Below are positions 1 through 64,000 of a stretch of 64,000 nt of DNA, piece after piece. Below the pieces are notes generated by a model. The model was not told the DNA's origin, did not search any database, and was given only the letters and a program-made list of their open reading frames with translations. A program made the translations under genes and the position numbers. Location: positions 89,398 to 153,397 of the forward strand of contig CACZCX010000012.1 of assembly GCA_902779875.1 (NCBI GenBank). The letters are read 5' to 3'. This DNA is from an uncultured Bacteroidales bacterium (GTDB taxonomy: Bacteria; Bacteroidota; Bacteroidia; Bacteroidales; Bacteroidaceae). The stretch's first letter is position 1; each line of letters begins with the position of its first letter.

Positions 1-1034
1 GAACTGAGAGTCTCCCTGTTGCTCTTGAGTCCGTTGTTGTTACGGGTATCCTTATCCTGTGAATAGGCAGCAACACAGAACTCAAATGTATGGTTTCCGG
101 TACGGATGTCATTGGCTATGGTATCAAGACGCTCCAGACAGGCATTCACGCTCGACATGGGGATGTTGGGCCTGCGCAGTATGTGACGTACACGGACACG
201 GTCACCCAGACGCTCCATGAACTGGATGATATGGTAACCGTATTCAGTCTCCACAATCTTGGATATCTTACCGGGTTCGTTCATATTGAAAGCCACTGCC
301 GAGAACTCGGGAACCATCTGGCTGCGGCCAAAGAAACCCAGGTCTCCACCCACCTTGGCAGACTGGGTATCCTCCGAATAGAGGGTTGCCAGAGTGGTGA
401 ACGGCACCTCACCGGCCTGCACGCGTCTGGTGTATTCACGGAGCTCGTCCTTGACGGCATCAATCTCCTCCTGAGGTATGATAGGCTCCTGAGTTATTAT
501 CTGGACCTCCACCTGAGTGGGAATATCCTCGATCTCATCCTGAGGCATATCCTTGACATAACGCCTGACCTCGGCGGGAGTGACCTTTACTTTCGATATT
601 ATCTTTTTGCGTACCTCATTGATTACATACTCCTGACGGTATTGCTCAAAAAGACGGCTTCGGAGCTGGTCCATAGTCATCTCGAAATACTCCTCGACCT
701 TATCCTGCGATCCCAGTTTCTCTATCCTGTTATTGAGGTCACGCTGTACCAGATCGGCCACGTCCTCATCGGAAGCGAATATACTGTCCAGCTCAGCCTG
801 GTTCATGAACAGCTTGTTCAGGGCCAGCTGCTCAGGGATGATGCAGTAGGGATCCCCGTCCCACTGGATGCCGTTCTTCTGGGCGTCACGTCGGGTCTCC
901 TCCACCTCGGAACGGTAGATAGCCTCGTCTCCTACCACCCAAACTATCTCATCAATGACATTACTCTGAGCTACACTTACCCCGCACTGGAGCAGCAATG
1001 TCATGAGCACTGACAAATATGTTGTTCTTTTCAT
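1..1034 (-). CDS. surA: SurA-like periplasmic peptidylprolyl isomerase (partial, 3' end outside window)
   Basis: Reading the minus strand from the ATG at 1034 gives an uninterrupted frame of 344 codons that runs off the window start. It opens with a signal peptide (MKRTTYLSVLMTLLLQCGVS, then VAQS) and a SurA-type N-terminal segment (VIDEIVWVVGDEAI). A first parvulin domain lies at about residues 175-275 (GGDLGFFGRSQMVPEFSAVAF and YGYHIIQF), and a second begins with VRHIL. SurA family proteins escort outer-membrane beta-barrel proteins through the periplasm; that role is inferred from the family. The start overlaps the stop of the upstream gene (ATGA at 1031-1034), so the two are translationally coupled. 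It is the third PPIase in a row. Only the C-terminus is missing. Confidence 0.9.
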   Translation of the reverse strand, partial: MKRTTYLSVLMTLLLQCGVSVAQSNVIDEIVWVVGDEAIYRSEVEETRRDAQKNGIQWDGDPYCIIPEQLALNKLFMNQAELDSIFASDEDVADLVQRDLNNRIEKLGSQDKVEEYFEMTMDQLRSRLFEQYRQEYVINEVRKKIISKVKVTPAEVRRYVKDMPQDEIEDIPTQVEVQIITQEPIIPQEEIDAVKDELREYTRRVQAGEVPFTTLATLYSEDTQSAKVGGDLGFFGRSQMVPEFSAVAFNMNEPGKISKIVETEYGYHIIQFMERLGDRVRVRHILRRPNIPMSSVNACLERLDTIANDIRTGNHTFEFCVAAYSQDKDTRNNNGLKSNRETLS

Positions 1035-1927
1035 TTCTTACGGTTTTGATGAAATATGATTCTTCCCTTCTCCAAGGCCGCCTCATAGAGATCCTCCTTG
1101 ATTTTCCTCATGTAAGCCACCTCGTTGCTGTTGGACAGGAGTCCGCGTATCCTCACGCTGGCATGATCCAGCGGATCCAGGCCTCCCTTGGGAGCGTACT
1201 CGCTGATATTCAGGAGATATATGGACTCCTCATCCTTGAACTCAAAGTTTCTCTTATCCTTAAGCAGGGACTCAAGAGGCTTGTCCAGGACGGGAAGCAG
1301 CACCTCCAGTTCGGCAACGGTACGCCAGTTGTCATAAAAGAAATCGCAGCGTCCGGCATTGCGGATGCTGTATTTCTCTATCTCCTCGAATGACTCGTCA
1401 TCCTGTCTGGTATAGAGTTTCCTTATGTCCGACAAATCATGTGACTTGATGGGAATCTTGAGGAAGAGTCCCTTGACCAGAGACTCATCAAGCACGAACA
1501 GTCCCTCGTTTTCCTTATAGAACCTCTCTATCTCCTCTTGCGATGTCTCGGCGGAGAACTTCTGTTCTATGAGCCTGCGCTGGAACTCATGTTCAAACAG
1601 CGAGCGGCGGTAATTCTCGACCAGACGGTCAATATCCTTGGTATCGGGGATGTTGCGGATGGCGTTCTGGTAGAAAAGGGCATCCTGAGCCCAGTTCTTT
1701 ATGTAGCGCTCGGCGAACATGGCGCTGTCCGACTCGGACAGTCCAAGCGGTATCACCTTCTTGATGTCCTCCAGATAGAGCACGTCACCGTTTATTTCAA
1801 CGATGGGAGTCTTGCCCTGGACATACTCGGTAACGCTTTTATTCCACTTGCACGAAACAAGCAGGAGGATAAGCAGAACCGGCAGCAATCCTGTTAGAGA
1901 GAAGTGGCAAAACTGTGTTCTTTTCAT
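1031..1927 (-). CDS. SurA/parvulin-related lipoprotein chaperone
   Basis: This 298-residue protein begins with a lipoprotein signal peptide whose lipobox is LLVSC (Cys at about residue 26). The rest is charged and helical and resembles the N-terminal domain of SurA (YLEDIKKVIPLGLSESDSAM), without a clear parvulin active site. A likely role is envelope protein folding, inferred from its position between two PPIase genes. A TTG nine bases upstream could also start the frame but overlaps the previous stop codon; I chose the ATG at 1927 because MKRTQ begins a normal signal peptide. It overlaps surA by 4 bases. It could be described simply as a peptidylprolyl isomerase-like hypothetical protein. 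Confidence 0.75.
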   Translation of the reverse strand: MKRTQFCHFSLTGLLPVLLILLLVSCKWNKSVTEYVQGKTPIVEINGDVLYLEDIKKVIPLGLSESDSAMFAERYIKNWAQDALFYQNAIRNIPDTKDIDRLVENYRRSLFEHEFQRRLIEQKFSAETSQEEIERFYKENEGLFVLDESLVKGLFLKIPIKSHDLSDIRKLYTRQDDESFEEIEKYSIRNAGRCDFFYDNWRTVAELEVLLPVLDKPLESLLKDKRNFEFKDEESIYLLNISEYAPKGGLDPLDHASVRIRGLLSNSNEVAYMRKIKEDLYEAALEKGRIIFHQNRKK

Positions 1928-1932
1928 CGTAA

Positions 1933-3354
1933 TCAAATGGAGACTTTCTTAAGCGCCCTCTTATAGATCTTGTACTTGTATTTCTTGCGCAGGGACTTGA
2001 CCCACTGGCTCTCCAGATACTTCTGATAATCCTCCGCCACCTGTGATGCCACATCCTGCATACTCTCGGGAGCAGTGAGTATCTTGCCTACATAATTGGC
2101 GTACTGGAATGAGCCGATGGTCTTGGGCTCACCCTCGCCGAATACGACATAGTCCACATAGGCGTTCTGGCCCTTACGGAAGATGCCTGTCTCGGACGAG
2201 CTGCGTACGGCACGCAGTCTCACGTTTTCGCGGTTGAACGTTACGATGGTATCGGCCCACTTGCTCATGTCAAGTCCGTCAAGAGCCTTCTCGACCTGAC
2301 GGAACAGGGACTCGTCAATGCAGAAGAACACCATACCCTTGAAACAGGGCTCCTGGAACTTGTACTCCTGGGCATGCGCCTTGAAATACGCCTCCATCTC
2401 CTTGGTGCTAGAGCCTATCTTGTCCCATACCTCACGGCTGCTTATGTCAAACACGAGCAGTCCGTCATGGTACTCTCTCGATATGTTGCCGAACTCGGGT
2501 TCCACCTCCTCAAGCAGGCTGTCCAGACGTGCCACGGCAGCGCCGTCTCTCTCCTCCCATCCAAGACGTTTGGCATAGGAGTTGGCCTTGCGGTTCATGG
2601 CATCGGCCACGGCGGGAGTGCTGTTCTCGAGATATCTCATGATATCATCACGGTTATCCTCATATGTTCCGATGTCACGACGGGGACCGGCCTTGAGGAT
2701 GAAGAACGTGTTATCATAAAGTATTGGCTTGGTGTACTCGCCTTCCTTGATCGAAAACACCTCATCGGCAAGCTCCATAGGCAGCTGTGAACGTGATACC
2801 CAACCGGCCTCACCTTCATCCTTTGCCGATGAATCATTGGAGTATCTCAAGGCCAGACGGCCGAAATCCTGACCGGCCTCCAGCATGTCATAGACTTCAG
2901 TTATCTGAGCGTAAGCCTCTCTCATGGTAGCGTCAGTCACCTCCTTGGGAGTGATCGCTATAAGATGAAGCAACATGAGACCGTCGGGGCCTACCTCCCT
3001 TACCGAGTTCTCATAAGTGCTCCGGGCTACAGTCTCCAGATATGCGGTGTCAATCATGTAATCGGCAGCCTGCATATCCCTGTAGGTCCTGAACTCCTTA
3101 AGGAAAGACTCGCTCTTATCCATACCCTCGTCAACTGCAGCCTGAACCTTGAGTTTGAAGTTCAGGTAGAGTTCCGCATATTCCATTACAGACTTCTTGG
3201 TTACCGGAGCAGAGGTATTGTTCTTGCGGAAGAAATACTCAAACTCTGATTTCTTTACGTCATATCCGTTCACCTTCATGATGACAGGGTCATCCTGGGC
3301 CTGGAAAGGCACACAGAAAAGAACGGACAATATGCAGGATAGGATACGTTTCAT
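1933..3354 (-). CDS. Periplasmic parvulin-type peptidylprolyl isomerase
   Basis: The 473-residue product has a cleavable signal peptide (MKRILSCILSVLFCVPFQAQ) and an N-terminal SurA/PpiD-like helical domain (VNGYDVKKSEFEYFFRKN). A parvulin rotamase domain sits at about residues 120-225: LLHLIAI, then the conserved core GEAGWVSRSQLPMELADEVF and FILKAGPRRD. A second, degenerate domain follows to the C-terminus. The family isomerises prolyl bonds and holds unfolded outer-membrane proteins. It lies 18 bases after guaB and 5 bases before the lipoprotein chaperone start, so guaB and the three PPIase genes are probably co-transcribed. Confidence 0.85.
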   Translation of the reverse strand: MKRILSCILSVLFCVPFQAQDDPVIMKVNGYDVKKSEFEYFFRKNNTSAPVTKKSVMEYAELYLNFKLKVQAAVDEGMDKSESFLKEFRTYRDMQAADYMIDTAYLETVARSTYENSVREVGPDGLMLLHLIAITPKEVTDATMREAYAQITEVYDMLEAGQDFGRLALRYSNDSSAKDEGEAGWVSRSQLPMELADEVFSIKEGEYTKPILYDNTFFILKAGPRRDIGTYEDNRDDIMRYLENSTPAVADAMNRKANSYAKRLGWEERDGAAVARLDSLLEEVEPEFGNISREYHDGLLVFDISSREVWDKIGSSTKEMEAYFKAHAQEYKFQEPCFKGMVFFCIDESLFRQVEKALDGLDMSKWADTIVTFNRENVRLRAVRSSSETGIFRKGQNAYVDYVVFGEGEPKTIGSFQYANYVGKILTAPESMQDVASQVAEDYQKYLESQWVKSLRKKYKYKIYKRALKKVSI

Positions 3355-3372
3355 AAGCTTGGTCTTTGGTTT

Positions 3373-4848
3373 TTATTCGTGACGGCTGTAGTTCGGAGCC
3401 TCGCTCGTGATAGCTACATCATGCGGGTGGCTCTCGTTCATACCTGCGTTGGTTATGCGTACGAACTTGGCCTCATGCAGTTTTTCTATGTTGGGAGCGC
3501 CGCAATAGCCCATACCTGAACGCAGACCGCCTGCGAGCTGGTAAACTACCTCATAGAGAGTGCCCTTGTAAGGAACACGGGCTGCGATGCCCTCCGGAAC
3601 GAGCTTACGGGCGTCCTTGGTATCGGCCTGGAAGTAGCGGTCCTTGGAACCGTTCTCCATTGCCTCAAGAGAACCCATGCCACGGTATGACTTGAACTTA
3701 CGTCCGTTGAATATGATGGTCTCGCCGGGAGATTCCTCAGTACCGGCTACCAGTGAACCGAACATCACGCTGTCACCACCGGCTGCGAGAGCCTTGACCA
3801 CGTCACCGGAGTAGCGCAGGCCACCGTCGGCGATGATAGGTACACCTGAACCCTTGATTGCTGAATATACGTCATATACGGCCGATACCTGGGGAACGCC
3901 GATACCTGCGATGATACGGGTGGTGCAGATAGAGCCGGGACCCATACCTACCTTGACGGCGTCAGCTCCTGCCTCAACGAGCATCTTGGCGGCGGCACCG
4001 GTAGCGATGTTACCTACCACGATATCTATGTCCTTGAAGCTGGCCTTAGCCTCCTTCAGTTTGGCGATGACGCTCTGTGTGTGGCCGTGTGCGGTATCGA
4101 TTACGATAGCATCGGCACCGGCGTTTACAAGAGCCTCCATACGAACCAGGGTATCGTTGGTGACACCTACACCTGCGGCAACGCGCAGACGGCCCTTGCT
4201 GTCCTTGCAGGCCATGGGTTTGTCCTTGGCCTTGGTGATGTCCTTATAGGTGATAAGACCGACCAGCTTGCCGTTGTTGTCTACTACAGGAAGCTTCTCG
4301 ATCTTGTTCTCCTGAAGTATCTGTGAGGCAACCTCCATGTCAACCTGCTGGTGAGTGGTAACCAGATTCTCCTTGGTCATGACATCCTCAATCTTGACGT
4401 CATAGTTACGCTGGAACCTGAGGTCACGGTTGGTCACGATACCGCAGAGCTTGCCGTCCTCCTCAACGACAGGGATACCGCCGATATGATACTCGGCCAT
4501 AAGGTTAAGGGCGTCCCTGATTGTATTTGAACGAAGAATTGTAATGGGATCATAGATCATACCGTTCTCGGCACGCTTTACGATGGCAACCTGACGGGCC
4601 TGTTCTGCAATCGGCATGTTCTTGTGGATAACACCGATACCACCCTCACGTGCAATGGCGATAGCCATGCGTGATTCGGTTACGGTATCCATTGCTGCGG
4701 TCACGAACGGGATGTTAAGGTTGATGTTGCGTGAGAATCTTGATGAGAGATTGATGTCACGCGGCAGTACCTCTGAATAAGCGGGAATGAGCAGGACATC
4801 ATCGAAAGTCAAGCCCTCCATTGCAACTCTATCTTCTAAAAATGACAT
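3373..4848 (-). CDS. guaB: Inosine-5'-monophosphate dehydrogenase
   Basis: This is a full-length IMPDH of 491 residues. It oxidises IMP to XMP with NAD+, the committed step of GMP synthesis. The (beta/alpha)8 barrel starts with LTFDDVLLIPAYSEVLPRDI. A CBS pair is inserted at about residues 95-205 (GGIPVVEEDGKLCGIVTNRDL and KLPVVDNNGKLVGLITYKDI). The catalytic loop has GPGSICTTRII (Cys about 305), and the IMP-binding ADGGLRYSGD and flap regions follow. It starts 30 bases after the recQ stop and precedes the PPIase genes by 18 bases. Confidence 0.98.
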   Translation of the reverse strand: MSFLEDRVAMEGLTFDDVLLIPAYSEVLPRDINLSSRFSRNINLNIPFVTAAMDTVTESRMAIAIAREGGIGVIHKNMPIAEQARQVAIVKRAENGMIYDPITILRSNTIRDALNLMAEYHIGGIPVVEEDGKLCGIVTNRDLRFQRNYDVKIEDVMTKENLVTTHQQVDMEVASQILQENKIEKLPVVDNNGKLVGLITYKDITKAKDKPMACKDSKGRLRVAAGVGVTNDTLVRMEALVNAGADAIVIDTAHGHTQSVIAKLKEAKASFKDIDIVVGNIATGAAAKMLVEAGADAVKVGMGPGSICTTRIIAGIGVPQVSAVYDVYSAIKGSGVPIIADGGLRYSGDVVKALAAGGDSVMFGSLVAGTEESPGETIIFNGRKFKSYRGMGSLEAMENGSKDRYFQADTKDARKLVPEGIAARVPYKGTLYEVVYQLAGGLRSGMGYCGAPNIEKLHEAKFVRITNAGMNESHPHDVAITSEAPNYSRHE

Positions 4849-4878
4849 TTGTATATGGTTTTTAGTTGTTACTCTAGT

Positions 4879-7059
4879 TTAGTTTCCCATCTCCGATATG
4901 AACTTGATCCTTACCAGACGGATCTCCTCCTCCGAGTAGTCGTCGCCGAGCTCGTCGATGGCATCATCGATCGAATCGCTCTCCGACTCCCTGAAATACT
5001 CGTAGATATCCTCTGCGCGGTCATCGTCCATAACGCTTTCTATGAAATAGTCTATGTTAAGCTTGGTGCCTGAGTAGACGATTGCCTCAATCTCGGAGAG
5101 AAGCTCGTCAAAGTCAATGCCCTTGCTTATGGCTATGTCGTCAAGAGCCACCTTCATGTCAATGCTCTGGATGATGCTTACCTTGAGCTTTGACTTGTTG
5201 GCTACGGTCCTTACCCTGAGATCCTCAGGACGCTCAATCTCATTCTCCTCAACATGACGTTTTATGAGGTCGATGAATTCCTGGCCGTAACGCTTGGCCT
5301 TGCCTGCGCCTACACCCGGGATGTTCTGGAGCTCGTCAATGGTTACCGGATAGGTGGTAGCCATGGCCTCGAGCGACGGATCCTGGAATATGACGTACGG
5401 CGGCAACTGCAGATGCTTGGAGAGTTTCTTGCGCAGGTCCTTGAGCATGGAGTAGAGCTCCGGGTCAACGGCGAACGAGCCGCCTCCCCTCATGGGTCCC
5501 TCCTGCTCCTCATCATCGAACTCCTTATCCTCAACGATCATGAATGACTTGGGATCCTTCATGAACTTGCGGCCCTCATCGGTTATCTTGAGCAGTCCGT
5601 AGTTCTCAACATCCTTCTTGATGTATCCGGCTATGAGAGCCTGACGTATAACGGCGTTCCAGGTTTTCTCCTCCTCATCGGAACCTGAACCGAACACCTC
5701 AAGGTCATCATGCATATGGTCGGTGATCTCCGATGTCTCCTTACCCAGAAGCATGTCTATGATGTAGTCAGCCTTGAAGTTCTCCTTGACGGCTGCGATA
5801 CACTCCAGGACAGCCTCCAGAAGCTGCTGTGCCTCCACCCTCTTCTTGGGGTTCAGGCAGTTGTCGCAGTTACCGCAGTTGTCCTCCTCATAGTTCTCAC
5901 CGAAATAGTGGAGCAGCAGTTTGCGGCGGCATACTGACGACTCGCAGTAGGCGGTGGTCTCAGCCAGAAGCTGACGGCCTATATCCTGCTCGGCAAGGGG
6001 CTTGCCCTCAAGGAACTTCTCGAGTTTCTGGACATCCTTGCTGTTGTAGAATGCTATACACTGGCCCTCGCCTCCGTCACGGCCGGCGCGGCCTGTCTCC
6101 TGGTAGTAACCCTCCAGGCTCTTGGGAATGTCATAATGGATTACATAACGTACATCGGGCTTGTCTATACCCATGCCGAACGCTATGGTGGCCACGATCA
6201 CGTCAATCTTCTCCATGATGAAGGCATCCTGCGTCTTGCTGCGTGCGGCTGCCTCCATACCGGCGTGATATGCCATGGCCGATATGTCATTGGCCTGAAG
6301 TATCTCGGCTAGCTCCTCCACCTTCTTGCGTGAGAGGCAGTATATGATACCCGACTTGCCGGGATTGGCCTTAATGAACTTGATTATGTCCTTGTCTACG
6401 TTCTTGGTCTTGGGACGTACCTCGTAGTAGAGGTTGGGACGGTTGAACGATGACTTGAAATCCTTGGCGTCCTGGATGCCCAGGTTCTTCTTGATGTCGT
6501 CACGCACCTTGTTGGTGGCTGTGGCGGTAAGGGCTATGATAGGAGCCAGGCCTATCTCCTTTACGATATCACGGATCTTGCGGTACTCAGGACGGAAGTC
6601 ATGACCCCACTCCGAGATACAGTGTGCTTCATCGATAGCGTAGAATGATATCTTGATCTTCTTGAGGAAATCAACGTTCTCCTCCTTGGTGAGTGACTCG
6701 GGAGCCACATATAGAAGTTTGGTCTTGCCTTCCAGGATATCGGCCTTGACAAGATCGATCGATGTCTTGTTGAGTGACGAGTTGATGAAATGTGCGATAC
6801 CGTCCTCCTCTCCCAGGTTGCGCATAGCATCCACCTGATTCTTCATCAGCGCTATGAGCGGCGATATCACTATGGCTGTTCCGTCCATGACAAGGGCCGG
6901 GAGCTGGTAGCAGAGAGACTTGCCACCGCCTGTAGGCATAAGCACGAAAGTGTCATTGCCACCCAGCAGATTGCGGATGATTGCCTCCTGATCTCCCTTG
7001 AAAGTATCGAAGCCGAAATGGACTTTCAGGATTTCCTGCAGATTAACGTCTTTTGCCAT
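4879..7059 (-). CDS. recQ: ATP-dependent DNA helicase RecQ
   Basis: A 726-residue RecQ-family 3'-5' helicase acting in recombination and fork repair. Motif I is MPTGGGKSLCYQLPAL (about residue 40), motif II is the variant DEAH in AIDEAHCISEWGHDF, and motif VI is YYQETGRAGRDG. The RQC zinc site is visible as CRRKLLLHYF followed by CGNCDNC. An HRDC domain follows (about 510-590), and an acidic C-terminal extension makes it longer than E. coli RecQ (about 610). It is separated from clpX by 130 bases that hold a Bacteroidota promoter with two palindromes, so it is probably transcribed and controlled apart from clpX. Confidence 0.97.
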   Translation of the reverse strand: MAKDVNLQEILKVHFGFDTFKGDQEAIIRNLLGGNDTFVLMPTGGGKSLCYQLPALVMDGTAIVISPLIALMKNQVDAMRNLGEEDGIAHFINSSLNKTSIDLVKADILEGKTKLLYVAPESLTKEENVDFLKKIKISFYAIDEAHCISEWGHDFRPEYRKIRDIVKEIGLAPIIALTATATNKVRDDIKKNLGIQDAKDFKSSFNRPNLYYEVRPKTKNVDKDIIKFIKANPGKSGIIYCLSRKKVEELAEILQANDISAMAYHAGMEAAARSKTQDAFIMEKIDVIVATIAFGMGIDKPDVRYVIHYDIPKSLEGYYQETGRAGRDGGEGQCIAFYNSKDVQKLEKFLEGKPLAEQDIGRQLLAETTAYCESSVCRRKLLLHYFGENYEEDNCGNCDNCLNPKKRVEAQQLLEAVLECIAAVKENFKADYIIDMLLGKETSEITDHMHDDLEVFGSGSDEEEKTWNAVIRQALIAGYIKKDVENYGLLKITDEGRKFMKDPKSFMIVEDKEFDDEEQEGPMRGGGSFAVDPELYSMLKDLRKKLSKHLQLPPYVIFQDPSLEAMATTYPVTIDELQNIPGVGAGKAKRYGQEFIDLIKRHVEENEIERPEDLRVRTVANKSKLKVSIIQSIDMKVALDDIAISKGIDFDELLSEIEAIVYSGTKLNIDYFIESVMDDDRAEDIYEYFRESESDSIDDAIDELGDDYSEEEIRLVRIKFISEMGN

Positions 7060-7083
7060 AAAAACAAATAAAAAACATCTAGT

Positions 7084-7100
7084 CTATCCGTTGAGGATAG
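7084..7100 (-). other. Small hairpin in the recQ leader
   Basis: CTATCC and GGATAG form a 6-bp stem with a 5-base loop (GTTGA), between the predicted recQ transcription start (about 7098) and the ATG at 7059. Its role is unknown. With so short a stem it may be chance. Confidence 0.3.
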
Positions 7101-7104
7101 AAAA

Positions 7105-7137
7105 CAAAGTTAAGTACAAGTATTTTATACTTGCAAA
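7105..7137 (-). promoter_or_regulatory. recQ promoter (TTTG - 21 - TAACTTTG)
   Basis: On the minus strand TTTG (7137-7134) and TAACTTTG (7112-7105) match the Bacteroidota -33/-7 consensus with a 21-base spacer. The predicted start is near 7098, giving a leader of about 40 bases to the recQ ATG. The whole spacer (7117-7133) is an inverted repeat. Confidence 0.65.
7117..7133. promoter_or_regulatory. Palindrome inside the recQ promoter spacer (candidate operator)
   Basis: CAAGTATTTTATACTTG has 7-bp arms (CAAGTAT/ATACTTG) around three bases and lies exactly between the -33 and -7 boxes of recQ. A dimeric regulator bound here would block RNA polymerase. Its half-site AAGTAT recurs in the palindrome at 7161-7176. 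Confidence 0.5.
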
Positions 7138-7160
7138 CTTTTTGACAAAAAATAATCAAA

Positions 7161-7176
7161 TAATACTTAAGTATTA
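7161..7176. promoter_or_regulatory. Perfect 16-bp palindrome upstream of the recQ promoter
   Basis: TAATACTTAAGTATTA is its own reverse complement. It lies between the clpX stop (7190) and the recQ promoter and shares the AAGTAT/ATACTT half-site with the spacer palindrome, about 43 bases away centre to centre. Paired sites of one regulator are the simplest reading. It has no U tract, so it is not a convincing terminator. Confidence 0.45.
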
Positions 7177-7189
7177 AAACCTCGTGCGG

Positions 7190-8419
7190 TCATGCATTCT
7201 CGAACACCGCACCGTCAGCCTTCTCAAGCTGAGTCTTGGCATAATCCAGAGTTACAGTGTAGCTCTTGCTGCCCGATGAAGGGATCTCGTACATGGCATC
7301 GATCATGATGGTCTCAACTATGGAGCGCAGGCCACGGGCGCCGAGTTTGAACTCGATTGCCTTGTCTACGATGAAATCCAGGACCTCGGGCTGGAAAGTC
7401 AGGTCAACGCCATCCAGTTTGAATATCTTGATATACTGGCGGACTATTGAATTCTTGGGTTCGGTAAGTATGTTGCGGAGTGCGTCACGGTCCAGGGGCT
7501 GCAGGCTGGTCACAACCGGCAGACGGCCTATGATCTCAGGTATGAGTCCGAATGACTTGAGGTCCTGAGGCGAGACATACTTCATGAGATTGTTGAGGTC
7601 GACCTTGCTGCGCTGCTCCACGGAGTCAAAGCCCACCACCTGGGTGTTTAGACGGTTCGCTATCTTTCGCTCTATTCCGTCAAACGCACCGCCGCAGATG
7701 AACAGTATGTTCTTGGTGTCCACCTGGATGAACTTCTGCTCGGGATGCTTGCGTCCGCCCTGAGGGGGAACGTTCACCACGGAGCCTTCAAGGAGCTTGA
7801 GCAGGCCCTGCTGAACGCCCTCGCCGCTCACGTCACGTGTAATGGAGGGGTTGTCGCTCTTACGGGCTATCTTGTCAATCTCGTCAATGAATACTATACC
7901 GCGTTCAGCTGCCGCAACATCGTAATCGGCCACCTGGAGAAGTCGTGAGAGTATGCTCTCCACATCCTCGCCCACGTAACCGGCCTCGGTGAGGACAGTA
8001 GCATCGACTATTGTGAAAGGAACCTTGAGCAGACGGGCTATGGTCTTGGCAAGCAGTGTCTTGCCGGTACCTGTAGCACCAACCAGGATGATGTTGCTCT
8101 TCTCTATGTCGACATCATCGGTCTCAGGCTGTGTGATTCTCTTGTAATGGTTGTAGACAGCTACTGAAAGGTAACGTTTGGCGGCATCCTGACCTATCAC
8201 GTAGTCATCAAGGAACTTCTTGATCTCCTTGGGTTTAGGCACGGAATCCATTGTGAATGACGGTTTCTCGCCACTCTGTTTGGCATCGCGGACAATCTCA
8301 GCCGCACGCTCCACACACTCATTGCAGATGCAGCCGTCGATACCGGTGATGAGGAATCCCACCTCCTTGTCCGTACGTCCGCAGAAACTGCAGCTCCTAC
8401 CTTTCTTGCTTACTGCCAT
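7190..8419 (-). CDS. clpX: ATP-dependent Clp protease ATP-binding subunit ClpX
   Basis: A 409-residue AAA+ unfoldase that recognises tagged proteins and feeds them to ClpP. The N-terminal zinc-binding domain has four cysteines (CSFCG and CICNEC). Walker A is [15 protein letters not shown] and Walker B is [12 protein letters not shown]. The VGF tripeptide in [14 protein letters not shown] matches the ClpP-docking IGF loop. Sensor 2 lies in [11 protein letters not shown]. The start directly abuts the clpP stop (8419/8420), so the two are one operon. Confidence 0.98.
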
Positions 8420-9085
8420 TTACTTGCGTTTCTCCAATACCTGATCAATCATTCCATACTCCTTAGCCTCCTGAGCCGTCATCCAGTAGTCACGGTCGCT
8501 GTCGGCCCACACCTTGTCAAAGGGAGTATGTGAGTGATCGGATATGATAGTGTAAAGTTCTTTCTTCATTTTCTGGATCTCGCGCGCGGTGATCTCGATA
8601 TCACTTGCCTGACCCTGAACACCACCCAGAGGCTGGTGTATCATGACGCGGCTGTGAGGCAGAGCGGAACGTTTGCCCTCCTGACCGGCAACCAGCAGGA
8701 CGGCGGCCATGCTGGCAGCCATGCCTGTGCAGATGGTGGCGACAGGACTGGAAACGAACTGCATTGTATCATAAATTCCCAAACCGGCGGTTACGCTGCC
8801 GCCGGGGGAATTCAGATAGATCGATATCTCCTTGGTTGAGTCAACCGAGTCCAGATAGAGCAACTGGGCCTGGATGGTGTTGGCTGTATAGTCGCTGATC
8901 TCCGTACCCAGGAATATGATGCGATCCATCATGAGACGCGAGAACACGTCCATCTGAGTGACGTTAAGCTGACGCTCCTCAAGGATATAAGGGTTCAGAT
9001 ACTGGGATTCTGCCTTGATGACATCATCCAAAGTCTGGCTGTTCATTCCAAGATGCCTTACAGCGTATTTACGGAAATCATCCAT
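8420..9085 (-). CDS. clpP: ATP-dependent Clp protease proteolytic subunit ClpP
   Basis: A 221-residue serine peptidase that forms the barrel of the ClpXP protease. The catalytic Ser is in GMAASMAAVLL, the His in SRVMIHQPLGG and the Asp in the following helix-strand region (YWMTAQEAKEYGMID). The oxyanion region is NSPGGSVTAGLGIYDTM. It follows the trigger factor gene by 42 bases and abuts clpX, the usual tig-clpP-clpX order. Confidence 0.98.
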   Translation of the reverse strand: MDDFRKYAVRHLGMNSQTLDDVIKAESQYLNPYILEERQLNVTQMDVFSRLMMDRIIFLGTEISDYTANTIQAQLLYLDSVDSTKEISIYLNSPGGSVTAGLGIYDTMQFVSSPVATICTGMAASMAAVLLVAGQEGKRSALPHSRVMIHQPLGGVQGQASDIEITAREIQKMKKELYTIISDHSHTPFDKVWADSDRDYWMTAQEAKEYGMIDQVLEKRK

Positions 9086-9127
9086 AGCCCGTTGTTATTT
9101 GAAGTTAGACTCAAAAGTGCTTATCTC

Positions 9128-10519
9128 TTATTTCTTGGTGCTCTTCTTGGCCTTGGGAGCAGCCTCGGCAGCAGGCTCGAACAGCTTGTTGAACTCGTCA
9201 ACGGTAACCTTCTTGTTCTTGAGCTTTACTACGCCCTTGACTGCGGCTGAGAGCTTGGACTCGATGGCGCGGTTTACAAGACCGTCAACAGTCTCACGCT
9301 TCTTGAGCATCTCCTTTGAGTAGTTGTCAAGCAGCTCGTCGGGGATGTTCATCATACCGTACTGGGCGAACTGAGCGCGTGTAGCCTCACGTGCCATAGC
9401 GGTGATATCGGCCTCCTCAACCTTGATTGAGAACTTCTCAACCAGCTTCTCCTGGATAAGATGCCAGGTCAGCTCGTCAAGGCTGCGACGGAATGTCTCC
9501 TCGTCCTGCTCTGCATCGGGCTTGTTAGCCTTCATGATACGCTTGAGCAGATCCTCGGCATACTCCAGCTTGCCAACCTTCTCCATCATATATGTACGTA
9601 CGTCGAGCAGGAACTTGTAGTCGCTGTCGGGTACGAAACTCTTGGCGAGTGACTCCTCAACCTTGGCGCGGAAACCGGCCTCGTCCTTAACGGCATCCTT
9701 GCCGAATACATGATCGAACACCTCCTGGTTGAGCTCGCTCTCTACGAAACGTGTGATATCCTGAACTGTGAGTTGGAAGTCAGCGTCAATACCCTCAACC
9801 TCCTCTTTCTTCTTGTTAAGGAGTGATGAGATCTCGATGGCGTTGCCCTCGTAAGCCTTGGCGGGGTTGAATACGATTACAGAACCCTTCTTGGCCTTAC
9901 TGAAGAGCTTCTTCTGAGCAGCATCCTTCATGTATGAAGGCATCAGTGTGGCGCCCTCTACTACGATACCGCCCTCCTTGACTGAACCGTCCAGGTTGAG
10001 CTCTACGAGCTGACCCTTTACCATGTCGTTCTCCTTATAGCTATCCACCTGCTCGTACTTGCCGGCCTGCTGGGTGTAAGCCTTGACCTGGTTGTTGACC
10101 ATCTCCTCGGTCACCTTGATCTCGTAGTATGTGATGGCATCGTCCTTGCCGATCTCTGCCTCGAACTGAGGAGCAAGAGCAATGTCAAAATAGAATGTCT
10201 GATCGTCATCGTCCAGGCTCATGCCAGCCTCCTTCTCCTCGTTGGGGAGGGGCTCACCGAGCATATCGATCTTGTTGTCCTTGATGTAGCTGAATACCTT
10301 CTCCTGAAGCAGCTTGTTGATCTCATCGGCCTTGATTGACTTGCCGTACATCTTCTGAACAAGTGCCATAGGAACCATTCCCGGACGGAAACCCGGCATG
10401 TTCACTTTCTTCTTGGCATCCTTAAGTGCCTTGTCTACATTCTCCTGATAATCAGCTTTCACCATGCTGACGGTAAGAAGGCCCTGTACCTTGCTTACAT
10501 TCTCAAACTTTACGTTCAT
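9128..10519 (-). CDS. tig: Trigger factor, ribosome-associated chaperone
   Basis: A 463-residue protein with the trigger factor layout: an N-terminal ribosome-binding domain with the signature region PGFRPGMVPMALVQKMYGK (about residues 43-61), a central divergent PPIase-like domain, and a long helical C-terminal chaperone domain. It ends in a Lys-rich tail (PKAKKSTKK). Trigger factor binds nascent chains at the ribosome exit. The PPIase domain lacks the clear FKBP motif, as is usual in Bacteroidota. It heads the tig-clpP-clpX unit. Confidence 0.95.
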   Translation of the reverse strand: MNVKFENVSKVQGLLTVSMVKADYQENVDKALKDAKKKVNMPGFRPGMVPMALVQKMYGKSIKADEINKLLQEKVFSYIKDNKIDMLGEPLPNEEKEAGMSLDDDDQTFYFDIALAPQFEAEIGKDDAITYYEIKVTEEMVNNQVKAYTQQAGKYEQVDSYKENDMVKGQLVELNLDGSVKEGGIVVEGATLMPSYMKDAAQKKLFSKAKKGSVIVFNPAKAYEGNAIEISSLLNKKKEEVEGIDADFQLTVQDITRFVESELNQEVFDHVFGKDAVKDEAGFRAKVEESLAKSFVPDSDYKFLLDVRTYMMEKVGKLEYAEDLLKRIMKANKPDAEQDEETFRRSLDELTWHLIQEKLVEKFSIKVEEADITAMAREATRAQFAQYGMMNIPDELLDNYSKEMLKKRETVDGLVNRAIESKLSAAVKGVVKLKNKKVTVDEFNKLFEPAAEAAPKAKKSTKK

Positions 10520-10565
10520 TCTGCAATTATAATTGTCTGTTTATTTGCCTTTTTTAATTAGGGTG

Positions 10566-10573
10566 CAAAATTA
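10566..10573 (-). promoter_or_regulatory. tig promoter -7 box (TAATTTTG)
   Basis: Reading toward tig on the minus strand, TAATTTTG matches TAnnTTTG and leaves a leader of about 40 bases before the ATG at 10519. The -33 element is weak (TTTC 20 bases upstream). Confidence 0.6.
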
Positions 10574-10622
10574 CTGCAAATCCTACAAATAGTGAAAATT
10601 TTGAGGAATTTTAGCAATCACT

Positions 10623-10747
10623 CGCTGGCTTTGGCTCGGTTGGAAGAAGCTGACTAGGGGACGGTTCTTTTTGTGTCGGGAAATATTTCCATATATGTCA
10701 AGTCCGGCACGACACAAAAAGAACCGTCCCCTTCAAGCTAGCCAGCG
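10623..10747. repeat. Palindromic mini-element (MITE/REPIN-like)
   Basis: A 125-bp element fills much of the tig-lptB intergenic region. Its ends are an 8-bp inverted repeat (CGCTGGCT at 10623-10630, AGCCAGCG at 10740-10747). Inside are perfect 23-bp inverted arms at 10656-10678 and 10710-10732, beginning AGGGGACGGTTC, around a 31-base loop. It encodes nothing. From memory, similar GGGGACGGTTCTTTTTGTGTC arms occur as intergenic repeats in unrelated bacteria, sometimes with REP-associated Y1 transposases; I could not check this. The right end touches the TTG of the lptB promoter. No transposase is present in the window. Confidence 0.75.
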
Positions 10748-10778
10748 TTGTCAATGTTAGCATTTTATGCTATCTTTG
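10748..10778 (+). promoter_or_regulatory. lptB promoter (TTG - 20 - TATCTTTG)
   Basis: TTG at 10748-10750 and TATCTTTG at 10771-10778 fit the Bacteroidota consensus with 20-base spacing. The ATG at 10786 is only 7 bases after the -7 box, so transcription would begin at or next to the start codon, unless the second Met at 10810 is used. Confidence 0.7.
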
Positions 10779-10785
10779 CGACGTT

Positions 10786-11446
10786 ATGGAAGAAAACACC
10801 GACCACAAGATGGTCTTGAGGACTGAGAACCTGGTAAAACGCTACGGCAAGCGCACCGTGGTCAATCAGGTGTCGTTCGATGTCAAGCAGGGCGAGATTG
10901 TAGGTCTGCTTGGACCGAACGGAGCCGGCAAGACCACTTCATTCTATATGACCACAGGCCTTATAACTCCCAATGAAGGCCACATATACCTGGATGACCA
11001 GGAGATCACCGATTTCCCCGTGTACAAGCGTGCACGCGCCGGCGTGGGCTATCTGGCCCAGGAGGCGAGCGTGTTCCGCAAGATGAGCGTGGAGGACAAC
11101 ATAGCATCGGTCCTGGAGCTCACCGGCAAACCGTACGGAGATAGCCCGATGCCTTGCCATCGAGCCCAAGTTCATAATGCTGGACGAGCCGTTCGCAGGC
11201 GTGGACCCCATTGCCGTGGAGGATATCCAGCAGATTGTATGGAAACTCAAGGACCGCAATATAGGAATCCTCATCACAGACCATAACGTACACGAGACAC
11301 TCAGCATTACGGACCGCGCCTACCTTCTGTTTGAGGGACGCATCCTGTTCCAGGGTACACCTGAGGAGCTGGCTGTCAACCCTATAGTAAGGGAGAAATA
11401 CCTCAGCCAGAGTTTCGAACTCAAAAAGAAAAACTTCCAGAAGTAA
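10786..11446 (+). pseudogene. lptB: LPS export ABC transporter ATP-binding protein LptB, broken by an internal deletion
   Basis: The first frame (from 10786) encodes a normal LptB N-terminus with Walker [17 protein letters not shown] and the Q-loop region [17 protein letters not shown], up to LELTGKP at about 11133. The second frame resumes with [20 protein letters not shown] (Walker B) and runs through ITDHN to the stop at 11446. Compared with family proteins of about 240-250 residues, roughly 34-36 codons are missing, including the ABC signature (LSGGERRR), and the frame shifts. The deletion length must be 2 mod 3, matching an estimate of about 104-110 bases. The junction is at CCGTACG (11131-11137), readable in both frames (KPY and RTE). 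LptB powers LPS transport and is essential in Gram-negatives, so either this is an assembly error or another copy exists. Confidence 0.85.
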
Positions 11447-13096
11447 ATGAGAGTATCAAGACACATACTGGTTCTGCTGGTTTGTCTTCTTTCATTTTCC
11501 ACGAGTATGGCAATTCAGCGCCGTAGGGATCCGGCAAACCCTACTCCCGCATACATACTCCCTTATGACAGCTATGCCTCCGGTCCGGAGGCATCGGTCT
11601 CCAGGCGGATAATGACACGTGCCGCCATGGCATCGGGCTCATACTCGACCGGCAGGGTCCCCACCACCGGAGATGTTGAGATTCCGGTGATACTGGTTGA
11701 CTTTCCCGATGTCAAGTTCTCCATATCCGATACGCTCAAACTCATTGAGACTTTCGACAAAATTCTTAACGGACCGGTTGACAAAGACAGGGAACCGTTC
11801 ACATATAAGGACTGCGTAATCTATCCGCCCACAGGGAGTGTAGCCGAATATTTCAGGGACCAGTCATACGGCAGGTACAGACCCTCATTCAAGATAACCG
11901 GCCCTGTCCACCCCTCCAGGAATATGGAGAACTACGGCCGCGGAAGCGAGAGCAACGTGCTTAACCTGGTACGTGAGGCATGCGACTCCGTGATGAGCCG
12001 TGGACTGGCAGACCTGACCCGTTATGTGGAGAACGACAGTCTCAAGCAGCTTCTGATCATATACGCCGGCCAGGGTGAGAACTATCCGGGCTCAGACCCA
12101 CGCCTGATATGGCCCCATTACAACACCCTGACATTAAGTTACATAAGCTCCTCCCTCTTTTCCCATGGTATAAAGAGCATAACATACGCCTGCTCCAATG
12201 AACTGTTCTGGGACAGTGACACCATAATTGACGGCATTGGCGTCATCTGCCACGAGTTCTCCCATATATTGGGGCTTCAGGACTATTATGATACCTACAA
12301 TTACTCCGGAGCAGAGATCAATTCGGCCATGGGTTACTGGAGCCTGATGGACTACGGCTCCTATGAGAACGAGGGATTCTCACCCGTAGGATACTCCGCC
12401 TTTGACAAGTTCTCACTGGGTTGGCTTGACCTGGAGGAGATCGACGCCCCCGCAGATTATACTCTCCATGAGATAGGTACGGAGCCCGATCCCGCCAACG
12501 GCGTACACACGGCATACCGTCTGAGCACTCCCTATGACAACATCTACTTCATAATGGAGAACCGCCAGAAAACCGGATGGTACCGCTACAGCGCAACCGA
12601 GGGTATGCTGGTGACAGCCGTCAACTACAACGCCTCCAACTGGAACAACAACACCATAAACGTCTCCACAAAGCGCCTTTACTCGGTCAATGCCGATAAC
12701 GACAACAACAGGAAAACCAATGCAGGCGACCTGTTCCCTTACGGAGATGAGGACAGTCTGACAACAGCCGGCTCGCCCAGCCTGTCAATCGACGGCACAG
12801 TCCCCTATTACTCCCTCTACGGGATACGCAACCAAAACGGACTGGTAACATTCACCGCGAGCAGCAAGATGCCCACCAGGGTACAGGAGAATGCGGATTC
12901 GGATGTTGAGATAAACATCAATGACGGAGTGCTGACCGTGAGTGCGCCTTGCGGGAGCAGGCTTTCGGTTCATGACCTGTCGGGCCACGCCATACTTGAG
13001 ACGGTCATGACGGAACCCACATTCCAGACCGTCCTGCCGGAACACGGCGTCTGGCTTATAAAGTGCGGTAACAAGACAAGAAAAGTGAGGAACTGA
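11447..13096 (+). CDS. Secreted M6 family metalloprotease with probable T9SS sorting domain
   Basis: A 549-residue protein with a signal peptide (VLLVCLLSFSTSMA). The zinc site HEFSHILGLQDYYD matches the HExxHxxGxxD motif of M6 (immune inhibitor A-like) peptidases, followed by a Met-turn-like NSAMGYWSLMDYGSY. The last 75 residues look like a type A T9SS C-terminal domain (DGVLTVSAPCGSRLSVHDLSG, then HGVWLIKCGNKTRKVRN), suggesting export by T9SS and surface anchoring or release. The ATG directly follows the lptB stop, so it may share the lptB promoter. The terminator at 13082 overlaps its last codons. Confidence 0.88.
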   Translation: MRVSRHILVLLVCLLSFSTSMAIQRRRDPANPTPAYILPYDSYASGPEASVSRRIMTRAAMASGSYSTGRVPTTGDVEIPVILVDFPDVKFSISDTLKLIETFDKILNGPVDKDREPFTYKDCVIYPPTGSVAEYFRDQSYGRYRPSFKITGPVHPSRNMENYGRGSESNVLNLVREACDSVMSRGLADLTRYVENDSLKQLLIIYAGQGENYPGSDPRLIWPHYNTLTLSYISSSLFSHGIKSITYACSNELFWDSDTIIDGIGVICHEFSHILGLQDYYDTYNYSGAEINSAMGYWSLMDYGSYENEGFSPVGYSAFDKFSLGWLDLEEIDAPADYTLHEIGTEPDPANGVHTAYRLSTPYDNIYFIMENRQKTGWYRYSATEGMLVTAVNYNASNWNNNTINVSTKRLYSVNADNDNNRKTNAGDLFPYGDEDSLTTAGSPSLSIDGTVPYYSLYGIRNQNGLVTFTASSKMPTRVQENADSDVEININDGVLTVSAPCGSRLSVHDLSGHAILETVMTEPTFQTVLPEHGVWLIKCGNKTRKVRN

Positions 13097-13106
13097 GCCT
13101 CACTTT
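13082..13106. terminator. Bidirectional terminator overlapping the M6 protease stop codon
   Basis: A 9-bp stem (AAAGTGAGG/CCTCACTTT) with the loop AACTGAG lies between convergent genes. The protease stop TGA is in the loop. The plus strand continues ATTTATTT. On the minus strand the der stop is at 13109, immediately before the stem. Confidence 0.6.
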
Positions 13107-13108
13107 AT

Positions 13109-14422
13109 TTATTTCTGACGGATAAAGACATTGATCGGAGTACCGCTGAAATCCCATTTCTCACGTATCTTGTTCTCAAGGAAACGCTTGTAGGGTTCCT
13201 TTACGTACTGCGGCAGGTTGGCAAAGAACACGAATGACGGAATCTGCGGACCCTGCAGCTGTGTGCAGTACTTGATCTTGATGTACTTGCCCTTGGTCGA
13301 TGGAGGCGGATAGGACTCAATGAGCGGGAGCATCTCGGCATTCAGCTTGCCGGTCGATACACGCGCGGTCTTATGCTTGTACACATCCTTGGCGCACTCC
13401 AGCACCTTGAGTATGCGCTGTTTCTCTATGGCCGATGTGAACACGATCGGGAAATCGGTGAAGGGAGCCAGACGTGAGCGTATGGCATCCTCATAGTTCT
13501 GCATGACCTTGGCGGAGCGGTCCTCGATGAGGTCCCATTTGTTCACCACCACGACAAGTCCCTTCTGGTTCTTTACTATCAGGGAGACTATGTTCATATC
13601 CTGGCTCTCGATGCCGCGGGTGGCATCAAGCATGAGCACGCAGACATCGCTGTTCTCTATGGCACGGATGGAGCGCATCACGGAGTAGAACTCCAGATCC
13701 TCCTCAACCTTGCTTTTCTTGCGGATGCCGGCGGTATCGACCAGATAGAAGTCAAAGCCGAACTTAGTGTATCGGGTGTAGACGGAGTCACGTGTGGTGC
13801 CTGCAATGTCAGTCACTATGTTACGGTCCTCGCCTATGAATGCATTCACTATTGAGCTCTTGCCTACGTTAGGACGGCCTACCACGGCAAAACGGGGTAT
13901 ATCCTCCTCGGCCACTCCGTCGGCATCGGCGGGCAGCTTGCTTACCACGGCATCCAGCAGGTCACCGGTACCGCTGCCGTTGGCGGCAGAGATGCTGATG
14001 GGATCGCCCAGACCCAGACGGTAGAACTCGGCAGCGGCGTACTGCAGGTCAAAGGTATCCATCTTGTTGGTCACCAGCAGGACCGGAGTCTTGGAGCGGC
14101 GCAGGATTGCAGCCACCTCGTCATCCAGGTCGGTGACGCCGTTCTTGATATCAACCAGGAACAGGATAAGGTCAGCCTCGTCAATGGCTATCTTCACCTG
14201 CTTGCGGATCTCATCCTCAAACACGTCATCAGAGTTTACCACCCATCCTCCTGTATCCACTACGGAGAACACGCGCTCACCCCACTCGCACTTGCCGTAC
14301 TGGCGGTCACGGGTGGTGCCTGCCTCATCGTCCACAATGGCCTGACGGGTCTGTGTGAGACGGTTGAACAGTGTTGATTTGCCTACATTCGGGCGGCCTA
14401 CTATTGCTACCAGGTTGCTCAT
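13109..14422 (-). CDS. der: Ribosome-assembly GTPase Der (EngA)
   Basis: A 437-residue protein with two tandem GTPase domains, the hallmark of Der. The P-loops are [14 protein letters not shown] (about 8) and [14 protein letters not shown] (about 183), with DTGG and DTAG G3 motifs and NKMD and NKWD G4 motifs. A C-terminal KH-like domain follows ([19 protein letters not shown]). Der matures the 50S subunit. It is 19 bases after era, and the genes yceD-rpmF-era-der point the same way. Its stop is next to the terminator shared with the M6 protease. Confidence 0.98.
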
Positions 14423-14441
14423 ATGATGTCAGATTATGCGG

Positions 14442-15323
14442 TCATTCCTGGGAATAACCAAAATTTCTCAGCTCGCGGTCAGAACTGCGCCAGTCCTTAT
14501 CCACCTTAACGAAAAGCTCCATGAAGATCTTCTTGCCGAAGAACTTCTCCAGATCCTTGCGCGCCTCAATGGCCACGCGTTTGAGAGCCTGCCCCTCATG
14601 TCCTATCAGGATGCCTTTCTGCGACTCACGCTCCACGTAGATGACGCAGTTGATAAGGATGCGGCTCTTGTTCTCCTTGAACTGCTCCACAGCCACCTCG
14701 ACCGAGTAAGGAATCTCCTTGTCATAGTGGAGCAGGATTTTCTCACGTACTATTTCCGATACAAAGAAACGGGCCGGCTTGTCAGTCAGCTGATCCTTGT
14801 CAAAATAGGGAGGAGATTCGGGAAGCAGCTCATTGACCCTCTTGAGTATGGCCTGTACGCCGAATGCGTTGGCAGCCGATATGGGTATGATCTCCGCTGA
14901 AGGCAGTTTCTCATGCCATGATTCCACGAGTTTGATGAGGTTGGCCTCATCGGTAAGGTCTATCTTGTTGATTATAACCAGAACCGGGACTTTCATCCCT
15001 GCCACCTTGTTCAGGAACTCCGAGTTCTTATCGGCTTTCTCAATGACATCGGTCATATACAGGAGCACGTCGGCATCGACCAGGGCCGATTCCGAGAATG
15101 CCAGCATGGACTCCTGAAGCTTGTAGTTGGGTTTGAGCACGCCGGGGGTATCGGAGAATACTATCTGCGATTCTTCGGTGTTCACTATACCCATTATCCT
15201 GTGGCGCGTGGTCTGGGCCTTGAAGGTGGCAATGGATATATGCTCGCCCACAAGCAGGTTCATCAGTGTTGACTTGCCTACGTTGGGGTTGCCTACTATG
15301 TTCACGAATCCTGCCTTATGCAT
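14442..15323 (-). CDS. era: GTPase Era (16S rRNA processing, 30S assembly)
   Basis: A 293-residue protein with the Era layout: G1 [15 protein letters not shown], the switch region ATFKAQTTRHRIMGI, G3 DTPG, G4 NKID, and a C-terminal type II KH domain (GILIGHEGQALKRVAIEARK). Era binds the 3' end of 16S rRNA. A hairpin terminator lies between rpmF and era, so era and der may depend on readthrough or on a promoter I could not identify in the 24 bases after the terminator. Confidence 0.97.
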   Translation of the reverse strand: MHKAGFVNIVGNPNVGKSTLMNLLVGEHISIATFKAQTTRHRIMGIVNTEESQIVFSDTPGVLKPNYKLQESMLAFSESALVDADVLLYMTDVIEKADKNSEFLNKVAGMKVPVLVIINKIDLTDEANLIKLVESWHEKLPSAEIIPISAANAFGVQAILKRVNELLPESPPYFDKDQLTDKPARFFVSEIVREKILLHYDKEIPYSVEVAVEQFKENKSRILINCVIYVERESQKGILIGHEGQALKRVAIEARKDLEKFFGKKIFMELFVKVDKDWRSSDRELRNFGYSQE

Positions 15324-15347
15324 GATGTGCCGGTTTTGGATAGAGTC

Positions 15348-15375
15348 AAAAAAAACGCATCTGGAAGGATGCGTT
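15348..15375 (-). terminator. Rho-independent terminator after rpmF
   Basis: On the minus strand an 8-bp stem (AACGCATC/GATGCGTT, loop CTTCCA) is followed by a run of eight T. It lies just past the rpmF stop (15389) and before the era start (15323). Confidence 0.75.
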
Positions 15376-15388
15376 CTCTGTTTTTGGT

Positions 15389-15577
15389 TTATTCAGCGGC
15401 TGCTTCCTTGACTACTGCCAACTTGCCTCTGTAATAACCGCACTCACCGCATACTGTGTGATAGACGTGCCATGCTCCGCAGTTCGGGCAGATTGCCAGT
15501 GTAGGTGCTACTGCCTTATCGTGAGTCCTTCTTTTCGCAGTTCTTGTCTTAGACTGCCTTCTTTTAGGATGTGCCAT
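15389..15577 (-). CDS. rpmF: 50S ribosomal protein L32
   Basis: A 62-residue basic protein starting MAHPKRRQSKTRTAKRRTHD, with the zinc-ribbon cysteines of L32 (CPNCGAWH and CGECGYY). It is a structural component of the large subunit. It follows the DUF177 gene by 23 bases, the pairing common across bacteria. Confidence 0.97.
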   Translation of the reverse strand: MAHPKRRQSKTRTAKRRTHDKAVAPTLAICPNCGAWHVYHTVCGECGYYRGKLAVVKEAAAE

Positions 15578-15600
15578 TTTGTTTTGTTTTTATTGTGTTA

Positions 15601-16140
15601 TTATTCGTTATCTGATTCCAATATACTGTTCAGTGCATCCCAACGCGGATCGGTAGCGCCGGTATCATCAGAACCGCTCTCCTCTCCTTCCTCAGCAGAG
15701 TGCTCGTCCAGCTTCTCCATCATGCCCTTGTTGCACTTGCCGGGAGCGTGAACGTGCTTGATGGGTATGGCCAGTGCTATGAACTCATAGATGTACCATG
15801 CCACATTTACGATACCCTTGTCCTCGGGTACCACTACAATGTCACCGTCATCGGCAAAGTCGGGACCGAGCTTAACCTTGAGCTCACCCTCATTCTCGAT
15901 ATCGAGAGACATGTCATCCAGACAACGGTCACATGTTACTATAACCGCGCCTGAAACCGAAAATGCCAGATGATATACACCGGATGCCTTGGTAACCTTA
16001 AGGTCTACGTTAACCTTGCCGCGCTGAACCTCCTCTCCCTGAACGATGTCAAAGAATTCCTGGTCAACAGTCCAACTGTAGGTCGAATTGCTTTCGGTAA
16101 GGCCCTTCAGGTCAACATTATATTTATCCAGTCTTCCCAT
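15601..16140 (-). CDS. yceD: DUF177 (YceD) family protein
   Basis: From the ATG at 16140 (MGRLDKYNVDLKGL) this is a 179-residue YceD-type protein with the family motif VTCDRCLDDMSLDI in the middle and DPRWDALNSIL at the end. Its gene is almost always upstream of rpmF, and in other bacteria the family has been linked to 23S rRNA accumulation. An in-frame start seven codons upstream would fall in the leader, so I took the internal ATG, which matches the family N-terminus and sits about 20 bases after the -7 box. Confidence 0.88.
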   Translation of the reverse strand: MGRLDKYNVDLKGLTESNSTYSWTVDQEFFDIVQGEEVQRGKVNVDLKVTKASGVYHLAFSVSGAVIVTCDRCLDDMSLDIENEGELKVKLGPDFADDGDIVVVPEDKGIVNVAWYIYEFIALAIPIKHVHAPGKCNKGMMEKLDEHSAEEGEESGSDDTGATDPRWDALNSILESDNE

Positions 16141-16160
16141 CAAACAATTTTTTCGGGGCA

Positions 16161-16192
16161 CAAAGATAAGACTTTATTTTAGCAATGTGAAA
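16161..16192 (-). promoter_or_regulatory. yceD-rpmF promoter (TTTC - 20 - TATCTTTG)
   Basis: On the minus strand TATCTTTG (16168-16161) is a strong Bacteroidota -7 box, with TTTC 20 bases upstream (16192-16189). It lies about 20 bases before the yceD ATG and just outside the left edge of repeat copy 1. Confidence 0.7.
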
Positions 16193-16223
16193 TGATTAAG
16201 GTTTTTTTTGGTATGTATCAAGG

Positions 16224-16488
16224 CCATCCGGCGGAGACTCGCCGCTTCGCGGCTCGGTTTTCTTTTGACTTTTTGGGCCCTTTGGGCCAAAAGTCCGGGA
16301 CAGGATCCTATCTGCGTATTTGATACACGACCTTTTTTTAGTTTGGGGCGGCGGCGCCCCAAACCCGTTCCATTCCATTTCATTCCATTCCACTCTGCCG
16401 GCCTCCGGCCGGGTAAAACCGAACCCCCGCTTGCTACGCTTGCGAGGGTTTGGTTTTACTGGGTGCAGATGGAAACCTATCTGCGTAT
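16224..16488. repeat. Dispersed hairpin-rich intergenic repeat, copy 1
   Basis: This 265-bp non-coding element fills the gap between the histidine kinase stop and the yceD promoter. In order: CCATCCGGCGG with a GCCGC-TTC-GCGGC hairpin; a 29-base hairpin at 16267-16295 (GACTTTT/AAAAGTC); an invariant 27-base core at 16293-16319 (GTCCGGGACAGGATCC..); a 10-bp stem GTTTGGGGCG/CGCCCCAAAC at 16341-16364; a short ATTCC-rich stretch; CCGGCCTCCGGCCGG; a 16-bp imperfect stem around TTGCTACGCTT at 16415-16457; and an end resembling the core (CCTATCTGCGTAT). The last base overlaps the kinase stop codon. Further copies are at 34685 and 49730. The family is unknown to me. Confidence 0.85.
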
Positions 16489-17639
16489 TATTTAGGAAGC
16501 TCTATACGGAAGGTGGTGCCTTTGGCGAGTTCGGAGTGAGCTACGTAGATCTTGCCTTTGTGGTATTCGGTGACTATGCGCTTGGCCAGCGAGAGGCCCA
16601 GACCCCATCCGCGCTCCTTGGTGGTATAGCCCGGATCGAATATGCTGCGCCATGAATTCTTGGCAATACCCTTGCCTGTATCGGCCACATCAATGACCAC
16701 ATGGTTCTTCTCCTCAGTCAGGGTTATGGTCAGGGTGCCCTTGCCGTTCATGGCATCGACGGCATTCTTGCATATGTTCTCAACGACCCATCCGAACAGT
16801 GAGGCGTTGACCTTGGCGTTGACAGGAGGATTTGGGAATTTACGCACGAACCTGACCGTTGCGGGTGATCGGTGCTCCACGTAGTCAATCACGCCGTCAA
16901 GTACTCCCACCATGTCGGCCTGGACGGGCTCGGGCAGGGATCCTATCTTGGAGAAACGCTCAGCCACCATCTGCAGACGGTCCACATCCTTCTCCATCTC
17001 ACCTATCAGTTCATCGTCATACTTGTCCTTGAGCAGTTCGGTCCAAGCCATAAGTGACGATATAGGTGTTCCGAGCTGATGAGCGGTCTCCTTGGAGAGG
17101 CCCACCCACACGCGGTTCTGTTCTGTCTTCTTGAAACTGAGCAGGGCGAATATGGCTATCAGCACGAACAGGACCACGACGCCCAGCTGGATATAGGGAT
17201 ATACGGTCAGACGGTTAAGCAGCAGAGACTCGTCAAAGCAAACCTCGTTGAAGTGGTTCTTGTCCACATCGCTGTAATAAATCTTTATGGAGTTGCCGAG
17301 AGCGCGCATATGCTCCACATAGTTGCTCAGGAAGGCGAGCGTATCGGCCTTTCTTATCTCTATGTTCTGCCAGCTCTTTATGTCGCCGTCCTCACCTACC
17401 ACTATGATAGGTATGGTCTGGTTGCCGCTTATGACTGACAGCACCAGGCTCAGGTCCGTATTCTCATCGGCATCATCGAGGGTGCGGTAAGCCTCGGCAA
17501 AAAGTTCCATCTTGGAGTGCTCCTCACGCGACAGGTCCTTGACCAGTTGCTGTGAGACGAACAGCGAAGTGATTGCAATTATGATGGCTACGACTATAAG
17601 GACGGTCCTTATGCGTTTGAACTCTCTGAACTTTCTCAT
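16488..17639 (-). CDS. Sensor histidine kinase (PorY-like candidate)
   Basis: A 383-residue membrane kinase. Membrane spans are at about residues 11-30 and 149-168, enclosing a periplasmic sensor of about 118 residues. The H-box is KETAHQLGTPISSL (phosphorylated His about 187), the N-box ENICKNAVDAM, G1 DTGKGIA and G2 GWGLGLSLAKRIV. No response regulator gene is adjacent. Length, topology and the HQLGTP H-box suit PorY, the kinase partner of PorX in T9SS regulation; porX is in this window at 59751. That pairing is an inference; other orphan kinases share this architecture. Its 3' end is fused to repeat copy 1. Confidence 0.9.
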   Translation of the reverse strand: MRKFREFKRIRTVLIVVAIIIAITSLFVSQQLVKDLSREEHSKMELFAEAYRTLDDADENTDLSLVLSVISGNQTIPIIVVGEDGDIKSWQNIEIRKADTLAFLSNYVEHMRALGNSIKIYYSDVDKNHFNEVCFDESLLLNRLTVYPYIQLGVVVLFVLIAIFALLSFKKTEQNRVWVGLSKETAHQLGTPISSLMAWTELLKDKYDDELIGEMEKDVDRLQMVAERFSKIGSLPEPVQADMVGVLDGVIDYVEHRSPATVRFVRKFPNPPVNAKVNASLFGWVVENICKNAVDAMNGKGTLTITLTEEKNHVVIDVADTGKGIAKNSWRSIFDPGYTTKERGWGLGLSLAKRIVTEYHKGKIYVAHSELAKGTTFRIELPK

Positions 17640-17708
17640 TGATTGCGCCGGTTTTTGTGGTCGGCATAGAATAAACGGATTTTAACTCCGCTTATTGTAC
17701 CTTTCCGT

Positions 17709-18503
17709 TCAAAGACCGAAAAGACGTATGGCGTTTTGTGCCGTGAAGTCTGTAACCTCATCTATCCCGCAGCCGTAAACCTGGGCCATGAAGGCGGCGG
17801 TGTTCACTATGAACGAGGGTTCGTTTCGCTTGCCTCTGTGGGGTACGGGCGACAGGTAGGGGCAGTCCGTCTCAAGCACCACCCTCTCCCTGGGGATAAG
17901 CGGCAGCACCTGCGGCAGGGTGGATTTCTTATAGGTAAGCACGCCTCCTATCCCGAACATGAACCCCGGGAATTCCATAAGGGCCAATGCCTCATCGGCC
18001 GTACCTGAGAAACAGTGGAATATTCCCTTGAGAGCGGTGTCACGATATTCCGACATCACTTTATAGAGTTCGTTGAAGGCATCTCTTGAATGGATGATAA
18101 TGGGAAGGTCATACTCCAGCGCCCACTCTATCTGGCATCGGAACGACTCTATCTGGTCATCCAGGCGGGACTTGTCCCAGTAAAGGTCGATTCCGGTCTC
18201 TCCTATCCCGATGAACCTGTGAGGGCCATCCTCCTGCATATCCTCGTCAAGGAGGGCTTTGAGTCCGGCCAGCTGGCCATGGAAATCATCCGAAAGGTCC
18301 TCGGGGTGAAGTCCTATCATGGGACGGCACAGATCCGGCCATGTATCGCATACACGGATCAGGTCAGGAAGTGTCTGGGGATTGACGGCAGGCAGAAGCA
18401 GATATCCCAGACCTGCCTCCCTTGCCCTCTCTATGACCTGAGGCAGGTCGTCGCGGAACGCCTCGTCATAGACATGACAGTGAGTGTCAATCAGTTTTCT
18501 CAC
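17709..18503 (-). CDS. tatD: TatD family metal-dependent hydrolase
   Basis: From a GTG at 18503 (VRKLIDTHCHVYD) the product is 264 residues, the normal TatD length. Metal ligands are visible: DTHCH, GETGIDLYWD, IIIHSRDA, FHCFSG and ETDCPYLSPVPHRGKRNEP. TatD enzymes are Mg-dependent 3'-5' exonucleases, some with D-aminoacyl-tRNA deacylase activity. An upstream in-frame start would add 24 residues lying inside the preceding gene and unlike the family, so I rejected it. The start overlaps the preceding gene by 17 bases. Confidence 0.92.
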   Translation of the reverse strand: MRKLIDTHCHVYDEAFRDDLPQVIERAREAGLGYLLLPAVNPQTLPDLIRVCDTWPDLCRPMIGLHPEDLSDDFHGQLAGLKALLDEDMQEDGPHRFIGIGETGIDLYWDKSRLDDQIESFRCQIEWALEYDLPIIIHSRDAFNELYKVMSEYRDTALKGIFHCFSGTADEALALMEFPGFMFGIGGVLTYKKSTLPQVLPLIPRERVVLETDCPYLSPVPHRGKRNEPSFIVNTAAFMAQVYGCGIDEVTDFTAQNAIRLFGL

Positions 18504-19188
18504 TTGTACGGTAGTAGTATATGAGGCCGTATTCGCGGCAGGCCTTGAGTTTCTTCTCGCCTGTAAGGTCCGCAAAATAGTTCTCTATGGAGTTCCACAC
18601 CTCCAGTATCACCTCATCGACCTGGGGGCGCATGAGCGATACCACCAGCAGGGCCTCATCGGTCAGCTGACGCAGCTCGCACTGCTTGTCATAGAGTTCC
18701 TTGAACAGCTCGTAGTGTACGGCCACCTTGGCTATGGTAGGATTATATATAGGTATGCCACCCTTGCTGTTACGTTCCCTCTCACCTTTTATGGTGTTCT
18801 CGCAGCAACGTATCACAGCTATGTCACTTGACATGTCGGGCAGCTCGCCTGAACTGTCTGGTATGGAGTAGAACTTTCGGTCCGCCGGTTTGATCTCACC
18901 TCTCTTGACACACATGTTGAATACAGTCAGGAAATGCGATACATACATCTTGGCGTTCTTGAGTTTGTTCTGATAGGGCTCCGACTTTGAATAACTGGTC
19001 TGGGCCTCAAGGGACTTGGTGTATCTCTCTACGGCCTCCTTGAACTGGACCAGTTTCTTTTCGGATCGCGAGAACAGCTCCGGTGAGAGCACGGGAGCAT
19101 AGTAGTCACTGGTGCGCATCTTGGTGATGGCAGCCTCGAGTGAGCGGATTCTCGCTTTGTCGGTGTTGGGTAATCTTCGGTAAGGCAT
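18487..19188 (-). CDS. Conserved hypothetical protein, soluble, helical
   Basis: I do not recognise a domain in this 233-residue protein. It is charged and mainly helical, with no signal peptide or membrane span, and has regions such as YYAPVLSPELFSRSEKKLVQFKEAVERY and HYELFKELYDKQCELR. It lies 5 bases after the prenyl synthase stop and overlaps tatD by 17 bases, so it is part of that operon. Its tight packing argues for a real gene. No function is proposed. Confidence 0.75.
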   Translation of the reverse strand: MPYRRLPNTDKARIRSLEAAITKMRTSDYYAPVLSPELFSRSEKKLVQFKEAVERYTKSLEAQTSYSKSEPYQNKLKNAKMYVSHFLTVFNMCVKRGEIKPADRKFYSIPDSSGELPDMSSDIAVIRCCENTIKGERERNSKGGIPIYNPTIAKVAVHYELFKELYDKQCELRQLTDEALLVVSLMRPQVDEVILEVWNSIENYFADLTGEKKLKACREYGLIYYYRTSEKTD

Positions 19189-19193
19189 AGTAA

Positions 19194-20168
19194 TTAAAGG
19201 ACTCTGTATAAAAGGCTGCCGGCATATTCCCTAAGCATTGACTTCTTTTCAAGCGGCAGCTGCACATTATCTAATTTGGACATAGCCTCTTCAAAAAGAG
19301 AGCCTATGAGTTTCTCGGAAAGGTTCTTTACTCCTACGGCGTCATAGATGGCACGTACTCCCGATATCTTGGATTCGGGATCGTCACCGTCATAAAGCGC
19401 CCAGCGGTCCAGTTCAGCCTTCTCAGCCGGGTCTGCAAGCAGATATGCGTTTATATAAAGGAATGTCTTCTTGTTGCATAGAATGTCACCGCCGATCTTC
19501 TTGCCGAACACCTTGGGATCGCCGTAGACATCAAGCAGGTCGTCCTGGAGCTGGAAAGCCAGACCTATCTTCTCACCGAATTCATAGAGAAGACGGCTGT
19601 CACTCTCCGATGCCCCTCCAAGCACGGCACCCATCTGCACGCAGGCAGCCAGAAGGACCGATGTCTTGAGACGTATCATCTCGATATACTCCTTCTCGGT
19701 CACGTCACTGCGTGTCTCGAAATCCATATCATACTGCTGGCCCTCCATGATTCCGGTAAAGGTCTCGTTGGCCAGGTCAAGTATCTGCTTGAGTCGCTTG
19801 GGGTTGGTGAGGGCAAGATAACGGTAGGCCAGCACCAGCATGCCGTCACCGGACAGTATGGCTGTGTTGTCGTTCCACTTCTTGTGTACCGTAGGTTTGC
19901 CGCGGCGCATATCGGCCCTGTCCATAAGGTCGTCATGCAGAAGCGTGAAGTTATGGAATATCTCCATGCCGGCGGCGGTACTGAACACACTCTCAATATC
20001 ATCGGCATACATATTGTAAGCCATGATAAGGAATGTGGGACGTATTCTCTTGCCTCCAAGCGAGAGGACATATCTTATGGGAGCATACAGATCATCAGGC
20101 TGACGTGAGTAATCCAGCGACTGAAGATAGCTCTCAAAACTCTCCTGTATTTGTTTTGCTGATTTCAT
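19194..20168 (-). CDS. Polyprenyl synthetase (farnesyl/geranylgeranyl diphosphate synthase family)
   Basis: From the ATG at 20168 (MKSAKQIQESF) this is a 324-residue trans-isoprenyl diphosphate synthase. The first Asp-rich motif is LLHDDLMDRADMRRGKPTVH and the second is LAFQLQDDLLDVYGD. KRIRP near the N-terminus binds diphosphate. It condenses IPP with allylic diphosphates for quinone or undecaprenyl precursors; chain length cannot be read safely. The -7 box ends 6 bases before the ATG, so the mRNA may be leaderless. It precedes the hypothetical gene and tatD. Confidence 0.93.
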   Translation of the reverse strand: MKSAKQIQESFESYLQSLDYSRQPDDLYAPIRYVLSLGGKRIRPTFLIMAYNMYADDIESVFSTAAGMEIFHNFTLLHDDLMDRADMRRGKPTVHKKWNDNTAILSGDGMLVLAYRYLALTNPKRLKQILDLANETFTGIMEGQQYDMDFETRSDVTEKEYIEMIRLKTSVLLAACVQMGAVLGGASESDSRLLYEFGEKIGLAFQLQDDLLDVYGDPKVFGKKIGGDILCNKKTFLYINAYLLADPAEKAELDRWALYDGDDPESKISGVRAIYDAVGVKNLSEKLIGSLFEEAMSKLDNVQLPLEKKSMLREYAGSLLYRVL

Positions 20169-20174
20169 CAGATG

Positions 20175-20206
20175 CAAAAATAACAAGATGTTCCGAAAAC
20201 ACGCAA
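20175..20206 (-). promoter_or_regulatory. Prenyl synthase promoter (TTG - 21 - TATTTTTG)
   Basis: On the minus strand TTG (20206-20204) and TATTTTTG (20182-20175) fit the consensus. Only six bases separate the box from the ATG at 20168, which puts the transcription start at or beside the start codon. Confidence 0.65.
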
Positions 20207-20217
20207 CAAAACGAATA

Positions 20218-20251
20218 TAAAAAAACGAAGGGGCCGGAAGCGGCCCCTTCG
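20218..20251 (-). terminator. Strong rho-independent terminator after tonB copy 1
   Basis: A perfect 10-bp stem (CGAAGGGGCC/GGCCCCTTCG) with a six-base loop is followed on the minus strand by seven T. It separates the tonB gene ending at 20273 from the prenyl synthase promoter. Confidence 0.85.
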
Positions 20252-20272
20252 CATTTAAGTCATTTCCCCGTA

Positions 20273-20959
20273 TCAGTTCAGGCGGAAGTTTACAGGTACG
20301 GTGTATTTTACACGTACGGGTTTACCACGCTGTGAACCGGGCTTCCAGTTAGGCATTGTAGAGATAACTCGGAGGGCCTCCTTGTCAAGTGACGGGTTAA
20401 CGCTCTTGACAACCTCAGGCTCTACGATAGCTCCATCCTTATTTACGATGAAGGTTACCAGTACACGACCCTGGATATTGTTCTCACGGCAGATAGCCGG
20501 ATACTTTATGTTCTTTCTCAGATACTCCAGAAGAGCTGCAGTACCGCCGGGGAACTCAGGCTGGTCCTCAACGACCATGAATACCTCTTCCTCCTGGGGC
20601 TCCTCCTCAACCTCGATAACGTCCATCTCGGTAAGGTCAACCCACTCTGTGTTATCCTCGGTAGAAGCCATGATGTCCTCTTCAACATCGGCATCGTCCT
20701 CTACGATCTCGATGATCTCAGCCTTTGTTACAGCTGCAGGGGGAGGGGGAACTGTCTTCTTTTCCGGCAGTGTGATAGGAACCATCTCCTCATTCAGAGA
20801 TACATCCCTTGCCGCAAAGATCTCGGAGTTGTCCTCAACCTCTCTCTGTGTCCACTCGAGCGCCACGAACATGACTGCCAGAGCCATCACGAAACCAATC
20901 AGGAGAGAGGTTCCTTTTCCCTTCTCAAGATCTGCGTTTTCAGACTTTTTGATTTCCAT
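20273..20959 (-). CDS. Energy transducer TonB family protein (copy 1)
   Basis: A 228-residue TonB-type protein with one N-terminal membrane span (LLIGFVMALAVMFVALEW), a short Pro stretch (PPPPAAV), an acidic linker, the VVEDQPEFPGG motif and a C-terminal TonB domain (IKYPAICRENNIQGRVLVTF, ending PVNFRLN). TonB couples the proton-motive force to outer-membrane receptors. The linker is acidic and short rather than the long Pro-rich spacer of E. coli TonB, as is common in Bacteroidota. It is a clear tandem paralogue of the gene at 21159. No ExbB/ExbD genes are nearby. Confidence 0.92.
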   Translation of the reverse strand: MEIKKSENADLEKGKGTSLLIGFVMALAVMFVALEWTQREVEDNSEIFAARDVSLNEEMVPITLPEKKTVPPPPAAVTKAEIIEIVEDDADVEEDIMASTEDNTEWVDLTEMDVIEVEEEPQEEEVFMVVEDQPEFPGGTAALLEYLRKNIKYPAICRENNIQGRVLVTFIVNKDGAIVEPEVVKSVNPSLDKEALRVISTMPNWKPGSQRGKPVRVKYTVPVNFRLN

Positions 20960-21158
20960 AATTATTAATAGTTTAGTTTTTAGGCGTTTTTATTATGTTC
21001 GGGCAAAAATACTACTCTTTTTTCATCCCGAAAAACCAAAGGCCATTTTTGTGTATTTTTAATACTTGCAAGGTTCTCTTCAGTTCCTTGTTTCAGACAT
21101 GTAAACGGAGCAGTTCCCCGAATACGTCTCCCAACCACAGAGATATTTTCTCCGAAAA

Positions 21159-21848
21159 TCAGTTCAGGCGGAAGTTCACCGGCACGGTGAATTTTACCCT
21201 TACGGGCTTGCCGAACTGCAGACCGGGTTTCCATTTAGGCATGTTCGAGATGACTCTGAGGGCCTCCTTGTCAAGCATGGGATTGACGCTCTTTACCACC
21301 TCGGGCTCCACGATAGAGCCGTCCCTGTTCACTATGAAGACTACCACTACCCTTCCCTGGATATTGTTCTCACGGCAGATAGCCGGATACTTGATATTCT
21401 TGCTCAGATACTCATACAGAGCAGCCGCTCCGCCGGGAAACTCGGGCTGGTCCTCGACGACCGTGTACGGGACATCATCCACAGGCTCGGGCTCGACTTC
21501 GATGATATCGATCTGCGTGAGGTCAACCCAATCGTTGCTGTTGTCATCGGGCGAAGCCGGCATATCTTCAATGATATCGGCATCATCATCAATTATCTCA
21601 ATGATCTCTGCCTTCGTCACAGCTGCAGGAGGAGGGGGTACGGTCTTTTTCTCCGGCAGTGTAACGGGAACCAGTTCCTCGTTAAGGGTTACATCAACAA
21701 CGGTGTAGAGTTCAGAGTTGTCAACCACCTCCCTCTGGGTCCACTCAAGAGTAACGAACATGACAGCAAGGGCCATCGTGAATCCGATCAGCAGAGAAGT
21801 CCATTTACCCTTCTCAAGATCTACGCGCTCAGATTTCTTTGTTTCCAT
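21159..21848 (-). CDS. Energy transducer TonB family protein (copy 2)
   Basis: A 229-residue paralogue of the downstream gene, with the same architecture: membrane span LLIGFTMALAVMFVTLEW, PPPPAAVTKAEIIEI, an acidic linker, VVEDQPEFPGG and a TonB C-terminal domain ending PVNFRLN. The TonB domain and N-terminus are nearly identical between copies, while the linker differs. The 199 bases between them hold no gene, and the strong terminator lies only after copy 1, so they could be one transcript or two. Tandem duplication is the likely origin. Confidence 0.92.
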   Translation of the reverse strand: METKKSERVDLEKGKWTSLLIGFTMALAVMFVTLEWTQREVVDNSELYTVVDVTLNEELVPVTLPEKKTVPPPPAAVTKAEIIEIIDDDADIIEDMPASPDDNSNDWVDLTQIDIIEVEPEPVDDVPYTVVEDQPEFPGGAAALYEYLSKNIKYPAICRENNIQGRVVVVFIVNRDGSIVEPEVVKSVNPMLDKEALRVISNMPKWKPGLQFGKPVRVKFTVPVNFRLN

Positions 21849-22067
21849 AATCGCTCGTTTTTAAGTTAGTTACTACAAACAAGGCTCTCTCTTTGTTCCC
21901 CGTTTCTGTCTTGAAAACGGGCCCCTTAGGGCAGTACGTCATAAAAACGGAATAAAAAACCTTTATGAAGGTTAAAGAAAATTCCACGCCACCATTTGTA
22001 TCGGTTTGACTATTAAAAACGTTATAAATAAAGGTATGTTCAATGCGTTTTAATAAATTTGTTCCCG

Positions 22068-23054
22068 ATGAAGAGAAATCTCCTGACATTAGCGTTGGCT
22101 TCAATCCTTATGATAGGGGCAAATACTGTCCAGGCACAGAGTCTGGAGAGTTCCTTTGAGTTTCTCAAACTGCCTGTATCAGCCCACAGCTCTTCATTGG
22201 GCGGACGTGCCGTATCCCTTTTTGACGCCGATCCCCTGCTCTACATAGCCAACCCCGCTTCACTATCGGCCAATGAGAGCCGTATGCTTGGACTCAACGC
22301 CATGACATGGTTCTCAGGCACCACTGTTGCAGGCGCCCAGTACAGCAACCGTTTTGACGAGCGCTCCCATTTTGCCTTCAACGCCCGATACGTGAGTTAC
22401 GGAAGAATGAAGGAGACCGCTGCCGACGGCACCGTAACCGGGACCTTTACGGCCAAGGACATGGCGGTAGGAGCGTCATGGGCCTATATGCTTACTGACA
22501 ACCTGAGCGGCGGAGTGACCGCCAACCTCATAACATCCCGTTACGGCTCCATGTCATCGGTTGCCATAGGAGTGGACCTTGGACTGATATGGATAGCCGA
22601 TGAAGGCCTCACTTTGGGACTTGCCGCCACCAATCTGGGCGGTCAGATCAAGGCCTTCGAGAACACATTCCAGAAACTGCCGTCCGACCTCTGCGCCGGT
22701 GTGAGCTGGAAACCCGAGCACGCGCCGCTGCGATTCACCCTCTCCATGGACAACCTGACCCGCTGGGACTCGGATGACTTCTATTTCGGCCAGGATGATG
22801 ACAAGGGATTCGGCGAGATACTCAAACGTCACATATCACTCGGTGCGGACCTGTGTCTGACCGAGCGTTTCTACATAGCCATGGGCCTTAACCTCCGTAC
22901 ACGTGCCGAGATGGCGGGAAAGGGGAACAAAGGCTTTACCGGAATGTCCATCGGTACCGGTCTGCGCTTAGGCAAGATCATGTTTGACCTCTCCTATGGC
23001 AAGTACCAGGTATCGGAGTCATCATTAATCTGCAACTTTGCATTCAGCATATGA
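22068..23054 (+). CDS. porQ: Type IX secretion system protein PorQ
   Basis: A 328-residue outer-membrane beta-barrel protein with a signal peptide ending VQAQ, followed by [19 protein letters not shown], characteristic of the PorQ/PorV (PorP-like) family. The strands alternate and the chain ends in an aromatic residue near the C-terminus (NFAFSI). In P. gingivalis PorQ cooperates with PorU, PorV and PorZ at the T9SS attachment complex. I used the ATG at 22068 rather than the TTG nine bases upstream. Its stop overlaps the cmk start (ATGA, 23051-23054). The porQ-cmk-ispH unit is typical of Bacteroidales. Confidence 0.9.
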
Positions 23055-23737
23055 AAAAGATAATAATAGCCATGGACGGCCACTCGTCGTGCGGTAAGAG
23101 CACAATGGCCAAGGCACTTGCCAAGAAGATAGGATACACCTATATAGATACAGGCGCCATGTACCGCGCCGTCACCCTCTACGCCCTGCGCCGCGGTTTC
23201 ATTAAGGCCGATGCCATTGACGAGGAGTCGCTCCGCCGTGAGCTCCCGTCGGTGGAGATATCTTTCGGACATGACGCCGAGGGCTGCCAGTACACCATAC
23301 TCAACGGAGAGAACGTGGAGCGTGAGATACGCGGTATGGAGGTATCGGGCAAGGTAAGCCCCATCTCCGCCCTTCCGTTCGTACGCGAGGCCATGACCGC
23401 TCAGCAGAGAGTCATGGGCAGCCGTGGAGCCATCATCATGGACGGCCGCGACATAGGCACGACCGTGTTCCCCAACGCCGAGCTCAAGATATTCGTTACC
23501 GCCAGTGACGAGATTCGCGCCCGCCGTCGTTTTGACGAACTTACGCTCAAAGGCGAGAGTCCCGTATATGAAGAGGTGCTCAAGAACGTCCGCGAGCGTG
23601 ACTACATAGATTCCCACCGTGCCGTCTCCCCCCTGCGTCAGGCCCAGGATGCCGTAGTGCTGGACAACAGCCATATGACATTTGAGGAGCAGGACAAGTG
23701 GCTCATGGACCAGTATCTTAAAGCTGCTGCAGAATGA
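23051..23737 (+). CDS. cmk: Cytidylate kinase
   Basis: A 228-residue (d)CMP kinase that phosphorylates CMP/dCMP for nucleotide supply. The P-loop is [18 protein letters not shown], followed by [16 protein letters not shown] (substrate binding) and the [18 protein letters not shown] motif, with [14 protein letters not shown] in the lid. It overlaps porQ and ispH by 4 bases each, so the three genes are translationally coupled. Confidence 0.97.
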
Positions 23738-24597
23738 AGGTTGAGATTGACAACGACTCAGGATTCTGCTTTGGCGTGCTCTCCGCTATAGGCAAGGCCG
23801 AGGAGGAACTCCGCAAAGGTGACGAGCTCTACTGTCTGGGCGATATAGTCCATAACGGTATAGAGTGCAGCCGCCTTCAGGACCTGGGTCTGAGGACCAT
23901 CAACCACGAACAGTTCAAGACACTTAAAGGAGCCCGTGTACTCTTGAGAGCCCACGGCGAGCCTCCATCCACATATGAGACCGCAAAGAATAACGGCATC
24001 ACTCTTATTGACGCCACCTGCCCTGTTGTACTCAAACTCCAGCAGCGCATACACCGTCAGTATCAGGAGCTGGATCCCAAGACCCAGCAGATCGTCATAT
24101 TCGGCCAGAAAGGACATGCCGAGGTCCTGGGACTGGTAGGTCAGACCGATGGCAACGCCATCGTGATAGAATCGGCCGATGAGATAGAGCGGATAGATTT
24201 CAGCAAGGATATATTCCTCTACTCACAGACCACCAAATCGGCATCGAGCTACAACCAGCTGATTGACAAGATAGCATCGCTCGTTCCTGATGGGCGTACG
24301 TTCATTCACAACAACACCGTATGCGGGCAGGTCTCACACCGCCGCGAGAACATACGCGAGTTCGCCAGCCGCCACAGCGTGATACTGTTCGTATCGGGCC
24401 GCAAGAGCTCCAACGGCAAGGTGCTGTTCAACGAATGTCTGAACGTAAACCCCAGGTCTTACCTTATTGAAGGAAAAGAGGATATAGATTTCAGTCAACT
24501 TGAAGGAGCCGTCTCTGTAGGGATCTGCGGCGCAACCTCCACCCCAAAATGGCTCATGGAGGAGTGTCGGGATTACATACAGAACCATTTTAAATAG
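23734..24597 (+). CDS. ispH: 4-hydroxy-3-methylbut-2-enyl diphosphate reductase
   Basis: A 287-residue IspH (LytB), the last enzyme of the MEP isoprenoid pathway, producing IPP and DMAPP with a [4Fe-4S] cluster. The three cluster cysteines are in [15 protein letters not shown] and [12 protein letters not shown]. Substrate-binding residues include RAHGEPP and [11 protein letters not shown] near the end. It overlaps cmk by 4 bases. Its product is the substrate of the prenyl synthase at 19194, although that gene is in a separate operon. Confidence 0.97.
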
Positions 24598-24695
24598 CAC
24601 AGCCAAATTATCTATATAAGTTAGGAATAGTGATTTTTGATTGTTTGCAAACTTTGTTTGTATCATTATTTATTAACTGTTTAATTAACAAAAAA

Positions 24696-25379
24696 ATGAA
24701 GAAGCTATCATTATTCTTGGCTTTAATGGCAATTGCCGTGCAGGCAAATGCCCAGTTCACAGTATCTCTGTCATTTAATGTAAATGGCAATTCCAATTCT
24801 GAGTCTCAGGACATTCTTGGACAGGATCCCGATTCAAAGTTTTTAAGTTCCTCTTATGTATTGTCTGTTACCCCTTCTGTCAGATACCAGATCTCCGATA
24901 AATGGGAAACCGGTCTGGAAATAGGAGTGAAAACGACACTCGAAGATTCCAGGAATAATTGGGATTCCCCATTATATGGCTCCAATAGAACAGAGATAAC
25001 GCCAACCATATTCGGACGCCGTTCATTCAATCTCACCGATAAGCTCAGTCTGTTCGCGCAATGCAATCTTGGATTCTCTTACCTAAATTATACACAGGAG
25101 AAAGATAAAGATTACAAGCAGTCAAGCATAGGTTTATCTCTCTCTTTATTTCCGGGCTTAGTTTACAAACTGACCGAAAAATTCTATGTCGAAGCCAAAT
25201 TACCATGGCCCAAAATGCAGTTCAGCATCAGAAATGACAAAACTGAAGATGGAAACATCGCTTCTTACGGTGGCAAACGCAGTATAGAAAGAACACAGAC
25301 AAACTTCGCTTTCGCTCCATCCTCAAGCCTTGGCAGTATAATGGACAACACGTCAATAGGTATAAGCTATCATTTCTGA
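24696..25379 (+). CDS. Small outer-membrane beta-barrel protein
   Basis: From the ATG at 24696 the product has 227 residues, a signal peptide (LSLFLALMAIAVQANAQ) and alternating amphipathic strands (VRYQISDKWETGLEIGV; PTIFGRRSFNLTDKLSLF), ending SIGISYHF with the C-terminal Phe of beta-barrel proteins. It looks like a porin-like barrel of unknown cargo. The gene is visibly more A+T-rich than its neighbours and stands alone, so it may be a later arrival. An earlier in-frame start at 24630 would run through A/T-rich leader sequence and was rejected. A terminator follows. Confidence 0.8.
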   Translation: MKKLSLFLALMAIAVQANAQFTVSLSFNVNGNSNSESQDILGQDPDSKFLSSSYVLSVTPSVRYQISDKWETGLEIGVKTTLEDSRNNWDSPLYGSNRTEITPTIFGRRSFNLTDKLSLFAQCNLGFSYLNYTQEKDKDYKQSSIGLSLSLFPGLVYKLTEKFYVEAKLPWPKMQFSIRNDKTEDGNIASYGGKRSIERTQTNFAFAPSSSLGSIMDNTSIGISYHF

Positions 25380-25392
25380 ACCTTACATAAAC

Positions 25393-25425
25393 AAAAGAAG
25401 GCTGCCCAAAAGACAGCCTTCTTTT
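25393..25425. terminator. Bidirectional rho-independent terminator
   Basis: A 12-bp perfect stem (AAAAGAAGGCTG/CAGCCTTCTTTT) with a nine-base loop lies between the convergent beta-barrel and DUF349 genes. T runs on both strands let it serve both. Confidence 0.85.
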
Positions 25426-25441
25426 CTGTATACGGGGTTTA

Positions 25442-27177
25442 TCACTCCTGAGCGGAATCCATTGAGCGGATCTGGTTGAGCAGCTCGTCAGCCTCAGCCT
25501 TGAGGGTCTCAATCTTAGCCTTGATGGCATCAACGAATCCGTTACCGGCTTTGCTTGAGGCATTCATGAATCCCAGGTTGTTCTCATAGGTCTGGATTTC
25601 GGCCTTCTTCATCTCATACTGACGCATGAGCCTGTCACGGGGAGAGCCGCTGTCACGCTGAACTGCGGAGCGCTGGTTCTGGCGTCCGCGTCCTGTCTTT
25701 ACAACTCCTGCGAACGGCTCTATGGCAGCCTTGAACTGTGCTGCAACCTTATCCTTCATCTTGAACGGTATGAAACCTATGGAGTTCCACTCGTCAACAA
25801 GTTTCTGGATCTCCTGGATGTCGTCATCGGACAGGTTATCCGGATTGTAAGCGGCCAGTTTGGAGAGTATCTCCTTCTTGGCAGCCAGGTTGGTGTTCTC
25901 CTCATGCTTCTTGGATGAGGTGTTCTTGTCACGCTGCTCGTAGAAGTAGTCACATGCTCCTATAAAGCGTTTCCAGATGGAGTTGGTGTATTTCTTCTGT
26001 ACGGGACCGATCTCGCGCCACTGTTTCTGGAGTTCAGCCATCTTCTGGGCGGTCTCTTTCCAATCCGTGCTGTCCTGACGGTCATATCGGACTTAGCCTG
26101 TTTAAAGAACTCACCCTTACGTTTGAAGAACTCATCGCAGGCAGCGCGGAAACGCTCGAATATCTTCTGGTTCTGCTTGGCGGGGGCGAATCCTATGTCC
26201 TTCCACTTTTTCTGCAGCGCCAGGACCTCCTGGGTCTTGTCATTCCAATTCTGGAACGTAGTGAGCTGGTCATACTCTATGGCCTCCAGGAGCTCACATA
26301 TCACGGTCTTCTGGTCAAGGTTCTCTTTCTCCTTCTCCTTGAGCTGCTCAAAATGCTGCTGATGACGTTTGTTGATTACGGTCGATGCAGTCTTGAAACG
26401 GTTCCATATCTCCTCTCTCGACTCTTTCGATACGGGACCTGTCTCGCGGTAATCCTGATGCAGTTTCTGGAGTTTGCGGAAAGCGGCTACGATATCGGCC
26501 TCATCGGCCAGTTTCTCAGCCTCCTCACAGATGGCAATCTTGGCCTCCATGTTCTTCTTGAAATCATACTCGCGGAACTCGTTGTTCAGTTTCTGTATGT
26601 CATAGAACTGCTCGGCGTACTGCTGATATGCTTTCCAGAGTTCGTTGGCCTTATCGGCCGGAACCTCCTTTATCTCTTTCCACTCCTGCAGGAGGGACTT
26701 GAATTCATTATATGAAGCACCCTCGGTATTGGCCTTCTCAATGAGTGCCTTGAAACGGTCCAGCAGTTCGAGTTTCTTCTTGTAGTTCTCTTTCTGGACT
26801 ATCTCAAGAGCCTCCTGGGCGGCGGCTTTTTTCTCCTTGATTATGTTCATGAGCTTGCGGAACTGCTCATCGAGCGGGTCTACCTCAGGCTTGAACTCCT
26901 CGGCTGTACCCCCGCCTGCCACGAATGCGGCGATCTGCTCCTCCTGGGCACTCTTTTGCAACTTGTAGAAAATCTGCTTGAGAGCCTCCAGCTCCGGCCT
27001 CTTGGCCAATGTTATGTCACCGACCATCTCTTGAAGCCTGGCTATAACCTCTTCTCTGGTTGTTACGGAAGCGGCAGCCTCTTTCACCACATCCTCAGCG
27101 GCCTCTATAGGGGCTGCATTGGACTGTATCTCCTCAACCGGCTCCAATGAGCTTTCTGTGTTCAATTCTTCAGTCAT
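25442..27177 (-). pseudogene. DUF349 domain protein, interrupted by a frame-shifting deletion
   Basis: Two overlapping minus-strand frames together make one DUF349 protein. The first (from the ATG at 27177) carries several DUF349 repeats with conserved Trp motifs (LQKLHQDYRETGPVSKESRE; LQKKWKDIGFAPAKQNQKIF) and loses homology after KQAKSDM near 26083. The second frame resumes at DSTDWKETAQKMAELQKQW and continues (REIGPVQKKYTNSIWKRFIG) to 25442. About 18 codons expected between KSDM and DSTDW are absent and the frame changes. The deletion must be 1 mod 3, matching an estimate of about 52 bases. The function of DUF349 proteins is poorly known. If the sequence is right, the protein loses its C-terminal third. 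Confidence 0.8.
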
Positions 27178-27267
27178 AATCGCGGACAATTCTTAAGCAT
27201 TAATACCAAAAGATGCAAATAAAAGCAAATCCCTGTAAATAACCTACTCTTTGTGAGGTTTTTTACA

Positions 27268-28302
27268 CTATATGGTCACCTTAAAGCTGTAAACCTTTCC
27301 TTTCTCTATCGTCAGTTTCTCGGTTATCACTTTCCGTTTGACACCAGCCGGGAACGCATCGATACTGACTCTGCTCTCCTGGTCATCGTCATAATAGTTA
27401 CCTCCGAACCTGAAAATCAACTCATATCCCTCCTCGAGATCGCCATAGGTCCTGACAGGCACATAGAACGTCATTTTTACCTGATCCTCGTCAATCAGGC
27501 TGAAAGAACTGTTATTACCGCTGTCCAGCAGATAGTAATCCTGTTTACCCAGTTCTATAGGAAACATCTCCCCGGTATAACCCTCGGTATTCACATCTAT
27601 TCCGCTCATTTGCACGAACACCACATCCTGGTCATCTTCATCCCATGCATTCGGGTCGCGGGCCGAGATACTGATGGAATTGACTCTGGCCTGATCATAT
27701 GGAGAACCGTAAGGTGCTTCATATGGCACATTGACAAGGGTTGCCTCTATACGGAAGACCGATATCTGATGACTGAGTCTGACCGAAGCCAAATCTTTAT
27801 CCAGATCCACCTCACCAATCATCACATCCACTGATGACACTTCGCTCAGGTCGTTATCCTTTAAAGGAGAGGCAGGAACGGACAGATTCCTGATGTAAAT
27901 AGTCGGGGACCCCACTCTAACTCCGTCAAAAATCGAAACACCTTCATATGTTCCTACACTTGGATAGAGGCAGATAACCTTGTCTCCTTCATTTCCTGTC
28001 CATGTTCCGGAAAAGACAGCTTTATCGCGGCCTTCTTCGCCATAAGAGTCGAACTCGTCAACAGCCGTTATTCCGCTCCGGTTGAATGAGATTACCGTAA
28101 TGGACTCTTCGCTATCCCATGAAAAGGAGATTCCGCCCTCATCATTGACGCTGCCGGTCATTCTGGTAGATACCGGAGTCACGACCGTTGCATCGATAGT
28201 CATGAATACACCCTCTGTTCCCTTGCATGTCTCTTTCTCACAACTGCTCAACAACACGGCAGCCAAGGCTGATACCGTGACAGACATTATTATATGTTTC
28301 AT
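27268..28302 (-). CDS. Fimbrillin-like lipoprotein
   Basis: A 344-residue lipoprotein (lipobox LLSSC, Cys about 21). The beta-rich body has the layout of Bacteroidales fimbrillin family proteins: an early TRMTG region, FSWDSEESITVISFN, a central LSHQISVFRIEATL segment and a terminal LTIEKGKVYSFKVTI strand. Such lipoproteins are surface-exposed, and some polymerise as fimbriae after Arg-gingipain cleavage. It could be a stalk, tip or accessory subunit. It is third in a minus-strand run of three related genes (15 bases after the preceding one). Confidence 0.72.
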   Translation of the reverse strand: MKHIIMSVTVSALAAVLLSSCEKETCKGTEGVFMTIDATVVTPVSTRMTGSVNDEGGISFSWDSEESITVISFNRSGITAVDEFDSYGEEGRDKAVFSGTWTGNEGDKVICLYPSVGTYEGVSIFDGVRVGSPTIYIRNLSVPASPLKDNDLSEVSSVDVMIGEVDLDKDLASVRLSHQISVFRIEATLVNVPYEAPYGSPYDQARVNSISISARDPNAWDEDDQDVVFVQMSGIDVNTEGYTGEMFPIELGKQDYYLLDSGNNSSFSLIDEDQVKMTFYVPVRTYGDLEEGYELIFRFGGNYYDDDQESRVSIDAFPAGVKRKVITEKLTIEKGKVYSFKVTI

Positions 28303-28317
28303 AGCGATAGTCTCAAT

Positions 28318-29292
28318 TTAAAAATCCAAGTTCCATCCTTGTCCCATATCGGGTATCTTACCGGAATTGGGATCAACCTGTTTGGGAACGATAAGCTCGG
28401 CTTCACCGCCCTTTATCTCCTGGCCTGAGGTCCAGTCCGCGATGGAAATCGAGTTCATTTCTATTCTCTCCTTACCTATGGTCAGTTCCAAGGTTGTATA
28501 ACGGCCTGCGTCAAGGGCAATATCGGCCGGTGACTCATATACGTATTCCTGGCCGTTTATAGTGATGACTACAGACCTGACACCCTCCTGAGGCACCATA
28601 AGTCCGCTGAATCCGGCATCAAATCCGGCGGCGGGAGCGGCAGTCTTGGGCAGGGCTACCGAGAGAGCCGGGCCAGCTGCAGTCACACCTGATGTCAGGA
28701 AGTTGACAGAGGCGCTGTCCTTAGCCGACACGGTAAGGCTCTCAATCTCAGGAACGGTTTTCCACTCACTGCGGAACTTGAGGTTGACGTTCAATTTGGC
28801 CATTACATGACCGAAGGTCAGGTTCACTGTTCCGTCGGTTGATTTGACTCCGCGCAGGTTTGCGGCGACGAGAAGGTCGCTGGCAGTATAGTCAGACTCA
28901 TCAAGTTTATACGGGGCGGCAGTGAGATCGGCCACACTCGCAGGAACCGGGAATACACTTACAAAGTAATGTGAGTCAGTATTGTTATTCCAAAGCATGG
29001 GGCTCTTGGCACTCCATGACGAGCCGTCAAAAGTGTTGATTACACCGTCAACGACCAATTTGGCCGGTACCTCAAGGGCACTGCCGGTCCATCCGTACAC
29101 GATAATACTGTCACCTGCAGTAAAACTGGAGGCATCACCGTTATAGGACACCTTGGTCATCTTGTCGATGGATGCCTGAATGGAAATACTTTCGGCATCG
29201 GGCTCGACAATCTTTACTTTTTCCTTATTGCAGTCTGCAAATACAATAGCCACGACTGTGGCGGCCATTGTCAAGAAGAGTTGTCTTTTCAT
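28318..29292 (-). CDS. Fimbrillin family protein
   Basis: A 324-residue fimbrillin family member with TKVSYNGDASSFTAGDSIIVYGWTG, an LTFGHVMAKLNVNLKF segment (the GH-hK-hN strand typical of fimbrillins) and GRYTTLELTIGKERIEMNSISIADW near the end, then a tail with MGQGWNLDF. The signal peptide ends IVFADCNKEK. The Cys is placed like a lipid anchor, but Asp at -1 is unusual for a lipobox. Middle gene of three, 23 bases after the upstream member. Confidence 0.75.
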   Translation of the reverse strand: MKRQLFLTMAATVVAIVFADCNKEKVKIVEPDAESISIQASIDKMTKVSYNGDASSFTAGDSIIVYGWTGSALEVPAKLVVDGVINTFDGSSWSAKSPMLWNNNTDSHYFVSVFPVPASVADLTAAPYKLDESDYTASDLLVAANLRGVKSTDGTVNLTFGHVMAKLNVNLKFRSEWKTVPEIESLTVSAKDSASVNFLTSGVTAAGPALSVALPKTAAPAAGFDAGFSGLMVPQEGVRSVVITINGQEYVYESPADIALDAGRYTTLELTIGKERIEMNSISIADWTSGQEIKGGEAELIVPKQVDPNSGKIPDMGQGWNLDF

Positions 29293-29315
29293 ATTTCTAA
29301 TCGTTATTTCAATTA

Positions 29316-30212
29316 TTATTCATCGGAACCATCGGTCGGAACGGCGTTGACGTTCAGTACAAGATTGCAGGTCTCACCTGCAGTGAAGGTTATCGCCGAG
29401 TTGTTTTTCCATACGTAATTGCTGCCATCTACGCTGAAAGTAACGGTGAGTTCCTTTTTTGAAAAATATTGGGGCACTATGATTGCCTCATAGACAGCTA
29501 CTGCAGTCATGTCATCGTCATCAGCGGGGGTGTAACTGACCTCCATAGGAGTTATATCGGCCTCTGTCCCGTAATAGACGTCCACATAGCCCGTCAGAGG
29601 CTGGAAGCAGAATTCAGAACTGGCTCCAGTGATTGTAAGTCCGGTGACCGGGTTGCCGGTCAGTCCGTAACCGTTCTCATAAAACTCCTCCCCCAAAGAC
29701 AGTATAAGGTTTACTTTGGCGAGTCCATGGCTCAGCGATACAGGAATCTGTCCGTTTGAGGTGTCACCGTATTTTACGTCCGAAGCCTTGAAAACAAGGA
29801 GGTCTGCGCTGTTCAGTCCTGCCTGGGTACTCTGGTCCGAGGGTACGGTCAGGTCAACATCGCCCGCAAACTCTTGCGCAGTGAATTCATGGCCTTTGTA
29901 GAAGGCGGCGCAACAGGTAACCGTAACGGTGTCATTTTTCCACAGGAGCGGTTTTTCGGCACTCCATCCCCCATCGGTCCGGGACAGCTTTTCAAAATAG
30001 CTGTACCTTTCATCGGCGCAAGACACCTGCAGATACAACTCCTGCAAATCAGTGGAGTTCATGCTGGCTCTGGTGACATTTTCAACTGAAGGCAATATAG
30101 TCATAGGGAGCCCTGAATCACTGGGACTGACAGCAATATCCTCTTTAGCGCACGAACTGAGCATGACAAAAAGAGTCATTGTTGTCACAATAGACAAACT
30201 GTAAGGTCTCAT
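29316..30212 (-). CDS. Fimbrillin-like lipoprotein
   Basis: A 298-residue lipoprotein (lipobox MLSSC) that leads the three-gene fimbrillin cluster. It contains TRASMNSTDLQELYLQ, PLLWKNDTVTVTC, an LSHGLAKVNLILSL segment equivalent to the same strand in the next gene, and ends with a beta strand ITFTAGETCNLVLNVNAV. It starts 36 bases after the mgtE stop and may be read from that transcript or from a promoter I cannot define. The three genes share fold and motifs but not close sequence, suggesting old duplication or different subunit roles. Confidence 0.72.
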   Translation of the reverse strand: MRPYSLSIVTTMTLFVMLSSCAKEDIAVSPSDSGLPMTILPSVENVTRASMNSTDLQELYLQVSCADERYSYFEKLSRTDGGWSAEKPLLWKNDTVTVTCCAAFYKGHEFTAQEFAGDVDLTVPSDQSTQAGLNSADLLVFKASDVKYGDTSNGQIPVSLSHGLAKVNLILSLGEEFYENGYGLTGNPVTGLTITGASSEFCFQPLTGYVDVYYGTEADITPMEVSYTPADDDDMTAVAVYEAIIVPQYFSKKELTVTFSVDGSNYVWKNNSAITFTAGETCNLVLNVNAVPTDGSDE

Positions 30213-30248
30213 ATTTTAATTGTTATTTATCAGGTTTATGCTCCGCCA

Positions 30249-31592
30249 TCAGATGATGACCGAAATAACTGCCATATAGATTCCCATGCCAAGCAAGTCA
30301 TTCGTGATCTGTACGAACGGACCAGTAGCTATAGCAGGGTCGATGTTCACCTTTTCAAACAGCAGCGGCAGCAGGGTTCCCCACAGCGTTCCGATAAGAA
30401 CCAGGGCGAACATGCTTAACGGGACGGCGTATGTTACGGGATCGGACCAGCCGAATGCCCATACGTTGTAACCCAGGACAAGCATTGACAGCACAATGGC
30501 ATTGAGCAGTGCCACGGCACTCTCCTTGAATACCTGCTTTATGATGTTTGATGTGTTGAGAGAGCCGTTTGCCAGTCCCTGAACCACAAGGGCCGATGAC
30601 TGGGTGCCCACGTTACCGCCGGTACCGCCGATAAGGGGGATAAAGAACAGAAGTGAAGTGGCAGCCGCGAATGCGGTCTCAAAATGTTCCAGGATCTTTG
30701 AATTGAGGATACCTCCCAGGATACCTATAAGCAACCATGGTATACGGGACCACATCTGACGTATCACGCTGTCGGCGGTCTCTACGTCACCGGTAAGACC
30801 CGATGCCATCTGGTAGTCATGCTCCTGTTGTTCACGCAGCTCATCGATCACGTCATCGACGGTTATCTGACCCTGCAGACGCCCAATGCTGTCCACTACA
30901 GGGACCGATACCAGGTTATACTTCTCTATCATCTGCACCACGTCATCGATGGGAGTGTCAACCTTGGTGCTCTTTACATCCTCGTCCATCACGTATTTCA
31001 CTTTCGATACGGACGGGTTGGTTATCATCTTCTTGAGCGGGAACACGCCCTTGAGCCGGCCGTCATCATCGACCACATAGACGTTATATATGTCATCCAG
31101 GTCCTCGGCCTGCTTGCGCATCTCCTGAAGGCACTCGGGCATGGACATGTTCTCATTCACTACCACCATCTCGGTGCCCATCAGACCACCGGCGGTATCC
31201 TCGTCATATTTCATGAGGTCAACGATATCGCTGGCCTGCTCTATATCACCTATGTGAGCGAGCACCTCCTCCTGCTTGTCCTCGTCCAGGTCCTGAATGA
31301 TATCTACGGCATCATCGGTATCCATGTTGTCGATGAACTTGGCGGCGATAACCTCCGACGGCAGTTCATCAAGCAGGCGTTTACGGTTGTCCTCATCCAT
31401 CTCAACCAGCACATCGGCCGCCGTCTCGTTGTCCAGCTGACGATATACCGCACGGGCATCCTCCACGTCAAGGGTATCGCACAGCTCGGCGATATCGGCG
31501 GGGTGCATCTCATCAAGGATGGCCTTGAGCTTGGCGGCATCCTTGCTCTCAATCACTTCAATGATGTTATCCAGAAATTCCTTCTCCTCCAT
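30249..31592 (-). CDS. mgtE: Magnesium transporter MgtE
   Basis: A 447-residue Mg2+ channel. The N domain (about 1-125) has the MgtE superhelical repeats (MHPADIAELCDTLD, ELPSEVIAAKFIDNMDTDDA). A CBS pair follows (about 135-250), then five membrane spans from about 275, including the conserved region FIPLIGGTGGNVGTQSSALVVQGLA and PFVQITNDLLGMGIY. In the family, cytosolic Mg2+ binding to the N and CBS domains closes the pore. It follows rsmA by 68 bases. Confidence 0.97.
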   Translation of the reverse strand: MEEKEFLDNIIEVIESKDAAKLKAILDEMHPADIAELCDTLDVEDARAVYRQLDNETAADVLVEMDEDNRKRLLDELPSEVIAAKFIDNMDTDDAVDIIQDLDEDKQEEVLAHIGDIEQASDIVDLMKYDEDTAGGLMGTEMVVVNENMSMPECLQEMRKQAEDLDDIYNVYVVDDDGRLKGVFPLKKMITNPSVSKVKYVMDEDVKSTKVDTPIDDVVQMIEKYNLVSVPVVDSIGRLQGQITVDDVIDELREQQEHDYQMASGLTGDVETADSVIRQMWSRIPWLLIGILGGILNSKILEHFETAFAAATSLLFFIPLIGGTGGNVGTQSSALVVQGLANGSLNTSNIIKQVFKESAVALLNAIVLSMLVLGYNVWAFGWSDPVTYAVPLSMFALVLIGTLWGTLLPLLFEKVNIDPAIATGPFVQITNDLLGMGIYMAVISVII

Positions 31593-31660
31593 AATTCTCT
31601 GAATATTGTGGCCCTGAAGTTGGGCCGGGTAAACGTTGAGTTCTCTGTTCTCTACAGCAT

Positions 31661-32437
31661 TCAGGCTTTGCCCTCAACCATCAGCGTCAGTTTTATGAAA
31701 TCTTCGACTGACAGTTGCTCGGGGCGTTTGTCCAGATAAGGGCAATCCGCCGGTAGAGGGGAATCCTTGTCATAGACCTGTCTGAGAGAGTTGCGCAACA
31801 TCTTACGGCGCATTCCGAACGTGGCTTTCACGATCTTGCGGAAAAGCACCTCGTCGCACTCAAGCGAGCGGCGGTTGTTACGGCTGAGCCGTATCACACC
31901 GCTCTTGACCTTTGGAGGCGGGTCAAAAACGTTTTCATTGACGGTAAAAAGATATTCGGTATCATACCAGAGCTGGATGAACACGCTCAGTATGCCGTAG
32001 TCCTTGTTTCCGGGACCGGAGCAGATGCGCTGTGCCACCTCACGCTGCAGCATGCCTGTGCAGCAGGGTATGAGTTCCTTGTATTCCAGCATCCTGAAGA
32101 ATATCTGGCTGGAGATGTTGTAAGGATAGTTTCCGGTCAGGACGAACTCGCGGCCCCCGAACAGCTGGCTGAGGTCAAGCCTTAAGAAGTCACCTTCTAT
32201 GACATTCAGCGTGGGGTAGTGCTCATGCAGGTATACGACAGACTCGGTGTCTATCTCTATCACCTTGAGCTCACGGTTTTTCTGACTTAGGAATTGTGTA
32301 AGGACTCCTGTTCCGGGTCCTATCTCAAGAATCGGAAGGTCGGCGCGTACATCAACAGTGCCGGCTATTCTCTGAGCGATATCCATATCCCTCAGGAAGT
32401 GTTGGCCTAAAGCCTTTTTGGGTCTTACTGTCTGCAT
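31661..32437 (-). CDS. rsmA: 16S rRNA (adenine1518/1519-N6) dimethyltransferase
   Basis: From the Met beginning MQTVRPKKALGQHFL the product has 258 residues. SAM-binding motif I is EIGPGTGVLTQFL and the catalytic motif IV is TGNYPYNISSQIFF. RsmA (KsgA) dimethylates two adenines in helix 45 as a late check of 30S assembly. A much longer reading frame extends upstream, but its extra residues cross the divergent promoter region and are unlike the family. It is divergent from the membrane protein gene at 32569. Confidence 0.95.
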   Translation of the reverse strand: MQTVRPKKALGQHFLRDMDIAQRIAGTVDVRADLPILEIGPGTGVLTQFLSQKNRELKVIEIDTESVVYLHEHYPTLNVIEGDFLRLDLSQLFGGREFVLTGNYPYNISSQIFFRMLEYKELIPCCTGMLQREVAQRICSGPGNKDYGILSVFIQLWYDTEYLFTVNENVFDPPPKVKSGVIRLSRNNRRSLECDEVLFRKIVKATFGMRRKMLRNSLRQVYDKDSPLPADCPYLDKRPEQLSVEDFIKLTLMVEGKA

Positions 32438-32460
32438 CAACGTCGTCCATATAGAATATG

Positions 32461-32492
32461 TTTGGTTAACAACCCGCGAATTATTATCTTCG
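32461..32492 (+). promoter_or_regulatory. Promoter (TTTG - 20 - TATCTTCG) for the 32569 gene
   Basis: TTTG at 32461-32464 and TATCTTCG at 32485-32492 match the consensus at 11 of 12 defined or compatible positions. The predicted leader is about 70 bases. Confidence 0.6.
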
Positions 32493-32568
32493 CACTGGAA
32501 TGCTGACCTCCCGCCGCATTCACGGCTGCAAAGGTAGGCAAAATCATTTAAAAGGTGAACCCTCAGTA

Positions 32569-33582
32569 ATGAAAAAGATTGCATCGACGACACTCAAGAT
32601 AACCATACCGCTGCTCATATCGGCAGTAATACTTTATTTCACCTACCGCGACTACGATTTCAGCCTGTTTTGGGCTGATATGAAACGTATTGACTGGCGT
32701 TGGCTCGTGGCTGCACTGGCATTCAGCGCCTTCGGTCCCCTGTTCCGTGGCCTTAGGTGGAACCTGCTGCTGGAGCCCATCGGTTATGACGTTCCCAAGA
32801 GAGACACCGTGCTGACCGTATTCACCGGTTACGCGGCCAACATAATCATCCCCCGCGTAGGTGAGATAAGCCGATGCGCCATACTGGAGCGTAACGCCGG
32901 CGTACCGTTCAGCAAGGGTCTGGGCACACTGGTCGCCGAGCGCGTTGTCGATGCCGTACTTTTGGGTCTGATAGTCCTGGGAGGCGTGCTCTCTCAGCTC
33001 CGCCAGTTCCGTCTGCTGCTCACTCCCGGTGAGTCCGATGCCACTCCCGTGACCGACAGCGTTCCGCTGTTTGAAAACCCCACGTTCTGGTGGTGGGTCG
33101 CAGTTATTGCAATACTCACTATCCTGTTCTGGTGGCTCTCGGTAAAGTTCCACCTGGGTGACAGGATCAAAGGATTCATACGCGGCTTCTGGGAGGGTTT
33201 CCTGGCCCTCCGTCAGATACGCCGCCTGCCTCTCTTCCTTATCTACTCGTTCAGCATCTGGATATGCTATTATCTGGAGCTCTATCTGGCATTCTACTGC
33301 CTGCCCTCTACCGCTCAGGTTGGTCCGCTGGCAGGTCTTGCCTGTTTTGCAGCCAGCAGTGTAGCCGTCCTGGTCCCCACTCCCAACGGTGCCGGCCCCT
33401 GGAACCTGGCCATTGTCAAGATGCTCGGAATATACGGAGCCAAGGAGGCCGATGCACAGCCCATGTCACTGGTGCTGCATTTCTGTCAGACTATGATTTA
33501 TCTCCTATGCGGACTCATTGCATGGATAGTCCTCAGGATCATCCATCACAATGACCCGGCCCGCGGCAAAATAGAACTCTAA
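32569..33582 (+). CDS. Flippase-like/LPG synthase-type integral membrane protein (UPF0104)
   Basis: From the ATG at 32569 the product has 337 residues and about eight membrane spans. It contains the family signatures FGPLFRGLRWNLLLEPIGYDV, TGYAANIIIPRVGEISRCAIL, FSKGLGTLVAERVVDAVLLG and the late VPTPNGAGPWNLAIVKML. Members resemble the flippase half of lysylphosphatidylglycerol synthase MprF but lack the transferase domain, so the substrate cannot be named. It is 2 bases before meaB. Confidence 0.85.
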   Translation: MKKIASTTLKITIPLLISAVILYFTYRDYDFSLFWADMKRIDWRWLVAALAFSAFGPLFRGLRWNLLLEPIGYDVPKRDTVLTVFTGYAANIIIPRVGEISRCAILERNAGVPFSKGLGTLVAERVVDAVLLGLIVLGGVLSQLRQFRLLLTPGESDATPVTDSVPLFENPTFWWWVAVIAILTILFWWLSVKFHLGDRIKGFIRGFWEGFLALRQIRRLPLFLIYSFSIWICYYLELYLAFYCLPSTAQVGPLAGLACFAASSVAVLVPTPNGAGPWNLAIVKMLGIYGAKEADAQPMSLVLHFCQTMIYLLCGLIAWIVLRIIHHNDPARGKIEL

Positions 33583-33584
33583 GT

Positions 33585-34679
33585 ATGGAACATCCCGAGA
33601 ACAGCGACGAATACAAAGGACTGACCGTGAACAGCGGTGTTGTCAGCCCGGGCAGCATCAACCCATACCTCAAGGGACGCCGCAAAAGCCGTCCCGTTCT
33701 CTCAGTCCAGGATTATGTCGACGGCATAATCAAGGGTAACGTGACCGTCCTCAGCCAGGCCGTCACCCTGGTGGAGAGCCTCAAGCCCGAACATCAGGCC
33801 ATCGCCCAGGAGGTTATAGAGAAGTGTCTTCCCTACTCCGGCAACTCGGTGCGCATAGGCATAAGCGGTGTTCCCGGCGCAGGCAAGAGCACCAGTATCG
33901 ATGCATTCGGACTCCATGTCCTCAAAGACGGCGGCAAACTTGCCGTACTGGCCATCGACCCCAGTTCAGAGCGCACCAAAGGCAGCATACTGGGTGACAA
34001 GACACGCATGGAGCGTCTGGCCGTGCACCCCAAGGCATTCATACGCCCCAGCCCGGCGGCCGGCTCACTGGGTGGCGTGGCACGCAAGACCCGTGAGACC
34101 ATAGTGCTCTGTGAGGCTGCAGGTTTTGACAAGATATTCGTAGAGACTGTAGGTGTGGGACAGAGTGAGACTGCCGTACACTCCATGGTTGACTTCTTCC
34201 TGCTCATACAGCTGGCCGGCACAGGTGATGAACTCCAGGGCATAAAGCGCGGCATCATGGAGATGGCCGACGGCATAATCATAAACAAGGCCGATGGTGA
34301 CAACGCCCCCAAAGCCGAACTGGCGGCCAGTTCCTTCCGTAACGCACTCCACCTCTTTCCGCCATCGGAGAGCGGCTGGACTCCGCAGGTCCTCACATAT
34401 TCCGGTTTCTATGAGATCCGCATCAAAGAGGTCTGGGATATGGTGTGGTCATATATGGATTTCGTAAAGAAAAACGGCTACTTCCAGTACCGCCGCAACG
34501 AACAGGCCAAATACTGGATGCATGAGACCATAAGGGAATCCCTGCGCAACGGATTCTACAACGACCCGGAGATTGCGGCCCGCCTCAACGAATACGAGCA
34601 GCAGATACTCGGCGGACAGCAGACATCTTTCGCTGCTGCTCAAAAACTTCTGAATCTCTACTACTCTAAAAAGGGATAG
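33585..34679 (+). CDS. meaB: Methylmalonyl-CoA mutase-associated GTPase MeaB (ArgK family)
   Basis: A 364-residue G3E-type GTPase. The P-loop is GISGVPGAGKSTSIDAFG, followed by LAIDPSSERTKGSILGDKTRM, RPSPAAGSLGGVARKTRE, the ETVGVGQSE switch and NKADGDN (G4). MeaB protects and reloads cobalamin in methylmalonyl-CoA mutase. The mutase subunits, often adjacent elsewhere, are not in this window. It is 2 bases after the membrane protein gene. Repeat copy 2 begins 5 bases after its stop codon. Confidence 0.93.
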   Translation: MEHPENSDEYKGLTVNSGVVSPGSINPYLKGRRKSRPVLSVQDYVDGIIKGNVTVLSQAVTLVESLKPEHQAIAQEVIEKCLPYSGNSVRIGISGVPGAGKSTSIDAFGLHVLKDGGKLAVLAIDPSSERTKGSILGDKTRMERLAVHPKAFIRPSPAAGSLGGVARKTRETIVLCEAAGFDKIFVETVGVGQSETAVHSMVDFFLLIQLAGTGDELQGIKRGIMEMADGIIINKADGDNAPKAELAASSFRNALHLFPPSESGWTPQVLTYSGFYEIRIKEVWDMVWSYMDFVKKNGYFQYRRNEQAKYWMHETIRESLRNGFYNDPEIAARLNEYEQQILGGQQTSFAAAQKLLNLYYSKKG

Positions 34680-34684
34680 TTTTT

Positions 34685-34919
34685 CCATCCGGCGGAGGCT
34701 CGCCGCTTCGCGGCTCGGCTGTTCTTGACATTCTTGGCCTTCGGCCTCGCATGTCCGGGACAGGATCCTATCTGCGTATCAGGTACACGACATTTTTTGC
34801 AGGTGGACACGCAGGTGAGTACGTATTGGAGCGAGTGAGGCCACGAACGAGACCGCGGTCCCGGAGGGCCGCCAAGCGGAATGGAATGGAGCGCGTTTGC
34901 AGAGCAAACTAAAAAAAGG
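34685..34919. repeat. Dispersed hairpin-rich intergenic repeat, copy 2 (rearranged)
   Basis: The first half matches copies 1 and 3: CCATCCGGCGG with the GCCGC-TTC-GCGGC hairpin, the 29-base hairpin at 34727-34755 (here GACAT/ATGTC), and the identical 27-base core at 34753-34779. After about 34796 it diverges. Its end (about 34876-34919) matches the C block of copies 1 and 3 in inverted orientation: on the minus strand CCTTTTTTTAGTTTG, then CTCCATTCCATTCC, with the stem replaced by GTTTGC/GCAAAC. It occupies most of the 346-base gap between meaB and tRNA-Gln. Confidence 0.75.
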
Positions 34920-34942
34920 AAAAGGGGCTGAGCACCAGCCCC
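34912..34942 (-). terminator. Second hairpin terminator downstream of tRNA-Gln
   Basis: A 7-bp stem (GGGGCTG/CAGCCCC, five-base loop) is followed on the minus strand by TTTTCC and a run of seven T. It lies beyond the inverted tRNA half. Confidence 0.55.
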
Positions 34943-34943
34943 T

Positions 34944-35059
34944 CCTGCCTTTCCTGGTTCGAGTCCGGGTAGCCCAGCCCAGAAAAAAAGAATAGAGGCG
35001 CCTACTTGCGTCTCTATTCTCTGGGCTGGGCTACCCGGACTCGAACCAGGAAAGGCAGG
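34944..35059. repeat. Inverted duplication of the 3' half of tRNA-Gln
   Basis: A 40-bp arm at 34944-34983 (plus strand, starting CCTGCCTTTCCTGGTTCGAG) is the perfect reverse complement of 35020-35059, the 3' half of the tRNA-Gln gene plus six bases downstream. The 36 bases between are the tRNA terminator hairpin, so the locus is a quasi-palindrome of about 116 bp. Left and right differ only by an A run next to the terminator. The left copy lacks the acceptor 5' side, D-arm and anticodon and cannot be a tRNA. Confidence 0.85.
34983..35019 (-). terminator. tRNA-Gln terminator
   Basis: On the minus strand an 11-bp stem (GAATAGAGACG/CGCCTCTATTC with one G-T pair, eight-base loop) is followed by seven T. 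It starts 7 bases after the tRNA 3' end and is the centre of the inverted duplication. Confidence 0.8.
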
Positions 35060-35096
35060 ACCAGAATCTGCAGTGTTACCATTACACCATAGCCCA
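35026..35096 (-). tRNA. tRNA-Gln (anticodon CTG)
   Basis: The minus strand folds as a 71-base tRNA. The acceptor is TGGGCTA/TAGCCCA with U1-A72 and discriminator G73, as expected for Gln. The D-arm is GTGT/ACAC with GG in the loop. The anticodon loop is TTCTGGT (anticodon CTG), and its stem GCAGA/CCTGC has an A-C mismatch next to the loop. The T-arm has GGTTCGAGTCC. CCA is not encoded. Confidence 0.93.
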
Positions 35097-35117
35097 GTAC
35101 ATTGCTCAAAAGCGGTG

Positions 35118-35148
35118 CAAAGATACAGCTTTTTTGTATAACCGCAAT
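35118..35148 (-). promoter_or_regulatory. tRNA-Gln promoter (ATTG - 19 - TATCTTTG)
   Basis: On the minus strand TTG (35147-35145) and TATCTTTG (35125-35118) match the consensus with 19-base spacing and lie just upstream of the tRNA 5' end (35096). Confidence 0.75.
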
Positions 35149-35251
35149 TTTTTGGCACAATTTTTGCGATTGTTTCATATGAAAAATTCTAATGGATTCT
35201 TACACATTCCAAAATTGGGGCGTCAAACAAAACGCCGTGTCAGTTTTTCAT

Positions 35252-35259
35252 TATTTTTG
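35252..35259 (+). promoter_or_regulatory. rsfS-ftsH-cdsA promoter -7 box (TATTTTTG)
   Basis: TATTTTTG matches TAnnTTTG and gives a leader of about 20 bases before the rsfS ATG at 35285. I see no good -33 element at the expected spacing. Confidence 0.5.
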
Positions 35260-35284
35260 CAGATTAAGAACCAAAAACATTCAA

Positions 35285-35653
35285 ATGGCTAAGAAGAAAA
35301 AGAGAGAGAGCATAATAGAGAGCATTATTGAAGGTATTCAGGACCGCAAGGGAGAGGGTATCACCGTAGTGGATCTGTCAGGCATTGAGGATACCGTATG
35401 CCGATATTTCGTCATCTGCGAGGGAGGTACGCCTAACCAGACGCTCGCCATTGAAGACTCTATCCGTGAAAACGTAAGAATCAAGGAAGGACGCAAACCC
35501 GATTTCGTGGAAGGAACCCGTTACGCTCATTGGATAGCCATGGATTACGGTGACGTAATGGTACACATATTCATACCTGAACTCAGAAAATTCTATGACC
35601 TGGAACACCTTTGGGCCGATGCCGTTACCGAGGATATCCCCGACATGGCATGA
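35285..35653 (+). CDS. rsfS: Ribosome silencing factor RsfS
   Basis: From MAKKKKRESIIESI at 35285 this is a 122-residue RsfS (Iojap/DUF143) protein that binds L14 and blocks subunit joining when nutrients are scarce. Typical motifs are GITVVDLSGIEDTVCRYFVIC and HWIAMDYGDVMVHIF, with FYDLEHLWADA at the end. An upstream in-frame extension crosses the -7 box and is rejected. It leads the rsfS-ftsH-cdsA operon (39 bases to ftsH). Confidence 0.95.
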   Translation: MAKKKKRESIIESIIEGIQDRKGEGITVVDLSGIEDTVCRYFVICEGGTPNQTLAIEDSIRENVRIKEGRKPDFVEGTRYAHWIAMDYGDVMVHIFIPELRKFYDLEHLWADAVTEDIPDMA

Positions 35654-35692
35654 CACCCTGACATACAACAACTGACAACACATTAATCATTT

Positions 35693-37657
35693 ATGGCAGA
35701 CAACAAAGACAACCGACCCAAGATAGGAGCCAAGATTACATCCTGGCTCTACATAATACTGTTCATCGGTCTCGGCTACCTGCTTTTCAAGGATGACGGC
35801 ACCGATCTTACCGGCACGGCCACATATACCGAGTTCAAGGAGTATATGGAGAAAGGCTATGTGCAGGACCTTGTCATATTCGGGAACATAAACTCCATGG
35901 ATATGTACATCAAGGCCGATTCAGCCAAGTACGTATTCGGAGACCGCGCCCAGGTCCAGCCTATGACCAAACCCATGCTGACCGTAGGCGTAGGTCCTCT
36001 TGACAACCTGCAGGAGTTCATAGACCAGATGGAGGCTGACGGCAGGTTCACCGGCAAGGTGGAATACCGCAAGCGTTCACATACCTTCACCGACATATTC
36101 ATAAGCGTATTCCCGTTCGTACTCATCATAGTATTCTGGATAATACTGACCCGCAGGATGAACGGAGGTGCCGGCGGTGGCGGCGGCGTGTTCAACGTAG
36201 GCAAGTCCAAGGCCCGCGTATATGAGAAAGGACAAGCTGACCGCGTTACATTCAAGGATGTAGCCGGACAGGCCGAGGCCAAGACCGAGGTGGAGGAGAT
36301 AGTGGAGTTCCTCAAGAACCCCAAGAAATATACCGACCTGGGAGGTAAGATACCCAAGGGCGCACTGCTCGTAGGTCCTCCGGGAACAGGTAAGACCCTC
36401 CTGGCCAAGGCCGTCGCAGGTGAGGCCGATGTCCCCTTCTTCTCACTTTCTGGCTCCGATTTCGTGGAGATGTTCGTGGGTGTGGGTGCATCGAGAGTAC
36501 GTGACCTGTTCCGTCAGGCCAAGGAGAAGGCTCCCTGCATAATATTCATCGATGAGATCGATGCCGTAGGACGCGCCCGCGGCAAGAATCCCGCCATGGG
36601 TGGCAATGACGAGCGTGAGAACACCCTCAACCAGCTGCTCACCGAGATGGACGGATTCGGTTCCAACAGCGGCGTCATCATACTGGCTGCCACCAACCGT
36701 GTGGATATCCTTGACAAGGCCCTGCTCCGCGCCGGACGTTTTGACCGCCAGATTCACCTTGACCTGCCCGACCTGAACGAGCGTAAGGCTGTGTTCGGCG
36801 TGCACCTCAGGAACATAAAGCTGAGCAAGAATGTCGATGTGGACCTGCTGGCCCGCCAGACACCGGGATTCTCAGGTGCCGATATAGCCAATGTCTGCAA
36901 CGAGGCTGCCCTGATTGCCGCCCGACACAACAAGAAGGCTGTTGAGAAGGAGGACTTCCTTGCCGCCGTTGACCGCATAGTCGGAGGTCTGGAGAAAAAG
37001 ACCAAGGTCCTGACAGCCGAGGAGAAACGTACCATCGCCCTCCATGAAGCAGGTCATGCCACCCTGTCATGGTTCCTGGAGTATGCCAACCCGCTCATTA
37101 AGGTCACCATAGTACCGCGCGGCCGTGCTCTCGGCGCAGCCTGGTATCTGCCTGAGGAGCGTCAGATAACCACCAAGGAGCAGATGCTTGACGAGATGTG
37201 CGCCACACTGGGTGGACGTGCCGCCGAGGAACTGTTCACCGGTCACATATCGACAGGCGCCATGAATGACCTGGAGCGCGTGACCAAGCAGGCTTACGGC
37301 ATGATAGCCTATGCCGGCATGAGTGACAAGCTGGCCAACCTCTGCTACTACAGCAGCACTGACGAGTATGCCTTCCAGAAGCCCTACTCAGACAATACCG
37401 CACAGCTCATTGACGAGGAGGTCAAGGCTCTCATCAAGGAACAGTACGACCGCGCCAAGAAGATGCTCAAGGAGCATGAGGAGGGTCACCATCAGCTGGC
37501 ACAGCTTCTCATAGAGCGTGAGGTTATCATGGCCGATGACGTGGAGCGCATTTTCGGCAAGCGTCCCTGGACATCACGCAGCGAGGAGTTGCTTGAAGAT
37601 GAGAACAAGCAGGAGAACGCTCCCGTGAAAGAGAATACAGATAAAGTTGAACCTTAA
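35693..37657 (+). CDS. ftsH: ATP-dependent zinc metalloprotease FtsH
   Basis: A 654-residue membrane AAA+ protease degrading misfolded membrane proteins and regulators. Two N-terminal spans (about 13-31 and 142-160) flank a periplasmic domain. Walker A is [17 protein letters not shown], Walker [12 protein letters not shown], the second region of homology [20 protein letters not shown], and the zinc site HEAGH (about 451). A charged C-terminal tail follows. Between rsfS and cdsA, as usual in Bacteroidales. Confidence 0.98.
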
Positions 37658-37669
37658 TACAAGCATACA

Positions 37670-38515
37670 ATGAATTTCCTCAAGAGGACCGTCACAGCTA
37701 TAGTGTTTTCATCCATTATGCTGTTCTGCATGCTCAAGGGAGCAGCATGGTTTATAGGCCTGTTTGCCCTGTGCACCATACTGACCACCATTGAGTATAC
37801 AGGTCTTGCCAACAAATACAAACAGGCCGATACAAGCCGTCTCTGGGCAACCATTGCGGCATTCACCTTCTATGCAGCCATAGTAGGACTGGCCATCGGA
37901 CAAGGCGGACCGGCACTCTTCCTTCCGTTCATATTCACCCTCATCGTAATCATGATAAGGGAACTCTATTTCCGCAAGCCCAGCCCCATCAGCGACTGGA
38001 CCCACACCATGTTCCCGGTGCTCTACATAGCACTCCCGTATGCGCTCACATCAATGCTCGCATTCACGGGCACGGGTGCCGATTCAGGATACAGCCCTGT
38101 TATCCCGATTACCCTGTTCGTATTCCTGTGGTGCAATGACGTAGGTGCCTACTGCACCGGATGTACTATAGGCAAGCACAAGCTGTTTGAGAGGATATCA
38201 CCCAAGAAGACATGGGAGGGAAGCATAGGCGGAGCGGTATTCACCATGCTTGCAGCATACCTGCTCCATAAGTTCCTACCCGACTGGTACAGTTTCCAAC
38301 CCGCATGGGTATGGGTAGGCATGGCACTCACCGTAGTGCTGTTCGGAACATGGGGTGACCTGATCGAGTCACTCATGAAACGTGAGATGGGCATCAAGGA
38401 CTCCGGAAAGATCCTGCCCGGACACGGCGGTATGCTGGACCGATTTGACAGCGCTCTGCTGGCTATACCGGCTACCGTGGTTTATCTCAGCCTCGTGGGG
38501 TTCTACGCAGGTTGA
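37670..38515 (+). CDS. cdsA: Phosphatidate cytidylyltransferase
   Basis: A 281-residue, multi-span membrane enzyme that makes CDP-diacylglycerol from phosphatidate and CTP for phospholipid synthesis. The family signature is complete near the C-terminus (GDLIESLMKREMGIKDSGK, then ILPGHGGMLDRFDSAL), preceded by WCNDVGAYCTGCTIGKHKLF and SPKKTWEGS. It starts 12 bases after ftsH. Its last 13 bases overlap the 3' end of lpxB on the other strand. Confidence 0.96.
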   Translation: MNFLKRTVTAIVFSSIMLFCMLKGAAWFIGLFALCTILTTIEYTGLANKYKQADTSRLWATIAAFTFYAAIVGLAIGQGGPALFLPFIFTLIVIMIRELYFRKPSPISDWTHTMFPVLYIALPYALTSMLAFTGTGADSGYSPVIPITLFVFLWCNDVGAYCTGCTIGKHKLFERISPKKTWEGSIGGAVFTMLAAYLLHKFLPDWYSFQPAWVWVGMALTVVLFGTWGDLIESLMKREMGIKDSGKILPGHGGMLDRFDSALLAIPATVVYLSLVGFYAG

Positions 38516-39636
38516 TTTGATGTAGACAAGAGATTTACGATATCATCAGCTGCTCGGTCTGGCGCTCCCGCCGGACCGAGTATGTTTTTCATCTGGTTGT
38601 AACCCTCAAGCTGCATGCGGCGCTCCGTGGTATCCGACAGGAGCGGCATGAGATGCTCGCGCACGTTCTCAGGGTTCATGTCACCGCCCAATAGTTCGGG
38701 GACAACCTCCGAGAACGATACCAGGTTGACCAGGGATACGAACCTGCACTTTATGAAAAGTTTCCTGAATAACGATGCAGTCATTTTGGCGGGCACCTTG
38801 TAGCATACCACCTGAGGCACTTTGAACAGGGCGGTCTCAAGAGTTGCCGTACCCGATGTGACAAGAGCCGCATAGGCCGACTCCAGCACTCCGTAGGTGT
38901 TGCCGTACACCTTCTCCACATCATCTCTCTGACCTATGATGCTGTCATAGAACTCTGGTTCTATACCTGGAGCGCATGCCAGCACCGGGCGTATGCAGTC
39001 TATATCCTTTATTGCCTCAAGCATGACAGGCAGGTTGCGGCTTATCTCCTGACGGCGGCTTCCGGCAAGCAGAGCAATCACCCTGCGTCCGTCATCCTCA
39101 ATGGCAGGCTTGCGTTTCTTGTCCTTCAGATAGGCCGATATCTCGTCGACCGACGGATTGCCCACATATCGGATTGAATAGCTGTGACGGCGGAACCAGT
39201 CCTCCTCAAAGGGAAGGATGGAGAACATCTCATCGACATAACGGCGGATGCTGTTCACCCTCCAGCTCTTCCAGGCCCACACTTTGGGGGCGATATAGTA
39301 GTAAACGGGGATTCCCAGACGGTGTACCTTCTTGGCAAGTGAGAGGTTGAAACCGGGATAGTCAACCAGGATCACTGCATCGGGATTCCAGTCCCTGAGG
39401 TCCTGATAACAGAGTCTGGCTCCTCCCAGAATGGTTCCCAGATGGCTTAAGACGGGCCAGAAGCCCATATATGCGAGTTCGCGGTAATGCTTGACCAGCT
39501 TACCGCCGGCAGCCTCCATCCGGTCTCCGCCAAAACAACGGAACTCAGCGGAGGAATCTCTGCGTTTGATCGCTTTCATGAGATTGGAGGCATGAAGGTC
39601 ACCCGATGCCTCTCCCGCTACTATATAGTATTTCAT
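38503..39636 (-). CDS. lpxB: Lipid-A-disaccharide synthase
   Basis: A 377-residue GT19 glycosyltransferase joining UDP-diacylglucosamine to lipid X to form the lipid A disaccharide, at the inner membrane. Motifs: YYIVAGEASGDLHASNLM at the N-terminus, GFWPVLSHLGTI, PGFNLSLAKKVHRLGIPVYYYIAPKVWAW and LLAGSRRQEISRNLP. LPS biosynthesis is thereby shown for this organism, which makes the broken lptB at 10786 harder to accept as real. Convergent overlap with cdsA (13 bases). Confidence 0.96.
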   Translation of the reverse strand: MKYYIVAGEASGDLHASNLMKAIKRRDSSAEFRCFGGDRMEAAGGKLVKHYRELAYMGFWPVLSHLGTILGGARLCYQDLRDWNPDAVILVDYPGFNLSLAKKVHRLGIPVYYYIAPKVWAWKSWRVNSIRRYVDEMFSILPFEEDWFRRHSYSIRYVGNPSVDEISAYLKDKKRKPAIEDDGRRVIALLAGSRRQEISRNLPVMLEAIKDIDCIRPVLACAPGIEPEFYDSIIGQRDDVEKVYGNTYGVLESAYAALVTSGTATLETALFKVPQVVCYKVPAKMTASLFRKLFIKCRFVSLVNLVSFSEVVPELLGGDMNPENVREHLMPLLSDTTERRMQLEGYNQMKNILGPAGAPDRAADDIVNLLSTSNQPA

Positions 39637-39656
39637 TTATGCAGTTTTGGTGATGT

Positions 39657-39664
39657 CAAAATTA
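39657..39664 (-). promoter_or_regulatory. lpxB promoter -7 box (TAATTTTG)
   Basis: On the minus strand TAATTTTG lies 20 bases before the lpxB ATG (39636). No clear -33 box was found. Confidence 0.5.
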
Positions 39665-39724
39665 CGATATTTTTCCCATATACCGATTTTTTACAGTAAC
39701 TTCACACCCTAAAAATATAAACGC

Positions 39725-40495
39725 ATGGGAAAAATCATAGCTTTGGCCAATCAGAAAGGAGGTGTAGGTAAGACTACTACCACCATAAACCTGGCCGCAT
39801 CGCTCGCCACGCTTGAGAAAAAAGTACTTGTAGTTGACGCTGACCCGCAGGCTAACGCCTCATCGGGACTCGGTATCGACATACAGTCACTCAGCTGCAC
39901 CGTATATGAGTGTCTCGTGAACGGCAACAACCCCAAGGAGGCCATCATCCAGGCCTGCATTGACGGTCTGTATGTAATGCCTTCACACATTGACCTCGTT
40001 GGTGCCGAGCTGGAACTCATGAACATGGAGGGACGTGAGACCGTCATGAAGAAGATGCTTGACACCATAAAGGATGACTATGACTACATCCTGATTGACT
40101 GCTCACCCTCACTCGGTCTCATAACAGTGAACTCACTCACTGCCGCCGACTCCATCATCATTCCCGTGCAGTGTGAATATTTTGCCCTTGAGGGTATAAG
40201 CAAGCTCCTCAACACCATCCGCATAATCAAGACCAAGCTCAACCCGAGCCTTGACATAGAGGGATTCCTGCTCACCATGTATGACTCACGCCTGCGTCTG
40301 AGCAACCAGATATATGACGAGATCAAGAAGCATTTCCAGGAACTTGTGTTCGAGACCATTATCGCACGTAACGTCAAGCTGAGCGAGGCTCCCAGCTACG
40401 GACTGCCCGCCATCCTTTACGACGCAGAATCCAAGGGCGCCAAGAACTATCTGGCACTGGCCCAGGAAATCCTTAACAAAAACCAGAGTAAATGA
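39725..40495 (+). CDS. parA: Chromosome-partitioning ATPase ParA (Soj)
   Basis: A 256-residue deviant Walker ATPase. Walker A is KGGVGKTTTTINLAASLA, followed by VDADPQANASSGLG and the Walker B strand DYILIDCSPSLGLIT. DNA-bound ParA-ATP gradients pull ParB-parS complexes apart. The length and partner gene are those of chromosomal ParA. It overlaps parB by 4 bases and leads a five-gene unit through rel. Confidence 0.96.
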   Translation: MGKIIALANQKGGVGKTTTTINLAASLATLEKKVLVVDADPQANASSGLGIDIQSLSCTVYECLVNGNNPKEAIIQACIDGLYVMPSHIDLVGAELELMNMEGRETVMKKMLDTIKDDYDYILIDCSPSLGLITVNSLTAADSIIIPVQCEYFALEGISKLLNTIRIIKTKLNPSLDIEGFLLTMYDSRLRLSNQIYDEIKKHFQELVFETIIARNVKLSEAPSYGLPAILYDAESKGAKNYLALAQEILNKNQSK

Positions 40496-41358
40496 CACCT
40501 CCCAAGAAATCGGCATTAGGCCGTGGCCTGGATGCCCTCATATCGACAGACTTAGTACAGACACAGGGATCCTCATCAATCAACGAGGTTCCCATAGACC
40601 AGATACACGCCAATCCTGACCAGCCCCGTAGGGATTTCGACCCCGAGAGCCTTCAGGAACTCTCCGACTCCATACGCCAGATAGGCATCATCCAGCCCAT
40701 CACGCTGCGCAAGGTCAAGGAGGGAGATTATCAGATCATAGCCGGTGAGCGCCGTTTCCGCGCCGCCACCATGGCCGGACTCAAGAGCATACCGGCCTAT
40801 ATACGTACAGCCAATGACGAGAATGTCATGGCCATGGCTCTCATTGAGAACATCCAGCGTGAGGACCTGAACTCCATGGAAGTAGCGCTGGCCTGCCAGA
40901 ACCTCCTTGAGGTTTATGACATGACCCAGGAGCAGCTCTCTTCACGTATAGGAAAGAAACGCGCCACCATAGCCAACTACATACGCCTGCTCAAGCTCCC
41001 TGCCGAGATTCAGGTAGCTCTCAAGAACAAGCAGATTGACATGGGTCACGCCCGTGCCCTGCTTGCAATAGACGACCCCCTCAAGCAGCTCCAGCTGTTC
41101 CATGAACTGACCAAGTACGGCTATTCCGTACGTATGGTTGAGGACAAGGCACGTCTTATGAATGAGGACAAGCCCGCTCGCAAGAAGAGCACGTCCGATG
41201 ACGCCCTCGCTCCTCTGGGACATCAGCTCTCCAAGTTCCTGGGCACAACCGTCAAACTCAAATCCAACTCCAAAGGCAAGGGCAGCATCAACATCTCTTT
41301 CAAGGATGAGGATGACCTGGCCCGCATAATGCAACTGTTTGACAGGCTCAAGAAATGA
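40492..41358 (+). CDS. parB: Chromosome-partitioning protein ParB
   Basis: A 288-residue ParB with the N-terminal CTP-binding/clamp domain (IDQIHANPDQPRRDFD; IIAGERRFRAATMAGL; ALIENIQREDLNSME), a helix-turn-helix parS-binding domain (LSSRIGKKRATIANYIRLLKLP, then MGHARALLAI) and a C-terminal dimerisation region. No parS-like site was seen by eye in the window. It overlaps both neighbours by 4 bases. Confidence 0.96.
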   Translation: MTPPKKSALGRGLDALISTDLVQTQGSSSINEVPIDQIHANPDQPRRDFDPESLQELSDSIRQIGIIQPITLRKVKEGDYQIIAGERRFRAATMAGLKSIPAYIRTANDENVMAMALIENIQREDLNSMEVALACQNLLEVYDMTQEQLSSRIGKKRATIANYIRLLKLPAEIQVALKNKQIDMGHARALLAIDDPLKQLQLFHELTKYGYSVRMVEDKARLMNEDKPARKKSTSDDALAPLGHQLSKFLGTTVKLKSNSKGKGSINISFKDEDDLARIMQLFDRLKK

Positions 41359-42167
41359 CCATCAAAGGCGGATTCATAAAAACCGTGCTGCTCACTCTGC
41401 TGACAGTGATGACCACCATCCCGGTCAGGTCACAGTCCGGCGGCGGCATCCCGTTCCAGGAGGACTCCGTACGAAACGCCGTGATGGACAGCCTCTACCG
41501 CTCTCTCAACGACACAGCAACCTGGGAACGTGAGGTGGAGTTCGTACGCAACCTCTCATTCGACCAGATGGAGGATTCCGCTCTCGTGGATTTCTTTTAT
41601 CCGGAGCCCAGACGCATGAAGTGGAAGGACATGGAGAGATTCAGACAGGCACAACTCAGACGTAACGTTCCCGAGTGGGAACCCGAGCCCCGTGTGGCCG
41701 TATGGTGCTCACTGCTGTTCCCCGGAGGCGGTCAGATATACAACCGCAAATACTGGAAACTCCCCGTCGTTTACGGAGGATATGTGGGTTGCATCTATGC
41801 CCTCACCTGGAACCAGGCCACCTATACGGACTACCAGAACGCCTATGTGGACATAATGGACAGCGACCCCAACACCAAGAGCTACGAGGATTTCCTGCCG
41901 CCCAACTACCAAATCGACACCGACACCGAGACCTGGCTCAAGGATGTGTTCAAACAGCGCAAGAACAAATACCGCCGTTACCGCGACCTGAGTATCTTTG
42001 CTTTTGCCGGCATGTACCTGATATCGGCCATAGACGCCTATGTCGATGCAGAGCTCTCGCACTTTGACATATCCAAGGACCTGAGCCTGGACCTGCACCC
42101 TAATTTCATGATGGACCACAGGGGAACACCTACAGCAGGATTCTCCCTTGCATTGAGTTTAAGATGA
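41355..42167 (+). CDS. DUF5683 domain protein, membrane-associated
   Basis: A 270-residue protein with a signal peptide-like N-terminus and two later hydrophobic segments (LLFPGGGQIYNRKYWKLPVVYGGYVGCIYAL; LSIFAFAGMYLISAIDAYVDAEL). The PGGGQIYN...YGG pattern is that of DUF5683 proteins, which recur between parB and a lytic transglycosylase in Bacteroidales. Function is unknown; the position suggests a link to segregation or cell-wall growth. Overlaps of 4 bases with both neighbours. Confidence 0.85.
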   Translation: MTIKGGFIKTVLLTLLTVMTTIPVRSQSGGGIPFQEDSVRNAVMDSLYRSLNDTATWEREVEFVRNLSFDQMEDSALVDFFYPEPRRMKWKDMERFRQAQLRRNVPEWEPEPRVAVWCSLLFPGGGQIYNRKYWKLPVVYGGYVGCIYALTWNQATYTDYQNAYVDIMDSDPNTKSYEDFLPPNYQIDTDTETWLKDVFKQRKNKYRRYRDLSIFAFAGMYLISAIDAYVDAELSHFDISKDLSLDLHPNFMMDHRGTPTAGFSLALSLR

Positions 42168-43447
42168 GTAACAGAACCATATATACCTTGACTTTAGCCT
42201 TGGCTCTGACCTCAGGCGGTTTGTCAGCCCAGGAGCAGCAGGATGCCCCGGAGATTGACATGCCTGTTGACACCACGGCTGTCTGTCTGGACTCCCTGAG
42301 CCTGGAACTGCCCGAGAGCATGAACTTTGATGTGGACAGCCTCATGTTTCTCTGGCACGCCAAGCAGTTCTCCTATGACCAGGACTGTCTGGAGAGCTCC
42401 ATCAACCCCAAATTCAGCGACACGGTCTATGCCGAGCGTCTGAGCTCCCTCCCCACCATTGTGGAGATGCCCTACAACTACGTGACCCGCAACTCCATCG
42501 ACGCATATATGGGTCGTAACCGCAACGTGATATCATTCGCGCTGGGTGTGCTCCCCGTGTATGAGGACATATTCGTGGAGGCCCTCATGAAATATAACGT
42601 ACCCATAGAACTCAAATATCTGCCCATAGTTGAGTCAGCCCTCAAGCCGAGAGCCTACTCGCGCGCCGGCGCCGCCGGTATGTGGCAGTTCATATACTCC
42701 ACCGGACGCAAGTACGGACTCTACGTGAACAGCCTGGTCGATGACCGCTATGATATAATAAAGGAGTCCGATGCCGCCGCACGCCACCTTCGTGACCTCT
42801 ATGACATGTTCGGAGACTGGTCGCTGGCCATATCGGCCTATAACTGCGGTCCGGGCAACATCACAAAAGCCATCACCCGCTCAGGCGGCAAGCACGACTT
42901 CTGGGACCTCTATCCCTACCTGCCCCGTGAGACCCGCGGCTATCTGCCGGCTTTCATCGCCGTCAACTACGCCATGAGTTTCTATCAGGAGCACGGAATC
43001 TGCCCCATGGAGTCAGCCCGTCCGCCCCAGACCGACACCCTCCATGTAAGCAAGAACCTACATATAGGACAGCTCACCCACTATTGCGGCATAACAGAGG
43101 CTGAGTTCAAGGCGCTCAACCCGCAGTACCTGACCGAGGTCATACCGGGAGCCTACCGCACCTGTGTCCTGACCCTGCCTCAGCAGTATATACGTCCGCT
43201 TGTGGAGGCCGGTGATTCCCTTTACGAGTATGACAAGGAGAAGTTCTTCCCCAAGTCCAAGCTGGCTTACATTGATGACGACATGAAGAACCGCGTGACC
43301 TACGTGACCCACAAGATCAAGTCAGGCGAGACGCTCGGCTCCATAGCCATCAAGTACCACACCACCGTAAAGAACATCAAGAACTGGAACAACCTTAAGA
43401 GTGACAATATCAGGGCCGGTAAGACCTTGAGGATATATAACCGATAA
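42164..43447 (+). CDS. Membrane-bound lytic murein transglycosylase (MltD-like) with LysM
   Basis: A 427-residue exported protein: signal peptide, SLT domain at about 130-270 (catalytic Glu in LPIVESALKPRAYSRAGAAGMWQF; AISAYNCGPGNITKAI), and a C-terminal LysM (THKIKSGETLGSIAIKYHTT..WNNL). It cleaves peptidoglycan glycan strands to make anhydro-muropeptides during wall remodelling. There is no lipobox, so it may be soluble in the periplasm rather than anchored like E. coli MltD. It is co-transcribed with the upstream genes (4-base overlap). Confidence 0.93.
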   Translation: MSNRTIYTLTLALALTSGGLSAQEQQDAPEIDMPVDTTAVCLDSLSLELPESMNFDVDSLMFLWHAKQFSYDQDCLESSINPKFSDTVYAERLSSLPTIVEMPYNYVTRNSIDAYMGRNRNVISFALGVLPVYEDIFVEALMKYNVPIELKYLPIVESALKPRAYSRAGAAGMWQFIYSTGRKYGLYVNSLVDDRYDIIKESDAAARHLRDLYDMFGDWSLAISAYNCGPGNITKAITRSGGKHDFWDLYPYLPRETRGYLPAFIAVNYAMSFYQEHGICPMESARPPQTDTLHVSKNLHIGQLTHYCGITEAEFKALNPQYLTEVIPGAYRTCVLTLPQQYIRPLVEAGDSLYEYDKEKFFPKSKLAYIDDDMKNRVTYVTHKIKSGETLGSIAIKYHTTVKNIKNWNNLKSDNIRAGKTLRIYNR

Positions 43448-43461
43448 AAAGTTCAGGCAAG

Positions 43462-45702
43462 ATGAGTGAAGATAATCTTTTTTCGCCCGATGAAGAAAGA
43501 CTCATAGATGAGGCCTTCCAGCATCTTATTGACTCCTATCTCCAGACCAAGCACCGCAAGAAGGTGGAGATAATCACCAAGGCGTTCCAGTTTGCGCGTC
43601 AGGCCCATAAGGGTGTGCGCCGCCATTCAGGAGAGCCCTACATCATGCACCCGCTGGCCGTGGCGCAGATTGTCTGTTCTGAGATAGGACTCGGATCCAC
43701 CTCCATCTGCTCCGCCCTGCTCCATGACGTGGTCGAAGATACCGACTACACCACCGATGACATAAAGAACGTGTTCGGTCCCAAGATCGCCCAGATCGTG
43801 GACGGACTCACCAAGATAGCCGGCGGCATATTCGGCGACAAGGCATCGGCCCAGGCCGAGAACTTCAAGAAGCTGCTGCTCACCATGAATGACGATATAC
43901 GCGTGATCCTCATCAAGATTGCCGACCGTCTTCATAACATGCGTACCCTGGACAGCATGCAGCCCCGCAAGCAGTATAAGATAGCAGGTGAGACTCTGTA
44001 CATATACGCCCCCCTGGCCTACCGTCTGGGACTCAACCAGATCAAGACTGAACTCGAGGACCTGAGTTTCAAGTACGAGCATCCCGCCGAGTACAGGGAC
44101 ATACAGGAAAAGCTGAACTTCTCACGCGAGGAGCTGAACAACATATACGACGAATTTACCGCCCCCATAACCGAGAAGCTCGATGAGCTGGGTGTCAAGT
44201 ACAAGATGTTCGGCCGTATCAAGTCACCCTACTCCATCTGGAAGAAGATGAACAAGAACAATCTTACTTTCGATGAGGTGTATGACATCCTGGCTGTAAG
44301 AATCGTGTTCGACCCCACATCGCCCGATAAGGAGAAAAGCGAGTGCTTTGACATCTATCTGGCGCTGACCAAGATATACAAGTCACATCCCGACCGTCTG
44401 CGTGACTGGCTCACCAACCCCAAGGCCAACGGCTACCAGGCTCTCCACGTGACCCTGATGAGCAACTCAGGCCAGTGGGTAGAGGTTCAGATCCGCAGCC
44501 GCAGGATGAACGACATAGCCGAGCAGGGTATCGCAGCACACTGGAAGTATAAGGACGGTTCCTCCTATGAGGAGGATGAGACCGAACTCACCCACTGGCT
44601 GGAGACCATCAAGGAAATACTTGAGGACCCACAGCCTGACTCCATGGATTTCCTGGATACCATAAAGCTCAACCTCTACTCATCGGAAATATTCATATTC
44701 ACCCCCAAGGGCGAGCTGCGTACCATGCCGCAAGGCAGTACCGTACTTGACTTTGCATTCACCATACACACCTTCATGGGCACCAACTGCATAGGCGCCA
44801 AGGTGAACCACAAGCTGGAGGCCATCAACTACGAGCTCAAGAGCGGTGACCAGGTTGAGATTCTCACATCCAAATCACAGAAGATCAACCCCGAGTGGCT
44901 CGACTTCGTGACTACCGCCAAGGCCCGCGGCAAGATCAAGCAGATACTGCGCAAGGAGGAGCGTGCCAACCAGAAATTCGGTGAGGCCATATTCCATGAG
45001 TTCCTGGAGAAGGAGGACATGCAGATTGACTCCGACAAGATGGAGCGCATATGCCGTCTTCACGGCATGAACAACCGTGACGAGCTTATGGTTGCACTCG
45101 GCCAGAAGAAGATCATATTGGGTGATGCCGAGCGTAATATTATAAAAGGTGAGAGTGAGAGCTGGTACCGCAGGTTCTGGTCATCGTTCTCATCGTCCTC
45201 ATCGAAAGATAAGGATAAGGATAGTTCCGATAACAGCCAGTCCAGCGTTGATGTCAAGAAGACACTCATCATCAACGACATGGATATGCACAAATATACG
45301 TTCGCGCCCTGCTGTAACCCTGTACCGGGCGATGCCGTGCTGGGTTTTGTCGATGAGAAGGGTCATATAACCATCCACAAGCGCAAGTGCGAGATGGCCA
45401 ACAAGCTCAAGTCAGGCAAAGGCAACCGCATACTGACTGTGGAGTGGCAGATTGAGAACAGCCTGTTCCCCGTATCCATCTATATCAAGGGCCTGGACAG
45501 CATAGGAACGCTGAGTAAGGTCACCGATGTCATATCGGGCAAGATGAACGTGAATATCAACAAGCTTGTGATTGAATCCAAAAAGGGACTCTTTGAAGGT
45601 ACCATAAGCGTCATGGTCCACAGCCTGGGTGACGTGGATACCATTCAGAAGGAACTCAAGAAAATCAAGAATATCACAACGGTTGTCCGCAAGGAGGAGT
45701 AG
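43462..45702 (+). CDS. rel: Bifunctional (p)ppGpp synthetase/hydrolase (Rel/SpoT)
   Basis: A 746-residue RSH enzyme controlling the stringent response. The N-terminal HD hydrolase has its metal motifs (HPLAVAQIV, LLHDVVEDT), so hydrolysis should be active, unlike E. coli RelA. The synthetase domain (about 240-350) includes GRIKSPYSIWKKM and VYDILAVRIVF. TGS (IFIFTPKGELRTMPQGSTVLDFAF), a CC region (APCCNPVPGD) and a C-terminal ACT domain follow. It is the last gene of the parA unit; its 3' end overlaps the convergent MerR gene by 29 bases. Confidence 0.96.
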   Translation: MSEDNLFSPDEERLIDEAFQHLIDSYLQTKHRKKVEIITKAFQFARQAHKGVRRHSGEPYIMHPLAVAQIVCSEIGLGSTSICSALLHDVVEDTDYTTDDIKNVFGPKIAQIVDGLTKIAGGIFGDKASAQAENFKKLLLTMNDDIRVILIKIADRLHNMRTLDSMQPRKQYKIAGETLYIYAPLAYRLGLNQIKTELEDLSFKYEHPAEYRDIQEKLNFSREELNNIYDEFTAPITEKLDELGVKYKMFGRIKSPYSIWKKMNKNNLTFDEVYDILAVRIVFDPTSPDKEKSECFDIYLALTKIYKSHPDRLRDWLTNPKANGYQALHVTLMSNSGQWVEVQIRSRRMNDIAEQGIAAHWKYKDGSSYEEDETELTHWLETIKEILEDPQPDSMDFLDTIKLNLYSSEIFIFTPKGELRTMPQGSTVLDFAFTIHTFMGTNCIGAKVNHKLEAINYELKSGDQVEILTSKSQKINPEWLDFVTTAKARGKIKQILRKEERANQKFGEAIFHEFLEKEDMQIDSDKMERICRLHGMNNRDELMVALGQKKIILGDAERNIIKGESESWYRRFWSSFSSSSSKDKDKDSSDNSQSSVDVKKTLIINDMDMHKYTFAPCCNPVPGDAVLGFVDEKGHITIHKRKCEMANKLKSGKGNRILTVEWQIENSLFPVSIYIKGLDSIGTLSKVTDVISGKMNVNINKLVIESKKGLFEGTISVMVHSLGDVDTIQKELKKIKNITTVVRKEE

Positions 45703-46039
45703 CGTCAAGCTCCTCAAGGATAGCCATAAGCTCCTCACGCACAGCTTTAAGACGCTCCACTACGTCATGTGAGTCAGTAGTGGTCTGCGGATTCTCCTTG
45801 ATACGGGTCTTGGCACCCTTTATGGTCAGGGACTTCTCCTTTACCAGATGGTTCACCAGCTTTATCTGCTCAATATCCTGAGCGGTATAATGCCTTACGC
45901 CCTTGGCGTTCTTCTTGGGAGATATCTCCTTGAACTCCTTTTCCCAATAGCGCAGCGTACTCTCGGGGATCTCAAGCATATCGGAGACCTCCTTGATAGA
46001 GTAATATTTCTTAAGGACCTTGTTGGGATTAAGTGCCAT
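45674..46039 (-). CDS. MerR family transcriptional regulator
   Basis: From MALNPNKVLKKYYSIKEVS at 46039 the product has 121 residues. The winged helix-turn-helix is typical of MerR (YYSIKEVSDMLEIPESTLRYWEKEF, then GVRHYTAQDIEQIKLVNHLV), followed by a short coiled coil. There is no effector-binding domain and no metal-binding cysteine cluster. It is directly downstream of the M23 peptidase gene (1-base gap), as in other Bacteroidales near alaS. Its targets are unknown. Confidence 0.88.
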   Translation of the reverse strand: MALNPNKVLKKYYSIKEVSDMLEIPESTLRYWEKEFKEISPKKNAKGVRHYTAQDIEQIKLVNHLVKEKSLTIKGAKTRIKENPQTTTDSHDVVERLKAVREELMAILEELDATPPCGQPL

Positions 46040-46040
46040 A

Positions 46041-47009
46041 TCAGTCAAATACTTTACCGTGATTCTCAGCCAGATTAACCATCTCCTCGTACTGCTCGGC
46101 ATCCAGGTCCATGAAGTAGTAATTGATGGGGTTCACGTCACTGCTACCCACAATCACCTCATAATGGACATGGGGACCCGTACTCTTACCTGTCGAACCA
46201 GCCTTGGCTATCTCCTCGCTGCGAACCACCTTCTGGCCCTCCTTGACCAGTATCTTGCTCAGGTGGGCGTACCTTGTTTTGTAACCGTAGCCGTGGTCGA
46301 TCTCAACCAGGTTGCCGAATCCGGTCTTCCATCGGGCATAGACCACCTTACCGTTACCTGTGGCATAAACAGGAGTACCGGTATCACATGCAAAGTCCAT
46401 TCCGTGATGGAATCGGCGTACGTGATATATGGGGTCGTTACGCCATCCGTAACCGGAAGCCGTACGTTTAAGATCCTTGTTCGATACCGGCTGGATGGCA
46501 GGTATGCAGGCCAGTTTGTCCTCCTGCTCACGTGACAGCTCCACTACCTCGTTGAAGGAGCGGGTCTGCATGTAGAGCTTTTTCTCGAGCATATCGACCT
46601 TCTGTGACGTGCTGATCACCAACTGAGCGTTGGAGAGGTCGTTGAGTTCGGCATAACGGTTGGTGCCGTTGAATCCGGCCTGTCTTACGTTCTCCGGCAC
46701 GGGATCGGCCTCAAGGAGCACGCGGTAGAGATTGTCGTCACGCTCCTCTATGTCATGGAGCACCAGAAGCGCGTCATCAACCTTACGCGAAAGCACGCGG
46801 TACTGGGACTGAAGACGGCTGTTCTCCTCAATGAGGTCACCCATCTGGGGGGTGCTGATGGCGAACCAGTAGATGATAAAGAATACTCCGCCCAGTATGA
46901 CTGCCAGGAGCAGTCTCCATACCCAGGACATGAATCTCTGTCCTATGGTCGGGAAGACCCTGCGGTAAACCCTGCGGTTCGGATCGTACTGATAGTAAAC
47001 TTTTCTCAT
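46041..47009 (-). CDS. M23 family metallopeptidase, membrane-anchored
   Basis: A 322-residue protein with one N-terminal membrane span (about 30-50), a periplasmic coiled coil (about 60-170) and a C-terminal LytM/M23 domain (HHGMDFACDTGTPVYATGNG; HGYGYKTRYAHLSKILV; GPHVHYEVIVGSSDVNPI). The Zn ligands HxxxD and HxH are present, so it could cleave peptidoglycan cross-links or activate an amidase. It leads the MerR gene and is divergent from alaS. Confidence 0.93.
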   Translation of the reverse strand: MRKVYYQYDPNRRVYRRVFPTIGQRFMSWVWRLLLAVILGGVFFIIYWFAISTPQMGDLIEENSRLQSQYRVLSRKVDDALLVLHDIEERDDNLYRVLLEADPVPENVRQAGFNGTNRYAELNDLSNAQLVISTSQKVDMLEKKLYMQTRSFNEVVELSREQEDKLACIPAIQPVSNKDLKRTASGYGWRNDPIYHVRRFHHGMDFACDTGTPVYATGNGKVVYARWKTGFGNLVEIDHGYGYKTRYAHLSKILVKEGQKVVRSEEIAKAGSTGKSTGPHVHYEVIVGSSDVNPINYYFMDLDAEQYEEMVNLAENHGKVFD

Positions 47010-47079
47010 CTTACAGGTGCAAATTGCTGTTACACTATATTTAATAATGTGGCAACACGCAAAAGTAGCGAAAAAGCAT

Positions 47080-47087
47080 TACCTTTG
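47080..47087 (+). promoter_or_regulatory. alaS promoter -7 box (TACCTTTG)
   Basis: TACCTTTG matches the consensus and lies 31 bases before the alaS ATG. The -33 box is not clear. Confidence 0.55.
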
Positions 47088-47118
47088 CAAACCCAAACGC
47101 AAATAACACACTTAAGAT

Positions 47119-49728
47119 ATGATGACAGCAAAGGAAATACGTGATTCCTACAAGCGTTTCTTTGAGAGCAAAGGACACCTGATTGTCCCGTCAGCCCCTA
47201 TGGTAGTCAAGGATGACCCCACACTTATGTTCACCAATGCCGGAATGAACCAGTTCAAGGATATCATTCTGGGAAACCGCGCCCCGCAGAGCCGTCGCGT
47301 AGCCGATTCGCAGAAGTGTCTGCGTGTAAGCGGCAAGCACAACGACCTGGAGGAGGTAGGTCACGATACCTACCACCACACCATGTTCGAGATGCTGGGT
47401 AACTGGTCTTTCGGTGATTATTTCAAGAAAGAGGCTATCAGCTGGGCATGGGAGTATCTGGTCGACGTCCTTAAACTCGATCCCAAGAACCTCTACGCTA
47501 CCGTATTCGAAGGCAGCAAGGAGGAGGGTCTGGAGCGCGACAACGAGGCTGCTGCCATCTGGGAGCAGTACCTCCCCAAGGATCATATCCTGAACGGTAA
47601 CAAGCATGACAACTTCTGGGAGATGGGCGATACAGGTCCCTGCGGCCCATGCAGCGAGATCCATATGGACTCACGCTCCGATGAGGAGAAGGCAGCCGTA
47701 CCCGGACGCGAGCTGGTAAACAAGGACCATCCCCAGGTTATCGAGATATGGAACCTTGTGTTCATGCAGTACAACCGCAAGGCCGACCACTCACTGGAGC
47801 CCCTGCCCGCCAAGGTTATCGATACCGGTATGGGATTCGAGCGTCTGGTACGTACACTCCAGGGCAAGCAGTCCAACTATGACACCGACGTGTTCCAGCC
47901 CATCATCAAGGAGATAGGCAAACTCACCGGCAAGCAGTACGGTAAGGATGAGAAGATTGACATAGCCATGCGCGTTGTGGCAGACCACATACGTACCATC
48001 GCATTCTCCATCACCGACGGCCAGCTGCCTTCAAACGCCAAGGCCGGTTATGTGATCCGCCGTATCCTGCGCCGTGCAGTACGTTACGCCTACACATTCC
48101 TTGGTCAGAAGGAGGCCTTCCTCTACAAGCTTCTGCCCGCCCTCATAGAGAATATGGGTGAGGCCTATCCCGAGCTCGGCGCTCAGAAGGTTCTCATTGA
48201 GAAGGTCATCATTGAGGAGGAGGAGTCATTCCTCCGCACCCTGGAGACCGGCATAAAGATGCTTGACAAGGTCATGTCCGATGCCAAGGCAGCCAATTCA
48301 ACTGTCATAAGCGGTGTGAATGCATTCACGCTCTACGATACTTACGGATTCCCGCTTGACTTGACCGAGCTCATACTTCGTGAGAACGGCATGACCGTCA
48401 ACATTGACGAGTTCAACGCCGAGATGGCCAAGCAGAAGGCCCGCGCCCGTAACGCCGCCGCCGTTGAGAACGGTGACTGGGTTGTCCTCAAGGAGGGCGA
48501 GACCGAGTTCGTAGGTTATGATTTCACTGAGTACGAGACCTCCGTTCTGCGCTACCGCGAGGTTAAGCAGAAGAGCGGCGTCATATACCAGATTGTACTT
48601 GACAAGACTCCCTTCTATGCTGAGATGGGCGGTCAGGTAGGTGACACCGGCGTCATAGTAAGCGAATTCGAGACTATAGAGATCATAGACACCAAGAAGG
48701 AGAACGGACTCCCCATACATATCACCAAGAAGCTCCCCGAGCATATGGATGCTCCCATGATGGCTTGCGTCGACACCGACAAGCGTCGTGCCTGCGAGGC
48801 CAACCATACCGCCACCCACCTGCTCGACGAGGCCCTGCGTGAGGTACTCGGCTCACATGTTGAGCAGAAGGGATCACTCGTAACACCCGACGGCCTCAGG
48901 TTTGACTTCTCACATTTCCAGAAGGTGACCGATGAGGAGCTGCGCCAGGTTGAGCGTCTGGTCAATGAGAAGATCCGTGAGGACCTGCCCCTGCAGGAGC
49001 ACCGTGACCTGCCTATCGAGGAGGCCAAGAAGCTCGGCGCCATTGCACTGTTCGGTGAGAAATACGGTGACAAGGTCCGCGTGGTACAGTTCGGTAACTC
49101 CATAGAGTTCTGCGGTGGCGTACACGCCTCCTCAACCGGCCGTATCGGCATGTTCAAGATTACATCGGAGAGCTCAATCGCTGCAGGCGTACGCCGTATC
49201 GAGGCTCTTACCGGCCAGGCTGTAGAGGATATGGTCGCTTCACTCCAGGATACCATCGGATCTCTCAAGGCCCTGCTGCCCGGCACTTCACTTGAGGCAT
49301 CGGTCAAGAAGGCAATTGAAGAGAACGCATCACTCAAGAAACAGCTTGAGGAGTTCCAGAAGGAGAAAGCCGGCCAGCTCAAGGGTAATCTGATCGCTCA
49401 GGCAAAAGAGATAAACGGCGTAAAGGTAATCAGCGCAGTCATATCAGCATCGGCCGCTATGGCTAAGGATCTGGTATTCGGCATACGCGGAGAACTGACC
49501 ACAGGCACTGTCGTAATCATCGGCAGCCAAGAAGCCGGCAAGCCTATGCTTACCGTCAGCGTCAGCGATGACCTCACAGCCCGCTTCAACGCAGGCCAGA
49601 TGGTTCGCGAGGCAGCCAAGCTCATCCAGGGCGGTGGCGGCGGCCAGCCTCACTTTGCAACCGCCGGCGGCAAGAACGCTGAGGGTCTGCAGGCTGCTGT
49701 GGATTCTCTCCTCAAAACTATAGGATAA
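47119..49728 (+). CDS. alaS: Alanine--tRNA ligase
   Basis: An 869-residue class II synthetase charging tRNA-Ala. The aminoacylation core has [16 protein letters not shown] (motif 1), PCGPCSEIH and the motif 3 Arg region. The editing domain has the zinc motif [14 protein letters not shown] and [13 protein letters not shown], and the C-terminal DHHA1 domain contains [14 protein letters not shown]. Length is normal. The repeat at 49730 starts one base after the stop. Confidence 0.98.
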
Positions 49729-49729
49729 A

Positions 49730-49995
49730 CCATCCGGCGGGGACTCGCTGCTTCGCGACGCTCGGTCTATTTTTGACTTTCTTGGCCTACGGCCTTGAAA
49801 GTCCGGGACAGGATCCTATCTGCGTATCAGGTACACGACATCTTTTTAGTTTGGGGCGGCGGCGCCCCAAACCCGTTCCGCGGGATAAATCCCGCTCCAC
49901 TCTGCCGGCCTCCGGCCGGGTAAAACCATCCCCTCGCTTGCTACGCTTGCGAGGGGATGGTTTTACTGAGTGCAACTGGAAACCCATTTGCGTAT
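49730..49995. repeat. Dispersed hairpin-rich intergenic repeat, copy 3
   Basis: This 266-bp copy is collinear with copy 1 and fills the gap between alaS and the convergent helicase. Blocks: CCATCCGGCGG with CTGCTTCGCG; the 29-base hairpin at 49775-49803 (GACTTTC/GAAAGTC); the invariant 27-base core at 49801-49827; the 10-bp stem GTTTGGGGCG/CGCCCCAAAC; CCGGCCTCCGGCCGG; and a perfect 16-bp stem AAAACCATCCCCTCGC around TTGCTACGCTT (49922-49964). The copy 1 version of the last stem differs, but by paired changes. Confidence 0.85.
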
Positions 49996-50024
49996 CGGTA
50001 ATATCGGGTTATTAATCTTTTGTG

Positions 50025-51455
50025 CTATTCCGGCCAGTTAACAAGATAAACCGTCTGCGTAGCGCGTGTAACCGCCGTATAGAGCCAGCGGTAATAATCC
50101 TCGTCGCGGCCATCGTCCGGCACGAATCCCTGATCGATAAAGATATTCTTCCATTGACCGCCCTGCGCCTTATGACAGGTAACCGCATAGGCGTATTTGA
50201 TCTGGAGTGCGTTGAAATGGGGGTTCTCACGCAGCTTCTTCATTTTCTCCTTCCTGGTAGGAATCTCCTCGTAGTCCTCCATGACAGAGTTGAACAGTTT
50301 GTCGCTCTCCTCCTTGGTCAGCGACGGAGACTCGCTGTGAAGCGTATCGAGCATGAGCGTGACATCCATCTCCAGGTCCCCGTAGTCGGGCAGCGAGATG
50401 ACGGCATCCTCAAAACGGAATCCGTACATCTCCCGCTGGCGGCGAACCCTGCGTATGACAGCTATGTCACCGTTGGCTATGAATGAGGGTATATTGGAAT
50501 ACGAGTCCGCGTCATCATCGGTCATAAGACGTTCGGTCCAGTAGTAATTGTTCTTGACAATCATGATGCTGTCACCGCGGTTGAGCTCGTCCTCACGGTC
50601 CAGTATGGCATTCCTGATTCCGTTGTTATATATGATGGCACGTTTGTTGGAGCGGCACAGCACCATGGTCTCGTCAATGCCGTCACGGCTGTAGCAACCG
50701 CTGATGGCCTCTATAAGGTCACTTCCCGATATCCTTACAACATCCTTGAAGCCGTCCAGCCTGAAGCGGAACCGTCCGGGCATGTCGGGGCGTACGGCAA
50801 ACTCGCGCAGCGCCGTGGCATTGCTAAGTATTCCCGACTCCTGCATCTGGCGCATGACGGTCTCCAGACAGAACTCCGATACGTTAAGCCCGTAGGTGGA
50901 GAGCATCTGAGCGGAGAGTCCGGGGCTGTCAGTCTCACCCACAGGAGGCAGCTGAGCCTGGTCTCCGAGCATGAGCAGGCGGCAGTCCTTACCCGCATAT
51001 ACATAGCTTATCAGGTCATCCAGCAGACGGCCTGTGCCGAACATGGAGCCGGACAGCCCCTCATTCGATATCATGGAGGCCTCATCGACCAGGAACAGGG
51101 TGTGCTCATGCAGGTTGCGGTCCAGTTGGAAGGAGCCCACATCAAGTATGGATTTCTGGCGGTATATCTTCTTGTGTATGGTGCAGGCGGGAAAACCCGA
51201 TGTGTTGGAGAACACCTTGGCGGCACGTCCGGTGGGAGCCATCAGTACGACACGGCGGTTATGCTTTACGAGTGTGCGGACAAGAGCGCTGACTATGGCC
51301 GTCTTTCCGGTACCGGCGTAACCCTTAAGGAGGAACACCTGCCGGGGAGCCGTCTCACTCATGAAACCGGCAAGTCTGTTGATGGCCAGAATCTGTTCGT
51401 GAGTAGGCTCAAACGGGAATTCCTGCGCAATATCCTGAAAAAGAGGAGCAATCAT
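50025..51455 (-). CDS. RecD-like ATP-dependent DNA helicase (SF1B)
   Basis: From MIAPLFQDIAQEF at 51455 the product has 476 residues. Walker A is LKGYAGTGKTAIVSALV, Walker B FLVDEASMIS, motif III MLGDQAQLPPVG, and the last motif YAYAVTCHKAQGGQW..YTAVTRATQ is that of RecD/UvrD C-terminal domains. Such short RecD-like (Pif1-type) helicases unwind DNA 5'-3'; no RecB or RecC is nearby. It lies alone, convergent with alaS and divergent from the 51546 gene. Confidence 0.9.
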   Translation of the reverse strand: MIAPLFQDIAQEFPFEPTHEQILAINRLAGFMSETAPRQVFLLKGYAGTGKTAIVSALVRTLVKHNRRVVLMAPTGRAAKVFSNTSGFPACTIHKKIYRQKSILDVGSFQLDRNLHEHTLFLVDEASMISNEGLSGSMFGTGRLLDDLISYVYAGKDCRLLMLGDQAQLPPVGETDSPGLSAQMLSTYGLNVSEFCLETVMRQMQESGILSNATALREFAVRPDMPGRFRFRLDGFKDVVRISGSDLIEAISGCYSRDGIDETMVLCRSNKRAIIYNNGIRNAILDREDELNRGDSIMIVKNNYYWTERLMTDDDADSYSNIPSFIANGDIAVIRRVRRQREMYGFRFEDAVISLPDYGDLEMDVTLMLDTLHSESPSLTKEESDKLFNSVMEDYEEIPTRKEKMKKLRENPHFNALQIKYAYAVTCHKAQGGQWKNIFIDQGFVPDDGRDEDYYRWLYTAVTRATQTVYLVNWPE

Positions 51456-51508
51456 CACACTCAAAAGCAAAAAAATGTTGTTTTATGGATAAATACGGAG
51501 AATTGTTC

Positions 51509-51516
51509 TATTTTTG
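51509..51516 (+). promoter_or_regulatory. Promoter -7 box (TATTTTTG) before the 51546 gene
   Basis: TATTTTTG matches TAnnTTTG; the leader would be about 24 bases. No clear -33 box. Confidence 0.5.
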
Positions 51517-51545
51517 CGATGCGAAAATAAATAAAAACATCCGAT

Positions 51546-52322
51546 ATGAAAAAACTCGTAAACGTTCTTCTTACACTCTGCATTGTAGCACTTTTGTACA
51601 TTGTTGTAGAAAGCATTATGAACCCCATCAGATTTGCGGAGGAGAAGGAAAGACGTGACCAGGCTGTCATTGAGCGTCTGAACGACATCCGCAATGCACA
51701 GATGGAGTACAATCATTTGAACGGCAAGGGTTACTGCGACAATTTTGATACACTTGCAGAGTTCATCAGAACAGCCCAGCTTCCTATCGTAAAGAAGGTT
51801 GGTGAGCTCACTGATAACCAGCTCGAGAACAACTGGACAGAGAACAAGGTCCTGACACTCTATGCAAAGGCCCGTTCAGCTGAGATTGAGGCAGCAAAAC
51901 TTACAGGCCGCAGAGCAGCCAACAAGAAGATTGAGGCCGATACCCTCTGGCAGCAGGCTGAGAGAGAGGGCTTCATCAAGATACTTGACGATGGCACCAA
52001 GGAGTTCCTGTTCAGCCGTGAGACTGCATGGGTAAGCCTTTACGACTCTCTCTATCATGGCAGAATCGACCCGGATTCACTCCGTTATGTTCCTTTCAGC
52101 AACGGCAAGGAGTTTGAGTTGTCAATATCAGTAGACAGCTCCAAGATCGGTATCCCCACCTACAGCTTTGAGGCAAAGGTTCTGTTCGTAGACTACCTCG
52201 GCGAGACCAGTGAGAATGGCGGACTTGACAAGCAGGAGATCATCAACCTCCTCGAGGACTGCGACGACCGCGGCCGCTATCGTGGACTTAAGATCGACAA
52301 CAACTCAGGTAACTGGGAATAA
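51546..52322 (+). CDS. Conserved hypothetical protein with N-terminal membrane anchor
   Basis: A 258-residue protein with one N-terminal span (about 4-24, VNVLLTLCIVALLYIVVES). A helical segment follows with RDQAVIERLNDIRNAQMEYNHLNG, resembling the region after the membrane helix in pseudopilin-like proteins, and a beta-rich C-terminal half (EFELSISVDSSKIGIPTYSFEAKVLF). I do not recognise a family. It is 8 bases before rsmD and likely co-transcribed. Confidence 0.75.
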   Translation: MKKLVNVLLTLCIVALLYIVVESIMNPIRFAEEKERRDQAVIERLNDIRNAQMEYNHLNGKGYCDNFDTLAEFIRTAQLPIVKKVGELTDNQLENNWTENKVLTLYAKARSAEIEAAKLTGRRAANKKIEADTLWQQAEREGFIKILDDGTKEFLFSRETAWVSLYDSLYHGRIDPDSLRYVPFSNGKEFELSISVDSSKIGIPTYSFEAKVLFVDYLGETSENGGLDKQEIINLLEDCDDRGRYRGLKIDNNSGNWE

Positions 52323-52330
52323 TAGATACC

Positions 52331-52861
52331 TTGCGAGTAATAAGCGGTATATACAAACACAGAAGGTGGGACGTGCCTAGAACATTCAGTGCACGTCCCA
52401 CCACTGATTTTGCCAAGGAGAGCCTGTTCAACATCCTGGCAAACAGGATCGATCTGGACGGAGCCACCGCTCTGGACCTGTTCTCAGGCACCGGCAGCAT
52501 AAGCATAGAACTCGTATCAAGAGGCTGCTCGCATGTGGTAAGCGTGGAGAAGGAACCCGCCCACTACAACTTCATCTGCAAGGTCATGGATACCGTCCAG
52601 ACCAAGAACTGCCTTCCCGTCAAAGGCGACGTATTCAAATACATAGCAGGTTGCAGCACGCAGTTTGACTTTATCTTTGCCGACCCTCCCTATCAGTTGG
52701 AGAATATCAGCGAGATTCCGGACCTCATATTTGACGGAAACCTGCTTGCCCCCGACGGCATATTCGTGCTGGAGCACGGCAGCAAGAACAACTTCGCGGA
52801 TCACCCGCGGTTCACCGACATGAAAGTGTACGGTTCAGTACACTTCTCCTTCTTTAAATAG
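52331..52861 (+). CDS. rsmD: 16S rRNA (guanine966-N2)-methyltransferase RsmD
   Basis: A 176-residue SAM-dependent methyltransferase. It contains RVISGIYKHRRWDVP, the SAM site LDLFSGTGSISIELVSRG, and the catalytic motif FADPPYQLENI typical of N2-guanine methylation. The start is TTG at 52331; no ATG is available before the conserved N-terminus. The last 8 bases overlap the convergent outer-membrane protein gene. Confidence 0.93.
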   Translation: MRVISGIYKHRRWDVPRTFSARPTTDFAKESLFNILANRIDLDGATALDLFSGTGSISIELVSRGCSHVVSVEKEPAHYNFICKVMDTVQTKNCLPVKGDVFKYIAGCSTQFDFIFADPPYQLENISEIPDLIFDGNLLAPDGIFVLEHGSKNNFADHPRFTDMKVYGSVHFSFFK

Positions 52862-55805
52862 GATTACGCATAGCCCTGCGTGCCTGACGTGTACCGAATA
52901 CATTGGCGCGCAGTATGAAGTGGAGCATGATATAGCTGTGTATATCATTGTTCTTGGTATCGGTACGTCCTGTGGTGGAGACCGTACGGGTCACGTTGGT
53001 CTCGTCATTCAGGATATCGTAGTACTGTATCTGGAGCGTTCCGGCGTTACCGCGCAGGAAGCTGATTGACGCATTGGCATTCCATATAAGGTCATCACGG
53101 TTATAGGAGCCGCTGTAACCGCGACGGCTCTGCATGGTTATATCGGTACCTATGTTTACGTTCCTCCAAGGCAGGCGGGCATTGGCACGGCCTCCGTAGC
53201 TGAAGGTGTAAGTATCCATATTACCGTTCTGACGCATGCTGTTCTCGGAGTGGTTGTAGCTGAACCTTCCGTTGGCGGTTATCTCCAGCCAGTCGGTACG
53301 GTATGTGACCGATGCATTCTCACCCGCCGTCACGCTCTCGGTGGTACTCAGAACCGCGCCTCCGTTACCGGCCATCACCCTGCTGTTTATGCTACCCGTC
53401 CTCATATAACTCTCCTGATGACGGAACGAGCCGTTGGCACTGGTGGAGTAACGCCACTTGGAGTTGGGAATGGTCTGGTTGTAAGTCAGGTTGAATGATG
53501 AACTCCAGTTGGTCCAGAATCCCTCCATGTTCTGTGGCTGTGTCATGGATATACCGGTCACAGGGTCATAGTCCGTTTTCTGTGATATGTTACGCAGCGA
53601 GTTCTCCAGCGACCAGCGTATGTTGATGGTCTTCTGGGTCTCCTGTATATAATCCTGATAGTTCAGTTCAAAGGTGTTGCGGAGTGTAGGCAACAGGCCC
53701 GGATTACCTTTCCTTATATTAAGGGGGTTGCTTATGGAGTCCGTAATATCCATCATATCCTCCATGCTGGGCTGGCTGGTGTTGGTGCGCAGGGTCATCT
53801 GAATGCTGCGCTGACGGTTGAACCTGTATCGGTAGTTAAGCGAGGGACTCCAGTTATATACCACACGTGAGGTGTCACCTATGACACGGCCCATATACTG
53901 GAAATTATCCATCCCGGTATACTGAGGCATGAAGTTCACGCCTATGTTCAGGTTGTGGTTGTTCCTGTTGTAACGGAACTGCAGCGTGAACGTGTGGTTA
54001 CGTGTTATGTTGGTGGCGGTACGGCTCAGCTCGCTGTTACGGTACTGCTGCAACTCATAAGGCAGGTACCAGTCATCCTCCCAGTCATCATAACGGTCGC
54101 CCTGTGATGGCAGCACGTAGGTCTCACGGTTGGTGTTGCGGCGGCTCACCTGTATCTGATAGCTCAGCTGAATGTTACCGCGGCCCGAGTCAATCGGCTC
54201 GCTCCACATTATACGTCCGGATATGTTGCTGTTGTCGGTAGGACTCACGTTATAGCGGTTCATGACGGTGTCACGGGTATGCATCTGATAGTATATCTGA
54301 CTGGAGTGCGAGTAACTGTCATTGGTACCCTTGGTCATATTGAACGTCATGCGCGCGGTAAAGTTACGGCCTTGGTCATTGAACCGTTTGTTGAACTGGA
54401 ACTCACCGGCCACCTGGTTGTTGCCCGTCTCGCTGTGGTTGGCGCTCACCTGTGAGTTCACACCGATGGAGTCCAGCAGTTCCGGGGTTAGTGAGGTATA
54501 CTCGTCAAGGATGTTGACCATATCGGTCGCAACATACGGGTCTGTGTTGAATGTCACTGATCCGCTTGCGGAGTTGCTGTGGTTGCGGCTAATCTGGAAA
54601 CTGGGACGGAATATGATGTTGATTGACGAATCCGGATTCCACTCCAGACGGAACTCTCCGTTCATGCTGCCGTTACCGCTGTTGCTGTTCGAGCGGTTGT
54701 TACGGAATGAGGCCGATGCATAATCGGTCACGAACGTCTCTGACTCCGACTCGCTTACCGAGCGTGACGAGGTGCCGTTAAAACGCACGTTACCTCCCAC
54801 CACCAGCGGGTACTCGTTACGGCGGTACGGCAACGGGTCGCCTATGTTCTTGGCAAAGTTCACACCTATCTGGGTGTTGTAGCTAACACCGTTGCCTCGG
54901 CCTGAGTTCTGTGTATTGGCGTTGACGGAGAGCTGCGTGTTGGCCTGGAAGCGGTTGAGCGTGTATCGGCCCGAATAGAGATATTTGATCCAGTCGCCGT
55001 AGTCGTTCTTGCCTACCGGCTTTCCTATGCCTCCGTCTATATTATGAAGCCAGCCGTTACGCATGTTGGGTTTTATCTCCAGGTCCATCACCGTCTCATC
55101 CTCACCGTCGTCAATGTTTGTTATACGGGCCAGGTCACTCTGGCGCTGATAGGTCTTGATACGGTGTATTATGTTGACCGGAAGGTTCTTGGTCGCCATC
55201 TGACGGTCATTGCCAAAATACTCCTGACCGTCTACGAGGATTCTCGATACGGTACGTCCGTTCACTGTTATGCCGCCGTTCTCATCGACCTCCACACCGG
55301 GAAGACGCTTTAACAGCTCCTCCAGCACAGATCCCTCCGGAACACGGAAAGCGTTCACGTTGAACATAAGGGTATCATCGACCACCTGGGTCGGCGGCAT
55401 GGTCTCCTCTATGACCGCCTCGGCAAGCATGATGCTCGTCTCGTACATACGGAACACGCCCAGCGCCCTCTCGCGGTCATCCTTTATTATCTTGAAACTG
55501 AAATCCAGGGGAGTGTAACCCATAAAGGAGTAACGCAGCATGTATTCTCCTACGGGTACCTTCTTTATATTGAACCAACCCTCATTGTCCGATATGGTTC
55601 CGTATACGAATGTGGTGTCAGGGAGCTCATAAAGCTGCACGGTAACCTGCGGCATGTTATCCTGGGTGGAGCCGTCTATGAGGTGACCGTTTACGGTAGC
55701 CTTACCTGTCAACTTGGACTTCTCCTTGGTCTCGTTACGCTGGGCCCAGCTCAGCGAGGGAACAAGAAGTGACAAGATGGTCAGTAACAGTAAGACTCTC
55801 TTCAT
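52854..55805 (-). CDS. TonB-dependent receptor-like outer membrane beta-barrel protein
   Basis: A 983-residue protein with a signal peptide ending SLSWAQ, an N-terminal carboxypeptidase-regulatory-like domain (about 30-120; VNGHLIDGSTQDNMPQVTVQL), a plug region (about 150-250; LPGVEVDENGGITVNGRTV..RILVDGQEYFGN) and a long C-terminal barrel of the outer-membrane beta-barrel 3 type. No SusD partner is adjacent and no Ton box is clear, so the cargo is unknown. The barrel is rich in Asn and Ser. It ends with RRAMRNPI rather than an aromatic residue, which is unusual. Confidence 0.88.
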   Translation of the reverse strand: MKRVLLLLTILSLLVPSLSWAQRNETKEKSKLTGKATVNGHLIDGSTQDNMPQVTVQLYELPDTTFVYGTISDNEGWFNIKKVPVGEYMLRYSFMGYTPLDFSFKIIKDDRERALGVFRMYETSIMLAEAVIEETMPPTQVVDDTLMFNVNAFRVPEGSVLEELLKRLPGVEVDENGGITVNGRTVSRILVDGQEYFGNDRQMATKNLPVNIIHRIKTYQRQSDLARITNIDDGEDETVMDLEIKPNMRNGWLHNIDGGIGKPVGKNDYGDWIKYLYSGRYTLNRFQANTQLSVNANTQNSGRGNGVSYNTQIGVNFAKNIGDPLPYRRNEYPLVVGGNVRFNGTSSRSVSESESETFVTDYASASFRNNRSNSNSGNGSMNGEFRLEWNPDSSINIIFRPSFQISRNHSNSASGSVTFNTDPYVATDMVNILDEYTSLTPELLDSIGVNSQVSANHSETGNNQVAGEFQFNKRFNDQGRNFTARMTFNMTKGTNDSYSHSSQIYYQMHTRDTVMNRYNVSPTDNSNISGRIMWSEPIDSGRGNIQLSYQIQVSRRNTNRETYVLPSQGDRYDDWEDDWYLPYELQQYRNSELSRTATNITRNHTFTLQFRYNRNNHNLNIGVNFMPQYTGMDNFQYMGRVIGDTSRVVYNWSPSLNYRYRFNRQRSIQMTLRTNTSQPSMEDMMDITDSISNPLNIRKGNPGLLPTLRNTFELNYQDYIQETQKTINIRWSLENSLRNISQKTDYDPVTGISMTQPQNMEGFWTNWSSSFNLTYNQTIPNSKWRYSTSANGSFRHQESYMRTGSINSRVMAGNGGAVLSTTESVTAGENASVTYRTDWLEITANGRFSYNHSENSMRQNGNMDTYTFSYGGRANARLPWRNVNIGTDITMQSRRGYSGSYNRDDLIWNANASISFLRGNAGTLQIQYYDILNDETNVTRTVSTTGRTDTKNNDIHSYIMLHFILRANVFGTRQARRAMRNPI

Positions 55806-55857
55806 ATAACAGGTTTTTGTAACTTTTTGACTCGGTACCTTAGATATGGTTTAATTT

Positions 55858-55889
55858 GTTGTAAGCCGCAGGCAATTGTATTACTTTTG
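55858..55889 (+). promoter_or_regulatory. Promoter (GTTG - 20 - TACTTTTG) of the 55896 gene
   Basis: TTG at 55859-55861 and TACTTTTG at 55882-55889 match the consensus with 20-base spacing. The ATG at 55896 follows six bases later, so the message would be leaderless. Confidence 0.6.
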
Positions 55890-55895
55890 CGTATT

Positions 55896-56252
55896 ATGCA
55901 ACAGGTATTCTCCGATATACTGGCCAAGGCGCTTCAGGATGAGGCTCTCGCTCATGGTCACTCCTACCCTGAGGGAGGTGCTCAGGCATGGGGTAAGGTG
56001 GGTGCCGCCTATCTGGGGTTCGCGCTCTGCCACCTGGCACCTCCCACCCTGCGCGGCATCCAGTATAATACCCGTGAGCTGTTCGGTCCCGTGATCCTGG
56101 AATGCAAATGGTATGACTCGCTCAAACAGCAATGCCTGGGAGGTCAGCAGTCCATACATGCGCTCCTGCCCTCCGGCGGCGGTTCCCTTATGGAATCAGA
56201 GATCACAGCCGACCTGCTGCTGGAGATGTTTGATTTCTGCCGTGAAGGCTGA
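55896..56252 (+). CDS. Small hypothetical protein
   Basis: From MQQVFSDILAKALQDEALAHG at 55896 the product has 118 residues. It is soluble, with no signal peptide, and contains HSYPEGGAQAWGKVGAAYLGFALCHLAPPTLRG and an acidic C-terminus. I do not recognise a family. Codon use is like its neighbours, and the promoter supports expression. An in-frame upstream start at 55827 would place the promoter inside the gene and is less likely. Confidence 0.6.
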   Translation: MQQVFSDILAKALQDEALAHGHSYPEGGAQAWGKVGAAYLGFALCHLAPPTLRGIQYNTRELFGPVILECKWYDSLKQQCLGGQQSIHALLPSGGGSLMESEITADLLLEMFDFCREG

Positions 56253-56319
56253 ACGCAGCATCGCGGAAACCGAAAATTAAGGGTTATAAAGAATTCCGAG
56301 CAAAAAAAATTGAGATTTA

Positions 56320-56350
56320 TTGGATAATCTCACAAAAAGAGATACCTTTG
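56320..56350 (+). promoter_or_regulatory. tRNA-Pro promoter (TTGG - 19 - TACCTTTG)
   Basis: TTGG at 56320-56323 and TACCTTTG at 56343-56350 match the consensus and lie 38 bases before the tRNA. Confidence 0.7.
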
Positions 56351-56388
56351 TGCCCGGTTTTGAAAGCCGCAAGACTTCAAACAGTCGG

Positions 56389-56464
56389 CGGGGTGTAGCT
56401 CAGCCCGGTTTAGAGTACGCGTCTGGGGGGCGTGTGGTCGCTGGTTCGAATCCAGTCACCCCGA
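56389..56464 (+). tRNA. tRNA-Pro (anticodon GGG)
   Basis: A 76-base tRNA with acceptor CGGGGTG/CACCCCG, discriminator A, D-arm GCTC/GAGT, anticodon loop CTGGGGG (anticodon GGG) and T-loop GGTTCGAATCC. CCA is not encoded. The terminator follows six bases later. Confidence 0.94.
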
Positions 56465-56470
56465 CTGAAA

Positions 56471-56502
56471 AAGAACGGTTCCTTTCGGAATCGTTCTTTT
56501 TT
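56471..56502 (+). terminator. tRNA-Pro terminator
   Basis: A 12-bp stem (AAGAACGGTTCC/GGAATCGTTCTT with one mismatch, TTTC loop) is followed by a T run. Confidence 0.85.
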
Positions 56503-56535
56503 GTATATTCGCAATTTAAGCAAGAGTTTTACGTT

Positions 56536-56964
56536 ATGAATAATGCAACATACATAATCTGTGCCGTAGTACTGCTGCTCATCTTCGTCCTGTATTATCT
56601 GGACCGCTACAACAAGATAAACAGAATACGCCGTAATATGGAGTCCGATGAGACGGCAGCACCCGAGCCCGAGCCTGTTCCGGCCGGTGAATGCTGTGGC
56701 AAGCACGCCGTCTGCGAGAAACAGAAACTGGCAGAGGCACGCCTGCGTCAGGCACAGTATTTTGATGATGAGGACCTTGACCGGTTCCGCGGCCGCAGTT
56801 CCGACTCCTATCAGGACGACGAGGTCGAGGAGTTCCGCTACGTGATGTACACCATGCAGCAGAATGAGGTCAGAGAGTGGATGGAGTGTCTTCAGGCAAG
56901 AGAGATAGAACTGCCCGATGAACTCAAGGAAGAGTGTTATTCAATGATGAACGAGATAGATTGA
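56536..56964 (+). CDS. Small conserved membrane protein
   Basis: From the ATG at 56536 (MNNATYIICAVVLLLIFVL) the product has 142 residues: one N-terminal span, a basic stretch (DRYNKINRIRRNM), a Cys pair (GECCGKHAVCEKQKL) that might bind a metal, and an acidic helical C-terminus. The longer in-frame extension runs through the tRNA-Pro gene and is rejected. It is 10 bases before porW, so co-transcription and a role near T9SS are possible. No function is known to me. Confidence 0.75.
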   Translation: MNNATYIICAVVLLLIFVLYYLDRYNKINRIRRNMESDETAAPEPEPVPAGECCGKHAVCEKQKLAEARLRQAQYFDDEDLDRFRGRSSDSYQDDEVEEFRYVMYTMQQNEVREWMECLQAREIELPDELKEECYSMMNEID

Positions 56965-56974
56965 ACTGCCCTGA

Positions 56975-59761
56975 ATGAATCTTAGAAAGCCGGTCCTGTA
57001 CATCTGTCTGTTGTCGCTCCTGGCAGTGACAGCAGGTTGTTCCACGTCCAGGAATACCGCCTTCTCACGTTTCTATCAGTCTACCGTAACCCGCTACAAC
57101 GTCTATTTCAACGGCAGCGAGGCTTACAAGAAGGGATATGAAGCCCAGGAACGGGCCAAGCAGGACAACCTGCTGGAGATTCTGGACCTCTACCCCATAA
57201 GTGACAAGAGGGTGCACAACCTGGGCAAGGCGGACTACGACATCGCCATAGAGAAGGCCCAGAAAGGTATCAAGCTGCACTCCATTACCGTCAAGCCCAA
57301 GAAAAAGAAAGGCACCCCGTCGGCTGCCGACAAGGCCTATCAGGCCAAGAACGAATACAACCCGTTCCTTTGGCATGCATGGATGCTTATGGCCGATGCC
57401 CAGCGCCAGAAAGGAGAATTCATAGAGGCCGCCAGCACCTACTCCTACATAGCCAAACTCTACTATGACGAGCCCCAAATCGTGGCTGAAGCACAGTACA
57501 AGATGGCCCAGTGCTATTCCGAGATGGACTGGAACTACGAATCGGAGGAGCTTTTCCAGCGCTCCGCCCAGACCAAGCTCGACAACGCCCGTTACCAGGA
57601 CTACCAGTCACGTCTGGCATCGCACCTGCTGCATCAGGAGCGTTATGAGGAGAGCATACAACCCCTGGAGGAGTCACTCAACCGCAAGGGAGTAAGCAAG
57701 CGCCAGCGTATCCGCGAGCGTTATCTGCTGGCTCAGCTCTACAAAACCACCGGACGCGACCAGGATGCCTATCAGATGTTCGGCAAAGTCATACGCATGA
57801 GCCCTCCCTATGAAATTGAGTTCCATGCACGCATCCAGCAGACCGAGACCATGGCCCGCAGCTCCGGCGTGCGCAAGACCATGCGCAAACTCAAACGGAT
57901 GGAGCGTGACCCCAACAACAAGGAGAAACTGGACCAGATATACTACGCCATGGGTAACATATACCTTACCCGCGGCGATACCGCCACTGCCCTCAGCCTA
58001 TACAACACCGGATTAGACAAGAGCGCCAAGAGCACCACACCCGAGAAAGGCATACTGCTGCTCACCATGGCCCAGCTCTACTGGGACACCAAAGACTATC
58101 CAAACGCCTCACGCTGCTACTCCCAGGCTGTGGGCATGATAGGAACCGCCCATAAGGACTACAAGACCGTCAAACTGCGTTCCGAGGTCCTGGAGGATCT
58201 GGTAGCCCACACCCAGACCGTGAAACTGCAGGACAGCCTCCAGTGGCTCTCCACCCTTCCTGAGGAGAGACTCCTTTCGGTCATAGACAAGGTCATTGAG
58301 GACCGTAAGGAGCGTGACCGTCTTGAAGAGGAGCGCCGCAGGCAGGAAGAGAAGGAAGCGGCCCGTCAGGGTTCAAACGCCCAGATGTCAATCACCGATG
58401 ACGGGACCTCAGGAGGCTGGTATTTCTACAACACCAAGGCGGTGGAGCGAGGCAAGAAGGATTTCGTAAAGCAGTGGGGAGAGCGTCCGCTTGAGGACAA
58501 CTGGCGCCGCTCCAACAAGAGCACGCTTGCACCCATTGAGACCTTCAGGGATCCTGAAGGCAGTCTCTCCGACACCATCATGGTCGATTCCCTGGGTATT
58601 GCCCGGGATTCCATACCTGCCGATACCCTGTCGACCGATCCCTATACACGCGAGTATTACATCCAGCAGATACCCTACACCCAGGAGGCCAAGGAAAAGT
58701 CCGACAAGCTCATATCGGCCGCCCTGCTTGGACAGGGTCTCATTTACAAGGACCGCCTCTCGGAGTACCCCGATGCCGAGCGCTCACTGCTGCGCATAGT
58801 CAACGACTATCCCGAGTCAACAGAGGCCGATGAGGCCATGTATAACCTCTACCTCATGTATTCGCTGTGGGGAAGGCCGGCCGATGCCGATATCTGCAAG
58901 AATCAGATGCAGGCCCTGTGGCCCGAGAGCGACTACACCGTCATGGTATGCGACTCCGACTACATAGACAACGCCCGATACGGCAAGCACCGCGAGGACT
59001 CCATCTATGCCGTCACATACGCAGCCTACAGGGAGGGTGACATACAGACCGTACGCCGCAACTGTGAGATATCGGCCGGAAAATACCCCAAGGGAGTGAA
59101 CCGTGCCAAGTTCATGTTCCTGGATGCGGCTCTCGACCTGCAGTACGGCGACGTAGACTCCTTCATGGATAAGCTCAAGGAGATTGTAAGCAAATACCCC
59201 GAGGAGGAGATAAGCCGGTTTGCAGGACTCATAGCTCAGGGAATCCAGAACGGTCGCATACTGCAGTCCACCTCATTCAGTTCCATCTGGGACCGTCGTA
59301 ACGGCACTGCCGAGTCATCGGCCACAGACAGCATCAAGCCACAGTTCAGCGACAACCGCTACCAGACCTTCATATTCCTCCTGGCCTGGCCCGACGGCGA
59401 ACTTGACCGCAACCAGCTGCTGTTTGAGATGGCCCGATACAACTTCAGCAACTACATGATGCGAAACTTTGACATAAGTTTTGACACTCAGCAGGGAATA
59501 GGTATGATGCAAGTCGGAGATTTCCTTAACTTTGACGAAGCTTACGTTTATTGCAAGGGACTCTATGACGATGCCGATATGGCCGCAAAGCTGAGCGGAA
59601 TAAAACCGGTCATCATAACACGTGAGAACCTCAAGATACTCCTAAGCCACTACAGCTTCAACGAGTATCAGGAGTTCTATGACGAACATTTCTTGAGCAT
59701 ACCCGAGTTCGATATAGACGGAGCCACACTGTTTGAAGAATACACCGACGATGGAGAATAA
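56975..59761 (+). CDS. porW: Type IX secretion system TPR lipoprotein PorW (SprE)
   Basis: A 928-residue lipoprotein (lipobox VTAGC, Cys about 22). The N-terminus FSRFYQSTVTRYNVYFNGSEAYKKGYEA matches PorW/SprE, and TPR-like helical repeats fill about residues 130-460 and 600-800. A charged coiled coil lies at about 445-475. In P. gingivalis and F. johnsoniae the family is needed for T9SS function. It overlaps porX by 11 bases, an arrangement that supports the assignment. Confidence 0.88.
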   Translation: MNLRKPVLYICLLSLLAVTAGCSTSRNTAFSRFYQSTVTRYNVYFNGSEAYKKGYEAQERAKQDNLLEILDLYPISDKRVHNLGKADYDIAIEKAQKGIKLHSITVKPKKKKGTPSAADKAYQAKNEYNPFLWHAWMLMADAQRQKGEFIEAASTYSYIAKLYYDEPQIVAEAQYKMAQCYSEMDWNYESEELFQRSAQTKLDNARYQDYQSRLASHLLHQERYEESIQPLEESLNRKGVSKRQRIRERYLLAQLYKTTGRDQDAYQMFGKVIRMSPPYEIEFHARIQQTETMARSSGVRKTMRKLKRMERDPNNKEKLDQIYYAMGNIYLTRGDTATALSLYNTGLDKSAKSTTPEKGILLLTMAQLYWDTKDYPNASRCYSQAVGMIGTAHKDYKTVKLRSEVLEDLVAHTQTVKLQDSLQWLSTLPEERLLSVIDKVIEDRKERDRLEEERRRQEEKEAARQGSNAQMSITDDGTSGGWYFYNTKAVERGKKDFVKQWGERPLEDNWRRSNKSTLAPIETFRDPEGSLSDTIMVDSLGIARDSIPADTLSTDPYTREYYIQQIPYTQEAKEKSDKLISAALLGQGLIYKDRLSEYPDAERSLLRIVNDYPESTEADEAMYNLYLMYSLWGRPADADICKNQMQALWPESDYTVMVCDSDYIDNARYGKHREDSIYAVTYAAYREGDIQTVRRNCEISAGKYPKGVNRAKFMFLDAALDLQYGDVDSFMDKLKEIVSKYPEEEISRFAGLIAQGIQNGRILQSTSFSSIWDRRNGTAESSATDSIKPQFSDNRYQTFIFLLAWPDGELDRNQLLFEMARYNFSNYMMRNFDISFDTQQGIGMMQVGDFLNFDEAYVYCKGLYDDADMAAKLSGIKPVIITRENLKILLSHYSFNEYQEFYDEHFLSIPEFDIDGATLFEEYTDDGE

Positions 59762-61307
59762 GAACGGAACACTACTCTGGGTCGATGATGAGATTGACCT
59801 GCTCAGGGCGCACATACTGTTCCTTGAGAACAAAGGCTATGAGGTTGACACCGTGACCAACGGCCACGATGCTCTGGGCATGTGCCGTGAGCGTCAGTAT
59901 GACCTCGTACTGCTCGATGAGCATATGGTCGGAATGAGCGGTCTGGAGACCCTTCAGCACATCAAGGAGATAGACCCCAACATCCCTGTCGTCATGGTCA
60001 CCAAGAGCGAGGAGGAGAACATCATGGACCAGGCCATCGGCTCCAAGATTGCCGATTACCTCATCAAGCCGGTACATCCCAACCAGATACTGCTCTCCCT
60101 CAAGAAGAACATACACAAACGTGACATAGTAACAGCCGAGACCGACCGCAACTACCAGCAGAACTTCGGACGTCTGAGCATGCAGATCAATGACTCCCTC
60201 ACCGCCGATGACTGGATAGAGGTCTACCGCCAGCTGGTATATTGGGAGCTTGAGCTCAAGGAGGCCGACAGCTCCATGCATGACATGCTCAAGATGCAGA
60301 AGACTGAGGCCAATGCCGCGTTCGCCAAGTTCATAAAGCGCAACTATATGAGCTGGATGCAGGACCGCGACAAGAGTCCCGTGATGAGTCCCGACCTGTT
60401 CAAGCGTTTTGTGTTCCCCGCACTTGACAAGGGTGACAAGTTGTTCCTCATAGTGATGGACAACTTCAGGTACGACCAGTGGCGCATACTGAGCCAGGAG
60501 CTGGCGGAGCTCTTTACATTTGAGGAGCATCTCTATTACAGCATCCTGCCCACAGCCACACAGTATGCCCGGAACGCCATATTCTCAGGACTCATGCCCG
60601 AGCAGATAAGCCGCATGTTCCCGGACCTCTGGGTCGATGAGGACTCCGAGGAGGGCAAGAACCTGAATGAGTCACCCCTTATCCGAACACAGATAGAGCG
60701 GTTCCGCCGTAAGGACACCTTCTCATACAACAAGGTCAACGACTCCGCATCGGCCGATAAGCTGCTCGGTCAGTTCAACAACCTGCTGCAGAATGACCTC
60801 AATGTGGTGGTTGTGAACTTCATCGACATACTGTCACACTCCAAGACAGACTCCCGTATGATGAAGGAGCTAGCCAATGACGAGGCAGCCTACCGCAGCC
60901 TCATACTCTCCTGGTTCCGTCACTCATCGGTCCGCGAGCTGTTCCGCTCCATGGCTGCCACCGGCTATAAGGTCATGATCACCACCGACCACGGCAGTAT
61001 CATGGTCAGTCATGCAGTCAAGATTGCCGGTGACCGTACCACCAACACGAACCTGCGCTACAAACTGGGCAAGAACCTCGGATTCAACCCCAAGGAGGTT
61101 TATGAGATCAGCGAGCCCCTCAAGGCCCACCTGCCCTCACCCAACGTCAGCACCTCATACATATTCTGCACTGAGGCCGACTACTTTGTTTACCAGAATA
61201 ACTTCAACAACTACGCATCGTTCTACAAGGAGACCTTCCAGCACGGCGGCGTATCGCTTGAAGAGATGATCATACCTTTCATAACACTTAACCCCAAAAA
61301 GAAATAA
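59751..61307 (+). CDS. porX: T9SS response regulator PorX (receiver + PglZ domain)
   Basis: From the ATG at 59751 ([14 protein letters not shown]) the product has 518 residues. The receiver domain has the acidic pair in WVDDE and the phospho-acceptor Asp56 in LVLLDEHM. The C-terminal PglZ domain (about 210-510) is an alkaline-phosphatase-like fold with [16 protein letters not shown] and [11 protein letters not shown] as likely metal-site regions. PorX is the response regulator of T9SS genes, and in P. gingivalis it works with PorY and the sigma factor SigP. It overlaps porW and shares a TAATG junction with tsaE. Confidence 0.93.
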
Positions 61308-61723
61308 TGAACACCATAACCATTAAGGACCTGGATCATATCGATGAGGCCGCCCGCGAGTTCATGGGCCTCATGGGCGATGACACAGTATTCGCATTCT
61401 ACGGCAAGATGGGAGCCGGTAAGACCACATTCATAAAAGCTCTGTGCAAACAGCTGGGCGTAGAGGAAGAGGTCAACTCACCCACATTCGCCATCATAAA
61501 CGAATACCGTTCCGAGACCACCGCCGAGCTCATATACCACTTTGACTTTTACCGCATCAAGAAACTTGAGGAGGTATATGACCTGGGCTATGAGGACTAT
61601 TTCTACAGCGGAGCCCTCTGTTTCATAGAGTGGCCGGAGCTGGTTGAGGAGTTGCTCCCCCTCGATGCCAAAAAGGTTACCATAACCGAGAACAGTGACG
61701 GTTCGCGCACTATCACTATTTAA
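61307..61723 (+). CDS. tsaE: tRNA threonylcarbamoyladenosine biosynthesis protein TsaE
   Basis: A 138-residue P-loop ATPase ([64 protein letters not shown]) that acts with TsaB and TsaD in t6A37 tRNA modification. It shares a TAATG stop/start with porX. The porX-tsaE neighbourhood is common in Bacteroidota. Confidence 0.95.
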
Positions 61724-61754
61724 GACAGCTCATATACTTTTTAAGGTTTTTTTA

Positions 61755-61762
61755 TACCTTTG
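61755..61762 (+). promoter_or_regulatory. Promoter -7 box (TACCTTTG) of the 61789 gene
   Basis: TACCTTTG follows a T-rich stretch and leaves a leader of about 20 bases to the ATG at 61789. Confidence 0.5.
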
Positions 61763-61788
61763 CGCCTGATTTCAACTTGATAGTCCTT

Positions 61789-62370
61789 ATGAAGACAGGC
61801 GTTTTTCTTTACGCAACCTTATATTGTGCAATTACGGTATTTACAGCATGCAACAACCGAGCATCATCCGCTCCTGACAACAAGACAGAGTTTGTTATTA
61901 ATCTTGACTCAGTAGTCATCAAGCCGTACCTGGGTTTCGGCTCATCCTTGGCCGATGTCCGGGAATATATTGAAAAGTCTTATCCTGATTTCACGGTTTC
62001 AGATGGTGATTCTCTTGAAACCATGGAGCAGATTGGAGGCACTTTATATAGAAAGCTATTCAAAAACGGTAAAAGCGAACTCAGTTTCTTCTTTATTGAC
62101 AAAGACGGAAACAATCTGACACTCTGTTCCTATGACTATTTCTTTCCGATGTCTCTTGAGCCTGTCAAGGCCCAGTTGCTGAGTAACGGATTCTTATACA
62201 AGGGCACAATCAGCTATGAGGATTTCAACTCCGACATTACATATCTCTATCTTTCGGCCGATAACGAGCTGGAGGTGCAGCTCTCCTATTGGTATAAAGA
62301 CGGTGGAAGTTGGGCTATCAGTTTTCAACCCACTGATGAGAATGACCTGAAACTCGTTCAGGATAAATAA
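61789..62370 (+). CDS. Hypothetical lipoprotein
   Basis: From the ATG at 61789 the product has 193 residues with a lipoprotein signal (VFTACNNR, Cys about 20). The body (SVVIKPYLGFGSSLADVREYIEKSYPDF..LSFFFIDKDGNNLTLCSYDYFF) looks like an alpha/beta domain of unknown type. It is more A+T-rich than the housekeeping genes. It lies 23 bases before another lipoprotein gene. Confidence 0.7.
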   Translation: MKTGVFLYATLYCAITVFTACNNRASSAPDNKTEFVINLDSVVIKPYLGFGSSLADVREYIEKSYPDFTVSDGDSLETMEQIGGTLYRKLFKNGKSELSFFFIDKDGNNLTLCSYDYFFPMSLEPVKAQLLSNGFLYKGTISYEDFNSDITYLYLSADNELEVQLSYWYKDGGSWAISFQPTDENDLKLVQDK

Positions 62371-62393
62371 TAACAACATAATCATAAACTATA

Positions 62394-63191
62394 ATGAAAA
62401 AATATTTCATGACTCTCGCAGCCGTTCTATGCTATGCTATGATGGCAACCGTTTTCAACTCTTGTGACCCTGACAAAGTAACCTATGTAACAAGCTACAT
62501 GTATGAGGTCAAAATGGATTATGAGGCAAGCGTATGCTATGCCGATGATGCCCGTGATGCGATAAACGCATTCAACAATGCCATAGGTACCGATGGCACC
62601 ACTTACAACTTCCATAAGAGCAAACAGGACAGTAAAATGAAATCAGCTTGCGAAGCTGTCAGGAAACAGTTTGAAAACACAGAGAGCACCTACATGAAGT
62701 TTGACCTTTACCGCACGACAGCCAATTCGGAACCCGGCTCAGAGCCCCAAAAAGAACTGATAGGTACATACGTTATGGGACAGGCTCTCACCAAGCCCTT
62801 TGTTTCTTACTCCATAAGAACCAATCAGGATGAGGCCTATGCCGCCCTTGAAGCAAAGAAGGACAATCTTGATGAAAAAGTATATAAAGCCAGTATGAGA
62901 ACGCTCAGGTCCCTGTTGGGAAGACATACCAGCACCGCTACCCAGTACGGCACCGTTACATCCAATATAAATTCGGCCTTTGACACCTACTTCAAGAACG
63001 CTTTCACTAAGGTATGGGAAGATTGCCAGGAAAATGACGCATCCATAACATATGCATGTGATTCCATTGCCACAGCACATGCCTCCGACACTCTTGCCGT
63101 TCAGGCCACAGTAACGGTTTCCAAAACCGGTTTCCTGAATAAAGAGGTAACACCCATCTGGACAAAGACATTCAATGCCAACATTGAATAA
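62394..63191 (+). CDS. Hypothetical lipoprotein
   Basis: A 265-residue protein with a lipoprotein signal (VFNSCDPDK, Cys about 24). The rest is mostly helical, with a Lys/Asp-rich central part and a beta-like C-terminus (LAVQATVTVSKTGFLNKEVTPIW). I do not recognise a family. It precedes the C10 peptidase by 29 bases and may be co-transcribed with it. Confidence 0.7.
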   Translation: MKKYFMTLAAVLCYAMMATVFNSCDPDKVTYVTSYMYEVKMDYEASVCYADDARDAINAFNNAIGTDGTTYNFHKSKQDSKMKSACEAVRKQFENTESTYMKFDLYRTTANSEPGSEPQKELIGTYVMGQALTKPFVSYSIRTNQDEAYAALEAKKDNLDEKVYKASMRTLRSLLGRHTSTATQYGTVTSNINSAFDTYFKNAFTKVWEDCQENDASITYACDSIATAHASDTLAVQATVTVSKTGFLNKEVTPIWTKTFNANIE

Positions 63192-63220
63192 TAATCCGTT
63201 ATCTTACAACATGCCTTTTT

Positions 63221-64000
63221 ATGAAAAAAGCAGTGCTCCTTTTCCTTCTGTGTCTTAACGTTTGCTGGAGTTACTCTCAGCACATTACCGAGCAGGAGGC
63301 ACTGGACCGTGCCCTGCAGTACATGTCAACATCCATGAACACAGGTATGCGCGCACCTTCAAGAGGAGGCGGAGCCAAGCCGGAGTCCACACCTGTTGAG
63401 GCCGGCAGTATCTATGCATTCAACCTGGATGGAGGCGGCTACATCATTGCTTCGGCCGACAGCCGCACTCTGCCTGTACTGGGATACAGCACCACCGGCA
63501 GCATAGACTGGGAGAATATGCCCGACAACATGCGTTCATGGCTCAGGCAGTATGACCAGGCTCTTGCCACACTTGGCTCACGCACAGATTTTAAGGATGG
63601 CAATGCTCTGAATGATGCAGGCCCTCTGATAACCGCATCAAATCAGGACCGCAAGCCCGTTGAACCGCTCATTAAAACGCATTGGAACCAGGATGCGCCC
63701 TATTGGGATCAAGCCCCGCTATATAATGGAGACGATCCGGATCTGAAAGGCAAAAGATGCGTTTCCGGATGCATTGCCACAGCCATGGCTCAGGTGATGA
63801 ACTATTACAAGTGGCCCAAGACCGTTCCGGACGGCATACCCTCATATGACTATGAAACCACATACAACGGAATAGATAAAGTATTGCATATGGATGCCCT
63901 GCCCCCTGTAACGTTTGACTGGGACAATATGCTTGACGATTACAGTAACGATAACGGCAATGACGCCGAGCGGCAGGCTGTGGCAACTCTTATGAAATAT
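63221..64000 (+). CDS. C10 family cysteine peptidase (streptopain/SpeB-like), partial
   Basis: From the ATG at 63221 an open frame of 260 codons runs off the window end. It has a signal peptide (AVLLFLLCLNVCWSYSQ), a C10 propeptide/inhibitor-like domain (EQEALDRALQYM; GGGYIIASADSRTLPVLGYS) and the start of the catalytic domain with the active-site Cys in KRCVSGCIATAMAQVMNYYKWP. Such enzymes are secreted proteases in Bacteroidales, often T9SS substrates. The catalytic His and any sorting domain lie outside the window. Confidence 0.88.
   Translation, partial: MKKAVLLFLLCLNVCWSYSQHITEQEALDRALQYMSTSMNTGMRAPSRGGGAKPESTPVEAGSIYAFNLDGGGYIIASADSRTLPVLGYSTTGSIDWENMPDNMRSWLRQYDQALATLGSRTDFKDGNALNDAGPLITASNQDRKPVEPLIKTHWNQDAPYWDQAPLYNGDDPDLKGKRCVSGCIATAMAQVMNYYKWPKTVPDGIPSYDYETTYNGIDKVLHMDALPPVTFDWDNMLDDYSNDNGNDAERQAVATLMKY

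Follow-up and report, generated by a model that had tools for sequence, protein, structure and literature searches.

A modular, hairpin-rich dispersed repeat family in one uncultured gut Bacteroidales genus

Palindromes of the REP/REPIN type are linked with a Y1/RAYT gene. Single REPs are described as 20-40 bp long (PMC8049555), and the account of pneumococcal repeats in PMC3049150 presents BOX of Streptococcus pneumoniae as a non-autonomous, dispersed spacer repeat built from boxA, boxB and boxC modules, and SPRITE as one 18-bp duplex with a U-rich tract. Here we describe a repeat unit of ~265 bases with some seven hairpins in the slot order A-B-core-D-V-P-E-F, three copies of which lie in the window, the whole 64,000-nucleotide stretch of Bacteroidales DNA that was analysed.

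Architecture and distribution of the repeat

The original prediction had placed three copies in the window, sharing a 27-base core preceded by a 29-base hairpin, and on re-reading the sequence we found all three at the positions given, with both features present in each (Table 1). The predicted junctions were also correct: copies 2 and 3 begin 5 nt and 1 nt past the stop codons of the genes at 33585-34679 and 47119-49728, respectively, and copy 1 ends on a stop codon. The gene before copy 3, which from its sequence we take to be alanyl-tRNA-synthetase-like, is convergent with a helicase-like gene (50025-51470, - strand) across the copy. Some ORFs in the mechanical ORF list run across copies. 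The proposed common hairpin order holds for copies 1 and 3 but not for copy 2, which matches the others only over 34685-34798; its second half contains an inverted half of the other subtype, so that the hairpins follow a different order there, and the D stem of this half reads GTTTGC/GCAAAC, not GTTTCC/GGAAAC. In copy 1, module V fills the slot held in other copies by a normal hairpin. The last long stem does carry two double changes between copies 1 and 3, as had been claimed, but its pairing is not perfect, since the E stem of copy 1 contains one G.T and one A.C-type mismatch.

Table 1. Repeat copies, their modules and an adjoining gene in the window
Feature	Position	Strand	Remarks
Copy 1	16224..16488	+	complete, subtype D1; 3' end meets stop codon of leftward gene
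Leftward gene	16488-17639	-	histidine-kinase-like; stop codon touches copy 1 3' end
Copy 1 hairpin A	16241..16253	+	GCCGC-TTC-GCGGC
Copy 1 hairpin B	16267..16295	+	29 nt
Copy 1 core	16293..16319	+	27 bases
Copy 1 hairpin D	16341..16364	+	D1 type, CGGCGGCG loop region
Copy 1 module V	16365..16397	-	(GGAAT)n-like on - strand
Copy 1 hairpin P	16398..16412	+	CCGGCC-TCC-GGCCGG
Copy 1 hairpin E	16413..16459	.	GTAAAAC...GTTTTAC
Copy 1 end hairpin F	16463..16486	+	
Copy 2	34685..34798	+	5' half only (A, B, core)
Copy 2 hairpin A	34702..34714	+	
Copy 2 hairpin B	34727..34755	+	29 nt
Copy 2 core	34753..34779	+	27 bases
Inverted D2-type half (P-V-D)	34860..34919	-	joined behind copy 2; 85% over 61 bp, E 2.6e-14
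Copy 3	49730..49995	+	complete, subtype D1
Copy 3 hairpin A region	49747..49761	+	
Copy 3 hairpin B	49775..49803	+	29 nt
Copy 3 core	49801..49827	+	27 bases
Copy 3 hairpin D	49849..49872	+	D1
Copy 3 module V	49880..49895	+	base-paired form (GCGGGA..TCCCGC)
Copy 3 hairpin P	49905..49919	+	
Copy 3 hairpin E	49920..49966	.	
Copy 3 end hairpin F	49970..49993	+	

Blastn with copy 1 against its own genome returned 10 places, with E values from 1e-155 to 3e-17 that exclude chance. A profile search of 37 genomes from one uncultured gut Bacteroidales genus found the repeat in 16 of them, with 1 to 47 matches apiece and 145 in total, partial ones included; a further 246 genomes from the order had no match, and as far as seen the family is confined to this genus. 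Copy 3 had no blastn match among phages and plasmids, and the exact 23-base core had none in collections of genome contigs and viral contigs, consistent with a core restricted to this species. An Rfam scan of the window at gathering score returned two tRNAs and no family for the repeat, and a permissive Rfam search of copy 3 gave two matches, both sub-threshold.

The core had been called invariant. This is true of the three window copies, but the core varies across the family, and its conservation is partly a species signature that reflects species-level homogenisation. Of the 8 complete copies in the genome that the window comes from, 6 read CCGGGACAGGA here, the forms listed for other genomes mostly have TGGAA at the end, and TATCTGCGTA is the widely conserved part. 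The loop CGGCGGCG speaks for exchange between copies: all 7 D1 copies in that genome have it, versus 0 of 44 D1 copies elsewhere.

Base pairing and exchange of modules

Sequence varies between copies and yet the hairpins are kept, so that shape appears to be what is selected. In the E hairpin, double changes were found at 13 of 18 pairs and 96.1% of cells are paired; 0 of 500 shuffles reached as high a value in either cells paired or covariation score, and the signal collapses on sliding. Using a tree-aware null with 200 null sets and an equal per-pair cut-off for structural and other pairs, we found support for 9 of the 15 E pairs that were scored and for 2 of 9 A/B pairs, the corresponding figures for other pairs being 0 of 450 and 0 of 222; a stricter all-pairs cut-off supported 4 of 15 E pairs and 1 of 9 A/B pairs. 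Because hairpin B is misaligned in the MAFFT alignment (A1, 77 rows) made for the 5' half, from which RNAalifold predicted zero pairs, the test of A and B was done arm by arm; model R1 describes sequence only. Both the E-stem shuffles and the tree-aware null support the predicted selection on pairing, and the hairpins appear to be kept by it. Among 31 same-site pairs of the same subtype, 27 of which show any E change, the E changes comprise 59 double-paired, 70 single and 17 other; when L061 and L089_4871, whose E hairpin was misread by the pattern, are left out, the 21 changed same-site pairs hold 56 double-paired, 21 single and 10 other changes. Over 79 copies, 1084 of 1185 E-stem cells are Watson-Crick. 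An ordinary MITE in neutral drift, its paired stems being mere relics of insertion and copying, would agree with the genus-limited, patchy, spacer-dwelling distribution, the bursts of copy number and the existence of truncated copies, but is strained by covariation in excess of the tree-aware null and by double changes at shared sites, and target-site duplications were not noticed at the alaS, kinase and his junctions, which were read by eye; we regard this reading as highly improbable.

Modules vary within a constant frame through D1/D2 exchange, the forms of V and inserts, and subtype differs in 17 of 58 same-site pairs. Copies L086 and L100, at one site in two species, agree fully over the 153 + 45 bases that flank an insert, beyond which their E stems differ and are each paired, showing that whole hairpins can be swapped at one site with the slots held constant. 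In 70 of 107 directed comparisons the orthologue was no more distant than the median copy from the same genome, from which we conclude that vertical descent dominates at many sites. An insert of ~75 bp is common to four loci of genome G019, and another to six copies of G008; these could represent independent insertions of a nested repeat instead of propagation of the element itself, and the G019 insert, a clean 74-base insertion, is no proof that a derived copy has spread. Overall, the family resembles a repeat that spreads, being patchy, with widely differing copy numbers and species-specific variants at shared sites. The choice originally posed between an RNA element and a mobile element is a false one, as this pattern and structural constraint are both present.

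Placement, termination and mobility

Of 90 copies, 52 lie between convergent genes (52 of 85 where both neighbours are known); among spacers without an element at these loci the figure is 12 of 147 (Fisher p 4e-18, with rows that are not independent and a simple ORF caller whose baseline includes false gaps). In 42 of 62 cases a stop codon lies no more than 10 nt from the 5' end. The suggested position at gene 3' ends is thereby strongly supported, whereas the terminator role proposed with it is not. A host-serving terminator cassette, in which A stops transcription of the left gene and E acts bidirectionally for a convergent pair, would explain this placement, the plain hairpin with T-run that by eye replaces the repeat at the alaS site in some relatives (e.g. 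G010) and the lone E-F hairpin between folB-like and dnaA-like genes in G019 and G021; whole spacers with the element also contain terminators in 19 of 41 cases on each strand, against 21 of 61 (+) and 16 of 61 (-) element-free spacers. Yet in a strict scan of the 41 convergent spacers, a GC stem with an immediate T-run inside the element was found in a minority only (13 of 41 on +, 12 of 41 on -), with a terminator outside it in 10 of 41. Copy 3 itself has none and copy 1 has three versus 0.9 expected, T-tails are short (TTTTAC), and some copies lie within the his operon, between hisG, hisD and hisC. We therefore think a terminator cassette rather improbable.

The fold of the copy 3 DNA strand is very stable (z -8.5). 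This, together with dispersal in bursts, as seen in the copy numbers per genome, and both orientations of the repeat at the alaS site, would suit a single-stranded DNA mobile element (IS200/IS605-, REP- or attC-like) whose hairpins are recognised by a transposase or recombinase and whose covariation reflects selection for mobility. However, the distribution of Y1 transposase genes does not follow that of the family: in these incomplete genomes, none was found in the copy-bearing G007, G009, G010, G019, G026 and G033, and they are present in 13 of 21 genus genomes that have no profile match. A different REP-like motif was found at 12 of the 30 Y1 loci inspected, and a motif of the element at a single one; E stems, moreover, are mostly intact, though truncated copies occur. 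We consider such an element unlikely, though conceivable. The motif GTTTCCA...TGGAAAC frames the hisD-hisC copy of G008, and most 5' ends read are without it. A 3'-end pattern was searched across the 37 genus genomes and eight unmatched ends were read; ten ORFs beside lone 3' ends had no transposase as best family. Across the Y1 genes and lone-end ORFs, no transposase partner was found, nor was a consistent terminal repeat.

The mismatch signal for strand is weak (31 A.C versus 17 G.T events, p 0.06), and in only 35 of 82 copies does the - strand have the better fold of the two. It is a long shot that the repeat encodes a structured RNA, selfish or domesticated, transcribed from the strand opposite to the one on which it was first read as a 3'-end or intercistronic module common to many unlinked genes and folding through base pairs plus conserved GNA/GNA (sheared G.A) contacts, with one putative protein that binds it, co-regulates the genes and/or copies the element via an RNA intermediate.

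Interpretation and comparison with known repeats

The reading that we favour, with about an even chance of being right, is a modular, hairpin-rich, non-autonomous dispersed repeat family that is seeded in trans, whose copies recombine and whose hairpins act in transcripts. Some machinery acting in trans would seed new loci, and the seeded copies would then swap sequence via recombination between repeats. The hairpins may act in the transcripts of neighbouring genes, at mRNA 3' ends and in spacers of co-transcribed genes, as attenuators or end-protecting structures; if so, a copy behind a stop codon would be tolerated or useful, and mutations leaving bases unpaired would be removed in place. 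Against this reading stand the failure to find a transposase partner, a consistent terminal repeat or a target duplication (junctions being read by eye), the dominance of vertical descent at many sites, the inserts common to several copies of one genome and the weak strand signal. As a dispersed bacterial repeat in which the fold is conserved more than the letters, the family is a clear natural example, and because many species have copies at the same sites, mutation, gene conversion and structural selection can be told apart; the covariance signal also gives a means of testing what such repeats do at the 3' ends of mRNAs.

No description of the family was found in an open-access library or in Rfam. 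It is best read as a BOX-like kind of modular structured repeat, apparently absent from print, with several copies in spacers and no apparent coding capacity. As BOX is described in PMC3049150, the two share a modular, dispersed, non-autonomous spacer repeat that is folded if transcribed and variable in the presence and number of modules; the likeness is one of described architecture, and the Bacteroidales family differs in having more hairpin slots, whole-hairpin substitution per slot and genus-wide covariation. Like SPRITE in the same account, it is enriched near gene 3' ends and terminator-like, but has about seven hairpins and short T-tails. With ERIC and Correia elements, going by PMC3049150, it shares the character of a structured spacer repeat able to affect transcripts, whereas terminal inverted repeats and target duplications are not established in the Bacteroidales family. 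With REP/REPIN elements as portrayed in PMC8049555 it has in common palindromic spacer repeats, within-genome populations and possible effects on mRNA; it stands apart from them in its length of ~265 bp and in the Y1 data, 12 of the 30 Y1 loci of the genus having a different hairpin family as neighbour.

Distribution and anatomy of the element

The original prediction had described three copies of a hairpin-rich repeat in the window (G000:C12:89398-153397, from a 2.1-Mb genome in 74 contigs); all three are real, and copy 1 matches ten places in G000 by blastn. The relatives identified through the kinase-like protein beside copy 1 belong to uncultured Bacteroidales/Bacteroidaceae, and many of their genomes come from rumen, horse and deer. 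Using copy 3 as query, we obtained blastn matches in at least 15 of the 37 genus genomes and in none of 24 genomes of other families, with only the best candidates (at most 12 per genome) scored in many of them. Profile R1, built on sequence from the 5’ half of the element (77 rows), had 145 matches in the genus, some of them partial; they fall in 16 of the 37 genomes, with G008 alone accounting for 47. At E 1e-7 and under stricter filters the profile had none in 246 further genomes of the order, a set of 166 genera in all with three genomes of the same family. For structure we read 90 copies (13 from G008) in 80 regions plus the window, representing 12 of the 15 blastn-positive genomes.

Parts of the element and other features
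Feature	Sequence	Location or remark
Element start	CCATSCGGCGG in many copies	orientation of the original prediction
Hairpin A	CTC-5 bp-TCGG, then T-rich stretch	5’ of hairpin B
Hairpin B, then core	core ends in TATCTGCGTAT	about seven T follow core
Hairpin D	two subtypes	between T run and module V
Module V	variable	between hairpins D and P
Hairpin P	GC hairpin	between module V and hairpin E
Hairpin E	long; GTAAAAC...GTTTTAC	3’ of hairpin P
Element end	TGGGTGCARCTGGAAACC	related tails often behind
Perfect 41-bp inverted repeat		window 34943-34983 / 35020-35060, beside copy 2
Y1 loci	GGGACGGTTC-type motifs	L215, L216, L221, L223-L225, L227, L228, L232, L238, L240, L241

Slot D carries subtype D1 (GTTTGGGGC..GCCCCAAAC) in 55 of the 90 copies, D2 (GTTTCCTTCTGGAAAC) in 31 and neither in four. 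Slot V is filled by a normal hairpin or by an (ATTCC)n-like stretch. Seen from the opposite strand, its flanks are GNA..GNA in all but one of the 48 D1 copies parsed (47 copies, of 52 in total; the exception has TGA), which would allow sheared G.A contacts, a contact that we infer. Truncated copies occur (e.g. L111, L117, L123, L124, L353), and copy 2 is a mosaic of a forward 5’ half followed by an inverted D2 half. The 41-bp repeat beside it is a second, inverted occurrence of part of the tRNA-Gln gene region and could reflect rearrangement or an assembly fold-back.

Conserved pairing and exchange between copies

The structure of the element is kept. Across 48 D1 copies, 96.1% of 855 E-stem cells are paired; double changes are seen at 13 of the 18 pairs, one of which occurs as all four Watson-Crick types (14/12/11/9). 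None of 500 shuffles was as high in paired percentage or covariation score, and a shift by one column lowered pairing to 47%. We also applied a tree-aware null, an implementation of our own that follows R-scape in redistributing substitutions over a FastTree tree (200 null sets): the cut-off was passed by 9/15 scored E pairs versus 0/450 other pairs (69 copies), and by 2/9 A/B pairs versus 0/222 others (51 copies). An all-pairs cut-off retained 4/15 E and 1/9 A/B pairs, still with no other pair; a plain p of 0.05 let through nine other pairs in E and four in A/B. Among 31 same-site, same-subtype pairs across species, which are mutually dependent, E changes were 59 double-paired, 70 single and 17 other; six of the 27 changed pairs involve L061 or L089_4871, where the pattern misread E, and the remaining 21 gave 56, 21 and 10.

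Mean identity was 0.81 for 58 same-site pairs, 17 of which differ in subtype, 0.77 within genomes and 0.75 otherwise. The loop CGGCGGCG is present in 7/7 D1 copies of G000 versus 0/44 elsewhere (Fisher 9e-9), and several of these copies occupy sites also filled in other species. Of 107 directed tests, 37 placed the median same-genome copy nearer than the orthologue and 70 did not, so vertical descent and exchange both act. At one site, L100 (G019) and L086 (G005) share 153 identical bases and, after a 74-base insert found in L100, 45 further identical bases, beyond which the E stems differ, both paired, with similar ends; we infer the replacement of one entire hairpin. Four G019 loci have inserts of about 75 bases, and a different insert is found in six G008 copies, which may reflect spread of carrier copies or jumping of the inserts. 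The ~75-bp inserts within the element copies of L095, L097, L100, L102, L176 (G019) and L115 (G022) have GTTAAGCC-like and TCGTGGCG-like motifs in common, one class being read in inverse, with two stem versions (ACAGAG/CTCTGT and ATAAAG/CTTTAT); they may represent another small, structured mobile repeat.

Genomic sites, proposed function and nearest described repeats

With neighbourhoods called by a simple ORF caller, convergent genes flank 52 of the 90 copies (‘--’ 21, ‘++’ 7, ‘-+’ 5, one side unknown 5) and 12 of 147 element-free spacers at the same loci. Where the upstream gene is in sense orientation (62 copies), its stop codon lies within 10 nt of the 5’ end in 42; where the downstream gene is opposed (75 copies), the 3’ end is that close to the stop codon in 19. 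One main rival explanation is a terminator cassette: terminator features are present, though weak, but copies also lie inside operons, and strong termination is disfavoured because of this position. In 21 genomes examined, the spacer between the genes presumed from their sequence to be hisG and hisD contains copies in G008, G019 and G033, and the hisD-hisC spacer (names likewise presumed) in G008 and G033, the hisC side of G019 being unreadable; by eye, the his spacer is otherwise short or has unrelated repeats. The repeat families in these spacers (L243-L263) vary by species, comprising ATTGAGAATTGAAAATT runs, TAGCCAATAGCCAACAGCC runs and GGGGTCAGACCCC hairpins, which marks the spacers as a hot spot for insertion within the operon. 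One in-frame TGA occurs in five hisD matches (L264-L267 and G016:C16) from four genus genomes (G031, G014, G034, G016).

At the site behind alaS, compared in 30 genomes with differing neighbour genes, the element is present in G000 and G008, inverted in G021 and reduced to a start remnant in G013; G010 and several others have a plain hairpin, and four genomes another inverted repeat, diverged in one. The latter reads GGGTCTC..., ...GAGACCC in L136, L143 and L152 (G006, G020, G011), with a diverged, shorter form in L155 (G033). About half of 30 loci were readable at the kinase site, most with short spacers; the G022 junction retains GTTTCC, and in G019 a D2 copy carrying an insert occupies the site.

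The other main rival is mobility of the element as single-stranded DNA. Y1 genes accompany another hairpin family, distinct from the element, and none of ten ORFs scanned beside lone element 3’ ends is a transposase. GGGACGGTTC-type motifs, found at 12 of 30 Y1-transposase (RAYT-like) loci read, likely belong to a REP system of the genus. Lone E-F hairpins with extended arms (CCCAGTAAAAC...GTTTTACTGGG) occur in L356 and L357 (G021 and G019), each lying between a folB-like gene, scanned in L356, and a dnaA-like gene, scanned in L357.

Our own reading, which we consider evenly poised between right and wrong, is a BOX-like dispersed repeat whose fold would act in transcripts of neighbouring genes. 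The element is without a match in Rfam, and searches of an open-access library turned up no description of the family. The closest described repeats are the pneumococcal BOX and SPRITE repeats (PMC3049150), and we call the element a new family of a kind already known.
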